64,000 nt of DNA from Anastatus disparis (Eukaryota > Arthropoda > Insecta > Hymenoptera > Eupelmidae). Made by a program: the position numbers and the translations under genes. The number at the start of each line of letters is the position of its first letter. The first letter of the stretch is position 1. Below the pieces are notes generated by a model. That model was not told the origin of the DNA, made no database searches, and saw only the letters and a program-made list of their open reading frames with translations. This document shows, one piece after another, positions 1 to 64,000 of the stretch. The DNA is taken from positions 2,294,001-2,358,000 of the forward strand of contig JAFFSR010000227.1 of assembly GCA_017163975.1 (NCBI GenBank). Reading direction: 5' to 3'.

Positions 1-683
1 AAAAAGTCTTTTATTCATCAAGATTTTAATAAATCATCAATAAAATAAAATGTGTTTAATGCATACACAATACATTTTTTAATTAAATTTTTTTAAAAGA
101 TATCGCTATAAAAAAATTAATAAAAAAGCACAAAAATTGTTCATCAATAAAATACATATAATGAAATTAAAATTAGCACTGTAATTTTTTGAAATTTTTA
201 ATATAATAAGTAAATCCAAAAAAGAAAAGTTTTAATTAAAATGATGAAACCAATAAAATATAGAATATTGTTGTTTAAATAAGAAGTAATTTAAATTTAT
301 TTAATGCTGATACGTCATTTTTAAAGCTGCATCAACAACCGTAGCGAAAGTTTCTCATGAAAACAATGATTAAGAATTCAGTGACGTTGATTATAACCTC
401 CTTCTCAGTACTTGATCTTACAATTGTACAAATAATCTGATAACGTTTCAAAATATTAAATGTCTTTATATTATATTAATAATTACTTTGCATTTAGCAT
501 TTTATTTAAATTACGAAGAATCTAAATTAAACTATCTTTAAAGATGAATCTACATTAGATGTAAAAAATACAAGAATCATGTGTTTATATCAAGAAATGT
601 TTTGTTAAGTTGTTGAAAAAGATAAAAAATCGTTATTTATTTAAGCTTAGAAAAGTGTTTCTCTTTTTAAGTAAATCATAACA
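1..683. other. 5' flank of the golgin gene, no gene seen
   Basis: AT-rich sequence upstream of the golgin start codon. It has no long open frame and no recognisable RNA gene or mobile element. It presumably contains the promoter and 5' UTR of the downstream gene, but I could not pick a convincing TATA or initiator. Confidence 0.5.
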
Positions 684-3600
684 ATGTTCAAGAAATTTAA
701 AGACAAACTTGCAGAAGAGATGAAACAATCTCCAGCTAGATTACAAGCATCTATGCAACAATTAGCACAGGTTTTGAGATTTCTTTTATTATATTTTGTA
801 ATAATTTATTTTATTATTTTGGATTACTGTAAATTTATTTGTAAATTATAGGCTGTTGTATCTCCATCATTGTCAAATACTTCAATTCAAGATTTGACAT
901 CCAAAGACAATTTTAGTTTGACTGAAGAAACAGATGGTAATTCCCCTCCCACCTAATTTAATATTTAAACTTCCTCAAGATAAGAATGTCCGGTAGATAA
1001 ATAGTAGCATATTGAGTTTTTTTAATGCATGTATAAATTTTACCTTTTTTTTTGGTTATATATCAATTTTATTTTATTTATACAAATGTTTGGATTAAGG
1101 AAAAATAAAAGTAATGGTACGGTAAGAAAGAATTTTATAAAAGTTGTACAGAAATTAAAAAAAATTTTTTATATTTATAGAAACACCAAAAAACAGTCCA
1201 GCAAAGCATGGATTTCAAACAGTTGACTTGACATCACCATCTGTGAATTCTAATACTTCAAGAAGATCGTCTATTAGTAGTAATATCAGTGATGCATCAT
1301 TTCTATTTCCTACTTATGAAAGTTCAGGAAATATGTATCATTTGCAAGTAAATAACTTTAATTATACAACAAAAAATAATTTTGTATTATTTATATAAAA
1401 TTTGTTAACTGTTTTCAGTCTGACATGGATCAGTCTGCAAGTGAGATTGATGACAACATAAGCCCACAATTAGATAGAGTTTCTAAGGAACAGTTATACT
1501 CTGCATATCGTAAAACTAGAACTAAATATGATAAATATAAAGGAAGATTTACAGATCTTGTTAATCACTATCGAGAAATAGAACGTGCAAAAACAAAATT
1601 AGAAAGTCTTTTAGTTGAAACACAAGATAAAGCATTGAGGCGAATCAGTGATCTCAAAGAGCAATGTCAGCTAGAACAACAAGCAAAGGCTCACTTGGAA
1701 GATGCTTTAAGAAATGATATTGAAGAAAAAGATCATATAATTAATTCCTTACGAACAAAAGTAAGTTGATTATTTAATATCAAATTTTTGTTGTTGTTTT
1801 TCAGACTGTGGCACTTATAAAATTATAAGTAAATCATCTTTTATTTAGAATGCATGATTTTAATGTACAGATAAATGTTTTTTACTCATCGATATTGTTC
1901 TTTTTTCATATCACTTTTTGTTTGTATTTTTCATTTATTTTTGATTGCTTAGTTTTTATAGTGCCTCTGTCTACATTCATACAGTACAATATTTTTTTAA
2001 GGTACTAATTTTGTGACAGATAAAGTTACTACAAGATAAAGGTCCAAATGATGAAAATTCAGAAAATGTAGAAGTAAATGAAAACCATAATGATAGCGAA
2101 AATGTGAACATGCTTGTGGATTTATCCAGTAATTCAGAAACAGAAAAATCTAATGAAGAATCAGTATTATTAACAGAAAACACACAATTAAAAGAAAAAA
2201 TACAAAAAATGGAAACGTTTTTAGAAAAATATAAAGAAATGCTTAAAAGAAGTAAAGATAAAATACTAGAATTGACAAATGAAAAAAATACACTAGAAAG
2301 AGATTATGAAATTTTACAAAAAACAAGCAAAGAAAATTTGGATGATAAAGAAAAAGAATTACTCATGACAAGGAATGAATTTACAAGTCTGAAAGAAGAA
2401 GTTGATGTTCTGAAAAAACGAGAAGAAGAATCAGTTATTTCATTGGCAGAAAATAAATTATCAATCCATAGAGAACTTGAAGGAAAAGAAGAGCAAATAA
2501 AACAGCTACGATCAGAATTAAAACAAGCTCATGAACTTGAAAAAACTCTTACAGAAACAATTGAGACACAAAAACAAGATTTAGAAAAAATAAAATTAGT
2601 TGCAAATCAAAATGCAGAAGCTAGTCAAGAGCACTTACGAGGTAAATCAGAAGCACTGAAAAAAATGCAGGTGGAAATGCAACAAAAAATAATTGACTTG
2701 GAAGAGAAAATGGGTTCAAAATATCATGAAGAAGCAAATAAAAATAAAGAACTTCTTAAAAAATTAGAAGAACTAGAAAAAGAATCTAAAATAACACAAC
2801 AAGAATCTGAGACTGTTCAGAAATTAACACAAGAATTACAAGATAAACAAACCTTAGTAGAAGAATTAAATATCAAAAAGGAAGAATATGAAAAACTTTT
2901 GGAACAATACAAAACTCAAAATCATAATTTGGAAAAAGAATTAAACGAAATTAAAAATTCTTTAGACAAGTTACAAATTGATTCGGAAACTTGTGATAAT
3001 GCTCTAAAAGATAAATATGAAAAAGAATTGAATGAATTGAAAGAGGCTTTGGCAAATAAAACTGAGATTTCTAACCAATCAAATTTAAAAATACAAGAAT
3101 ATACAGAAGCCCTTGAACATTTCAAACAGAAATTAAAAATGCAAGACGAAGAAATTAAAATTTTAAAGAGTAAAACAGGTGATGAAGAAAAAATGCTCAG
3201 GCTTCAAGATGAACTTGAAAGTAAAAATACAGAAGTTTTAGGTCTTACTAGTGAGCTTAAATCATGTTCAACAACTATAACAGACCTAAAAAAAGAGATT
3301 AATAATTTAGTTAATCATAGGAATACTTTAATCAAATATTTAAAAATATGTAAAAAGGCTGTTAAAAGTTTAAGGCAAGATTATACAACTCTTAAAAATA
3401 ATGTAAATAGTAATATTTTAGATGGGAAACGTGCAATATCTGAAACGATAGAAAAAACTATAGAAGTGTTTCCTATAATAAACGAAAAACACTCAGTTTT
3501 GGAAACAGAAATCAATGAATTGATGCAAAAAACAAAAATTGTTGATGAACTGCAAAGTAACTGCGATAGTAATAATGTGCAATTAGAAAAAATCATGAAT

Positions 3601-6600
3601 GAAAAAGCAATGGTGGAAAAGGAACTGAAAGATAAACTTAATGTAATGGAAGGAATAAAAAATAAGTTAGAAGCTGAAAACAAAAAATATACTTCAGAAT
3701 TAACTGATATTCAAAGTAAATTGACTGAACTTGAAAAATTATGCAATGAACGTGAACAGTTACTTAATAATACTAAACTAGAAAAAGAAGATATTATAAA
3801 AAATATTTCTTCAGAAAAGCAACATTATGAAACAATGCTTCAAGAATTAAATATCAAGCTATCTGAAAAAGAAAATTTAAATAATGAATACAGTAATTTA
3901 TTAAAAAAATATGAAGAAGCAATGAACTCACTAGATGTTTTAAAATCTGAGAATGAAGACAAAGGAAAGTTTATAGAAGAAATTCAAACTCTTAAATCTG
4001 AACTTTCTTCAACAAAAGAAGAACTGAACAAAAAAAGCAATGAACTGAAAATATTAGAAGTTAAGACTGCAGAAGAAGAGCAACAATCATCTAAAATACG
4101 AAATGAATGTGAAAATTATATAAAATTATTAGAAGAAAATAATCAAAAAATATTAAATATGAGTGAAGAAATAAAAAATTTCAAAGAAGAAAATGCAAAG
4201 TTATCTATCAATTTGCAAGAATCTAATGAATCTTTTAAAAAAATATCTGATACTAAAATAGAATTAACAAAAAAATTCAAGGTTCTCAAAGAAAAATTGC
4301 AAAAAACAACAGAAGATAAAAGCAATTTAATAGTAGAATTGGAACAAGAAAAATCAAAAGTAAAATCTATTGAAAATGAACTAAAATTATTGAATACTAA
4401 AGTAAATGAGAATGAGGAACTAGAGAAATCAAATTCAAAACTAGTAGCAGAATTAAACGAATTAAAATCGAGCAAAGAAGAATTAGATAAATTGTCCAAA
4501 GAACACGCAAATTTAAATCATGAAATAAATGAACTGAAATCATTATATGATTTACTTAACAAAGAAAATAAAAGTTTGAAAGATAACCAAAATGATTTGT
4601 TAAAATTAAATGAAGTACTCACACAATCACAAACTGAATTAACTGAGAAACTTAGTAATTTAGAAAAGAAAAATAATGACATGGCAAATGAGAAGAGTAT
4701 CTTCTTACAAGACCTTGAAGTTTCCAGGTATCAATTGAAAAATGCTCATTCTGAAATAGAAAAACTAAAATCACACTCATTAGAATTAGAGCAAGTGAAA
4801 AGTAAAAATATTGAATTGACTGCATTATTGAATGAAGCTGGTGATTATCAACAAAAAAGTATAATACATGTAAATGAAATTCAAAGTCTTCAAAAAGCAA
4901 ACGAATCATTGAATTTGGAAATAGAAAGTTTGAAAAATGAAATATCAAAATTGAAAGAGTGTAAAATTGAAAGTGATAATTTAGAACATGAATTGCAAGA
5001 CTGTAAAAATAAAATTGTTGAATTAGAAAATTCTTTATCTTTGAAAATTGAAGAAATAAATTCACTTTCTAATAATTCAGAAACTGAAAAGAACTTAAAA
5101 ATTGAATTAGAGGAAAAAGATAGTGAATTAAAGGAAATAGAATTAAAAAATGCTAAACTTTTAGAAGAAATAGATGATTTATCATCATTGAAATTAAGTT
5201 TAGAAGAAAAGACAGGTCAAGAAATTAGTAGATTACAAGAAATAACAACGAAATTAGAAAAGAGCTTATCAGAAAAAGAATATGAATTAAATGAAATCAA
5301 TCAAAAATATTTGAGATTAGAGGAAGAGTTGAAAAATGTTAATTTTGACAAAACAAACAGTGAAGAATTATCAAAAAATATTAATAATTTAACATTAGAA
5401 AACAGAAAATTGGAGTCGCAGCTAGACGAAACACTTGTTACGTTCCAAGCCAAAGAAACGCAAATGCGTAAAATAAATGAAGAATTAAAAAATCAAGCAA
5501 CGAATTTGCGTGAAAAATTAAAAACGAATGAAGAGGAACAAAGTTTAAGACTAAAACAAATGGTCAAAGAATTTCAAGCTCAACTTCATGATAAAGAAAA
5601 AGAATTACAAGCTGCTGTTGAGAAAAGATTTGGTAAGATTTATTTGATTTTTGCTAATTTTATTTTGCATTTTTTTAAAATTTATTTAACTCATTTTTTA
5701 TACAGATCTTCAACAAAATTACGAGACAGATACGATTCTAGAATATAAAGAACAACTAAAAGATTTTCAAGTAGAGCTGACTAAAAAGTCACAAGAAATT
5801 GAAAGGTTAACTCTTGACAATGAACAAATGAAAAAACAAACAGAAGGAGAAGTTGAAAAATTATTAACGAAAATGGATCAATTAAAAATAGAACATATAG
5901 AAAAAATGCAAGATCTTGATAAAAAATGGAAAAACGTTGTTCAACAAAGAACAAACCAGCTAGAATCCAAACATGAACTAGAGGTTGCTGAACTTACTAA
6001 TGAATGGAAAAGTGAAAGAAAGGTATATCTTATTGCGTTCAAAAATTTTTATTTTATGTTGATTCTTATTTTTACTTTGATTTTTGTTTTAACTTTTGGA
6101 TTTTTTTTTTTCATGTATTTTTCAGAGCGATGAAAATACCGAATTGTTAGATGAGGTGATTACTTATTTTTATTTATTTTCATTTAATTTTTGTTTTATA
6201 TTTTTATAACTATAGTTAGAAGTGTGTTGATAATTTTTATGATAAATTACTATAAACGGAAATGTAAAAAATCAATTAACAATTTTCATCACAAATATTA
6301 TTTGTATTTCAGGAATTAGAGAATACTACTAGAGTAGCAATGGCTACTGTGCAATCAAATACTGGTTCATTCCATACATTGCAACAAACACTGTTATCTC
6401 AAAAAAGAGAATTAGCTGAATTACGAAAATTAGTGAAAATGAGACAGGAGTCTGTTGAAGATTCAACGGAAATTGAGTATCTCAGGAATATACTATATAA
6501 ATATATGATGGGAAAAGAAACTATGGTGCTTGCCAAAGTTATTGCCGCTGTTGTTAAGTTTGATCAAGAACAAACCTCAAAAATTTTGAAAAAAGAAGAA

Positions 6601-6636
6601 GATAAACTATCATTGGTAAAAAGAGAATTATTTTAA
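684..6636 (+). CDS. Golgin245: Golgin-245 / GOLGA4-type GRIP-domain golgin, 8 exons
   Basis: Predicted exons are 684-770, 852-936, 1181-1347, 1419-1760, 2020-5632, 5706-6022, 6126-6155 and 6313-6636. All introns are GT-AG with consistent phase, giving about 1654 aa. The N-terminus (MFKKFKDKLAEEMKQ) is the short basic/amphipathic start seen in golgin-245 and golgin-97, followed by a Ser-rich linker. From about residue 115 to 1590 the protein is nearly continuous Glu/Lys/Leu coiled coil, mostly from one 3.6-kb exon. The C-terminus carries a GRIP domain at about residues 1597-1643 (EIEYLRNILYKYMMG, then VLAKVIAAVVKF). The GRIP tyrosine that contacts Arl1 in known structures is present. In the known family these proteins sit on the trans-Golgi network through Arl1-GTP and capture endosome-derived vesicles with their N-terminus. 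The MMG-K-ET core fits GOLGA4 better than GOLGA1. The gene converges with TMEM177. Confidence 0.93.
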
Positions 6637-7379
6637 TCTTTTTAATAAAAATTAAAAATATTAAATAAAAATATTGTTATTATTTTTTAGCTTGGATCAT
6701 TGGGTTTGACATAACACAACTTTCATGTTCGCATTTATTAGGGACACTATTAACTTAATAAGTAATGAATATTTTAATATTCATATCTATAACACATTCA
6801 GTCAATGGGCCAATGCTGTAAACTGCCCTCAAATATCTTATAAGGGCTATGAAATGAGTTGGTACAAATTCAATTTCTATTTTGTAATTTATTATAAATA
6901 ATTTTCTTTAATTTACTTTATATTTTTGAAAAATTTTAGAAAGTGCAATTTGAAATAATAGAAATTCCTTTATTTCAAGAATATCAGTTAAACAATGTAA
7001 AAATTTAATTTATTTCATTTTATCAAAAACTTTTTATATACTCTATTATCTCTTGTAATTATTATATAATTGATATTCTTGTAATTTAAACAAAACAAAG
7101 ATAAATGTAAAAAATCACCTTTTTATAGTATTTTACTTTTAATTAATCAAATGTTACACAGATTTTTTGAGGTTTATTATTGAAGCTATAATTTATAATT
7201 TGCTTGCAATTTAATTAACTAAAAATTTTAAACAAAGGCAAATTGTATTAGTATATAATAATTGTAAATAATGATGTAATTATAATGTTTTATTTAGAAA
7301 TCTTATATACAAATAAAATGACGTTTTACGACTAGTCATCATTTTTTTTCATTAAGAATCTTAGGTAATGAATTACAAA
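6637..7379. other. Intergenic region between convergent genes (3' UTRs)
   Basis: This 743-bp AT-rich spacer separates the stop codons of two convergent genes. AATAAA-type signals just after 6640 (two within about 30 bp) can serve the golgin transcript. No open frame, RNA gene or repeat stands out. Confidence 0.5.
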
Positions 7380-8415
7380 TTAAGCAGCAAGTGGTCGATT
7401 TTCGTCACTTGTTTGAGACAACAATTCAGTAAAATATTTATATCGGTATGTGATTGGTGTCGTTTTTTGACGAATAAAAAATAACGGATCTCCATCCATG
7501 TTGTATAATTTAGGACCTTGTGCACCCATTAATACTCGAAGAGAAACATTCCTTTTAAGCAATTTTGCATAAAATTCTTTTCCTCCCTCAACATAGTCTG
7601 GTCCAAGTTCTGCTAATTCAGCATCTACAACCTTTTCAAAATATGTATTAAGTGTATCTCTTATTTGAAACCATATAGAGAATCCTAACAATCCTGCTGA
7701 TGTATAAAGAATCATTGAGTATGCTATTTTATTATATAAATTCATTTGTATCCTAATATATTCACACAAAAAACCAGTTGTAGTAACAACAATAGGTGAT
7801 TCAAAACTGCGGTAAAAAGGCATTTCTTTTTGACTCATTAATATTTCTCTACCAATCGCAAATTTCTTTGCATTTTTTGAAAGTACTAATGAGTCTATTA
7901 AGTTATCTGCTGCTGGATGATAAGGATTTAATGATTCCTTATTTTTACCAATTCGTATATCTGTTGTATTTACATCATTTTTGTTCGTGTAAGTAAAAGT
8001 AATTGGTATACCAATTATTCCACCAAATCTAGAAGAAGGTACACCTGCATGGTATAAATTAAATCCAGTGACTGTGAAAACATCAAATTGCTTTTTTACC
8101 ATTTCATGCATTTTCATATCTTCGCATACTTCGTCAAATAGTTTCTGAACATTGTCATGAACTGGAACTGGTTGTCCAAGTCTAAAATCATAAAATACAT
8201 ATTAATTAATCTAAATTACATTTATGTTATTATATCCAAAAAATACTCTTGAAATTAGATTTTACTTACTTATACATTTGTACAATACTTTTATGTTTCT
8301 GAAGAAAAAATGTATGAGGTAAAAAATCAGCACAAAATGTTCCTATAGATGCAGCAGCAACTGTTACACCTGCTGCCATTACAATTCTGTGTGTTCGAGT
8401 ATTTAACCCAGCCAT
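7380..8415 (-). CDS. TMEM177: Transmembrane protein 177 (TMEM177) orthologue, 2 exons
   Basis: Exon 1 is 8415-8270 and exon 2 is 8181-7380, with a GT-AG intron splitting a Lys codon, giving 315 aa against about 311 in human. The N-terminus carries a hydrophobic segment (about residues 10-30), and further hydrophobic segments lie at about 178-190 and 201-220. The best family signature is near the C-terminus: a GG-x-EFY-x-KLL block followed by N-x-SLR-x-L-x-G, then KLY and a D/N-G pair. It aligns with the TMEM177 pattern of GVEFYEKLL and LRSLLG. In mammals TMEM177 is an inner mitochondrial membrane protein that stabilises COX20 and helps COX2 biogenesis in complex IV. The N-terminal segment could act as targeting sequence and first anchor. 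A palindrome lies about 0.7 kb upstream of the start codon. Confidence 0.88.
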
Positions 8416-10034
8416 TTCAATTAATTATTTATTCCTTAACAAATGGAAAAGAGGAAACATATTTTTTGTTATTTAATTTTTTCTCTTATTACTAAGTTTC
8501 TTTAATATTATATATTTATAATTCTAAAATACAAAACAAATAGAAATTTTATTTAAATTTTAGTTTGATTTTTAAAAGTTTTTAACAAACATGATTTTTT
8601 TAAATACCTTATGATTAATAAAATATAATTAATAATTGTTACTTATTTAAACATTCAAAATTGAAATAAAAAATACCAGGTTATGAAAATTTCATTTTAT
8701 TTTAAATTAATACGTAAAATTCAAAATTAATAGATACAAAATTAATAATTACTTCAATGATATATTACTGAAATTGCTTAAATTTCAACAATAACGAAAA
8801 TTACGTAAATTTAATAATCTTACTTTTAAAATAAGTTTATGAAGACGATAACACAATATTCCTCTTTGATTTTTATGAAACAATCACATCTTAATTAACA
8901 TGATAATTGTAACTGTTTAACAAAGCAATCATAATTAAATATAATTTTTAACTTACAAGATATATAAGTTAAACACCATAAAATAACACGTATTAAACTT
9001 TATTATAAATTTGTATTGAAAGAAATAACCTCTAAAAGTAATAATGTGCAATTGCGTTATCGCAAATAGCCTGTACCTGTACTTTTTTCAATATTAGGGT
9101 AGTTTGCTACTCATGCTCAGGGCAGCGCTCTGAGCTCTAGCGTTGTTGGCCATGACGGTGCTAGAGCTCAGAGCGCCCTGAGCTTAAGTAGCAATTTACG
9201 CGTATCAGTTACCCGCTAAATTTAAATCACAGTTGGTTTTCATTAACATAAAAATTTTATTGAAAAAAAAAAAAACCTTATAAGATAATGATTATGATAA
9301 AGGTATCATTATATCATTTTAAAAGATATTTTTTATAACTTTTCATTCCACGTTTACCCTGTGATTATTTTTATTATTATTATTATTATTATATATATAG
9401 CAATTTGTTCGGTGGACGCGCTCGGAGTTGTAATGAAAAGTAGCAGATGATGTAACCAGATGAATTAAATTGCAAACCATGAAAAAAACTACTTAATAAT
9501 ATAGAATATTTTGATTTGTTTTAATATAAACAAATCAACCCATCGCGATGTATTTTTTTTGTTTAGAGTTGAGTTATGCTGTTAGCCCACAAACGGTTTG
9601 TAGAAGTTTAGATGAATGCGCAAAAACACCTGAGCCATGCATATCGGCTTTTCTCATGTATGCTACGTGAAAGATGTATATTTTTAAGTATATAATCCAC
9701 TGTTAACTCAATTTTCCAAAAATGCACACTTATGTCATTTTCCCTCAAGCTACAAATTTGTAAACGAAATAACTATTATAAAATTTTATAGATTATTATG
9801 AACATAATAAGCATCACACTATTTTCAGTATTCACATAGACATTTACATTCATAAAAGCTTTTATTTACTATATTAATTTATTACAATTTAATCGTAACT
9901 ACATTTTAAATTAATTTATTATTACAGAATGTAAAATAATGATATAGATAAATTAATGAAATTTTATAAAAAGCATAATTAATATTTTATAAAATTTAAT
10001 AATTTTAATTTACTTTTCTTTGGAAGTATACACT
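8416..10034. other. Intergenic region with a palindrome and a TTA microsatellite
   Basis: This is the upstream region of TMEM177 (minus strand) and the downstream region of the coiled-coil gene (minus strand). It is very AT-rich without open frames. Two things are visible: the GC-rich inverted repeat at 9104-9194 and a simple (TTA)n/(TA)n run at about 9371-9400. Confidence 0.55.
9104..9194. repeat. GC-rich inverted repeat (hairpin)
   Basis: Left arm 9115-9141 (GCTCAGGGC-GCTCTGAGCTCTAGC) pairs with 9160-9183. An outer TTGCTACT/AGTAGCAA pair lies at 9104-9111 and 9187-9194. The loop is 18 nt (9142-9159). It stands out as a GC island in AT-rich DNA and could be a small MITE or a structured regulatory element. 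Confidence 0.75.
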
Positions 10035-13000
10035 TTAATATTTTTTGACAGGACCGTATTTCTTCTTAATAGGAGTTGCATATGCATGTGGGACTTTGAA
10101 CACATCCTAAAATTAATTAAAATAGAACAATCAATATATTTATAAATCTTGACGTTAAAAAGTTTCCATTCAATAAAACAATAATATATCTCTAATTAAA
10201 AAAAATTAACTTTTTATTTCAAGTTGTTAAGTTCTTAGTTATATATTTCTAATTCATCGATTATAAAAATTTACATTATTGGATGATTTATTACACAAAA
10301 ATTACGAATGTAAAATCTAAAATTTGAACATGTATTTAAAAATTCAGTATTGATATAAATAAAAACGTTCAAGTTACACACTATCTTAGCAAACGTGGAA
10401 CAATAAAATTTTGTTTGAAATGGAACGTTGTTAATTCAGAAATAAAACATTGAAAAAATTCAGCTTTAAAATTATTCAAGGATACAAAATTTAAATAAAC
10501 AATTACCGTGTCTTTCGAATTTCTTGAAAGCGAAGGTTTTTGAGATAGTAACTCATCAAATACTTTATCATTCTGTGATAATTTATTCTCTTCACTCTGT
10601 TTAAAAAATAAATACAATATTAAAAAGTATTTTAAAATTTTATATTAAGACATTTTATTACAGAAGTATTTCGATAAATTTCGCTATTGTAACAAACAAA
10701 AACAAAAGTAAATATAACAGTAACAATTGAAAACAGTTCTATACTGTCATGTGCAGTATAATGGTATTAAAGCTTGCTTACTATAATGTAAAGAAATAGT
10801 ATATTTTTCCCCTAGGGAAAAAAAGTAGAGAATGTCCAAAATCGTATGTAAATTGTCACCCGAGCCGAAGACGTACGATTTAAGGCATTCTTTTTTTTTC
10901 CCGTGGCGAAAATGCGACTTTTTTCAACACCGGGCCGAAAATACAACTTTTTTTTTGGCGCTATGTAAAAAAGTAGTAGTTTCGGGCCAGGTGTTGAAAA
11001 AAAGTTTTTATATTTTTTGAAATATGTATTATAAAAAGTTTTTTTCTTTTACAATACAAACGGTTTTTTTCTCTACTTTAATATGAAAAAATAAATGTAA
11101 AACATTTTAAAAATGATAAATATTTATGTATTAATAGATTTTGATTCTTTAAAAATTTTAGCAATTTAAGAAAAAAGTTTTTAAATATTGTTCTAATTTA
11201 AAGATATTTTATGTCAAAATGAAAATAATTTTGTGACCTATTGCAATACGATGCAATTTTATCACAATACAAAATTAATGCTGAGAAATTAATAAGTTTA
11301 ATAATTGTTTTATATTTTTAAATACTCACTGATTTATTAAGATTATTGCTATCCTGTTCGGCATCAGGTACTGTCTTTTTGATGGGAGTCAATAGAGTTT
11401 CAACCTGAAAGAAATATTTTTCATGTATCTTTATTATTTTTTTATTTATAAATAAAATCAAATATTATCGTTCAACAAACTTTTTTTGGTGTTTGATTTC
11501 TTATTTTATATTCATCTTCAGATGAATCCGAATCATCAAAATCAAACGTATACGGTTTTTTCTTGGGACTTGGTGGTTTTGCCTGTAAAATAATAAATTA
11601 AATCACATATTTAATAAAAATGAATTTTTCATATTATGTAAATATCATTTTTTACTTTTATAACAGGTTCAGAATTTTTTACATTCCCACTACTAAGATC
11701 CAATTCATTTTTGGTTGACGAATCAATTATTTTATCTTGAGAGCTTACCGCTTGTGTTGCCTATAAAATTTAAGGTTTAAAATTTAATACCCTTTCAATG
11801 CAATAATAGAATGTCACGATTCTTTAAAATATTTACTTTTTTAGGAAATTGAGAGCTTTTGAAAAAAGCACTGTTACGTTGATCATTCGCTGTATTTTTT
11901 TTATCTTTATCGGCTGTTTCTAGCTTTTGTTCAATAATATTCTTTTGTTCTTGTAATTCTTTTAGTTTTGCATAATAATTACTTAATTTCTTATTGATTG
12001 AAGAAGGAATTTGTTCATATTTTTTCAATTCGTCGTTGGATTTTTTCAAATTTTCTTGGAATTCTTTATCGTTAGATAATTCTTTTTTCATTGTTAAAAT
12101 TGCTTCTTTTAATTTTTCATAATCAATTTGATAAGCTTCAAGTTTTCTTATTAATTTCTTTTTCTCCTCTACGTTCTGCATTAAAGTTTTCAATTCGGTG
12201 TGCATTTTATCTTCGTTTTTAGAAAATTTACTTTTTGCAGTTTCTAATTCATCATTTATCTTATTCTGTTCAACTTCAATAATTTTCAAATTTTCATCGA
12301 AACTCTTTTTCGATTTTTCTATACCAGCCCGCTTTTTCTGTGCCTGCAAAAATTTGAAATTTAAATAAATTATCTTGTTTCTAGAAAATGTTTATTTTAT
12401 AAAAATAATTTCACAAAGTAATTATTTTAATACTAACTTCATTTGTGATCTTTTCTGTTTCGGCAATCAATTTTTCATAAGTTTCCTTTTTAATGGTCAA
12501 ATTTTTTCTAAAAATAAATTATTTGTTAATGCATTCGTTTGCGAGATTTTCAAATATCCAAGATTGAAATTTGCTTGTAATCAAATATTACTCAAAGTTA
12601 ATTGAGGCGCTTATGCTTCCAAGAAAATAAACAGGATATAGCATAAATGTTATCGTATAAAATGTCTTTATATGAAGCTATCAGTCGCTCCCTCAATAGA
12701 ACGATCAATGTAATCTCGAGTTCGAATCCCGCGAAGTTAAATAAAATAAAAAAAAATTAATTGTACAAATCAAGATAGAATTGAAGATGATTTGAATTTT
12801 AAATATATTTTATTGAAATAAAAAAGATTCAATCTGAATTTTTACAAAAATAGGTTTAGAATACATAATTTTCAGTAAGAACTTCAATAAGATTATTGGA
12901 TAATAATTCATATAAACTTAAGAAATTTGAATCATAAATCTAAATGCGTAATCCGCTCCGCCCTTCTGGCGTCGGGGTAAAACCTTCGGTAAGTAATTAA

Positions 13001-14629
13001 AGTTAACAATGGATTTTAAAGTAATTTTGAAAATAATGGAAAATCATTTAGATTTATACCTGTTTTTGTGAGTTAAGGGAATTACCTGCTTAATCCGTTT
13101 TAAATACATTACAGTAACACGGAAAATACGTTAGGTATATTTTGTCACTTTTCAATATTAAGGATTTATACTAATTTATAAATCGAAAGTATTAAAAATT
13201 TAATTGTCATTTTTACAAATTTTAATATTTATCTTATATTTGTAACTTATTTAAATATTTGAAAAACAAATCTAAAAAATTTAATCTATTTTTTATTGAG
13301 CAAAGTTTTGTTTTAATTCACCATTATCGTTCGTTTTAAATCAAAAGTTTAAATTATTTAAATAATTAAATTTCGAAATAATTCAATTTTAATTGATACG
13401 AATGAGAAAATTGTTCACATTAACTTTTTTATTTTAACATTTGTATTATGTTACTTACTCTATTGATTGCAGTTCCGATTCTATTTTCGATATAGATGTA
13501 TTTTTTTCATTTAAATTCGTTTTAATGTTTTTAGAATCCTAAAATCAAATTAAACATTTAATATTTGTAAATTAAATTAGAATCAATTGCAATCACCTTA
13601 AGTAAATTAGTCTTTTTTTCTACTAAATTATTTTCTTCTTGTTTGGACTTATCTTGAAGCGCTTCTTTATCTGCTTCTAATTCAATTACCCTTTGAAAAT
13701 AATCAATAATCAATTTAAAATTCAAACTATTATGAATAAAAATATTTAATTATAATTTACCTTTCTTTTTTTTTATCAATGAGATCTTTAGGTTGTATAT
13801 TAATCATCTCCTTATTTAATTGCTCCTTAAGTATCTGAATTTTTTGTTTCGATTGCATCGATATTTCAGAAAGATTATTACAGATCTTCTGTTTTTCATC
13901 CATTTCTTTTAGACCTTTAAAATTAACAAAAAATAATCAGTACAAACTTATTATATTTAGATTTTTATCTGCACTGACCTTCAATATTTAGTTTGTTCTT
14001 CTTTTCAAAAATACTTTCATTTAAACGTTTAGAATACTCTTCTTTCTCATCAACCAGCTTTAGCGTGTTAGATAATTTATTAATTTTATTGTTACAAGTA
14101 AAAAGTCTTTTTTCTTCATTATTTATGTTATTAATCATAATATCATTTTGAAATTTTTTTAATTCGTTGAACCTTAAAAAGAAAAATATTTTTCTATATC
14201 CAAAAAAAAAACAAATGTTAAATTAAAAATACTTGATTGAAAATCATTTACTTTTCTACCATAGCCAGATTATCTTGTGAAAGTTCATTTATGGTTCCAG
14301 TTTGTACAGATGATTTTTTCTTTGCTTCTTCCAATTTCCTTTGGGAATAATTTAAATATCTCTTGCCCTCGAAATATTCTCTTTCTAACATTCTTATAGT
14401 TAAACAATCTTCCATCTATTTTTTAAATTAAAAAAATGCCATTAAAATTTATTTCTGAAAAATAAATAATTACTGATTTGCTGTATACCTTCATAACTTC
14501 CATTTGTTTCATCTGATTACCAGTTAATTCATCGACTTTTTGAGTTAGTAGATACGTTAATTGTTTTTGATTGTCATCTAACGTTATATCGTTTTCGTTT
14601 GTAACATTCGTTTCTTGGGCGTTATCCAT
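10035..14629 (-). CDS. Coiled-coil protein with S/T-P-x-K-rich tail, 13 exons; possibly an SC transverse-filament-like protein
   Basis: CDS on the minus strand: 14629-14489, 14415-14252, 14172-13979, 13914-13761, 13690-13597, 13538-13459, 12507-12438, 12343-11837, 11760-11656, 11582-11481, 11404-11330, 10596-10507 and 10106-10035. All junctions are GT-AG and in phase, giving about 615 aa. Residues about 15-430 are almost all Lys/Glu/Leu coiled coil. The tail is different: basic and Ser/Pro-rich with an acidic patch (FDFDDSDSSEDEY) and four S/T-P-x-K sites (SPKK, TPKK and two TPIKK), ending GPVKKY. I do not recognise a definite family. The short N-terminus, long central coil and CDK-site-rich basic tail are the architecture of SYCP1-like transverse filament proteins, but this is inference. 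A 951-bp intron (12508-13458) holds a SINE fragment, and the 733-bp intron (10597-11329) holds two palindromes. A splice-acceptor-like tract just before 14652 suggests a 5' UTR intron. Confidence 0.8.
10815..10902. repeat. Palindrome 1 in intron of coiled-coil gene
   Basis: Arms begin with GGG followed by an A-run and AGAATG. They are mirrored by CATTCT, a T-run and CCC, with matching ATCGTA/TACGAT further in. The spacer is about 20 nt. It is adjacent to palindrome 2. Confidence 0.65.
10918..11004. repeat. Palindrome 2 in intron of coiled-coil gene
   Basis: The left arm contains CTTTTTTCAACACCGGGCCG. It is mirrored at 10983-11004 by CGGGCCAGGTGTTGAAAAAA. The element has higher GC than its surroundings and lies 15 bp from palindrome 1, so the pair may be one MITE with two hairpins. 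Confidence 0.65.
12655..12760 (+). repeat. tRNA-like SINE fragment in intron
   Basis: The stretch at about 12710-12732 contains CGAGTTCGAATCCCG, a pol III B-box/T-arm signature. It is followed by a GTTAAATAAAATAAA-type tail like the one after the element at 54300. The A-box half is degenerate and I could not fold a complete tRNA, so I call it a SINE-type relic. Confidence 0.5.
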
Positions 14630-15419
14630 ACTAGTTGTTATTTTGTCAAAAACTAAAAAAAAATATTTCATTTTTTAAATATTTGGCACGAAATGCACGC
14701 TTATATTTATTTTTTACTCTTTTATTTAATAAAATTGTTTAACATATTCATTGCCTTCATAATCAATAATAAATAACAGATTATAATGCCTTCTACATAT
14801 TAAATGCATTGAGTGTCTAGTAATGTTAAATATAATACTAAATTATCCCTATTTATTGAAATTCTTATGATTTCATAGATAATTAATCGATGAAAATTCG
14901 ACGTATTTTTTATTTTTAATGTTTAAAATAATGTTATTTGTATATACACGAGGAAGATGATTGTATGAGGAATATTAAATTGCATCACCTAATATTATAA
15001 TATTTATTCGGAGCATTTTATTTTTGGTAATAAATAAAGTTACAAAAATATCGGACGCTCTCCTTACCCAAGGCTATATGTTTAAAAAAAAAATGGTGTC
15101 CACTTAACCTTCTTACACTTTCGAAAAATCAAGTAAAAAGTATACAATCAAGCACAATATGTGTATATATATATACACGTAACATTATTTTATGATAGTT
15201 TTCATTTATAATTAATTAAATTTTTTGAAAAAGTGTATTTGTAATAACAATTGGTGAAAATTGCTATTACGACGATGATGCTCCGATTTGGTAAAAAGAT
15301 TAATTTAATATTGATGAATTTAATTGAAATAATGAATTATGAGGCTAGGGTGAAAAATTTCTGGTCAATAGATATATCATTATCTTGAATATAATTTTTA
15401 AAATAAAGAATGTTCCGTT
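14630..15419. other. Upstream region of coiled-coil gene; no gene seen
   Basis: AT-rich DNA without a convincing open frame. A self-complementary TA/CA run (TGTGTATATATATATACACG) lies at about 15160-15180. It probably includes the promoter and leader of the minus-strand coiled-coil gene. Confidence 0.45.
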
Positions 15420-15970
15420 AATATGAATTTGTGAGTCTGTACCGAACAAGATACTTGGATTGCTTAAGTGAAAACGGAAAAATCAGAGGAGCCTGGAGTG
15501 ATCAAACATTTCTATTTAAAAAGTCTAACACTGCTTAAAATGAAAAAAAGAATTGGATACCACTGAAAGTGAAAAGATTCTTCTCTATCATATTTAACGG
15601 TTAAACAGTGGTTTTATGAATTTAAAAAAGGTCGTTTGAGGTCAAATCTCCCAAAATAATGAATAAATTCATAAAATCAATTATCCTTAAATATGAGGAA
15701 GATTGCTAAAACAACTGTAATATCAATTAAACGTGTTTCTAATATTTAACATTTGAACACGAGGAAGCCCGGTGCTAAGTGGCTGATGCGTTGCGATCGC
15801 TAAAATCAATGAAACGACGTTCAGATTCTTCCCCCAACCACTATATTCAAAAGATTCAGCCCCTAACGGCTATCACCTGTTGCCCAACTTTAAAAAATGC
15901 CGGGGAGATTTTAGAGCGACGAGGAAGTTTAGATTTTTTCTTATACATGCCACGTATTATTTTGTAATTT
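15420..15970 (+). mobile_element. Decayed mariner-like (Tc1/mariner) transposase relic
   Basis: Translated fragments in shifting frames resemble mariner transposase. Around 15605-15645 is a VKQWFYEFKKGR-like piece, matching the family's helix-turn-helix linker. Around 15825-15890 is a P-x-x-YS-x-D-x-AP-x-x-YHL-x-PN-x-K piece, matching the conserved HPPYSPDLAPSDYHLF block that contains the last catalytic Asp of the DD34D triad; here the second Asp of that block is changed to Asn. Stops and frameshifts throughout, and most of the catalytic core is missing. Inverted termini were not found. It is non-functional. Confidence 0.7.
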
Positions 15971-17099
15971 AAATAAAGATGCGATATTGAAAATTTAACC
16001 GTCAATTAAGAAATTTCGTTCTATAAAAATGAGATACAAAAGTAATTATCATCAATTTTTATACAAAAGAACACTTAAGTTTTCTTTATTAAAACCAAGC
16101 ATTTATTTACAGTTATTGAGATTTAAAATATTAGTTTATAATGAGTACCGGAAAAGCAATCAATTATCACTTAGGTTATCTTCATTTTTTCATCTTTATT
16201 TTATTTTTTATATATGTGTTCTATATATTAATTCGTACAGTATTAGTTAAAAATCATAAAAACAAAAAACTATCGTCATAAATGATTTTTCTTTTTATAA
16301 TACATTCGTAATAAATAAATTGATAATGCGTATATCATATATCATTACCTTGCAAACAAACAACTTGTTTTTCTTACGATTTAAAAAGAAAACAAAACCT
16401 CACTCTACTTAATTAAATATATATATATTGTTGAAAAAAATAATAAAACAATGTATAAAATTACTTTATTTTATAAAACCTTGAAGTCTAAAAATGAGCC
16501 AAATTTAAATTTGCAGAAAAATGCATTGAGCTAACCGAAAAGAAGGTCCTCTGTTTACAGATACTTAATTGACTGTACTCAAAATGACCAATGATTAAAA
16601 AACGTCTTCTGCAACAAAATACATTCGAAAAAAAAATTTGAAAAATCTAAATATTTTAATTTTGAAACAGTATTGAACTTATAATAATAAGATTATGAAT
16701 TAAAAAATAATAATTTAAACTTATTTATTTAATCTCAAGAAATGCGACGTTTCATAGTTGTTTACATGTATGCAAATCAACATTCCTGAGAAAAATATAT
16801 TTTCGTAAATTAAATAACATTTAAAGCAAAGCCCCTCCTAACTTGTTAAAAATGTATACTTTCAAAAAAAAAAAAAAAAATCATTACATTTAAACCTTTC
16901 TCAATGAATGAGTTTTTATTTCTTTTTTTTTGGAGCTCCAACTTTTTTTTCTTATAACTTGGTATAAGGTATCATAACTGAACCGATTTCGCATCGTAAT
17001 AAACATCATAAGAGGGAGAGAGAAAAAGATAATGAAAGAGAAAGAGAGAGAGAAGGAAAGAGAACAAGTCTTAAGCGGTTGCATTGCTGCATATAATAT
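15971..17099. other. Intergenic AT-rich region
   Basis: No open frame or RNA gene is supported. The right end (16990-17065) turns into a GA-rich microsatellite tract (GAGAGAGA runs), which begins the GAGA/CTCT-rich domain upstream of Eaf. Confidence 0.5.
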
Positions 17100-18713
17100 A
17101 CAATCACCGTAAAGTTAAAGCATAGCAGCAACAAGCTAAAGCGGCTTTAAAAAGCTAATAATATATCTATATATGCTCTACAAGTGAGTTTTAATACACA
17201 AGAGCCTAAAATTCGTAAAGGCGCGCGCACGCCTTTCCGAAGGTCACACGCGTGTGTGTCTTTTTTTTTCTTCTCTTCTTCAATTCTCTCTTTTCAATCT
17301 TTTTTCTCTCTATCTCTCTCTCTCTTTCTTTCACTCTTCATTTATTACTTTACTACTGTGTCTCTTTTAATATCTCTTTCTCTCTCATATTTTCTCTATT
17401 TAGCCTCTCAAATTTGCCGTCTTTGTCAATCTCTTGCGGCTATTGGTCGTCAACTTACTTTACCAAATGAAAGAGAGAGAAGAAAAGAAAACGGATTAAA
17501 AAAAAAAGAAGAGGGAGGGGTAAAGGGAGAGAAATGAAGTTAAGTATTTGAGTGCAAACTTTTCCAAATCCGGGTGGGGGTCTTTGATATCTATGTCTGT
17601 CTGTTCCGAAACATTTCAGTCCAGTCAGTATTATAAGCTGTGACTGTATAGTTGTCCATTTGAAGAGAATTCAAAGTAATACACACAAACTGACTAGCGC
17701 ACACGGTAGTCTTACTTGGAGAGTACTTAGTATTATATACGAAGTTATACACACATATATATATATAGTACGAGAACGTAGTAGAAGTAGAGGGAAGGTG
17801 AGCCGAGTGAGTGAGATGGTGGTTTTTGTTGCGGAGGAGTATGTGTGTACGACAGCGGCAGCACTCTCCAACAACTACTCTAAAACGTTATAACGTAGTG
17901 TTAGTGTTATATAGAACTATTATAACCGTCCGTAAGAGGGAGCGAGATGAAAAGACGTTTATAACTATTAAAAGTAAAAAAAAAATCGCGCCTTCACTGT
18001 GTAAGTTAACGTGCTTTGGTGTTTTTTTTTTTTTTAACACGTTCTTTGGCAAGTTTCTAACCAAATCAGGTCAACGGGATATATATTTGGTTTAAATATC
18101 CGGAGGTATTTATAAATAAATAAAAAGTGATATTTTTGAAAAAAATATTAAGTGAGGAAATTTGGAAATACTCGGATATTTTCCAAGGGAGCCGAAAAAT
18201 TATCTATACGTATACTATATCTACTATATACGCATGTGTAATAGTAGTGATAAAAAGAGATAGAGATATCGTACGTCCTTATATACCTTTACTACTACTT
18301 ATATAGACGTATCGACGGTCTCTCTCGCTCGCGTTCATTCTCCTTGTAAATAATACGCACAATAATCGTTTAAAATCCTATCTATGTGAGTTAAGTGAAT
18401 AAGTGTTGGTGTCTAAAGAGCAGGCGCACGATCCAACCGCGAGAGAGCTGCTGCTGCTGCTGAGTGCTGCTGCTTGCTGCTGCTGCTTATACTTGTGTGA
18501 TGAAACCGTCTGCTAGGCTAAAGGGAAAATTGAGAACAGCTGTTACTGAAAAAATGTGAAAAGTTCGATAAATAAAGGCGTTTAGAGAGCCGTCCAGCTG
18601 ATAAAAAATATCGGTTAGCTCGTGGCTGTGTCTTAATAAGCTCTCTAAGCAATCCTTTTTAAATACGAAGACCAACAAGAATTTTTAAAAAGCTTCGTAT
18701 TTTTTTTTTATAA
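17100..18713 (+). promoter_or_regulatory. Eaf upstream/leader region rich in GAGA/CTCT and CTG repeats
   Basis: The region contains a long CT-rich block (17260-17420), GA-rich blocks (17465-17535, 17935-17950) and many short GAGAG motifs that GAGA-factor-like proteins can bind. A CTG trinucleotide tract lies at about 18448-18487. The composition is clearly more GC- and repeat-rich than the surrounding genome. The region is likely promoter plus long 5' UTR (with possible 5' introns) of Eaf. Short open frames here are of low complexity and unlikely to be proteins. Confidence 0.5.
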
Positions 18714-20553
18714 ATGAAGTCGGCACACGAAGCTAACGTGAACGGTGTGGCCTGTGATATGGCTAAGAAGTTCGGTCTTGGACCTGGGGTACGAGAACTT
18801 AAACTCGGACCCACATTCATGAACGATAAATCCACAGCTTTTCATACCTTAAAATGTAAGTTCAATTGCTATTTTCATTTTTTTTCAATTATAAATTAAC
18901 ATATTTCTATTAACGTTCCCGTCTGGTCAAACAGCTGGCAACCTATTGTTCTCTTTGATTCATCAGTATTTAATTAAACTTACTTATTTAATAAATTTTC
19001 AAAGAATTAGTATTAAATTTCCCTGTTAATATTTTTTTAGATGATTTTAAGCCTGCTAGTGTGGATGTATCGAAAATGGCTACAGTCGACGTTGGAGCCA
19101 ATAACACAATGACGGTGACAGTACCACATTTGGATGGTGCTGGTATTCCACACACAGTATTTAAAGGTTCTCAGAGACCATATCACAAGGAATGTGTTCT
19201 TATTATTGATAAGAATACAGGAGAAATTACGTTAGAAAGGTTGTCTTCTAATATACAAGTTAAAAAGACAAGGTATGAAATGTCTACGAATACTATGATA
19301 TGTTTCTATACTTAAACATTTTATAGTCATTTATTTTTAAGAATTGATGAATATATTTATTTAGATTTTTCTAATAATATTTTTTTAAACAGGTTTGACA
19401 TGAAATCCCAACCCTTTTTAAATATTCCTAGTTCCTCAATCAGACCTATCACTCCTATAGAAAACAGAAGAAGTCCAACTGATGGGAGAACAAAAAGTAG
19501 AACAAAAGTTACAAGTGGTAAGAAAAGGGAGCCAAGTCATCAACTACGTCCTAAGCAAAGTCCTCAACGTGCCTCTTATCATGGAAAAAGCCCTCCATTG
19601 ACGAATTTACCTTCTAGCTCTAGGTGAGTTTAATAAAAAATTTTAGTTCTATATTCGTACCATATTTTTAATTAAATTTGCATTCAATGATTATGTTGAA
19701 AGTAAACGGTATAAAGAACTTCTGCATGATTCATTAATCTTCAAGATTAAAATACAAAGCTTATTTTAATAACCTGCAAACTGACGGTTTATAGTAATTT
19801 TAAGTTGAGTGGTTCATCTAATATTTATATTTTTTGTTATTATGAAAAATTATTAAATTTATTGTGTTTATTTTATGAATAGAAATAATGTAGATTATGA
19901 AATATTTTCTGCTTAACCTTAAAATTAAACATTAGTTTACAGGTTATTTTATTCGCTCGATTCTTTGAATTGTTCTATATTTATTTTATTTAGAAACTTA
20001 TATTAAAAAAAAAATCTGTCATATGAAAAAATGTTAATAATTCTTTAAAAATTATTTCAGTTCTTCAGCCATGTCTTCACAATCATCATCAGTACCAGGG
20101 AGCCTTCCTATGATTAGTGAAAATGAAGATTTTACGTTGCCGGTTCCAACGTCTTCTTCTACATCACTACCTCCACCACATTCGACAGCTCCTCCAAGAA
20201 CTATTTCCCCAGCTGTGAATGATAAACGTTCTATTAAACCCCTTCCTGTTTTAGATAATGAAGTAGGCATTTTAAGTGATTCCAGTTCTAGTGGTTCAAG
20301 TTCTGATAGTTCTGATAGCGAATCGGAACCAGAAAAAACGACACAGCTAATGAAAGTGAATGGTAATTTCAAAAAATATTTCAATTATATTTATATAATT
20401 AAAATATTATTATTTATTCATTATATTAATTATTTATTATTTTTTTTAGGACATACAGCGAATGGTACGAAAACATCTCCATCATTATCAATGCCAGATA
20501 ACTTACTGAATGAAGATTTGCAACTGTCAGAATCAGAGTCGGATAGTGATTAA
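18714..20553 (+). CDS. Eaf: ELL-associated factor (EAF), 5 exons
   Basis: Exons are 18714-18855, 19041-19272, 19393-19623, 20061-20362 and 20450-20553, with in-phase GT-AG junctions, giving 336 aa. The N-terminal EAF domain (about residues 20-110) is clear: ELKLGPTF, then FHTLKYDFKP, then a KGSQRPY-x-KECVLIIDK-x-TGEITLE stretch that is nearly invariant in animal EAF1/EAF2. The rest is Ser/Pro-rich and disordered. It contains a run of Ser with acidic residues (about 270-292) and ends in an acidic LSESESDSD tail typical of the EAF activation region. EAF binds ELL and stimulates RNA polymerase II elongation as part of the super elongation/little elongation complexes in the nucleus. A long repeat-rich leader precedes the start. 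Confidence 0.95.
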
Positions 20554-21959
20554 TAAATTGATACACATTCCGAAAGACTTGTAAAAAGGATGCCGAATTT
20601 TAGTTTAAACTTAAACAATATTCTCATTTTTTTTTTCTGTAAAGTAACGCGATTTCTTTACAACTGTCTTTCAAAATGGAGTATCTTTGATTTTTTTTTT
20701 GCGCAACATTACGAAGCGAAAAGAAATCGCTATAATGTTATTCTTCTATAGTACTCGTATAGTGATATTTCATTTTGTTTTGTCTAGATCACTCTATGTG
20801 TTGTCGAGACAACGTGATGTAAGCCATAACGCTTTCTTTTATAATCTCATACAAAACGCATACTTTGATCTATTTGACTATAAAAGAAAAAAAATGGAAA
20901 AAGAAAAGAACAAACGATATCTTTTCAAACTGCACGATATGTACTTTAGTTTTTATTGCAGTAATGAAGTAAAAGACAACTAATTTTTCTTCCTTGTTAA
21001 TATAAGGTTGTCGCGATAATGAGACAAATGGCAGACACGCCAGAAAGTGTATAGGGTACTAGGGCTTTTATAACGATTTATTGTTATTTTAAACTCATAT
21101 GCTACGTTCTTGTGTGGGCTAAACCTTTGAATCAATAAAAAAAAGGTCTTGCCAATTTGTCATGTTCATATTTTATTTGCTGGGTACTTGTTTAAAATAG
21201 TTTAACCCCAAAAAAAAAAATTTGAGAAAAGTATTTTTATACACTTTATTTTCTAAAAAAAAAGATAGAAATAACATGAGACTTAAATAAACATAAGAAT
21301 GTTTCTTGAATAATTTATAATAAGTAGGAAGTGGTTTATTAAATTTGTCATTACTTTTGTGCCTTTTATGTCAATCTTTACAAGTAATTTTAATGTAAAG
21401 TTTTGTAAATAGAAATAATGATTAAATTTACAATCTTGCAATAAAATTTGTTCCATTATATTTCTATGTATATATAACTCTTTAGTAAACTATTTCTTTT
21501 ACTGAAGTTGTTAATAAATTTATAAGTTGATTAATATAATGTATCTCGTATTTTCTTTCCAAATGTAGTTAATGCATATACTCTTACATACAAATATATA
21601 TGTATAAGAAATTGAGTACAACGACAATCTAATTTCAATCAAAATAGAAATTTAGGTTGTTATTGTATCCAATGATTTATATTATTTCTGTATATATTTG
21701 CGTGTTTACATGCATATATATAGATACGTATATGTGTATATATATTTATATATATACACATATGTATATAAAAAATTCAAATTGAATATTTTTACTTAAT
21801 ACTATATACATTAAACTATTTTCAGTAGATACCCAGCTATTGTATATTATACTTCAACAGGAACTTCGATTTATTTATTAAAATTTTATCACAATTAAAT
21901 TTGGTCCATCTTTAAAAAAAATGTAAAATTGAAAAAAAAAAAAATTGAGTTGTATATTT
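20554..21959. other. Eaf 3' UTR and intergenic spacer
   Basis: AT-rich DNA between the Eaf stop and the stop of the minus-strand CHPF gene. AATAAA signals lie at about 21135 and 21440. A TA/TG-rich self-complementary microsatellite lies at about 21712-21772. No protein-coding capacity is evident. Confidence 0.5.
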
Positions 21960-24044
21960 TCAGTGATGTTCTTTATAGTCCAATATCAGTCTTGATAGCT
22001 GACCACGATTTCCCAGTTGAAGATTTCTTTGCTTCAAACATGTATTAAGAGTGATGTTATTTCTTGTGCCAATACAATTAACTTCTCTGTATCGAAGTTT
22101 TAAGGCCGGTTCGACAGCGCGAAAAGCATTTAAATTGCTAAATGCAACGAACATTTCGAAAATTGAGCCAATAGATATAGTTTGTGATAACTTTAAGATA
22201 CTTGCGATATCTTTATCAGTTCGCACTAGTGGTACTTGATTTTCGATAGATTTTCGTACTGAAAATGTACAAAATATTACATTTTTTAAACTTAAAAAAA
22301 AGAAAAGAATTTATTAAAAATAATATAAAAAAAAAGACTTTTATAATAATTTTTATATTTATATACCTGTCATATAATCTTTCGCATAAAACGATACAGA
22401 GTCATAATTATACTCATCATATCGTCCGTGATTATGAGTAATATCAAATTCCGCATGCTTATTACTTTCATCATAATTTACGATATCTGGATGATATTGT
22501 ACAAAAGGTATTGGACTAAAAACTTGCCATTGGCTGATAGTGTTCATGCGTACCTGTAAATAATTGAACATTGAAAGAAAGAAATAATAAATGATAAAAA
22601 TTATTAATTTTCTTGATGATAAAGAGATTTTTATAGTTATCTGTATTTTTCTACTATTAAAAACAAAAAGACTTACTCTATTTAAATACTCAGATTTTAA
22701 TTCCATTCTAGTGTCCGCAATTAATACTAAATTATCAGAGGAAAACTTTTTGACGTATAAATCTGCAATAGCAATTTTTAATAACGGTTCGATTTCTATG
22801 AAACTGGAAATAGTGGGCAGCCGTATTGAAAGCCACGTAACTTTTAATTGATCTTTTTTATACTTCTCAGTCAAAAATAAGGCACGCTGTTTAATTTCGC
22901 TAAATATATCATCGTTTCCTTTAGACGCATATCCAGGATTGTATAATAATACCTTAAACAAAAGAAAGAATTGTACATTTTTTAATGTTTATAAAGAATA
23001 AAAATAATTTTAATTAAAATTTTTAAATTGTTATTTAAAAAAAAAAGTTTATCTATTATTTTACCACTGTAAGCAAAATTTTATCCTTTCTATCCATACA
23101 CGCATCTGCATAATGTGCTAAAAATTTTAAAGTTTCATCCTTTTTAAGTGGATCGACAATAACAATCATATTTATACGCGAATTTTCAGTGACATACGGT
23201 ACAGGCAGTATTTCAACTTTTCCCAATGGTTTGCAAACTTGGATTCTTTTACTGATTTCAATTCCTGAATCAGTGAAAAAACTGAGATCAAGCAAATAAT
23301 CAACGCCTCTGGAGGCGTCGTATTTCCAATAACCGTTAATCAATTTATTAAATTTTAATTTATTTTTATCATTTCTCATTATTTTTTTTATCGTCGCTTT
23401 AATAACGTGATCGATATCTTCCTTTTGATTGCCATCTAATTCTTCGACGGTTTTGAAATCAGTATCGAGAAAAACATGCGTCGCGTTAAAGTAAGTCCAT
23501 CTTAGAATGTCAAATCGATTGATAGCTTTATTTCCTGGTTGATTACCGATTGGCCAACTTAAATCGCGTTGATTTTTCGGTGTAAAGTTTGCTGTTTTTA
23601 TTATTTCTTCACGTATTTTTTCAATCTCTTTTTCCACCCTGACTAGTTCATTCTGAAAAAAAAGACAAATTTGATTTAGATTAAATTTTCAAAATCTATA
23701 AATTTTGTTTATTCTATTAAAAATGTAAAAACATACTTGTGCAAAATATTTGTTTATCTTAAATATAACCGTGTGATCGTAAATAGGAAATACTGAAATA
23801 GACTTTTGAAAATCATTTTGACTTGATAATTCCTTAAAATCATTATCATAATCAAACGTAACATTTAATTTTGTTGATGTAAATACTTCATCTTGAGCTA
23901 AATTTGAGCATGAAACTGACGTCGAGTGCACAATGCAACGACCAAAATTTACATCATCAGATGAAGAAAATGTCGTTTTCACACACCAGTCCAAGTTATT
24001 TTTGACTTTTCTTATTATAGAATTACTTAATAATACACCGCCAT
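21960..24044 (-). CDS. CHPF: Chondroitin polymerizing factor-like (CHPF/CHPF2 family), exons 2-6
   Basis: Exons on the minus strand are 24044-23737, 23652-23065, 22952-22677, 22553-22367 and 22258-21960, all GT-AG. Exon 1 lies far away at 50717-51371 and joins in phase (G plus AT makes Asp), giving about 770 aa, close to human CHPF (775). Family landmarks are an ILPVPYVTE block, LNRVRMNTISQWQVFSPIPF, a GR-x-DEYNYD block and FRAVEPALKLRYR near the end. CHPF-type proteins are Golgi type II membrane proteins that pair with chondroitin synthase to polymerise the GlcA/GalNAc backbone. The position where chondroitin synthase has its second DxD reads ADT here, consistent with a non-catalytic CHPF-like partner. 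Intron 1 is huge and contains the ALYREF-like array on the opposite strand. Confidence 0.92.
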
Positions 24045-24046
24045 CT

Positions 24047-26962
24047 GAAAATACAAATAACGAGTTATTAATGAAATACAATGACAATAAAATAGAATTT
24101 TAATTTTATTGAAAAAACAATAAATCTTTTAACGTTGTAATGAAAAAATTCAAATGATAGTACTAAATAAAATTTTTAGTGTATTTTTAATATTAATTAA
24201 AATTTTAACGCACGCTATAAAAATGTAATAATTTGTTAATGTCAGCATTTAAATTAAACGTGATAACATTTTCAAATTTATGGGAAATGGAACATTGATA
24301 TCAATCATGATGAACAGAAGTAAAAATGTGTTGAAACAATAATTATTTTTTAAACAAATAACTGCGCAATAATAAATTATCGGAATAATGGCTATAAGCA
24401 TAAAAGTCGCTCGTGCTTGCGCCTAAACTACACATAAATTTTTTTTATTTAAAAAGAACATGAAAAACAAGATTGGGTTAACACGATAAGCAGACGTTTT
24501 TTAATTTAAATTTGTTTAGATTATCATTGAAAAAAGGTGTAATATTAATTGTTGAATTTTATGTTTTAACCTGATATTTTCTTTTGGATACTTTCGGTAC
24601 GTTAATGTTATCACAACTATCTTAGGTGCAAAAGTTAATAGATTAGTATTCTGGTATTCATTATAATTATTTATATAATTTCTTAAATTTTTTCATTTAC
24701 TAATTTAATAGTTGATTAGTCTTAGAATATTGGACAATCGAAACAATTCCGTGGAAATAATATTGATTTTTCTCTTAATTTTCTCAAAATTATACGCATA
24801 TATAATAAATCAATGAAATTTATTTAACAATACATCTATTATGTATTTATGTAGGTTAAAAAAATTAAAATCATTGACCATTCAAGCTTAAGTAACACAA
24901 AAGAATTAATTTTCTACGAATTTTAGTATTAGTATTGTTAAAGTAGACCAGCCGGTAAAATTTAAAAAAGTGGGGACTTGTATAAACATGGATTATAATA
25001 TTAGAAAGTATAGCTTTGACGTTATATCATTTAAATAAAAGTTTTAATTTTCAGGTATAACGCAATACATTTCCCCGTCGTAATCCAAACTATTTTTACG
25101 GTTACTCCGATTGATTAATTTTAAAATTAAATAAGGATTAAATTTGAAATTTTACTTTAAGTTTAGAAAAACAAATGAAATAGGATTAACGAGTTTCAAT
25201 GCTATTATTGAAATTAACCGTTCAACAATAAAATTTAAAATGGAATATTAGAAAAATGTGGATTATAATATTAGAAAGTTCAGTTTTTACGTTGCTATTT
25301 AAATAGATATGTTTATAAAGAAATTTTTCGACACGAGCGAGAAAAATGTTTCACCTTTGAATCTTGGATTTTTTTAGTTTTAATATATATTTTTAGTATA
25401 ATATTATTAAAAAACGCGTTTATTTAATCTAAAGTTATGAGTAGTTTGATCAGAATTCTAAAAATTTTCTGAAAAATTTGCACCCGCTTTGAAGTCATAT
25501 AGTTTTTAAACAAACCATTTTAAACAATTTTTATTAGAAGTATATAAAAATGTTTACCCAAAAAACTGAATGCGTCCAAAAGTTATTAACGAATAAAAAT
25601 TAAAGGCAAATTCAGAATCAATTTTGTACGTAAATTTTAAATTAAATTTACTTATTATTTTTGTTTCTTCATAACTGGAGAATAAATTAAGCTTTTTGCA
25701 CCAATTTTTTTAAACATTGTATTTTTATGTACTTTTTTATATGCTACTGGTAAAAATGTTCTTGAATAATTAGTTCAAAAGCTGTACGACTTGAAAACCT
25801 TTGTATAAAATAGTCTTTAAATTTGAAGGTGAAATAGTTTCGTTGCAATCGTGCATAGTTTCATTTTTTTGAGTTTATTTAATAAGTAAAGTATTTGATT
25901 CTTGAATTTTTGGCTATTAGCATGCGAAATATGAAAATTGAATATCATATATACTAAATGGATATAAAAAAACTGGCTTGTTACAGGTTCGATATTTCGT
26001 TTCAAAATTTTTCTAAACGATCATTTTCAGACTACAGTTATAATCGTTAAAATTATAAAAAGCAATATAACTGATTGAAAAAGAAACATTCACTTGTATT
26101 ACAATAAATTAAATCGATAACTTCAAATTCTTATTTAAATATTTAACTTTTATAGCAAACATTTTCAAATTTTATTAATGACTCGAATACAAATTCGTAT
26201 ATAGTCGAAATTTTGAAATCTTCATAAAATTAAGAAAGTTAAAAACATTAAATATTTTTAAATAAAAATCACTTATGTACAATGTTTTATTTAGATATTA
26301 AATGAAATTCATAATTTGCTTAAAAGTATATGATGTAATAATAGTATACAAATCGTTTCAAAAATATTTTTCATTTAAAGATTCTCCTAGAAATAGACAA
26401 GATGTTGATTAAAACGAAAAAGAAGAAATGCGAAAGAAGAGTTTATGCAGTTGATAGTAATTGAGACTTTACAATTTTATAAACACTGAAGATTTTCAAC
26501 CCATTTATATAGGGGAACATTTTTTTCTAACAAAGCGAGTTTTTGCGATTAAATTGTTTACAACTATTTACAAATAAATAAATTTGCAGACTTTTCTGTA
26601 CGAAACATATAACTTGTCATCTCAAGAGTTCAAAACCCACACATAGAATAAAAGACATTGAAAAAGACGACCATAATACAGAAGAAATTTAAAGCAAAAA
26701 GATGATAAGTATATTTACCGCCGCTACTGATAGGGTTAAATATTTTCAAAAATAAAGCTTTAATGTTTCATTTCGTGAAAAGTAATCTAAGGAATTAATA
26801 ACGAGATAAATAAAGACTAATCCTAAACATAAATAAACAAATTCTAAATATATAGTACATCGAAATATTTTTTCCTAAAGTTACGGCGAAAGAAAAATTA
26901 AACTTGAATTCGTTTTTTTAAATATTAATTAGCAATAAAAGCTGAAATTCGATTCAGTATTT
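24047..26962. other. Unique part of CHPF intron 1, no gene seen
   Basis: AT-rich sequence without supported coding regions. Two similar stretches, about 24972-25040 and 25253-25310, share GTGGATTATAATATTAGAAA-like sequence and flanking words, suggesting an old local duplication of about 280 bp. Confidence 0.45.
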
Positions 26963-27549
26963 ATTACCCCGTAATTTTGGAAAAAAAATAATATTTCGAT
27001 ATATACTATAGGGATAATCGGGACTATTTAGACCTCCGGAGAAGAGCGGGCCGGCATCACTTTATATAAGTATATACTACATATTTATTTTACCATTAAG
27101 ATTTTAATATTGTTACATCAAATTACTTTCTTTATTAGAGTTTATTTATAGTTATTGCAATCTTCTAATATTTACTTGTACTCGTATCCAGTGGCGCCAG
27201 TCCGATTTGCCTCAGGGATTTGATTTACCCCGGTTTCCCCTAAGTGCTATTTCAAACTATAGTTGTTAATTGGAATTCTATAAACATTCTTATAATTGTT
27301 TGAAAAACAATACATTATATGTTTCAAAGAAATAAAAATTTCATATTAGATTGAAAATAATCGATGTTTATTGGGGTTATTAACGTATTAAGGGTTCTAT
27401 TAAGATCCTTTCCAAACTTAATGCAGTTAATACTGATCTAAGTACAAAATTGGTCCCTCCCATTTTCAAATATATAATCCTTTATTTTATTATACACCAA
27501 ATCTTAAATTCAGTAAGCCCTTAATCTCTATCTAAGATACCTGAATCAC

Positions 27550-27585
27550 TATAAATATCAATGCTAGGTTGAATTTTCAGCATTC
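27550..27585 (+). promoter_or_regulatory. Core promoter of ALYREF-like copy 1 (TATA + Inr)
   Basis: TATAAATA at 27550-27557 lies 29 bp before the A of TCAGCATT (27577-27584), the spacing expected between a TATA box and an arthropod initiator. The predicted leader is about 99 nt, ending GATCGCAAAAATG. The same arrangement sits 128 bp before the first ATG of the other copies (for example 30508 in copy 2). Confidence 0.6.
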
Positions 27586-27677
27586 ACAGTTTTGCAAGCA
27601 TTTGATACAAACGTTTGACAAAATTGTAAATTTTTAATTCGTTTTCAAAGTTAGAATAACCGAATTAGATCGCAAAA

Positions 27678-28544
27678 ATGTGTAAAAAATTAAGAATGAG
27701 TTTGGACGACATCATCAGGACGAACAAAGCCAATCAATCACGCCAAAATGGCAAACGCAGCGAAACATTCAAAAGAAGACGCAATAAAGTTCCAGAAAGT
27801 AAACATAATAATACAAATGGAGTAATACGTAATCGTGATTACGGGAACATTGTCCGAAAAAATAAAAAAGGATTCAAACAATCGACCAATCATAGAGTCT
27901 ACTCAAGAGCAGAAGAAAACAGAATCCAGAGATGTGTACAGAACGATGCAACTGAATTAAATGTTTGTAATTTAAATTACAAACTGACGGACAAGGATAT
28001 TTCTGATGTATTTAGAACTATTGGGCCTCTAAAATCAGCAAATATTTGTTACAATAAGAATGGACAGTCGTTGGGATCTGCAAGGATCGTTTTTAAACAT
28101 AGAGCCGATGCTGAAAAGGCTTTTGAATTTTTTAATGGTAAAACTTTAGATGGACGGAAAATGAGAATCAAAATATTGGTACCAGAAATCCAATTTAATC
28201 ATCAGCCAATTCATAACAGACTTGGTAATAATTTTAAAAATCATATCTTTAAAAATAATAACAAAAGAAATCAATTCAAACAAGAAAATATTCCTAATAA
28301 TGATAATGTAAGAGATACATTCAATCAAGAAGAGATCCCTGATAATAATGATATAAGAGATACCATCAAACAACAAGATATTTTTAATAATGATGATATA
28401 AGAGATACATTCAAAGAAAATATTCCTGATAATAATAACATAGGAAATACATTAAAACAAGATCAACCAGCAGCAGTAGATATACTTAATGCCAAATTGA
28501 TGGAATTAATGGTTACGGAAAAAATAGACATGGATTTCAATTAA
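27678..28544 (+). CDS. ALYREF/THOC4-like RRM protein, copy 1 (intact, 288 aa)
   Basis: Single-exon frame of 288 aa. Residues 7-20 (MSLDDIIRTNKANQ) match the N-terminal UAP56-binding motif of Aly/REF. A basic, Arg/Lys-rich linker follows. An RRM lies at about residues 93-168, with RNP2 LNVCNLNY and RNP1-like LGSARIVFK, plus the Aly-specific GPLKSANICYN and FFNGKTLDGRKMRIKI. Residues about 204-262 are four imperfect acidic/Asn-rich repeats of the type IPDNNDIRDTFKQ, in the place of the usual RGG tail. The end (AVDILNAKLMEL) weakly resembles the C-terminal UAP56-binding motif. Aly/REF proteins hand mRNA from the TREX complex to the export receptor NXF1. The lack of introns points to retroposed origin. 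Copy 1 has Arg at residue 35, where the other copies have His. A poly(A) signal is at 28581. Confidence 0.9.
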   Translation: MCKKLRMSLDDIIRTNKANQSRQNGKRSETFKRRRNKVPESKHNNTNGVIRNRDYGNIVRKNKKGFKQSTNHRVYSRAEENRIQRCVQNDATELNVCNLNYKLTDKDISDVFRTIGPLKSANICYNKNGQSLGSARIVFKHRADAEKAFEFFNGKTLDGRKMRIKILVPEIQFNHQPIHNRLGNNFKNHIFKNNNKRNQFKQENIPNNDNVRDTFNQEEIPDNNDIRDTIKQQDIFNNDDIRDTFKENIPDNNNIGNTLKQDQPAAVDILNAKLMELMVTEKIDMDFN

Positions 28545-28580
28545 AACTTAGATATATAATTCTAGATATTTTTCTGTAAA

Positions 28581-28586
28581 AATAAA
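28581..28586 (+). terminator. Poly(A) signal AATAAA of ALYREF-like copy 1
   Basis: AATAAA lies 37 bp after the stop codon and is repeated in every unit. A second AATAAA-like site lies about 100 bp further on. Confidence 0.5.
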
Positions 28587-28977
28587 ATAATTTTTTAATG
28601 ACATTTGTAATAGAATATGTAAAAATTAGTTGTAACTAGTTGGATACATATCGTTTTATAAGCAAAAATATATTTAGTATAATAAAGGAAAAATACATAC
28701 GAATTTTCATGCATTTTTTTTATTTCCTATATAATTTTTTAAATCAGTCTTGCAACTTTCCAAATTTTTAATCTTTATTTTATAATCTTCCGAAATATCT
28801 CTACATAATGCTTTTTATTATTTCATATGGAAAGCTGTAATACAGAGATATTTTACAACTTTGGGATTAAAAATAAAAAATTTGAAAAACTGCAATGCCG
28901 TTAGTATCTTACATTTTCTTAATTGATAAGTTGATTTAAGATCAATGATCAATTTAAATTTCATTACAGATTTTTTC

Positions 28978-29090
28978 AAAATAATTGTTCAAGAATACAT
29001 GTTTCTTGTAAATAAATCTTATTTTTTTCTGCTTTCAAAATAATTGAATACATGTTTCTTGTAAATAAATCTTATTTTTTCTGCTTTCAC
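28978..29090. repeat. 55-bp direct duplication inside the unit
   Basis: Two adjacent copies of a segment ending in ATAAATCTTATTTTTTCTGC (28978-29035 and 29036-29090). It is present twice in units 1-7 but only once in unit 8 (about 49680-49738), which explains the shorter last unit. Confidence 0.8.
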
Positions 29091-30635
29091 ATAGATTTTA
29101 AATCCACTCGAAATCTCACATTTTATAAATTTTATTTTTAGTCAATATTTCATAACTTATTCCTATATTACAAGAAATTTTAGTTATTTATAAAAAATGA
29201 TTTTTTCAATATTATATAATGAATTATATATTTTGGCTTTGATTTTGCATATACTAAAGTATAGAACATATACAAACGATTTTCAAAATGTTTAAAAAAA
29301 CATAAATTTAAAGCTTACAAAAATAAAACAAATATAGTATATTTTAAATAATATAATCGAATTGCTTAGCTATTCAAATTTAAAAAGTTGTACCTACATC
29401 TTTTATCAAGATACCCAATTCTCAAAGGATTAAACTAATTAAATACAACAAATGTTCAAAAAAGCATACAAACATTTTGAAGTTCCCATCAAAACTTTTA
29501 AAGAAATTTAAAAAAAAATTTTCTATAAACTTAAAATGATAATTTAAAAATTTCATTTTATCATTAGATTTTAGAAATTCAATGTGATAATTTTTTATTT
29601 TACTTTTAAAAATTTCAAATTTAAGCGAAATAAACGAACTTTGTGAAATCAAGATTTAGAGATGATAAATTTAAATAAAAACAATATCATCGTATGATTA
29701 ATTATATTTTAAAATTTTTCTCAAGAGTTACCTACGTTCGGTTATTCGGCAGAAGTATCTATTTATCATGCTAACGATAAACATACAACTTGTTAATGCT
29801 TAGATACAAATATAACGTTAATTTTAATAATTTTTATATTAAATAGAAATATTGTTATATTTTTGTAATGTTAAATAAAAATTACAAAATTACGAAAAAA
29901 TTATCAAACTAAGAATAAATTACCCCGTAATTTTGGAAAAAAATAATAATTCGATATATAGTATAGGGGTAATCAAGGCTAATTAGACCCCCGGATTAAA
30001 GCGGGCCGGCATCACTTTATATAAGTATATACTACATATTTATTTTACCATTAAGATTTTAATATTGTTACATCAAATTACTTTCTTTGTTAGAGTTTAT
30101 TTATAGTTATTACAATCTTCTAATATTTACTTGTACTCGTATCCAGTGGCGCCAGTCCGATTTGCCTCAGGGATTTGATTTACCCCGGTTTCCCCTATAA
30201 GTGCTATTTCAAACTATAGTTATAAAGTGGAATTCTATAAACATTCTTATAATTGTTTGAAAAACAATACATTATATGTTTCAAAGAAATAAAAATTTCG
30301 TATTAGATTGAAAATAATCGATGTTTATTGGGGTTATTAACGTATTTAAGGGTTCTATTAAGATCCTTTTTAAAGTTAATACAGTTAATACTGATCTAAG
30401 TACAAAATTGGTCCCTCCCATTTTCAAATACATAATCCATTATTTTATTATACACCAAATCTTAAATTCAGTAAGTCCTTAATCTCTATCTAAGATACCT
30501 GAATCACTATAAATATCAATGCTAGGTTGAATTTTCAGCATTCACAGTTTTGCAAGCATTTGATACAAACGTTTGACAAAATTGTAAATTTTTAATTCGT
30601 TTCCAAAGTTAGAATAACCGAATTAGATCGCAAAA

Positions 30636-31501
30636 ATGTGTAAAAAATTAAGAATGAGTTTGGACGACATCATCAGGACGAACAAAGCCAATCAATCACG
30701 CCAAAATGGCAAACGCAGCGAAACATTCAAAAGAAGACACAATAAAGTTCCAGAAAGTAAACATAATAATACAAATGGAGTAATACGTAATCGTGATTAC
30801 GGGAACATTGTCCGAAAAAAAAAAAAGGATTCAAACAATCGACCAATCATAGAGTCTACTCAAGAGCAGAAGAAAACAGAATCCAGAGATGTGTACAGAA
30901 CGATGCAACTGAATTAAATGTTTGTAATTTAAATTACAAACTGACGGACAAGGATATTTCTGATGTATTTAGAACTATTGGGCCTCTAAAATCAGCAAAT
31001 ATTTGTTACAATAAGAATGGACAGTCGTTGGGATCTGCAAGGATCGTTTTTAAACATAGAGCCGATGCTGAAAAGGCTTTTGAATTTTTTAATGGTAAAA
31101 CTTTAGATGGACGGAAAATGAGAATCAAAATATTGGTACCAGAAATCCAATTTAATCATCAGCCAATTCATAACAGACTTGGTAATAATTTTAAAAATCA
31201 TATCTTTAAAAATAATAACAAAAGAAATCAATTCAAACAAGAAAATATTCCTAATAATGATAATGTAAGAGATACATTCAATCAAGAAGAGATCCCTGAT
31301 AATAATGATATAAGAGATACCATCAAACAACAAGATATTTTTAATAATGATGATATAAGAGATACATTCAAAGAAAATATTCCTGATAATAATAACATAG
31401 GAAATACATTAAAACAAGATCAACCAGCAGCAGTAGATATACTTAATGCCAAATTGATGGAATTAATGGTTACGGAAAAAATAGACATGGATTTCAATTA
31501 A
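30636..31501 (+). pseudogene. ALYREF-like copy 2, frameshifted
   Basis: Same gene as copy 1, but in the run after TCCG the T between two A-tracts is absent (12 A in a row at 30815-30826). This shifts the frame after about residue 61 and gives a 93-aa product. The RRM and tail continue in another frame to 31501 with the original end. Apart from this the sequence is nearly identical to copy 1. A homopolymer assembly error is possible. Confidence 0.8.
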
Positions 31502-33592
31502 AACTTAGATATATAATTCTAGATATTTTTCTGTAAAAATAAAATAATTTTTTAATGACATTTGTAATAGAATATGTAAAAATTAGTTGTAACTAGTTGG
31601 ATACATATCGTTTTATAAGCAAAAATATATTTAGTATAATAAAGGAAAAATACATACGAATTTTCATGCATTTTTTTTATTTCCTATATAATTTTTTAAA
31701 TCAGTCTTGCAACTTTCCAAATTTTTAATCTTTATTTTATAATCTTCCGAAATATCTCTACATAATGCTTTTTATTATTTCATATGGAAAGCTGTAATAC
31801 AGAGATATTTTACAACTTTGGGATTAAAAATAAAAATTTGAAAAACTGCAATGCCGTTAGTATCTTACATTTTCTTAATTGATAAGTTGATTTAAGATCA
31901 ATGATCAATTTAAATTTCATTACAGATTTTTTCAAAATAATTGTTCAAGAATACATGTTTCTTGTAAATAAATCTTATTTTTTTCTGCTTTCAAAATAAT
32001 TGAATACATGTTTCTTGTAAATAAATCTTATTTTTTTCTGCTTTCACATAGATTTTAAATCCACTCGAAATCTCACATTTTATAAATTTTATTTTTAGTC
32101 AATATTTCATAACTTATTCCTATATTACAAGAAATTTTAGTTATTTATAAAAATGATTTTTTTTCAATATTATATAATGAATTATATATTTTGGCTTTGA
32201 TTTTGCATATACTAAAGTATAGAACATATACAAACGATTTTCAAAATGTTTAAAAAAACATAAATTTAAAGCTTACAAAAATAAAACAAATATAGTATAT
32301 TTTAAATAATATAATCGAATTGCTTAGCTATTCAAATTTAAAAAGTTGTACCTACATCTTTTATCAAGATACCCAATTCTCAAAGGATTAAACTAATTAA
32401 ATACAACAAATGTTCAAAAAAGCATACAAACATTTTGAAGTTCCCATCAAAACTTTTAAAGAAATTTAAAAAAAAATTTTCTATAAACTTAAAATGATAA
32501 TTTAAAAATTTCATTTTATCATTAGATTTTAGAAATTCAATGTGATAATTTTTTATTTTACTTTTAAAAATTTCAAATTTAAGCGAAATAAACGAACTTT
32601 GTGAAATCAAGATTTAGAGATGATAAATTTAAATAAAAACAATATCATCGTATGATTAATTATATTTTAAAATTTTTCTCAAGAGTTACCTACGTTCGGT
32701 TATTCGGCAGAAGTATCTATTTATCATGCTAACGATAAACATACAACTTGTTAATGCTTAGATACAAATATAACGTTAATTTTAATAATTTTTATATTAA
32801 ATAGAAATATTGTTATATTTTTGTAATGTTAAATAAAAATTACAAAATTACGAAAAAATTATCAAACTAAGAATAAATTACCCCGTAATTTTGGAAAAAA
32901 ATAATAATTCGATATATAATATAGGGGTAATCAAGGCTAATTAGACCCCCGGATTAAAGCGGGCCGGCATCACTTTATATAAGTATATACTACATATTTA
33001 TTTTACCATTAAGATTTTAATATTGTTACATCAAATTACTTTCTTTGTTAGAGTTTATTTATAGTTATTACAATCTTCTAATATTTACTTGTACTCGTAT
33101 CCAGTGGCGCCAGTCCGATTTGCCTCAGGGATTTGATTTACCCCGGTTTCCCCTATAAGTGCTATTTCAAACTATAGTTATAAAGTGGAATTCTATAAAC
33201 ATTCTTATAATTGTTTGAAAAAAAATACATTATATGTTTCAAAGAAATAAAAATTTCGTATTAGATTGAAAATAATCGATGTTTATTGGGGTTATTAACG
33301 TATTAAGGGTTCTATTAAGATCCTTTTTAAAGTTAATACAGTTAATACTGATCTAAGTACAAAATTGGTCCCTCCCATTTTCAAATACATAATCCATTAT
33401 TTTATTATACACCAAATCTTAAATTCAGTAAGTCCTTAATCTCTATCTAAGATACCTGAATCACTATAAATATCAATGCTAGGTTGAATTTTCAGCATTC
33501 ACAGTTTTGCAAGCATTTGATACAAACGTTTGACAAAATTGTAAATTTTTAATTCGTTTCCAAAGTTAGAATAACCGAATTAGATCGCAAAA

Positions 33593-34437
33593 ATGTGTAA
33601 AAAATTAAGAATGAGTTTGGACGACATCATCAGGACGAACAAAGCCAATCAATCACGCCAAAATGGCAAACGCAGCGAAACATTCAAAAGAAGACACAAT
33701 AAAGTTCCAGAAAGTAAACATAATAATACAAATGGAGTAATACGTAATCGTGATTACGGGAACATTGTCCGAAAAAATAAAAAAGGATTCAAACAATCGA
33801 CCAATCATAGAGTCTACTCAAGAGCAGAAGAAAACAGAATCCAGAGATGTGTACAGAACGATGCAACTGAATTAAATGTTTGTAATTTAAATTACAAACT
33901 GACGGACAAGGATATTTCTGATGTATTTAGAACTATTGGGCCTCTAAAATCAGCAAATATTTGTTACAATAAGAATGGACAGTCGTTGGGATCTGCAAGG
34001 ATCGTTTTTAAACATAGAGCCGATGCTGAAAAGGCTTTTGAATTTTTAATGGTAAAACTTTAGATGGACGGAAAATGAGAATCAAAATATTGGTACCAGA
34101 AATCCAATTTAATCATCAGCCAATTCATAACAGACTTGGTAATAATTTTAAAAATCATATCTTTAAAAATAATAACAAAAGAAATCAATTCAAACAAGAA
34201 AATATTCCTAATAATGATAATGTAAGAGATACATTCAATCAAGAAGAGATCCCTGATAATAATGATATAAGAGATACCATCAAACAACAAGATATTTTTA
34301 ATAATGATGATATAAGAGATACATTCAAAGAAAATATTCCTGATAATAATAACATAGGAAATACATTAAAACAAGATCAACCAGCAGCAGTAGATATACT
34401 TAATGCCAAATTGATGGAATTAATGGTTACGGAATAA
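33593..34437 (+). pseudogene. ALYREF-like copy 3, frameshifted in RRM
   Basis: The first 153 residues match copy 1. A T-run of five instead of six at 34043-34047 (after AGGCTTTTGAA) then shifts the frame inside the last part of the RRM, giving a 156-aa product. The tail frame resumes at 34075 and ends early at 34437, because the Lys codon after MVTE became TAA (a shared change with copies 6 and 8). Confidence 0.8.
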
Positions 34438-36550
34438 ATAGACATGGATTTCAATTAAAACTTAGATATATAATTCTAGATATTTTTCTGTAAAAATAAA
34501 ATAATTTTTAATGACATTTGTAATAGAATATGTAAAAATTAGTTGTAACTAGTTGGATACATATCGTTTTATAAGCAAAAATATATTTAGTATAATAAAG
34601 GAAAAATACATACGAATTTTCATGCATTTTTTTTATTTCCTATATAATTTGTTTAAATCAGTCTTGCAACTTTCCAAATTTTTAATCTTTATTTTATAAT
34701 CTTCCGAAATATCTCTACATAATGCTTTTATTATTTCATATGGAAAGCTGTAATACAGAGATATTTTACAACTTTGGGATTAAAAATAAAAAATTTGAAA
34801 AACTGCAATGCCGTTAGTATCTTACATTTTCTTAATTGATAAGTTGATTTAAGATCAATGATCAATTTAAATTTCATTACAGATTTTTTCAAAATAATTG
34901 TTCAAGAATACATGTTTCTTGTAAATAAATCTTATTTTTTTCTGCTTTCAAAATAATTGAATACATGTTTCTTGTAAATAAATCTTATTTTTTTCTGCTT
35001 TCACATAGATTTTAAATCCACTCGAAATCTCACATTTTATAAATTTTATTTTTAGTCAATATTTCATAACTTATTCCTATATTACAAGAAATTTTAGTTA
35101 TTTATAAAAAATGATTTTTTTCAATATTATATAATGAATTATATATTTTGGCTTTGATTTTGCATATACTAAAGTATAGAACATATACAAACGATTTTCA
35201 AAATGTTTAAAAAAACATAAATTTAAAGCTTACAAAAATAAAACAAATATAGTATATTTTAAATAATATAATCGAATTGCTTAGCTATTCAAATTTAAAA
35301 AGTTGTACCTACATCTTTTATCAAGATACCCAATTCTCAAAGGATTAAACTAATTAAATACAACAAATGTTCAAAAAAGCATACAAACATTTTGAAGTTC
35401 CCATCAAAACTTTTAAAGAAATTTAAAAAAAAATTTTCTATAAACTTAAAATGATAATTTAAAAATTTCATTTTATCATTAGATTTTAGAAATTCAATGT
35501 GATAATTTTTTATTTTACTTTTAAAAATTTCAAATTTAAGCGAAATAAACGAACTTTGTGAAATCAAGATTTAGAGATGATAAATTTAAATAAAAACAAT
35601 ATCATCGTATGATTAATTATATTTTAAAATTTTTCTCAAGAGTTACCTACGTTCGGTTATTCGGCAGAAGTATCTATTTATCATGCTAACGATAAACATA
35701 CAACTTGTTAATGCTTAGATACAAATATAACGTTAATTTTAATAATTTTTATATTAAATAGAAATATTGTTATATTTTTTGTAATGTTAAATAAAAATTA
35801 CAAAATTACGAAAAAATTATCAAACTAAGAATAAATTACCCCGTAATTTTGGAAAAAAATAATAATTCGATATATAGTATAGGGGTAATCAAGGCTAATT
35901 AGACCCCCGGATTAAAGCGGGCCGGCATCACTTTATATAAGTATATACTACATATTTATTTTACCATTAAGATTTTAATATTGTTACATCAAATTACTTT
36001 CTTTGTTAGAGTTTATTTATAGTTATTACAATCTTCTAATATTTACTTGTACTCGTATCCAGTGGCGCCAGTCCGATTTGCCTCAGGGATTTGATTTACC
36101 CCGGTTTCCCCTATAAGTGCTATTTCAAACTATAGTTATAAAGTGGAATTCTATAAACATTCTTATAATTGTTTGAAAAAAAATACATTATATGTTTCAA
36201 AGAAATAAAAATTTCGTATTAGATTGAAAATAATCGATGTTTATTGGGGTTATTAACGTATTAAGGGTTCTATTAAGATCCTTTTTAAAGTTAATACAGT
36301 TAATACTGATCTAAGTACAAAATTGGTCCCTCCCATTTTCAAATACATAATCCATTATTTTATTATACACCAAATCTTAAATTCAGTAAGTCCTTAATCT
36401 CTATCTAAGATACCTGAATCACTATAAATATCAATGCTAGGTTGAATTTTCAGCATTCACAGTTTTGCAAGCATTTGATACAAACGTTTGACAAAATTGT
36501 AAATTTTTAATTCGTTTCCAAAGTTAGAATAACCGAATTAGATCGCAAAA

Positions 36551-37416
36551 ATGTGTAAAAAATTAAGAATGAGTTTGGACGACATCATCAGGACGAACAA
36601 AGCCAATCAATCACGCCAAAATGGCAAACGCAGCGAAACATTCAAAAGAAGACACAATAAAGTTCCAGAAAGTAAACATAATAATACAAATGGAGTAATA
36701 CGTAATCGTGATTACGGGAACATTGTCCGAAAAAATAAAAAAGGATTCAAACAATCGACCAATCATAGAGTCTACTCAAGAGCAGAAGAAAACAGAATCC
36801 AGAGATGTGTACAGAACGATGCAACTGAATTAAATGTTTGTAATTTAAATTACAAACTGACGGACAAGGATATTTCTGATGTATTTAGAACTATTGGGCC
36901 TCTAAAATCAGCAAATATTTGTTACAATAAGAATGGACAGTCGTTGGGATCTGCAAGGATCGTTTTTAAACATAGAGCCGATGCTGAAAAGGCTTTTGAA
37001 TTTTTAATGGTAAAACTTTAGATGGACGGAAAATGAGAATCAAAATATTGGTACCAGAAATCCAATTTAATCATCAGCCAATTCATAACAGACTTGGTAA
37101 TAATTTTAAAAATCATATCTTTAAAAATAATAACAAAAGAAATCAATTCAAACAAGAAAATATTCCTAATAATGATAATGTAAGAGATACATTCAATCAA
37201 GAAGAGATCCCTGATAATAATGATATAAGAGATACCATCAAACAACAAGATATTTTTAATAATGATGATATAAGAGATACATTCAAAGAAAATATTCCTG
37301 ATAATAATAACATAGGAAATACATTAAAACAAGATCAACCAGCAGCAGTAGATATACTTAATGCCAAATTGATGGAATTAATGGTTACGGAAAAAATAGA
37401 CATGGATTTCAATTAA
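36551..37416 (+). pseudogene. ALYREF-like copy 4, frameshifted in RRM
   Basis: Carries the same five-T run as copy 3 (37001-37005), giving a 156-aa product truncated in the RRM. The downstream tail frame (37033-37416) is otherwise complete, with the original KIDMDFN ending. The lesion shared with neighbouring copies 3 and 5 suggests it spread by duplication. Confidence 0.8.
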
Positions 37417-39508
37417 AACTTAGATATATAATTCTAGATATTTTTCTGTAAAAATAAAATAATTTTTTAATGACATTTGTAATAGAATATGTAAAAATTA
37501 GTTGTAACTAGTTGGATACATATCGTTTTATAAGCAAAAATATATTTAGTATAATAAAGGAAAAATACATACGAATTTTCATGCATTTTTTTTATTTCCT
37601 ATATAATTTTTTAAATCAGTCTTGCAACTTTCCAAATTTTTAATCTTTATTTTATAATCTTCCGAAATATCTCTACATAATGCTTTTTATTATTTCATAT
37701 GGAAAGCTGTAATACAGAGATATTTTACAACTTTGGGATTAAAAATAAAAATTTGAAAAACTGCAATGCCGTTAGTATCTTACATTTTCTTAATTGATAA
37801 GTTGATTTAAGATCAATGATCAATTTAAATTTCATTACAGATTTTTTCAAAATAATTGTTCAAGAATACATGTTTCTTGTAAATAAATCTTTTTTTTCTG
37901 CTTTCAAAATAATTGAATACATGTTTCTTGTAAATAAATCTTATTTTTTTCTGCTTTCACATAGATTTTAAATCCACTCGAAATCTCACATTTTATAAAT
38001 TTTATTTTTAGTCAATATTTCATAACTTATTCCTATATTACAAGAAATTTTAGTTATTTATAAAAAATGATTTTTTTCAATATTATATAATGAATTATAT
38101 ATTTTGGCTTTGATTTTGCATATACTAAAGTATAGAACATATACAAACGATTTTCAAAATGTTTAAAAAAACATAAATTTAAAGCTTACAAAAATAAAAC
38201 AAATATAGTATATTTTAAATAATATAATCGAATTGCTTAGCTATTCAAATTTAAAAAGTTGTACCTACATCTTTTATCAAGATACCCAATTCTCAAAGGA
38301 TTAAACTAATTAAATACAACAAATGTTCAAAAAAGCATACAAACATTTTGAAGTTCCCATCAAAACTTTTAAAGAAATTTAAAAAAAAAATTTTCTATAA
38401 ACTTAAAATGATAATTTAAAAATTTCATTTTATCATTAGATTTTAGAAATTCAATGTGATAATTTTTTATTTTACTTTTAAAAATTTCAAATTTAAGCGA
38501 AATAAACGAACTTTGTGAAATCAAGATTTAGAGATGATAAATTTAAATAAAAACAATATCATCGTATGATTAATTATATTTTAAAATTTTTCTCAAGAGT
38601 TACCTACGTTCGGTTATTCGGCAGAAGTATCTATTTATCATGCTAACGATAAACATACAACTTGTTAATGCTTAGATACAAATATAACGTTAATTTTAAT
38701 AATTTTTATATTAAATAGAAATATTGTTATATTTTTTGTAATGTTAAATAAAAATTACAAAATTACGAAAAAATTATCAAACTAAGAATAAATTACCCCG
38801 TAATTTTGGAAAAAAAATAATAATTCGATATATAGTATAGGGGTAATCAAGGCTAATTAGACCCCCGGATTAAAGCGGGCCGGCATCACTTTATATAAGT
38901 ATATACTACATATTTATTTTACCATTAAGATTTTAATATTGTTACATCAAATTACTTTCTTTGTTAGAGTTTATTTATAGTTATTACAATCTTCTAATAT
39001 TTACTTGTACTCGTATCCAGTGGCGCCAGTCCGATTTGCCTCAGGGATTTGATTTACCCCGGTTTCCCCTATAAGTGCTATTTCAAACTATAGTTATAAA
39101 GTGGAATTCTATAAACATTCTTATAATTGTTTGAAAAAAAATACATTATATGTTTCAAAGAAATAAAAATTTCGTATTAGATTGAAAATAATCGATGTTT
39201 ATTGGGGTTATTAACGTATTAAGGGTTCTATTAAGATCCTTTTTAAAGTTAATACAGTTAATACTGATCTAAGTACAAAATTGGTCCCTCCCATTTTCAA
39301 ATACATAATCCATTATTTTATTATACACCAAATCTTAAATTCAGTAAGTCCTTAATCTCTATCTAAGATACCTGAATCACTATAAATATCAATGCTAGGT
39401 TGAATTTTCAGCATTCACAGTTTTGCAAGCATTTGATACAAACGTTTGACAAAATTGTAAATTTTTAATTCGTTTCCAAAGTTAGAATAACCGAATTAGA
39501 TCGCAAAA

Positions 39509-40375
39509 ATGTGTAAAAAATTAAGAATGAGTTTGGACGACATCATCAGGACGAACAAAGCCAATCAATCACGCCAAAATGGCAAACGCAGCGAAACATT
39601 CAAAAGAAGACACAATAAAGTTCCAGAAAGTAAACATAATAATACAAATGGAGTAATACGTAATCGTGATTACGGGAACATTGTCCGAAAAAAATAAAAA
39701 AGGATTCAAACAATCGACCAATCATAGAGTCTACTCAAGAGCAGAAGAAAACAGAATCCAGAGATGTGTACAGAACGATGCAACTGAATTAAATGTTTGT
39801 AATTTAAATTACAAACTGACGGACAAGGATATTTCTGATGTATTTAGAACTATTGGGCCTCTAAAATCAGCAAATATTTGTTACAATAAGAATGGACAGT
39901 CGTTGGGATCTGCAAGGATCGTTTTTAAACATAGAGCCGATGCTGAAAAGGCTTTTGAATTTTTAATGGTAAAACTTTAGATGGACGGAAAATGAGAATC
40001 AAAATATTGGTACCAGAAATCCAATTTAATCATCAGCCAATTCATAACAGACTTGGTAATAATTTTAAAAATCATATCTTTAAAAATAATAACAAAAGAA
40101 ATCAATTCAAACAAGAAAATATTCCTAATAATGATAATGTAAGAGATACATTCAATCAAGAAGAGATCCCTGATAATAATGATATAAGAGATACCATCAA
40201 ACAACAAGATATTTTTAATAATGATGATATAAGAGATACATTCAAAGAAAATATTCCTGATAATAATAACATAGGAAATACATTAAAACAAGATCAACCA
40301 GCAGCAGTAGATATACTTAATGCCAAATTGATGGAATTAATGGTTACGGAAAAAATAGACATGGATTTCAATTAA
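39509..40375 (+). pseudogene. ALYREF-like copy 5, two frameshifts
   Basis: An extra A in the run at 39688-39694 (seven instead of six) stops translation after 62 aa. The five-T lesion of copies 3 and 4 is also present (about 39960-39964). The two shifts are of opposite sign, so the C-terminal repeats return to the original frame, but the intervening RRM is out of frame with the start. Confidence 0.8.
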
Positions 40376-42482
40376 AACTTAGATATATAATTCTAGATAT
40401 TTTTCTGTAAAAATAAAATAATTTTTTAATGACATTTGTAATAGAATATGTAAAAATTAGTTGTAACTAGTTGGATACATATCGTTTTATAAGCAAAAAT
40501 ATATTTAGTATAATAAAGGAAAAATACATACGAATTTTCATGCATTTTTTTTATTTCCTATATAATTTTTTAAATCAGTCTTGCAACTTTCCAAATTTTT
40601 AATCTTTATTTTATAATCTTCCGAAATATCTCTACATAATGCTTTTTATTATTTCATATGGAAAGCTGTAATACAGAGATATTTTACAACTTTGGGATTA
40701 AAAATAAAAAATTTGAAAAACTGCAATGCCGTTAGTATCTTACATTTTCTTAATTGATAAGTTGATTTAAGATCAATGATCAATTTAAATTTCATTACAG
40801 ATTTTTTCAAAATAATTGTTCAAGAATACATGTTTCTTGTAAATAAATCTTATTTTTTCTGCTTTCAAAATAATTGAATACATGTTTCTTGTAAATAAAT
40901 CTTATTTTTTTCTGCTTTCACATAGATTTTAAATCCACTCGAAATCTCACATTTTATAAATTTTATTTTTAGTCAATATTTCATAACTTATTCCTATATT
41001 ACAAGAAATTTTAGTTATTTATAAAAAATGATTTTTTTCAATATTATATAATGAATTATATATTTTGGCTTTGATTTTGCATATACTAAAGTATAGAACA
41101 TATACAAACGATTTTCAAAATGTTTAAAAAACATAAATTTAAAGCTTACAAAAATAAAACAAATATAGTATATTTTAAATAATATAATCGAATTGCTTAG
41201 CTATTCAAATTTAAAAAGTTGTACCTACATCTTTTATCAAGATACCCAATTCTCAAAGGATTAAACTAATTAAATACAACAAATGTTCAAAAAAGCATAC
41301 AAACATTTTGAAGTTCCCATCAAAACTTTTAAAGAAATTTAAAAAAAAATTTTCTATAAACTTAAAATGATAATTTAAAAATTTCATTTTATCATTAGAT
41401 TTTAGAAATTCAATGTGATAATTTTTTATTTTACTTTTAAAAATTTCAAATTTAAGCGAAATAAACGAACTTTGTGAAATCAAGATTTAGAGATGATAAA
41501 TTTAAATAAAAACAATATCATCGTATGATTAATTATATTTTAAAATTTTTCTCAAGAGTTACCTACGTTCGGTTATTCGGCAGAAGTATCTATTTATCAT
41601 GCTAACGATAAACATACAACTTGTTAATGCTTAGATACAAATATAACGTTAATTTTAATAATTTTTATATTAAATAGAAATATTGTTATATTTTTTGTAA
41701 TGTTAAATAAAAATTACAAAATTACGAAAAAATTATCAAACTAAGAATAAATTACCCCGTAATTTTGGAAAAAAATAATAATTCGATATATAGTATAGGG
41801 GTAATCAAGGCTAATTAGACCCCCGGATTAAAAAGGGCCGGCATCACTTTATATAAGTATATACTACATATTTATTTTACCATTAAGATTTTAATATTGT
41901 TACATCAAATTACTTTCTTTGTTAGAGTTTATTTATAGTTATTACAATCTTCTAATATTTACTTGTACTCGTATCCAGTGGCGCCAGTCCGATTTGCCTC
42001 AGGGATTTGATTTACCCGGTTTCCCCTATAAGTGCTATTTCAAACTATAGTTATAAAGTGGAATTCTATAAACATTCTTATAATTGTTTGAAAAAAAATA
42101 CATTATATGTTTCAAAGAAATAAAAATTTCGTATTAGATTGAAAATAATCGATGTTTATTGGGGTTATTAACGTATTAAGGGTTCTATTAAGATCCTTTT
42201 TAAAGTTAATACAGTTAATACTGATCTAAGTACAAAATTGGTCCCTCCCATTTTCAAATACATAATCCATTATTTTATTATACACCAAATCTTAAATTCA
42301 GTAAGTCCTTAATCTCTATCTAAGATACCTGAATCACTATAAATATCAATGCTAGGTTGAATTTTCAGCATTCACAGTTTTGCAAGCATTTGATACAAAC
42401 GTTTGACAAAATTGTAAATTTTTAATTCGTTTCCAAAGTTAGAATAACCGAATTAGATCGCAAAAATGTGTAAAAATTAAGA

Positions 42483-43310
42483 ATGAGTTTGGACGACATC
42501 ATCAGGACGAACAAAGCCAATCAATCACGCCAAAATGGCAAACGCAGCGAAACATTCAAAAGAAGACACAATAAAGTTCCAGAAAGTAAACATAATAATA
42601 CAAATGGAGTAATACGTAATCGTGATTACGGGAACATTGTCCGAAAAAATAAAAAAGGATTCAAACAATCGACCAATCATAGAGTCTACTCAAGAGCAGA
42701 AGAAAACAGAATCCAGAGATGTGTACAGAACGATGCAACTGAATTAAATGTTTGTAATTTAAATTACAAACTGACGGACAAGGATATTTCTGATGTATTT
42801 AGAACTATTGGGCCTCTAAAATCAGCAAATATTTGTTACAATAAGAATGGACAGTCGTTGGGATCTGCAAGGATCGTTTTTAAACATAGAGCCGATGCTG
42901 AAAAGGCTTTTGAATTTTTTAATGGTAAAACTTTAGATGGACGGAAAATGAGAATCAAAATATTGGTACCAGAAATCCAATTTAATCATCAGCCAATTCA
43001 TAACAGACTTGGTAATAATTTTAAAAATCATATCTTTAAAAATAATAACAAAAGAAATCAATTCAAACAAGAAAATATTCCTAATAAGGATAATGTAAGA
43101 GATACATTCAATCAAGAAGAGATCCCTGATAATAATGATATAAGAGATACCATCAAACAACAAGATATTTTTAATAATGATGATATAAGAGATACATTCA
43201 AAGAAAATATTCCTGATAATAATAACATAGGAAATACATTAAAACAAGATCAACCAGCAGCAGTAGATATACTTAATGCCAAATTGATGGAATTAATGGT
43301 TACGGAATAA
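42483..43310 (+). CDS. ALYREF-like copy 6 (open from second Met, 275 aa)
   Basis: The first ATG (42466) is followed by a 1-nt A-run shortening that gives an immediate stop (ATG TGT AAA AAT TAA). The second ATG, at MSLDDIIR, opens the whole protein: UAP56-binding motif, RRM and four C-terminal repeats. It ends seven residues early at 43310 (TAA in place of a Lys codon). One private change puts Lys in the first repeat (NIPNKDN). Because the lost residues precede the first motif, this copy could still be functional. Confidence 0.8.
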   Translation: MSLDDIIRTNKANQSRQNGKRSETFKRRHNKVPESKHNNTNGVIRNRDYGNIVRKNKKGFKQSTNHRVYSRAEENRIQRCVQNDATELNVCNLNYKLTDKDISDVFRTIGPLKSANICYNKNGQSLGSARIVFKHRADAEKAFEFFNGKTLDGRKMRIKILVPEIQFNHQPIHNRLGNNFKNHIFKNNNKRNQFKQENIPNKDNVRDTFNQEEIPDNNDIRDTIKQQDIFNNDDIRDTFKENIPDNNNIGNTLKQDQPAAVDILNAKLMELMVTE

Positions 43311-45421
43311 ATAGACATGGATTTCAATTAAAACTTAGATATATAATTCTAGATATTTTTCTGTAAAAATAAAATAATTTTTTAATGACATTTGTAATAG
43401 AATATGTAAAAATTAGTTGTAACTAGTTGGATACATATCGTTTTATAAGCAAAAATATATTTAGTATAATAAAGGAAAAATACATACGAATTTTCATGCA
43501 TTTTTTTTATTTCCTATATAATTTTTTAAATCAGTCTTGCAACTTTCCAAATTTTTAATCTTTATTTTATAATCTTCCGAAATATCTCTACATAATGCTT
43601 TTTATTATTTCATATGGAAAGCTGTAATACAGAGATATTTTACAACTTTGGGATTAAAAATAAAAAATTTGAAAAACTGCAATGTTAGTATCTTACATTT
43701 TCTTAATTGATAAGTTGATTTAAGATCAATGATCAATTTAAATTTCATTACAGATTTTTTCAAAATAATTGTTCAAGAATACATGTTTCTTGTAAATAAA
43801 TCTTATTTTTTTCTGCTTTCAAAATAATTGAATACATGTTTCTTGTAAATAAATCTTATTTTTTTCTGCTTTCACATAGATTTTAAATCCACTCGAAATC
43901 TCACATTTTATAAATTTTATTTTTAGTCAATATTTCATAACTTATTCCTATATTACAAGAAATTTTAGTTATTTATAAAAAATGATTTTTTTCAATATTA
44001 TATAATGAATTATATATTTTGGCTTTGATTTTGCATATACTAAAGTATAGAACATATACAAACGATTTTCAAAATGTTTAAAAAAACATAAATTTAAAGC
44101 TTACAAAAATAAAACAAATATAGTATATTTTAAATAATATAATCGAATTGCTTAGCTATTCAAATTTAAAAAGTTGTACCTACATCTTTTATCAAGATAC
44201 CCAATTCTCAAAGGATTAAACTAATTAAATACAACAAATGTTCAAAAAAGCATACAAACATTTTGAAGTTCCCATCAAAACTTTTAAAGAAATTTAAAAA
44301 AAAATTTTCTATAAACTTAAAATGATAATTTAAAAATTTCATTTTATCATTAGATTTTAGAAATTCAATGTGATAATTTTTTATTTTACTTTTAAAAATT
44401 TCAAATTTAAGCGAAATAAACGAACTTTGTGAAATCAAGATTTAGAGATGATAAATTTAAATAAAAACAATATCATCGTATGATTAATTATATTTTAAAA
44501 TTTTTTCTCAAGAGTTACCTACGTTCGGTTATTCGGCAGAAGTATCTATTTATCATGCTAACGATAAACATACAACTTGTTAATGCTTAGATACAAATAT
44601 AACGTTAATTTTAATAATTTTTATATTAAATAGAAATATTGTTTATATTTTTGTAATGTTAAATAAAAATTACAAAATTACGAAAAAATTATCAAACTAA
44701 GAATAAATTACCCCGTAATTTTGGAAAAAAAATAATAATTCGATATATAGTATAGGGGTAATCAAGGCTAATTAGACCCCCGGATTAAAGCGGGCCGGCA
44801 TCACTTTATATAAGTATATACTACATATTTATTTTACCATTAAGATTTTAATATTGTTACATCAAATTACTTTCTTTGTTAGAGTTTATTTATAGTTATT
44901 ACAATCTTCTAATATTTACTTGTACTCGTATCCAGTGGCGCCAGTCCGATTTGCCTCAGGATTTGATTTACCCGGGTTTCCCTATAAGTGCTATTTCAAA
45001 CTATAGTTATAAAGTGGAATTCTATAAACATTCTTATAATTGTTTGAAAAACAATACATTATATGTTTCAAAGAAATAAAAATTTCGTATTAGATTGAAA
45101 ATAATCGATGTTTATTGGGGTTATTAACGTATTAAGGGTTCTATTAAGATCCTTTTTAAAGTTAATACAGTTAATACTGATCTAAGTACAAAATTGGTCC
45201 CTCCCATTTTCAAATACATAATCCTTTATTTTATTATACACCAAATCTTAAATTCAGTAAGTCCTTAATCTCTATCTAAGATACCTGAATCACTATAAAT
45301 ATCAATGCTAGGTTGAATTTTCAGCATTCACAGTTTTGCAAGCATTTGATACAAACGTTTGACAAAATTGTAAATTTTTAATTCGTTTCCAAAGTTAGAA
45401 TAACCGAATTAGATCGCAACA

Positions 45422-46289
45422 ATGTGTAAAAAATTAAGAATGAGTTTGGACGACATCATCAGGACGAACAAAGCCAATCAATCACGCCAAAATGGCAAAC
45501 GCAGCGAAACATTCAAAAAGAAGACACAATAAAGTTCCAGAAAGTAAACATAATAATACAAATGGAGTAATACGTAATCGTGATTACGGGAACATTGTCC
45601 GAAAAAATAAAAAAGGATTCAAACAATCGACCAATCATAGAGTCTACTCAAGAGCAGAAGAAAACAGAATCCAGAGATGTGTACAGAACGATGCAACTGA
45701 ATTAAATGTTTGTAATTTAAATTACAAACTGACGGACAAGGATATTTCTGATGTATTTAGAACTATTGGGCCTCTAAAATCAGCAAATATTTGTTACAAT
45801 AAGAATGGACAGTCGTTGGGATCTGCAAGGATCGTTTTTAAACATAGAGCCGATGCTGAAAAGGCTTTTGAATTTTTTAATGGTAAAACTTTAGATGGAC
45901 GGAAAATGAGAATCAAAATATTGGTACCAGAAATCCAATTTAATCATCAGCCAATTCATAACAGACTTGGTAATAATTTTAAAAATCATATCTTTAAAAA
46001 TAATAACAAAAGAAATCAATTCAAACAAGAAAATATTCCTAATAATGATAATGTAAGAGATACATTCAATCAAGAAGAGATCCCTGATAATAATGATATA
46101 AGAGATACCATCAAACAACAAGATATTTTTAATAATGATGATATAAGAGATACATTCAAAGAAAATATTCCTGATAATAATAACATAGGAAATACATTAA
46201 AACAAGATCAACCAGCAGCAGTAGATATACTTAATGCCAAATTGATGGAATTAATGGTTACGGAAAAAATAGACATGGATTTCAATTAA
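45422..46289 (+). pseudogene. ALYREF-like copy 7, early frameshift
   Basis: An extra A in the run at 45515-45519 (CAAAAAG against CAAAAG) shifts the frame at about residue 32, just after the UAP56-binding motif. A frame from a different upstream ATG (45492) reads through the linker, RRM and tail (265 aa), but lacks the N-terminal motif. The ATG context is GCAACAATG, shared with copy 8 only. Confidence 0.75.
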
Positions 46290-48380
46290 AACTTAGATAT
46301 ATAATTCTAGATATTTTTCTGTAAAAATAAAATAATTTTTTAATGACATTTGTAATAGAATATGTAAAAATTAGTTGTAACTAGTTGGATACATATCGTT
46401 TTATAAGCAAAAATATATTTAGTATAATAAAGGAAAAATACATACGAATTTTCATGCATTTTTTTTATTTCCTATATAATTTTTTAAATCAGTCTTGCAA
46501 CTTTCCAAATTTTTAATCTTTATTTTATAATCTTCCGAAATATCTCTACATAATGCTTTTTATTATTTCATATGGAAAGCTGTAATACAGAGATATTTTA
46601 CAACTTTGGGATTAAAAATAAAAAATTTGAAAAACTGCAATGCCGTTAGTATCTTACATTTTCTTAATTGATAAGTTGATTTAAGATCAATGATCAATTT
46701 AAATTTCATTACAGATTTTTTCAAAATAATTGTTCAAGAATACATGTTTCTTGTAAATAAATCTTATTTTTTTCTGCTTTCAAAATAATTGAATACATGT
46801 TTCTTGTAAATAAATCTTATTTTTTTCTGCTTTCACATAGATTTTAAATCCACTCGAAATCTCACATTTTATAAATTTTATTTTTAGTCAATATTTCATA
46901 ACTTATTCCTATATTACAAGAAATTTTAGTTATTTATAAAAATGATTTTTTTCAATATTATATAATGAATTATATATTTTGGCTTTGATTTTGCATATAC
47001 TAAAGTATAGAACATATACAAACGATTTTCAAAATGTTTAAAAAACATAAATTTAAAGCTTACAAAATAAAACAAATATAGTATATTTTAAATAATATAA
47101 TCGAATTGCTTAGCTATTCAAATTTAAAAAGTTGTACCTACATCTTTTATCAAGATACCCAATTCTCAAAGGATTAAACTAATTACATACAACAAATGTT
47201 CAAAAAAGCATACAAACATTTTGAAGTTCCCATCAAAACTTTTAAAGAAATTTAAAAAAAAAATTTTCTATAAACTTAAAATGATAATTTAAAAATTTCA
47301 TTTTATCATTAGATTTTAGAAATTCAATGTGATAATTTTTTATTTTACTTTTAAAAATTTCAAATTTAAGCGAAATAAACGAACTTTGTGAAATCAAGAT
47401 TTAGAGATGATAAATTTAAATAAAAACAATATCATCGTATGATTAATTATATTTTAAAATTTTTCTCAAGAGTTACCTACGTTCGGTTATTCGGCAGAAG
47501 TATCTATTTATCATGCTAACGATAAACATACAACTTGTTAATGCTTAGATACAAATATAACGTTAATTTTAATAATTTTTATATTAAATAGAAATATTGT
47601 TATATTTTTGTAATGTTAAATAAAAATTACAAAATTACGAAAAAATTATCAAACTAAGAATAAATTACCCCGTAATTTTGGAAAAAAAATAATAATTCGA
47701 TATATAGTATAGGGGTAATCAAGGCTAATTAGACCCCCGGATTAAAGCGGGCCGGCATCACTTTATATAAGTATATACTACATATTTATTTTACCATTAA
47801 GATTTTAATATTGTTACATCAAATTACTTTCTTTGTTAGAGTTTATTTATAGTTATTACAATCTTCTAATATTTACTTGTACTCGTATCCAGTGGCGCCA
47901 GTCCGATTTGCCTCAGGGATTTGATTTACCCCGGTTTCCCCTATAAGTGCTATTTCAAACTATAGTTATAAAGTGGAATTCTATAAACATTCTTATAATT
48001 GTTTGAAAAACAATACATTATATGTTTCAAAGAAATAAAAATTTCGTATTAGATTGAAAATAATCGATGTTTATTGGGGTTATTAACGTATTAAGGGTTC
48101 TATTAAGATCCTTTTTAAAGTTAATACAGTTAATACTGATCTAAGTACAAAATTGGTCCCTCCCATTTTCAAATATATAATCCTTTATTTTATTATACAC
48201 CAAATCTTAAATTCAGTAAGCCCTTAATCTCTATCTAAGATACCTGAATCACTATAAATATCAATGCTAGGTTGAATTTTCAGCATTCACAGTTTTGCAA
48301 GCATTTGATACAAACGTTTGACAAAATTGTAAATTTTTAATTCGTTTCTAAAGTTAGAATAACCGAATTAGATCGCAACA

Positions 48381-49226
48381 ATGTGTAAAAAATTAAGAAT
48401 GAGTTTGGACGACATCATCAGGACGAACAAAGCCAATCAATCACGCCAAAATGGCAAACGCAGCGAAACATTCAAAAGAAGACACAATAAAGTTCCAGAA
48501 AGTAAACATAATAATACAAATGGAGTAATACGTAATCGTGATTACGGGAACATTGTCCGAAAAAATAAAAAAGGATTCAAACAATCGACCAATCATAGAG
48601 TCTACTCAAGAGCAGAAGAAAACAGAATCCAGAGATGTGTACAGAACGATGCAACTGAATTAAATGTTTGTAATTTAAATTACAAACTGACGGACAAGGA
48701 TATTTCTGATGTATTTAGAACTATTGGGCCTCTAAAATCAGCAAATATTTGTTACAATAAGAATGGACAGTCGTTGGGATCTGCAAGGATCGTTTTTAAA
48801 CATAGAGCCGATGCTGAAAAGGCTTTTGAATTTTTTAATGGTAAAACTTTAGATGGACGGAAAATGAGAATCAAAATATTGGTACCAGAAATCCAATTTA
48901 ATCATCAGCCAATTCATAACAGACTTGGTAATAATTTTAAAAATCATATCTTTAAAAATAATAACAAAAGAAATCAATTCAAACAAGAAAATATTCCTAA
49001 TAATGATAATGTAAGAGATACATTCAATCAAGAAGAGATCCCTGATAATAATGATATAAGAGATACCATCAAACAACAAGATATTTTTAATAATGATGAT
49101 ATAAGAGATACATTCAAAGAAAATATTCCTGATAATAATAACATAGGAAATACATTAAAACAAGATCAACCAGCAGCAGTAGATATACTTAATGCCAAAT
49201 TGATGGAATTAATGGTTACGGAATAA
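48381..49226 (+). CDS. ALYREF-like copy 8 (intact, 281 aa)
   Basis: Complete single-exon frame with the MSLDDII motif, basic linker, RRM (about residues 93-168) and four Asn/Asp-rich repeats. It ends at ...LMELMVTE because AAA became TAA, so it is seven residues shorter than copy 1. It is the last unit, next to the splice donor of the host gene on the other strand, and its 3' non-coding part has the most private substitutions. Confidence 0.9.
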   Translation: MCKKLRMSLDDIIRTNKANQSRQNGKRSETFKRRHNKVPESKHNNTNGVIRNRDYGNIVRKNKKGFKQSTNHRVYSRAEENRIQRCVQNDATELNVCNLNYKLTDKDISDVFRTIGPLKSANICYNKNGQSLGSARIVFKHRADAEKAFEFFNGKTLDGRKMRIKILVPEIQFNHQPIHNRLGNNFKNHIFKNNNKRNQFKQENIPNNDNVRDTFNQEEIPDNNDIRDTIKQQDIFNNDDIRDTFKENIPDNNNIGNTLKQDQPAAVDILNAKLMELMVTE

Positions 49227-50716
49227 ATAGACATGGATTTCAATTAAAACTTAGATATATAATTCTAGATATTTTTCTGTAAAAATAAAATAATTTTTTA
49301 ATGACATTTGTAATAGAATATGTAAAAATTAGTTGTAACTAGTTGGATACATATCGTTTTATAAGCAAAAATATATTTAGTATAATAAAGGAAAAATACA
49401 TACGAATTTTCATGCATTTTTTTTATTTCCTATATAATTTTTTAAATCAGTCTTGCAACTTTCCAAATTTTTAATCTTTATTTTATAATCTTCCGAAATA
49501 TCTCTACATAATGCTTTTTATTATTTCATATGGAAAGCTGTAATACAGAGATATTTTACAACTTTGGGATTAAAAATAAAAAATTTGAAAAACTGCAATG
49601 CCGTTAGTATCTTACATTTTCTTAATTGATAAGTTGATTTAAGATCAATGATCAATTTAAATTTCATTACAGATTTTTTCAAAATAATTGTTCAAGAATA
49701 CATGTTTCTTGTAAATAAATCTTATTTTTTTCTGCTTTCACATAGATTTTAAATCCACTCGAAATTTCACATTTTATAAATTTTATTTTTAGTCAATATT
49801 TTATAACTTATTCCTATATTACAAGAAATTTTAGTTATTTATAAAAAATGATTTTTTTCAATATTATATAATGAATTATATATTTTGGCTTTGGTTTGCA
49901 TATACTAAAGTATAGAACATATACAAACGATTTTCAAAATGTTTAAAAAAACATAAATTTAAAGCTTACAAAAATAAAACAAATATAGTATATTTTAAAT
50001 AATATAATCGAATTGCTTAGCTATTCAAATTTAAAAAGTTGTACCTACATCTTTTATCAAGATACCCAATTCTCAAAGGATTAAACTAATTAAATACAAC
50101 AAATGTTCAAAAAAGCATACAAACATTTTGAAGTTTCCATCAAAACTTTTAAAGAAATTTAAAAAAAAAATTTTCCATAAACTTAAAATGATAATTTAAA
50201 AATTTCATTTTATCATTAGATTTTAGAAATTCAATGTGATAATTTTTTATTTTACTTTTAAAAATTTCAAATTTAAGCGAAATAAACGAACTTTGTGAAA
50301 TCAAGATTTAGAGATGATAAATTTAAATGAAAACAATATCATCGTATGATTAATTATATTTTAAAATTTTTCTCAAGAGTTACCTACGTTCGGTTATTCG
50401 GCAGAAGTATCTATTTATCATGCTAACGAAAAACATACAACTTGTTAATGCTTAGATACAAATATAACGTTAATTTTAATAATTTTTATATTAAATAGAA
50501 ATATTGTTATATTTTTTGTAATGTTAAATAAAAATTACAAAATTACGAAAAAATTATCAAACTAAGAATAAATTTATAATTGATTGCAGAAAGTTAAAGT
50601 TTTTCAAAATGTTAAAAAATATTTAAAAACTACTTGAGATTCATATGACTAAAAATATGAAATTTTCGTTAACAATAATCAAAAGAAAAAAAGATGCAAT
50701 AAAATTGAAATTTTAC

Positions 50717-51371
50717 CTAGAGAGCAATATGTACTTTCATCACTGGCAACACCAAGATGAACATCTTGGCTAACACTAATTTTATTAACTAAATTTTTCA
50801 ATCTCCTTGCATTGACAAAACTAATATCTTTGATTAAAAAATAATAATCGTAATCCTCTAAGTAATTATCAGTTATATACTTCAATGCGTGAAATGGTTG
50901 CAGAATACTTCTGGTATCGGTGAAACCAACGATTCCTGGCAATGATACATTTGGTTTAGTTCCCTCGGGTATAGATATGAAATATCTAACTTTATCAACT
51001 AGATGCGTTACTGTCTTATTCAAGGCAATTGCTCGGCTATGCAAATACTCCGGGCTCGTTAATATACCGATGAATAATTTTTCCCTTATACCCAATTCCG
51101 TGGAATAATACCTCGGCCTGACAAATACTTTTGGAACTTTTTTAGCTTTCTGAGGTTTAGCCTCGATATTGATTTTCGGCTCGTATTCGTCAATTAATTC
51201 ATTGTTATTGTTATTATTCACGGATAACGGCAGAGTATCTTCGATATCTTGACAATCGTTTATTTCAATTGGAGCAAACAGTAAACTTATACCAAGACCT
51301 ATGCAGACTCCGATGATTAAATAAATGTTGCTTCGACAATGTGAAAATAATATATTCATCACTGGAATCAT
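50717..51371 (-). CDS. CHPF: Chondroitin polymerizing factor-like, exon 1 (N-terminal half)
   Basis: Encodes residues 1-218 of the gene completed by exons at 21960-24044. The start at 51371 gives a short cytoplasmic tail and a signal-anchor at about residues 16-33 (a GVCIGLGISLLF core), the type II topology of Golgi glycosyltransferases. After an Asn-rich stem comes the family block RPRYYSTELGIREKLF, almost the same as in vertebrate CHPF. The region that holds the DDD metal motif in chondroitin synthases reads FLIKDISFV here, so the N-terminal transferase-type domain lacks the metal-binding aspartates. The exon ends CSL-G with donor GTAAAA at 50716. A short leader and CHPF upstream DNA follow on the right. 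Confidence 0.92.
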
Positions 51372-52735
51372 CTTTCTTTCAATAAATTTTTCTCTTCTTC
51401 GCTTTCTTCTTAGTCAAATGGATATATGTGTGTATATGTATATAAAAAAAATACCGTTTCACGAATTCGTTGTATTATTTACAGTATACCCATTTTAAAA
51501 GCGAATAAAAAACGATTATATAATAATAATTGACTAAAAAATACCATGTTACAGGGTTTTCACATAACTTCAAAATAATAACATTGTTTAAAATAAATGA
51601 AAATAAAAGTTAAAACGGTAAAACGAAAAAAAAATGTATAAGCCGCGTATTGCTTACTGCTTGATACTAAACGCCACTGTTATAATCTTGGTACGGAGCA
51701 CAGAGCACAAGGTTAGGTTAAGGCACGCTTGTTAATGTGTGTGTGTATTAAAAAACATGTATATATGTGTACACGAGTAGCTATTGCGCATGCTCTGTTT
51801 AGGATACATAACACCAGATGTCCAGATGGGATAGACTAAAATTGTCTGGTTAACATATATGTATACATAATGCAGAAGACATATAAGTAAAACCACCTGA
51901 CGGATGTGACGTTTACTGCTTTTTCTCTCTCTTTTTCTTTTAAAGCGCTCGGATCATCTTACTATATGAGATCTTACTGTATATGTTACGAAGCATCAAC
52001 TTCATTTTCATATTGCATATTATACGTATTATGTAAGATGATCATCTAATATTTTCTCGTGAAAAAATTTTAACATTGACCTTTGCAGCACTGAAGTTTT
52101 AAAACGTGCGAAGAATTATACATTATTGCGGAAAAGTGGAAGATAATTTCTTAATTTTTCTAATTTAAGGACAAAAATGATTTTGACGAATTTGTGTGAT
52201 TAAATAATATAATAGAATATTCAAAATTTAAATAAAGTTAATATTGAAACGGTTAAATTAACTAAAATAATTAAGTTATGAGATTTTATTTTAATTTAAC
52301 ATCTAATTTAATGTCTAATTTAATATGTTGAAATTTGCTTGAGAATAAAAATGTTTAATTCATTAAAAATTGACAAATAAAATAATAAAACAGAAAAAGA
52401 TTATAAAATCATAATTTATTCAATAATAAATAAAAATTAAAACAAAATTTTTAGACACGCTTTGATCTAAAATCCAAATTTGATTATAACTGTAGAACTT
52501 TTAAAACTAATTTTTGGACTAATTTTTGTTAATTTCTGAATCAAAAGAAACCTTTTTTGAAAATATTTAAATTTTTGATTGTTTATAATTTTAAAAAAAA
52601 TCTGGAGTTGCATATAATTGATGCGACTTTTCAATTAATTAAAAGAATAATATATATAAGAAAAAACTAGAAAGAAATCTGAGATCCGAGGATGAAAAAC
52701 TCTCCCCCAGAGAAAAAAAGTTCTGTAAAAGAATC
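51372..52735. other. Upstream region of CHPF-like gene
   Basis: Promoter/leader side of the minus-strand gene. Contains TG/TA microsatellite stretches (51736-51775) and a GGTTAGGTTAAGG motif at about 51711. No coding capacity seen. Confidence 0.45.
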
Positions 52736-54005
52736 ACTATAACTCGATAAATATAAACATAAGTCGCATAGAAATTTTAAAAAAGACATTTGAAAGCAGA
52801 GAAAAAATATCTTTCTATGAGTTTCAATTATTTTTTCAAGTTATCTGATATCTTATACCATCTCTATAAAAAGATACCAATGACGCATTATTTAAAAATT
52901 TGTTTTTAGCCATACAATTTTTTTTCCAGTTTATTAAAAAAATTTGGAAAACTATATTTCATAAAAAACTACAAATGCTTTAATCTTGTTAGATTTACAA
53001 TTTTGTCGGAGTTTTTTTAAAAAGTTTTAAAACTGTATCGAACATACCGATGTGAATTCAGAAATTTTTGCAATATTTAAAAAATTGTGGAATAATCTAG
53101 GAAATTCATTGAAAATTAACCTTCTAATATTAATAAAATTTACGATAACGTATATAACGAACAAGAATATACAATGTGTACAAAACTATGTGTACAAAAA
53201 TATGTGTACAAAACTATGTATACAAAAATATGTGTACAAAACTATGTATACAAAAATATGTGTACAAAACTATGTGTTAAAAGCTTGGGTGTAAAGTATT
53301 AAGTACAGAATAAAAAAAAATATTTAAATTTTATAATGTAGAATGTTTTTACACTTGTGTAAAATAATAAATGAACAATAGAAATTAGATGGTGTAAAAT
53401 TTTAAACATAATATCTATGTGTTTAATTAGATGTGTAGAAAATTAATTATTTTAAGTGCACAATATGTCGTGTGCAAAATTAAGACTTATTTATAATTTT
53501 TATTATTCTGTGCATAAAATAATCGTATTAAAAAGATCAAATAATTCTAGGTGTTAAATTAAAATAGAATGTGTAAATAAAAATTATGATAAAAGCTAGT
53601 GTAAAAATACATTTGTGTAAAATTCTTATGTGTATGATGCGCACCTTGCCCATTATTAATTAATTTTCTAGATTTTACGAAATTTTGTTTAGTATCGTGA
53701 GAGTTTCTTCGTCCCTTTCAAAAACTTGTAACTATCATATAAAATTTGTAACTATCTAAAATTAAAGCATTTGCAGTCTTCTATTAATATTTATTATCAA
53801 AATTTTTGTGATAGTTGAAAAAAAAAATTGAACGGTTACAAACAAATTTGCATGATTTGTATAGTTTTGAGTATTGTATAAGATATCAGATAACTTGAAA
53901 AAATGATTGAAATTCATAGAAAGATCTTTTTCTTTCTGATTTTAAATAATTATTTTTTCAAAATTTTTATGCGTGAGTAACATTTAGCGAGTTATATTTA
54001 TTTTT
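52736..54005. mobile_element. Long foldback element (imperfect inverted repeat, about 270-bp arms)
   Basis: The left arm (about 52736-53010) and right arm (about 53750-54005) are reverse complements with scattered differences. Best-matching blocks are around the ATCTGATATCTTATAC core (52843-52858) with its mirror at 53875-53890, and CAAATGCTTTAAT with its mirror. The loop holds a 14-bp tandem repeat. No transposase. It looks like a non-autonomous foldback/MITE-type element. Confidence 0.65.
53175..53272 (+). repeat. 14-bp tandem repeat, seven units
   Basis: Alternating TGTGTACAAAACTA and TGTGTACAAAAATA (some with TGTATA), so a 28-bp higher-order period. It sits in the loop of the foldback element. 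The frame through it is open but of low complexity. Confidence 0.9.
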
Positions 54006-54090
54006 TCCAGCATTCTACTGAAAAAAAATACGTGTTCTTAGCATGTTGAATTTGCATGAATTTTAAGTTTTTATTCGCGTATTTTTTTTT

Positions 54091-54175
54091 CACATTTTTT
54101 ATCATATATTTTTTCATATTTTTTATCATATATTTTTTCATATTTTTTTCATGTATTTTTTCACATAAAATTTCA
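54091..54175 (+). repeat. T-rich tandem repeat (CATATATTTTTT)
   Basis: Repeated CATATTTTTTATCATATATTTTTT-like words with a period of about 24 bp, decaying on the right into CATGTATTTTTTCACAT. Confidence 0.65.
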
Positions 54176-54295
54176 CGTTAGAAAATAGCTATTCAAAAAA
54201 AACACGCAAGTATCCGGTTTAAAATATCCAGTTGGACATCAATCTACATACTAGTTACTTTTAATAAAAATAAGCAATAATTAAATAATAAAGGT

Positions 54296-54495
54296 AAGAG
54301 GTCGTCAGTTGCTCATTCGGTATAGAAGCGATGGATTCATAATCTCGAGGTTCTGAGTTCGAATCCCGTTCTCAGCAGCCGATTGATACAAGCATCACTG
54401 TACGTTACATGTGCTTTCTTGACAAACCTCCATCGCTAATTAGCATGGCAACGATAGCATAAAATACAAATGGCGTTAAATAAATAAAAAAATTA
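54296..54495 (+). mobile_element. tRNA-derived SINE candidate
   Basis: The head (54308-54385) is tRNA-like. An A-box-like GCTCATTCGGTATAGAAGC, an anticodon-arm-like segment with CAT in the loop (GGATTCATAATC) and a B-box GAGTTCGAATCCCG lie in order. The body follows, and the tail has CGCTAATTAGCAT and CGTTAAATAAATAAAA. The stems are imperfect, so it is not a working tRNA. The same tail occurs at 55127-55200. Confidence 0.6.
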
Positions 54496-54688
54496 AAGTC
54501 AGTACATGAATGGCAAGTATAATAAACTGCACTTGCAAATTTGCAAAAAGAAGCACATGATAACAGAAAAACGTAGTGTATACAAGCAAAGTTCAGTTTT
54601 TTTCAGATACCTGATTTTAGTTTCAGATTTCTTTGATAAATTCACCGTCATCGCTCACAACTACATTAAAATTATTTTTTTTGACTAA

Positions 54689-54775
54689 TAAGCCACACCC
54701 ATGGCTTGAACTCGCGTATTTAGAAATACGAAGCGAGCATTTAAACCATTTCTCTATAAACACTTGCTGAGTAGT
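54689..54775 (-). mobile_element. Second tRNA-like SINE fragment, minus strand
   Basis: Read on the minus strand it has GCTCGCTTCGTATTTC (anticodon-arm-like) followed by a B-box CGCGAGTTCAAGCC. The A-box half is weak. It differs from the 54296 element, so it is probably another SINE family or tRNA relic. Confidence 0.45.
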
Positions 54776-55119
54776 AAGACAGTCTGATATATTTATTGTT
54801 TGTTATTATCAACATTAATTTTTTAAATTTATTTTAACAAATTTTATTCCCGAAATTTATATTTCAGCTACGGACTGCTGGAAACCATGTATTGGTGCGT
54901 TCATGTATAACTAATTTGATTTTTAAGTATTTTATTTTTATAAAATTATAAATCACGTGTCATATCGTACCCAACCGATTTCATGTTGAAGTATTTTTTT
55001 TATGAAAAGGAACACAAATCAATACTTATTTGAGTAATTATTAAATTTTTTTTACATGAACAATAAAATGCATTAAATTTAATAACATTTTTAACAATCA
55101 TAGTTTATGTTTCAGAGAA

Positions 55120-55200
55120 ACTGAAAAACCTCCGTCGCTAATCAGCATCGTAATTATAGCTGAAATACAGCGACGTTAGATAAAATTAAATAAAACAATG
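55120..55200 (+). repeat. SINE tail fragment
   Basis: Shares ACCTCCGTCGCTAATCAGCA and the CGTTAGATAAAATTAAATAAA ending with the 3' part of the element at 54296-54495, without the tRNA-like head. It is a truncated copy. Confidence 0.55.
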
Positions 55201-56060
55201 TAGCCGTAATTGTAAACTTTCATGATAGTAGTGCGAAAATACCTATATCATTGCTAAAATACTGTTTACTCCTTGATAGAAAATATTTTAGGCAAAATTA
55301 CTGGTCGACGATTGTTAAAATGAGACTCATCTAGAAATTCTAGAAACTTTTTGAAAAAAATTTTAGATAAATTTTATTTTAACTTCTCGTTGACCCAAAA
55401 TCCTGTGCAGAATATTTTTCTTTTTTTTTTCTGTAAGATTTTGGTTAGACATGCGCCTAAGTGAAGTGAAAAAAGACGCAATTTATCAAAGAGGAGTCGA
55501 CCCATATACGACGTAAATAGGTAGCATAAATAATTGGATATTAACCGTTTGGATAGCTTTTTTTTATCCACAAAAAGCTACGCAGCCCTATCCCTCTAGT
55601 ATTTCTTTTCCGCAGTTATTTTTGCGCAGTAGACGATGAGACGTTGCGTATAGCACATCAAATTTTAGATTATCTCAATATTACATCATAAAAAAAAAAA
55701 AATTTTTAAGAGAATTTAAAGAAAAGGCAAATTTAATAGAAAGGAGCAAGTTTGAAAAAAACGAGGAGGTTGTATTTGAAGATCTCTTAGACGTTTCTGG
55801 TAAGGTAAAAATAAAGTTTTTTTAATTTTTAGTTGTACAGAATTGAGATTCAATAATTTTTCTAACAATTGCAAATTTTTATGTATAAGCATAATAGAGA
55901 CATAAATAAATAAAGTTATACTAAATTTTATTTCATAACGCATACAAAAATAATTTCTATAATTATTGTAAATAACTTTAAATAATTATAAATAATTATT
56001 AAAAATTATAATAACATAAACAAGTAAATAATTAGTGTTTACATGTAATCTTCGGTGTAA
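55201..56060. other. AT-rich intergenic DNA, no gene seen
   Basis: Only short open frames of biased composition are present, and none resembles a known family. Confidence 0.45.
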
Positions 56061-56067
56061 ATATCTC

Positions 56068-56413
56068 TATTAAAAAATACCATATGTTTTTACCATATGG
56101 TTTTTCGTTGTCAAACGATATTGACATTTTTAATGTCGCAAGAAGCTACGAGTTCTGTTTGTCACCTTCGCTTTGCTAAATTCTAATTTTAATTTTATTA
56201 TAATTCTAATAATATACAATTAAATAATTTCTAAAAGAAAAACCATATAGTAGTTTTACTATATGGTTTTTTGTCTCAATTCATCAACATTAAAAATGTC
56301 GTTTTGATTGCCTGTGTTTCGCTCACGGTGTCTTAAAAAATAGTAAACGCAACACGTGCGCGATGCAAAAAAATAGTTAACGCAATACGTGCGCGATGCA
56401 AAAAAATAAAATA

Positions 56414-56464
<51 letters not shown>

Positions 56465-56620
56465 AACATATATTATAAAGTATATAATTTGAAAATTATA
56501 TTTTTGAATATAATTCTAATTCTAATATATAATTAAATAATTTCAAAAGAAAAACAATATGGTAAATTGAGACAGAAAACGATATGGAAAAACCATATGG
56601 TAAGACTATAGTTTTTTTCA
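56068..56620. repeat. Cluster of small palindromes containing CCATATGG/CCATATAG
   Basis: Three hairpin-like sites lie within 550 bp: 56073-56108 (CATATG...CCATATGG), 56235-56272 (AACCATATAGTA mirrored by TACTATATGGTT) and 56547-56615. Matching ACATTTTTAATGTCG and CATTAAAAATGTCG segments between them suggest one or two degraded MITE copies. Confidence 0.5.
56335..56458 (+). repeat. 33-bp direct repeat followed by (AT)n microsatellite
   Basis: Two copies of a segment containing ACACGTGCGCGATGCAAAAA (56335-56366, 56367-56399), then an (AT)n run at about 56411-56458. Confidence 0.85.
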
Positions 56621-56988
56621 ACAGGGATTTAACAGTTATTTATATTTATTTACATTTCCAAATATTTTTTAAATTAATTATTACTTACAATTGAAGACTT
56701 CTAAAGAAAAAGGGCGTATCGTTTTTTCTTTATGTTTCTTAGTGTTAATTAATTATAATAACACATTATTGTATTTATAGTATGAATATTTAAAAAAAAA
56801 TATTATAATATTGTTACACGTGATTAAATGATAAAAAGGCTTTTTTCGAGTTATGCTCTTTTTCATTCAACATTTTAAGTAATCAATTGCGTCATAATTT
56901 ATTTGTTATAATATTGATTGCAGTGGCAAAATATTTTGTGTTATAAAATAATTTTCTGACATTTTTATATATTTCTATGTATCATTAA

Positions 56989-57095
56989 CCCTTTACTTAA
57001 GCTACTATATTCCCAGTCCTTCAAGTCTTCGTTTAATTATAGCGTCCCCACAAAGATGGCTTCGGGCGAGTTTGGGCGTTAGCTTAAGTAAAGGG
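56989..57095. mobile_element. 107-bp MITE with TTAA target duplication (piggyBac-like)
   Basis: Perfect 16-bp inverted ends CCCTTTACTTAAGCTA and TAGCTTAAGTAAAGGG, flanked by TTAA at 56985-56988 and 57096-57099. TTAA duplication plus CCC/GGG termini is the piggyBac hallmark. The interior has no coding capacity. Confidence 0.8.
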
Positions 57096-57097
57096 TT

Positions 57098-57142
57098 AAG
57101 TTGTTTTGAATAATATATGAGTTGTTTTGAATAATATATGGA
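57098..57142 (+). repeat. Short tandem duplication (about 22 bp)
   Basis: AGTTGTTTTGAATAATATATG occurs twice in direct succession, immediately to the right of the TTAA-flanked MITE. Confidence 0.85.
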
Positions 57143-57840
57143 TTGGAGATCAAATTTTTCTGACCCCTTTTCATAACTCAGAAATCTATTAAATCGAAAA
57201 AGGGCGTGTATCAAACATATTGTTTTTGGTAAACTTCTAATATGAGTATTATTTTAAAATTAATATATACGTTAATTATTAGAATAATTAGATTACATTA
57301 TTTATGCATAAGTTTTGAAGAATTTCGTTAATTTATTTTAATGTTAGCAAAAAATTTTAAAATAAAGTTATTCAAAATGTGACTTTTTAAGATGCCCTCT
57401 TTTACCTAAGTCTTCTTTACTGTTATTTACAATTAGATATCCATATGGTAAGCCGGGGATAATATAGTAACTGGTACATCGAATAAGTTTTATAAATTCA
57501 ACCAATGTACTAATGATACATTAATTTTCACTGAAAAAATTCGTTTTATTTATAAACAATATATTTTACTTCAAATGAATAATTTCTAAAAATTTAAAGA
57601 ATAATGAAATTTTTTCTGATCAAACTAAATATTTCTGCCTTCACCGATTCTAACTAAAAAATTTGTATTAATAAATTTTGAAAAATTTGTTTGAATATCA
57701 GGGATTAATATCGAAATTTTTTTTATTTTATACATGGTATAATATTAAAATGTAATAAAGTAACAAATACAAAACTGGATTCCAATTAATAAAAAAAAAA
57801 TTATATTATTGAAAATATATTACAAGAAATAAGAATAAAA
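57143..57840. other. AT-rich intergenic DNA, no gene seen
   Basis: No supported gene, RNA or repeat; frames are short. Confidence 0.45.
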
Positions 57841-58819
57841 TGTTTCATTGCAAAGCAGTGAAAAGTTGTAGCTTAAAAATTTCAACGGGATTCGAAAGAG
57901 CAGGCAAAAACCGTCTAAAAACGCTTTTGTAAACTTTAAAAAATTTAAATTTTATTTATTTATAAAAGTAAAAAATAACTAAAAATTGACAAAAAAATGT
58001 GTCTCTTTAATACGCTACAGATTTAGATCCAGTTAACGTAGCTTAAAAAACTGGGTATAAAAGAATATTTGTTTAGCTTTAAAATGAGGGATCAAGCATT
58101 AGTTTTTGTGATTTTTTAACAAAGTTACAGTACTTTTTGTTAAAAAACCTTTTTTTCTTTCAAATGAAAATATTTAAATGAGTAAGAGAGATAGAAAAAA
58201 CTTCAATGAAAAAAAAGATGCGTTTTTGGTCATAGAATATAGATCTGCAGTTAAAAATAGAATTCAAAGGAAAAAATTTTTTCAACTGTTCAGCTCGTTA
58301 AAAAATTAGAAATTGTTTATAATTTTACAAAGACTAAATAGTTGACAAAATTTTTTCCTCTGAATTTCATTTTTAACAGCAGATCGATATTCTATAACCA
58401 AAAACGCATCTTTTTTTCATTGAAGTTTTTTTCTATCTCTCTTACTTTTGTAAATATTCGCATTTGAAAGAAAAACAGGTTTTTCAACAAAAAGTACTGT
58501 AACTTTGTTAAAAAACGACGAAACTAATGCTTGATACCTTGTTTTAAAGCTGAACAATTATCCTTTCAAGCCCAGTTGGTTTTTTTAAGCTTCGGTAACT
58601 GGATCTAAATTTGTAATGTTTTCAAGTGAGACAAATTTATTTGTCAATTTTCATCCTTTTTAAGAGGAGGTCACGTATCTCTGTCCTTTTCTAATCAAAG
58701 AAAAACCAGAAAATAAAGAAGCCAACACAGAAACACCGGCGGCCGGGGCAACCGCAGGCCAACCCCAACCCAGACCACCGAGAGCCGGGGAGGGAGGGCA
58801 GGGATGGCAAAAATAATTT

Positions 58820-59104
58820 TTTTACAAACCTAATAATTTTATCAAAAAATGAAGAGAAAGCCGCATCTTGTATCAAAAAAAGCAATATTTTCTTTGATAA
58901 GAAAAAATTAATTTTATTGCTTCGTTCTCAAGAAAACCTTGAAAAACCAAATTGTCCACTCTAACCTCTATGATTGAAGTTTTTCAAGGTTTTCTTGAGA
59001 ACGAAGCAATAAAATTAATTTTTTCTTATCAAAGAAAATATTGCTTTTTGATACAAGATGCGGCTTTCTCTTCATTTTTTGATAAATTTATTAGTTTTTG
59101 TAAA
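58820..59104. repeat. Near-perfect snapback hairpin, 127-bp arms, 31-nt loop
   Basis: The left arm 58820-58947 is almost exactly mirrored by 58979-59104 (for example CTTGAGAACGAAGCAATAAA on one side and its complement on the other). The very high arm identity implies recent origin or ongoing correction. Confidence 0.9.
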
Positions 59105-59308
59105 ATAGTACTTTTCGTATCTAGGCCGTAAAGTTGAACTTTACATGCAAGGCCGAAAAGTTTTACGGCCGAGGTACTAACAATATTTTTCGATATAGTA
59201 TCTGTAAAGTTCAACATATTAATATTGATTTTATAAATTATCGATGATTAAAATGTCAACGATTAAAAGTGGATTATCATAAGAATCTTATACAACTTTT
59301 TTTAATAC

Positions 59309-59421
59309 TGGGGAAAGTACGGGGAGGAGGGACGGGGTCCAGGGGCGGAGCCCCGGTGGGGGTGCAGGGGGCAAAGCCCCCGCCAGGGGGGGTCGGGGGG
59401 CAGCGCCCCCCCGTCTCCAAA
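59309..59421. repeat. GC-rich island with three consecutive 3-nt-loop hairpins
   Basis: GGGGC-GGA-GCCCC (59342-59354), GGGGGC-AAA-GCCCCC (59367-59381) and GGGGGGC-AGC-GCCCCCC (59395-59411) follow each other within 70 bp, in DNA that is otherwise strongly AT-rich. Confidence 0.9.
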
Positions 59422-59526
59422 AAAATTAAATAATGATTCTTAAAATAAAAAAATATATTTAACAAAAACAATTAAAATAAAATTCAATGTAAATATCTTG
59501 ACTATTCATATAAATCGAATTACTCG

Positions 59527-59912
59527 AAAATCTTGAGTCATTCGAGCAACTTACTTCGTTTGGGAAACTCGACTCATTTGTGCAACTTGCCTTATTTAAG
59601 CAACTTGCCTCATTTGAACCACTCGCATAATTTGAGCAGCTAATCTCATTTGAGCAGCTAACCTCATTTGAGCAGCTCGCCTCATTTGAGCAACTTGCTT
59701 CATTTGAGCAACTCGACTTATTTGAGTAACTTCTCTAATCTGAGCAACTCGACTCATTTAAGTAACTTGACTTATTTGAGCAATTTGCCTCATTTGAGCA
59801 ACTTTTCTCATTTGAGCCACTTGCCTCATTTGAGCAGCTCCTCTTATCTGAGCAACTCGACTCATTTGAGCAACTCCCCTCATTTGAGAAACTTGCCTCG
59901 TTTGAGCTAACT
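59527..59912. repeat. 18-bp minisatellite (CTCATTTGAGCAACTTGC)
   Basis: About twenty diverged copies of an 18-bp unit. Since 18 is a multiple of three and the unit lacks stops in several frames, both strands stay open (an LSN-x-xH-type repeat on plus, a CSNEAS-type repeat on minus). I regard it as non-coding. Confidence 0.85.
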
Positions 59913-60113
59913 GCTTCGTACAACAATTGCTACGCGGAGTCTTTTACTACTAAACATATGGGACTGTAGTACAATAACATACAAAAAATTCAAGATTCTT
60001 AATTTTTACAAAAACAATTGACTGTCGCAGCCTATAAATAAAATAATTATTAAATTATAATTTTAAAAAAAGGAAAAAAAAAATTTTTTACAAAGTAATT
60101 TTATGTACAAGTG

Positions 60114-60226
60114 TCCGTAAAGTTGAACTTTACGGATATTTTATCCAAAAAAAAAATTTACGTACAAGTGTCCGTAAAGTAGCACTTTACGGCCTAAAAA
60201 CAGTCCGTAAAGTTGATTTTTACGGA
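60114..60226. repeat. Three copies of a 22-bp palindrome (TCCGTAAAGT...ACTTTACGGA)
   Basis: Sites at 60114-60135, 60171-60193 and 60203-60226. Related sites near the other end of the element at 59124-59147, 59152-59171 and about 59203-59217 make them subterminal repeats. Confidence 0.8.
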
Positions 60227-60412
60227 TACTCTATCGAAAAAATTATTTCTTTGATTAGAAAAGGACAGAGATACGTGACCGCCTCTTAACTGTTATAAAT
60301 AATTAAAATTAAAATTTTTTAAAGTCTACAATAGTGTTTTTAGAAGGTTTTTGCATGCTCTTTCGAATCACGTTGAAATTTTTACGACTTTTTACTGCTG
60401 TGCAATAAAGCC

Positions 60413-60684
60413 TTTTAGCTTTTGTGATTTATATCATTCATCATCAACTTTATATCATTCTATTTTTGTCATTTTGAGATCGTCAGCTTATATAATAAAT
60501 AAACAAAAATATTTGCCAAAAATATCCATCCAATTAAATAAATAGCTGTTTAGAGGCAATAATTAAATTTAAAAAATTCATGCATACTTTTTTAAACATT
60601 TTTAATAATTATATCCTTATTTTATGCTAAAGGATAGTAATAATTCCATAAAAAGTCAGTTTGAAAAAAAGAAACAAACCAAAA
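60413..60684. other. Upstream region of the ABCA-like gene
   Basis: A 272-bp AT-rich stretch between the palindromic element and the predicted start codon. The promoter of the transporter, if active, must lie in or beside transposon DNA. Confidence 0.4.
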
Positions 60685-63502
60685 ATGGGTTCATGGAACT
60701 TAAGAGTCTTTAGACTTCTTCTTTACAAGAACTTTTTGATTCTAAAAAGACATTGGAAAATGACATTATTTGTAGAAATTTTGATTCCAATGATACTGTT
60801 TGCAAACATACGCAACTTAAGAGACTTAATATCGAAACCACCTCATACAATTGAAGAAAAAATTTTTCCATTAGAAAGCAAAGAACAATTATTACCAAGA
60901 GACATATCGTATTTAAATATTGTACCAGATAATTCATTTACACAAAGCTTTGCCAATGTTTTACAAAAATGTCTTAAAATGAACCCTGATACACGTGAGT
61001 TAAATGATTATAAACATATTATTTATATATTTTCTCATTCTCAGAAGATATATATATATATTTAATTCCTATAACTATTTATATATTTTTTTGTAGTAAT
61101 TATTTCAAGATTTGACGCAGAAGAAGATATATTAAAAGTAAACCAGGTTAACCATATCAAATACGAAAATCAAAATATGATTTCTATAATTTTCGAAAAT
61201 AGAAGCATTGACTTTTCTACCAAAGATCTAGTCTATAAAATTCAAATGCCTAAGCCGTTTTCTACAAGTTTATATAATAATAAACTTGAGTACCGTGAAG
61301 ATGAGTTCATAAAAAAATCTGTTGGTTTACAATTATGTTTGGATGAATCATTTATTAAAATAAAATTAAAGGAAAAACTTTATGATGTACTTGTATGTAC
61401 AGTTTAAAACTTTTGATTTTTTTATTTTAAATATACAGTCATTTTTGTCGATAAAAACAGATTTAAATTTTTTTTTAGATTTATACACAAAAATTTCCTA
61501 CTTTGAGACACGAAGAGTCGGACATGAGAGATCATATATTTAGAAAACTATTTTATTTATTTGTTTCATTAGCTTTTTTCTTTCCTTTATGTGTAGAAAT
61601 TTCAAGAGCATCTGAAGAAAAATTTTTTGGAGCAACTGTAAGTATACATTAATGAGAAAACAAAAGTAATGAGAAAATATTAATATAAAATTAATTTTTA
61701 GTTATTAATGTCAATGAATGGCGTTTCTTATCTTTTAAACATACTAAGCTGGCTATTCATCGGTTTAATTTTTAGTATTTTTTATGCTGTGATTTTGTTG
61801 CACTTTTTTGCAACAGGTGTTCCACTTTTCTACTATGGGAATCCAATTATATATTGGCTAATAATTACCGTGCATGTTATGTATTTAAAGGCATTTGGTT
61901 TAAATATGTCATCAAACTTTTCCGAGGGTGAAAAATATTTTTTGTTTAATATATCATTAATGAAAAAAGTATTAAAAAATCAAGTGTTTTATTAATTCTT
62001 TTCTAGCTCCTTTCTTGATCACAGGGATTACAATTATATACTTTAGTACAACTATACTTGGAGTATTAGATATCAAACAAGATGTTTTTCCATACTTACT
62101 AGTACTAGGGACAATTTTTCCTAATATTTTTCTAGGCAAAATATTAGAGGGAATTAACTATTATGAAAGTATAAGTATGCAATCATATATTATTATGTAA
62201 TGATATCAATTGATATTGTCACTACTGTTCTTAATATCTTTCTGTTAGATGTAGGTCTTCAGTGGAGTAATTTGTCCGAATATTATAATTGTGGATGTCG
62301 AGCACCTATAATCTTATTATTCAGTTTTTCTTTCGTTGGAATTATTCAATATTTTATTACATGCAATAATAATTATGATCAACCTGAAAAACATAAAATT
62401 TCTGAAGGCTTTTTTAATTTTCTTCAAGTATGAGATAATAATTTTTCATACCAGTGCGTTAAACTATAAGTACTCGTGCCATTGATCTGCACAAGCAAAT
62501 AATCCGTACATTATTGCAGTCATACGAGTATTAATAATTTAACGCACTTGTAATCCATAAATATTTTATTAACACATGAAATTTCACGTTAATAATTTGA
62601 TATTTCATTATATAAAATGCAATTTTGCGTTCGCTGTGCCAAAGATTTATTTTTAATTATTATCTTAGTTGGTTTATTGCCAAAATATAATTTTATTACT
62701 TATTTTAGTGTTTTAAAAAATCTCCTAAATGTGTAAGTTTGAACCACGAAAAAAATGATTGTAAAGGATTATTCGAACCAACCGAAGAAACTGGTACTCC
62801 AATTATCAGAATTAGTGATTTGTCTAAAATTTATTCGGTCAATAATAAAACGGTAGAACTTTTTTATATTCTCATTGAAATTTGTTATCATAGTGAAATA
62901 ACGATTTTATAACTACTTATTATATTAAGCAGATAATGCGCGCACTTAGACGCATCTCGATCGATTTCTTAAAAGGACAAACTACTGTCCTTTTTGGACA
63001 CAATAAATCTGGAAAATCTTTAATAATATCAATTTTAACAGGTAGATAAATTAAAAATAATATACAATTTGATTATAAAGATAAAATATTAAAAAATTTT
63101 TTTTATTAAAGGATTGATAAGTCCAACAAACGGTAAAATATTTATAAACGGTAAAAAGAAAAAATCTTTGAATGAAATATTAAACGTTGGAACATGCCCT
63201 CAAGAAAATTGGCTTTTTCAAGGTCTTTCTGTGACTCAACATTTAGAATTTTTCGGCACAGTGCGTATGAGTTTTTTTATTAGAAATATATTTAGTAATA
63301 TTAAAAAAATTATATTTTTATACTGTATTAAATATTGTAGTTGAAAAGTAAAAACAAACCAAAAGCTGCTATTCGACAAGATATAAAAAATCTTCTTCAC
63401 GAATTTAAATTATTAGAGAATAAAAATGCTTTACCTCATGAATTATCTAACAGTCAAAAACGACGACTCAATCTTGCAATCGCTTTAATAGGAGACCCAA
63501 GT
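60685..63502 (+). CDS. ABCA-family ABC transporter, N-terminal half, 10 exons, runs off the window
   Basis: Exons are 60685-60994, 61097-61392, 61479-61637, 61702-61927, 62007-62174, 62249-62427, 62709-62852, 62933-63041, 63112-63260 and 63341-63502, all GT-AG and in phase, giving 634 residues so far. The start (LLLYKNFLILKRHW followed by a membrane segment) is the ABCA signature. A luminal loop of about 180 aa, several membrane segments and a GLQWSNL block follow. The first nucleotide-binding domain has Walker A GHNKSGKS (residues 516-523, normally GHNGAGKT), Q-loop CPQENWLFQGLSV and a signature LSNSQKRRLNLAIALIGDPS (615-634, normally LSGGQ). Both signature glycines are gone. The Walker B exon is not seen before the window ends. 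ABCA proteins move lipids. This may be a diverged lineage-specific paralogue or a decaying gene. Confidence 0.8.
62453..62548. mobile_element. 96-bp hairpin MITE in ABCA intron
   Basis: AGTGCGTTAAACTATAAGTA is mirrored, with small gaps, by TTAATAATTTAACGCACT, and ACTCGT by ACGAGT. It lies in the 281-bp intron between exons 6 and 7. Confidence 0.65.
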
Positions 63503-64000
63503 GTAAGCTTAATTTTTTTAATAGTATATTATGCGCCAAGAGGAAAAAATAAGATGTTCGCTCTCGCGCTTAACTGTCGCCCAAGCGTAGCGAGGACTAC
63601 ACTTACGCGGGGGCGAGGAGTCTACTTTTTCCTCGAGCGCAATATGCATTTTTTTAACATCCCCAGCGAAAAGTTCTTTACACAAAATTATTTTATAAAT
63701 TAAAATTGATACATAAAAAAACTAGGATCACAAAATATTTTAAATAATAGTATGCTAATAAATTCTTATTAAATATAATTCGTATAAAATTTATTTCCAA
63801 AAGCACGGCATTTATAAAACAAGATCTAATAATGAATCAGTGGAAGAAAACAATAAATAATAATTCATTAAAAATCACATAAATCAGATATTATTTGAAA
63901 GATTTAAAATAAAAAATCAATAAATTATTAAAAATCACTTACATTAGAAATAAAATTTCTGGTTCATATTCCAAATAAATGTAGAACTCTAACAATATGT
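63503..64000. other. ABCA intron and window end
   Basis: The sequence after the donor at 63503 has no exon matching the expected Walker B region. It contains the hairpin element at 63527-63647 and then AT-rich DNA to the end of the window. Confidence 0.5.
63527..63647. mobile_element. GC-rich hairpin element in ABCA intron
   Basis: TATTATGCGCCAAGAGGAAA is mirrored by TTTCCTCGAGCGCAATATG, with a GC-rich interior. It resembles a small MITE and sits right after an exon. Confidence 0.6.

Follow-up and report, generated by a model that had tools for sequence, protein, structure and literature searches.

ALYREF (THOC4) is a widespread TREX export adaptor. Some multicopy gene families, such as Slx/Sly in mice and the X/Y co-amplified genes in Drosophila, are tied to genetic conflict. 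Here, we describe an array of ALYREF-like genes found in a 64,000-nucleotide stretch of the genome of the chalcidoid wasp Anastatus disparis (contig JAFFSR010000227.1, positions 2,294,001 to 2,358,000; below, the window). The original prediction of an eight-copy tandem array was confirmed in the assembly: eight head-to-tail units of ~2.96 kb, all in direct orientation, span positions 26964-50573, with a start-to-start spacing of 2956-2959 bp. The last unit is only 2909 bp long, because ~53 bp were deleted from it. The features of the array are as follows.

26964..29919, + strand: unit 1 (u1), an edge copy, whose outer 460 bp diverged from other units (21 u1-private substitutions in 26964-27423)
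27550..27557, + strand: TATA box of u1, TATAAATA, found in 8/8 units
30508, 33465, 36423, 39381, 42338, 45294, 48253, + strand: TATA box starts in the other units
27574..27589, + strand: initiator region of u1, TTTTCAGCATTCACAG, beginning 24 bp past the TATA box start, found in 8/8 units
27678..28544, + strand: u1 coding sequence, 288 aa, the sole complete frame in the array
28250..28462, + strand: N/D-rich repeats of 45 bp (15 aa) that occupy the linker from the RRM to the C-terminal UAP56-binding motif (C-UBM) of u1
28681..28686, + strand: AATAAA poly(A) signal of u1, found in 8/8 units
31638, 34594, 37553, 40512, 43468, 46426, 49384, + strand: AATAAA starts in the other units
29920..32877, + strand: unit 2 (u2), coding region 30636-31501, frameshift near codon 62
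31707..31899, + strand: MITE-like dispersed repeat, partly palindromic, in the 3' part of u2; the other copies carry it within the aligned unit
32878..35835, + strand: unit 3 (u3), coding region 33593-34458, RRM frameshift (T run), stop at codon 282
35836..38792, + strand: unit 4 (u4), coding region 36551-37416, RRM frameshift (T run)
38793..41751, + strand: unit 5 (u5), coding region 39509-40375, two frameshifts
41752..44707, + strand: unit 6 (u6), coding region 42466-43331 with an out-of-frame first ATG, in-frame Met7 at 42483, stop at codon 282, 275 aa
44708..47664, + strand: unit 7 (u7), coding region 45422-46289, frameshift near codon 32
47665..50573, + strand: unit 8 (u8), an edge copy with the ~53-bp deletion, coding region 48381-49247, 281 aa, stop at codon 282

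Alignment of the units (2968 columns) revealed 49 substitutions and 30 indel events between them. The same junction was present at 7/7 internal unit boundaries, where a 3-bp microhomology could be seen by eye. The inner units are nearly identical, and the outer edges of u1 and u8 are diverged. Since the outer edge of u1 has diverged by ~4.6%, the array was homogenised over time rather than produced in one fresh burst. That the copy number is an artefact of assembly is highly improbable: copy-specific substitutions tell the units apart, the edges are diverged, as a true array would have them, the contig has a length of 24.9 Mb, and four such arrays exist in the genome (see below).

The TATA box, the initiator, the start region, and the AATAAA signal are identical in all eight units. 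Outside the window, TATAAATA or TATATATA occupied the equivalent TATA position in five aligned loci (the C135 and C225b arrays and loci L007, L020, and L023), the initiator stretch was kept with few changes in the same five loci, and AATAAA was conserved in L007, L020, L023, and the C225b array. Thus, of the predicted promoter, ALYREF-like gene, and poly(A) signal in each unit, the shared signals were borne out; a usable gene in each unit was not, as only u1 has all 288 codons.

The burst had been proposed to be local, which does not hold. Three further arrays of intronless Aly-like genes (10, 11, and 15 copies) are present in the same 939-Mb genome, making 44 copies in all, and single copies and an intron-containing canonical ALYREF gene are found elsewhere. 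One local burst is ruled out by these additional copies and by the diverged edge of u1. A protein search of the genome returned 77 matches, comprising arrays, single copies, and distant RRM genes. In a tree of 28 rows, the window copies, the C135 and C225b arrays, and three single copies formed one clade (support 100/99). It splits into two sub-clades, both of which contain single copies as well as one or more arrays. Among ORFs of at least 120 aa inside the other three arrays, only family ORFs were found. Five TAP_C matches to NXF receptors were present in the genome, none of them in an array. A protein database search yielded no close family relatives and nothing beyond general Aly proteins, whose identity was no higher than 51% across a quarter of the query; the database does contain a 94% relative (P0057) of the canonical ALYREF of this genome. 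No published description of the family was seen among the open-access papers listed.

The canonical ALYREF gene (contig C252) is split by an intron inside the RRM, while the window frame runs through this position uninterrupted, which indicates descent from a retrocopy. Blocks spanning the 5' flank, the gene, and the 3' flank are 74-86% alike between loci; separate retroposition of each copy is ruled out, since promoters and 3' ends accompany the gene. No poly(A) tract or target-site duplication was seen by eye at unit ends; the copies now move as DNA segments, and the original insertion site is not at hand. The family, therefore, traces to an intron-free ALYREF copy that spread as DNA together with its promoter and 3' end and was tandemly multiplied in several sub-lineages. 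The earlier description of the window gene as a retrogene is correct as far as the missing parental intron is concerned; later copies spread as DNA, within an older dispersed family.

We also considered whether the unit belongs to a gene-carrying mobile element. The MITE-like repeat inside the unit is dispersed, with copies at C225:9.08 Mb, on C135, and on at least six further contigs (40 of 1290 candidates scored), some of its matches being on both strands, and L007, L020, and the C225b array share a 46-bp motif with the beginning of the unit. However, besides the gene, u7 has just three ORFs of 40 aa or longer, each of 40-48 aa; no inverted repeat links its two ends; the junction is the same at every internal boundary; the genome matches all belong to the three groups named above; and no target-site duplications were seen in the loci read. 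A mobile element is thus a very improbable source. Neither terminal inverted repeats nor an element gene were found in the anatomy of u7, and no element gene was present among ORFs of at least 120 aa in the other arrays, in agreement with the proposal that the gene is host-derived rather than a known transposable element. A viral origin was rejected, as no relative turned up when viral contigs were scanned with the protein, and so was a structured RNA, as there was no Rfam match at gathering scores.

The assignment of the protein to the Aly/REF type was upheld in several searches. RRM_1 was detected with an E value of 5e-15. In a PDB sequence search, a four-RRM PABP ranked first (best domain 25 bits) and THOC4/REF2 proteins occupied ranks 2-6 (THOC4 domain 59 bits); in a fold search, ranks 1-4 were THOC4/ALYREF/REF2, with 42% identity to the human protein. 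Aly/REF descent, as first proposed, was supported. In the u1 protein, the structure model shows an N-UBM helix (residues 9-20), the RRM (about 92-167), and a C-UBM-like helix (266-285, predicted with moderate confidence). Motif definitions follow PMC7614608 and PMC4797287. By sequence, the putative N-terminal UBM is of the SLDD/E type (MSLDDIIRTNK in u1 aligns with MSLDDIIKLNR in human THOC4), and the C-terminal UBM is matched by ILNAKLMELMV in u1. The C-UBM is out of frame in the C135 array and absent from the C218 array, so UAP56 binding there would depend on one motif.

Other ALYREF features were absent. RG-rich RNA-binding arms (RBD1, RBD2) were not found, u1 having a single RG/GR dipeptide. 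Ten family rows contained no RGG and 0-2 RG/GR dipeptides, compared with a median of 23 and a minimum of 2 in 94 relatives with both UBM patterns (a fly relative from Teleopsis, P0111, in which both motifs are present, has just 2). WxHD, the motif that binds EJC and CBP80, is missing from the window protein. It is also missing from 13 of the 94 relatives (including Ceratosolen and Copidosoma) and from the canonical ALYREF of the same genome; the motif, therefore, does not define the ALYREF/THOC4 family in chalcidoids. The R-finger (human R144, an EJC contact) is replaced by Q in the window and C135 arrays and by K in the C225b and C218 arrays; this position is R in all 89 readable sequences out of the 94 relatives. 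In 26 other relatives that lack one UBM pattern, mostly of the algal/protist type, it is K in 9 and R in 11, so K at this position is not unique to the family. Most of the listed insect THOC4 rows have the C-terminal Pfam domain FoP_duplication (PF13865) as a precomputed annotation; in the window protein, no such domain was detected at E 0.1.

The family RRM stayed under purifying selection. When u1 was compared with the single-copy L007, dN/dS was 0.36 overall and 0.13 in the RRM (Fisher p 6e-7); the latter value, measured against a single-copy paralogue, indicates a long coding history. In the C135 array (8 units), the coding part and the rest of the unit had 0 vs 35 substitutions and 0 vs 43 indels; the 10 units of the C225b array likewise varied less in their coding parts than elsewhere, and 15/15 proteins of the C218 array were identical. 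The protein tail could not be distinguished from neutral by dN/dS. One could imagine an arms race, in which decoy proteins compete with ALYREF for UAP56 and were amplified in intragenomic conflict or against mobile elements. Such a scheme would agree with the recurrent amplification of one pathway component, with the neutral-like tail, with the retention of UBMs while other ALYREF features were lost, and with the role of Drosophila export-factor paralogues in piRNA precursor export, as outlined in PMC6719614. Yet, no sign of positive selection was seen, dN/dS being below 1 in 18 of 20 region comparisons and not different from 1 in the other two (1.08 and 1.16), and we judge an arms race to be improbable.

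The condition of the window copies is different. The 288-aa frame of u1 is longer than chance would produce (200 base-shuffled versions of u1 gave ORFs of 136 aa at most). As assembled, the UAP56-binding motif and the RRM are open in 3/8 units; u2, u3, u4, u5, and u7 (5/8) carry frameshifts, and two more units have start or stop damage. In u7, a 265-aa frame starting at 45492 retains the RRM without the N-UBM. Loss of the C-UBM through the stop at codon 282 was rejected, since the LNAKL core precedes this stop. Coding sequence did not vary significantly less than the remaining unit sequence (3 vs 18 substitutions, p 0.15; 5 vs 20 indels, p 0.38), and all three coding substitutions change or stop the protein. 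Of the four arrays, the one in the window is the least constrained and, as assembled, contains one complete gene. The array may be decaying. In an alternative reading, the family is functional, but the window array is a dying branch: a tandem set of pseudogenes that recombination has kept similar, u1 being the last complete copy. The broken frames, the start and stop damage, and the variability of the coding part all argue for this, as does the fact that long A/T runs changed length in 6/40 cases (five runs of six in eight copies) vs 0/39 long runs in three window ORFs present as single copies (p 0.026), although these ORFs were picked for being open. On the other hand, every frame change is a single base that lies within an A/T run or between two such runs (four A in u7, runs of six in the others). 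In three arrays (window, C135, and C225b), the closest units mostly differ by at least as many indels as substitutions (u4 and u5 differ by 0 substitutions and 6 indels). Both findings are what residual consensus error in repeats would give; the second is less marked in the C218 array. On balance, we consider a dying branch possible but unlikely.

The reading we favour, tentatively and at somewhat less than even chances, is that of a diverged family of UAP56-binding adaptors that is no longer steered by splicing marks and has been repeatedly amplified for dosage, with the window array as its least constrained part. Judging from its motifs, each protein would bind UAP56 through the N-terminal UBM and, in some copies, also through the C-terminal one, and would contact RNA through the RRM and a basic N-terminal arm. 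Lacking WxHD, the R-finger, and RG arms, the proteins would probably not be loaded on messages by exon-junction or cap-binding complexes. Their role might be that of a TREX adaptor independent of the EJC, or of a UAP56 competitor, serving a limited group of RNAs in some tissue that benefits from high dosage, the germline being the likeliest guess. The arrays presumably grow and homogenise through unequal crossing-over and conversion. A bolder proposal, which we find rather unlikely, is a second, parallel export-adaptor system: an EJC-freed Aly/REF retrocopy, with several sub-lineages and four arrays with 44 copies. Its cargo would be unspliced RNAs (germline messages without introns, or precursors of piRNAs), and its setting either high dosage or a conflict with mobile elements.

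Several known systems resemble the diverged adaptor family in part. An intronless Aly/REF copy in the same genome (C372:173984-174331) also lacks the RRM intron and has GVIRNR..GSIVRR ahead of the RRM; it is, however, closer to canonical ALYREF (52%) than to the window gene (39%), keeps the R-finger, and was not placed in an array by the genome searches. Drosophila Nxf2/Nxf3, duplicated export factors specialised for the piRNA pathway that serve special RNAs together with UAP56 according to PMC6719614, are a possible functional analogue. They belong to another protein family than the window gene. They are not known to form tandem arrays. Slx/Sly and the X/Y co-amplified genes are, like the wasp family, lineage-specific and multicopy. 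With ALYREF/THOC4, the family shares the Aly-type RRM, the N-terminal SLDD-type UBM, a C-terminal UBM-like helix, and RLG after the RRM; unlike ALYREF/THOC4, it has no RGG, WxHD, R-finger R (Q or K instead), or RRM intron, and contains N/D-rich 15-aa linker repeats. A family that keeps the grip on UAP56 and the RRM without splicing-mark contacts and RG arms, and whose sub-lineages within one genome were several times multiplied in tandem, is a natural separation-of-function experiment. It opens two questions to testing: does UAP56 binding suffice for RNA export by itself, and why should an export factor be selected for dosage?

The first unit of the window array (u1) contains an open reading frame of 288 aa, more than twice as long as the longest frame among 200 base shuffles of the unit. 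The encoded protein carries an SLDD motif at its N-terminus, an RRM (Pfam E 5e-15), a linker made of 45-bp repeats, and an LNAKL helix at its C-terminus; confidence in its structure model is low to moderate except within the RRM. When solved proteins were searched by sequence, a four-RRM PABP ranked first, none of its domains scoring above 25 bits; THOC4/REF2 proteins followed at ranks 2–6, with 59 bits for the THOC4 domain. In a fold search, THOC4/ALYREF/REF2 filled ranks 1–4. The nearest solved kin of the u1 RRM is thus Aly/REF.

Eight units of this gene (u1–u8) lie head-to-tail, all in direct orientation, at 26964–50573 of the window, and an identical set of TATA box, initiator, start region, and AATAAA is found in every one. 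The units differ by 49 substitutions and 30 indel events, and the substitutions concentrate toward the outer edges of the array. The u1 edge (26964–27423) has 21 u1-private substitutions (about 4.6%), and 7 of the 8 private substitutions of u8, which also has a ~53-bp deletion, fall within 29115–29778 (u1 coordinates); inner units u2–u7 are 0–12 substitutions apart. Such a pattern of diverged edges and similar inner units would result from homogenization by unequal exchange, with the array ends out of reach. All seven internal junctions are the same, with a 3-bp microhomology between both flanks (read by eye), consistent with a single founding end-joining duplication.

Several repeats and one possible insertion were also observed. 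About 230 bp in the promoter-side part of the unit (29962–30200), possibly an inserted element, is missing from L007, a single-copy locus, and from a second array on the window's contig (C225b). The 3' part of the unit (31707–31899 and the equivalent site in other units) contains a dispersed, partly palindromic MITE-like repeat, with further matches at C225:9.08 Mb (the window's contig), on C135, and on at least six more contigs. Elsewhere in the window, an 18-bp tandem repeat of ~21 copies occupies 59538–59912, and short reading-frame pieces (LIRKGQRYVT, NEEKAASCIKK) recur at 58663–60286, which suggests another dispersed repeat.

The u1 protein was searched against the window's own assembly (939,413,245 bases, 399 contigs). 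Every one of 105 first-look candidates was scored, yielding 77 matches; copy counts refer to this one assembly. In addition to the loci below, the matches include more distant Aly-like genes.

Matches to the u1 protein elsewhere in the assembly
C135:30157402–30198000, array of 10 copies, spacing 4.4–4.8 kb
C225:3767445–3811167 (C225b), array of 11 copies, spacing 4.3 kb, about 1.4 Mb from the window array
C218:8035801–8073255, array of 15 copies, 2.3 kb apart except for one 6.8-kb gap, 37–38% identity
C135, C224, and C389, single copies, 65–78% identity
C12, copy with stops

More relatives of the C218-type gene (43–83% identity) were seen at C224:4224977–4269047, several inside 44 kb, and at C135:4465691–4466170. 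About 3 kb past the C218 array (C218:8076120–8077550; 6120–7550 of region L047) lies a 476-aa transposase-like frame, presumably piggyBac-like from its look. Five matches to TAP_C, the NXF-type export receptor domain, were found on C301, C306, and C227, two of those on C227 being 2.2 kb apart and in long open frames.

As assembled, u1 alone among the eight window units has a complete frame. The N-terminal UAP56-binding motif (UBM) and the RRM share a single frame in three units (u1, u6 from Met7, and u8), and the RRM frame is kept in these and in u7. In the C135 array, all 10 copies are open over 192–194 aa, none with an in-frame C-terminal UBM. In the C225b array, the frame stays open across the RRM in nine of 11 copies and up to a complete C-terminus in six; the first ATG is lost in 10, with Met7 in frame. 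The same 160-aa protein is encoded by all 15 C218 copies. Each window frameshift is a single-base change located within an A/T run or between such runs, and when the closest units of an array are compared, those of the window, C135, and C225b mostly show at least as many indels as substitutions (C218 is less clear). These features would fit residual consensus error in repeats. Pointing the other way, toward real frameshifts, long runs were changed in 6 of 40 cases in the array, whereas all 39 in three single-copy window ORFs, which were chosen for being open, are in frame (p 0.026).

Comparison of u1 with L007 gave a dN/dS of 0.36 overall and 0.13 for the RRM (p 6e-7), while the tail (0.64, p 0.36) was indistinguishable from neutral. 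In one of five pairs, a C135 copy versus L007, the RRM ratio was 1.08, from 3 synonymous changes. Within arrays, units running from start codon to next start codon were compared (7 window, 8 C135, 10 C225b, and 13 C218), omitting the first C135 and C218 copies and the stretch past each array's last start codon; p values are uncorrected for the number of tests. Coding parts of C135 had 0 substitutions in 585 positions versus 35 in 3842 for the rest (p 0.011), and 0 indels versus 43 (p 0.005). The C225b coding part was also less variable than the rest (p 0.03 for substitutions and 0.02 for indels). In C218, there were 0 coding indels versus 16 (p 0.03), and 2 coding substitutions, both synonymous, versus 25 (p 0.10). 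In the window array, the coding part was not significantly less variable than the rest (p 0.15 and 0.38). Coding parts contain 5 (window), 1 (C135), 3 (C225b), and 0 (C218) runs of six or more of one base (five for G or C), and run content therefore accounts for part of the difference in variability.

The canonical ALYREF gene (C252:2999543–3001438) has two exons, split inside the RRM, and in a 28-row tree groups with the chalcidoid wasps Ceratosolen and Copidosoma (support 86/87). On the strength of this one gene, the host is probably a chalcidoid as well. Since the window gene is uninterrupted at the canonical intron site, the family descends from an intron-less copy. Similarity between loci extends over the promoter, initiator, flanks, 3' UTR, and poly(A) signal; later copies thus moved as DNA. 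The same tree, in which the composition of several family rows is unusual, unites three single copies with the window, C135, and C225b arrays in one clade (100/99), whose attachment to other Aly proteins is not resolved. Within it, the window, L007, and C135 form one sub-clade (98/95), and single copies L020 and L023 with C225b another (95/89). Arrays therefore arose at least two times, most simply three, within this clade. Placement of C218 is unsure because of its very long branch.

PMC7614608 and PMC4797287 describe human ALYREF as binding UAP56 through its UBMs, contacting the exon-junction complex (EJC) through WxHD and the RRM with R144, using WxHD also for CBP80 binding, and binding RNA through two further arms. 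The UBM pair is retained in the window and C225b arrays and in the single copies; C135 and C218 have the N-terminal UBM only. Unlike human ALYREF, the family is devoid of WxHD and RG arms, and has Q or K at the R144 position. For comparison, 120 of 215 relatives were listed, 94 of them with both UBM patterns. Among these 94 listed matches, WxHD is present in 81, the R144 position is R in 89 (5 not readable by pattern), and RG/GR dipeptides have a median of 23 and a minimum of 2, versus 0–2 in 10 family rows. The other 26 listed rows have 9 K, 11 R, and 1 G at the R144 position (5 not readable); K thus also occurs there in other Aly proteins, mostly of algal/protist type. Because WxHD is missing in the wasp's own canonical gene, Ceratosolen, and Copidosoma, its loss probably predates the family, and EJC/CBP80 docking through WxHD may have been lost throughout chalcidoids. 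A chalcidoid-type stretch, GVTDSDILELF, was seen in 9 of 13 WxHD-less relatives among the matches listed. The minimum RG/GR count belongs to P0111 from the stalk-eyed fly Teleopsis dalmanni, a short, RG-poor Aly-like protein without WxHD, perhaps an independent stripped-down Aly paralogue. In its likeliest role, the family would supply UAP56-binding adaptors or competitors that are independent of splicing marks; by analogy with Drosophila Nxf3, as portrayed in PMC6719614, our guess is that it might be used in the germline.
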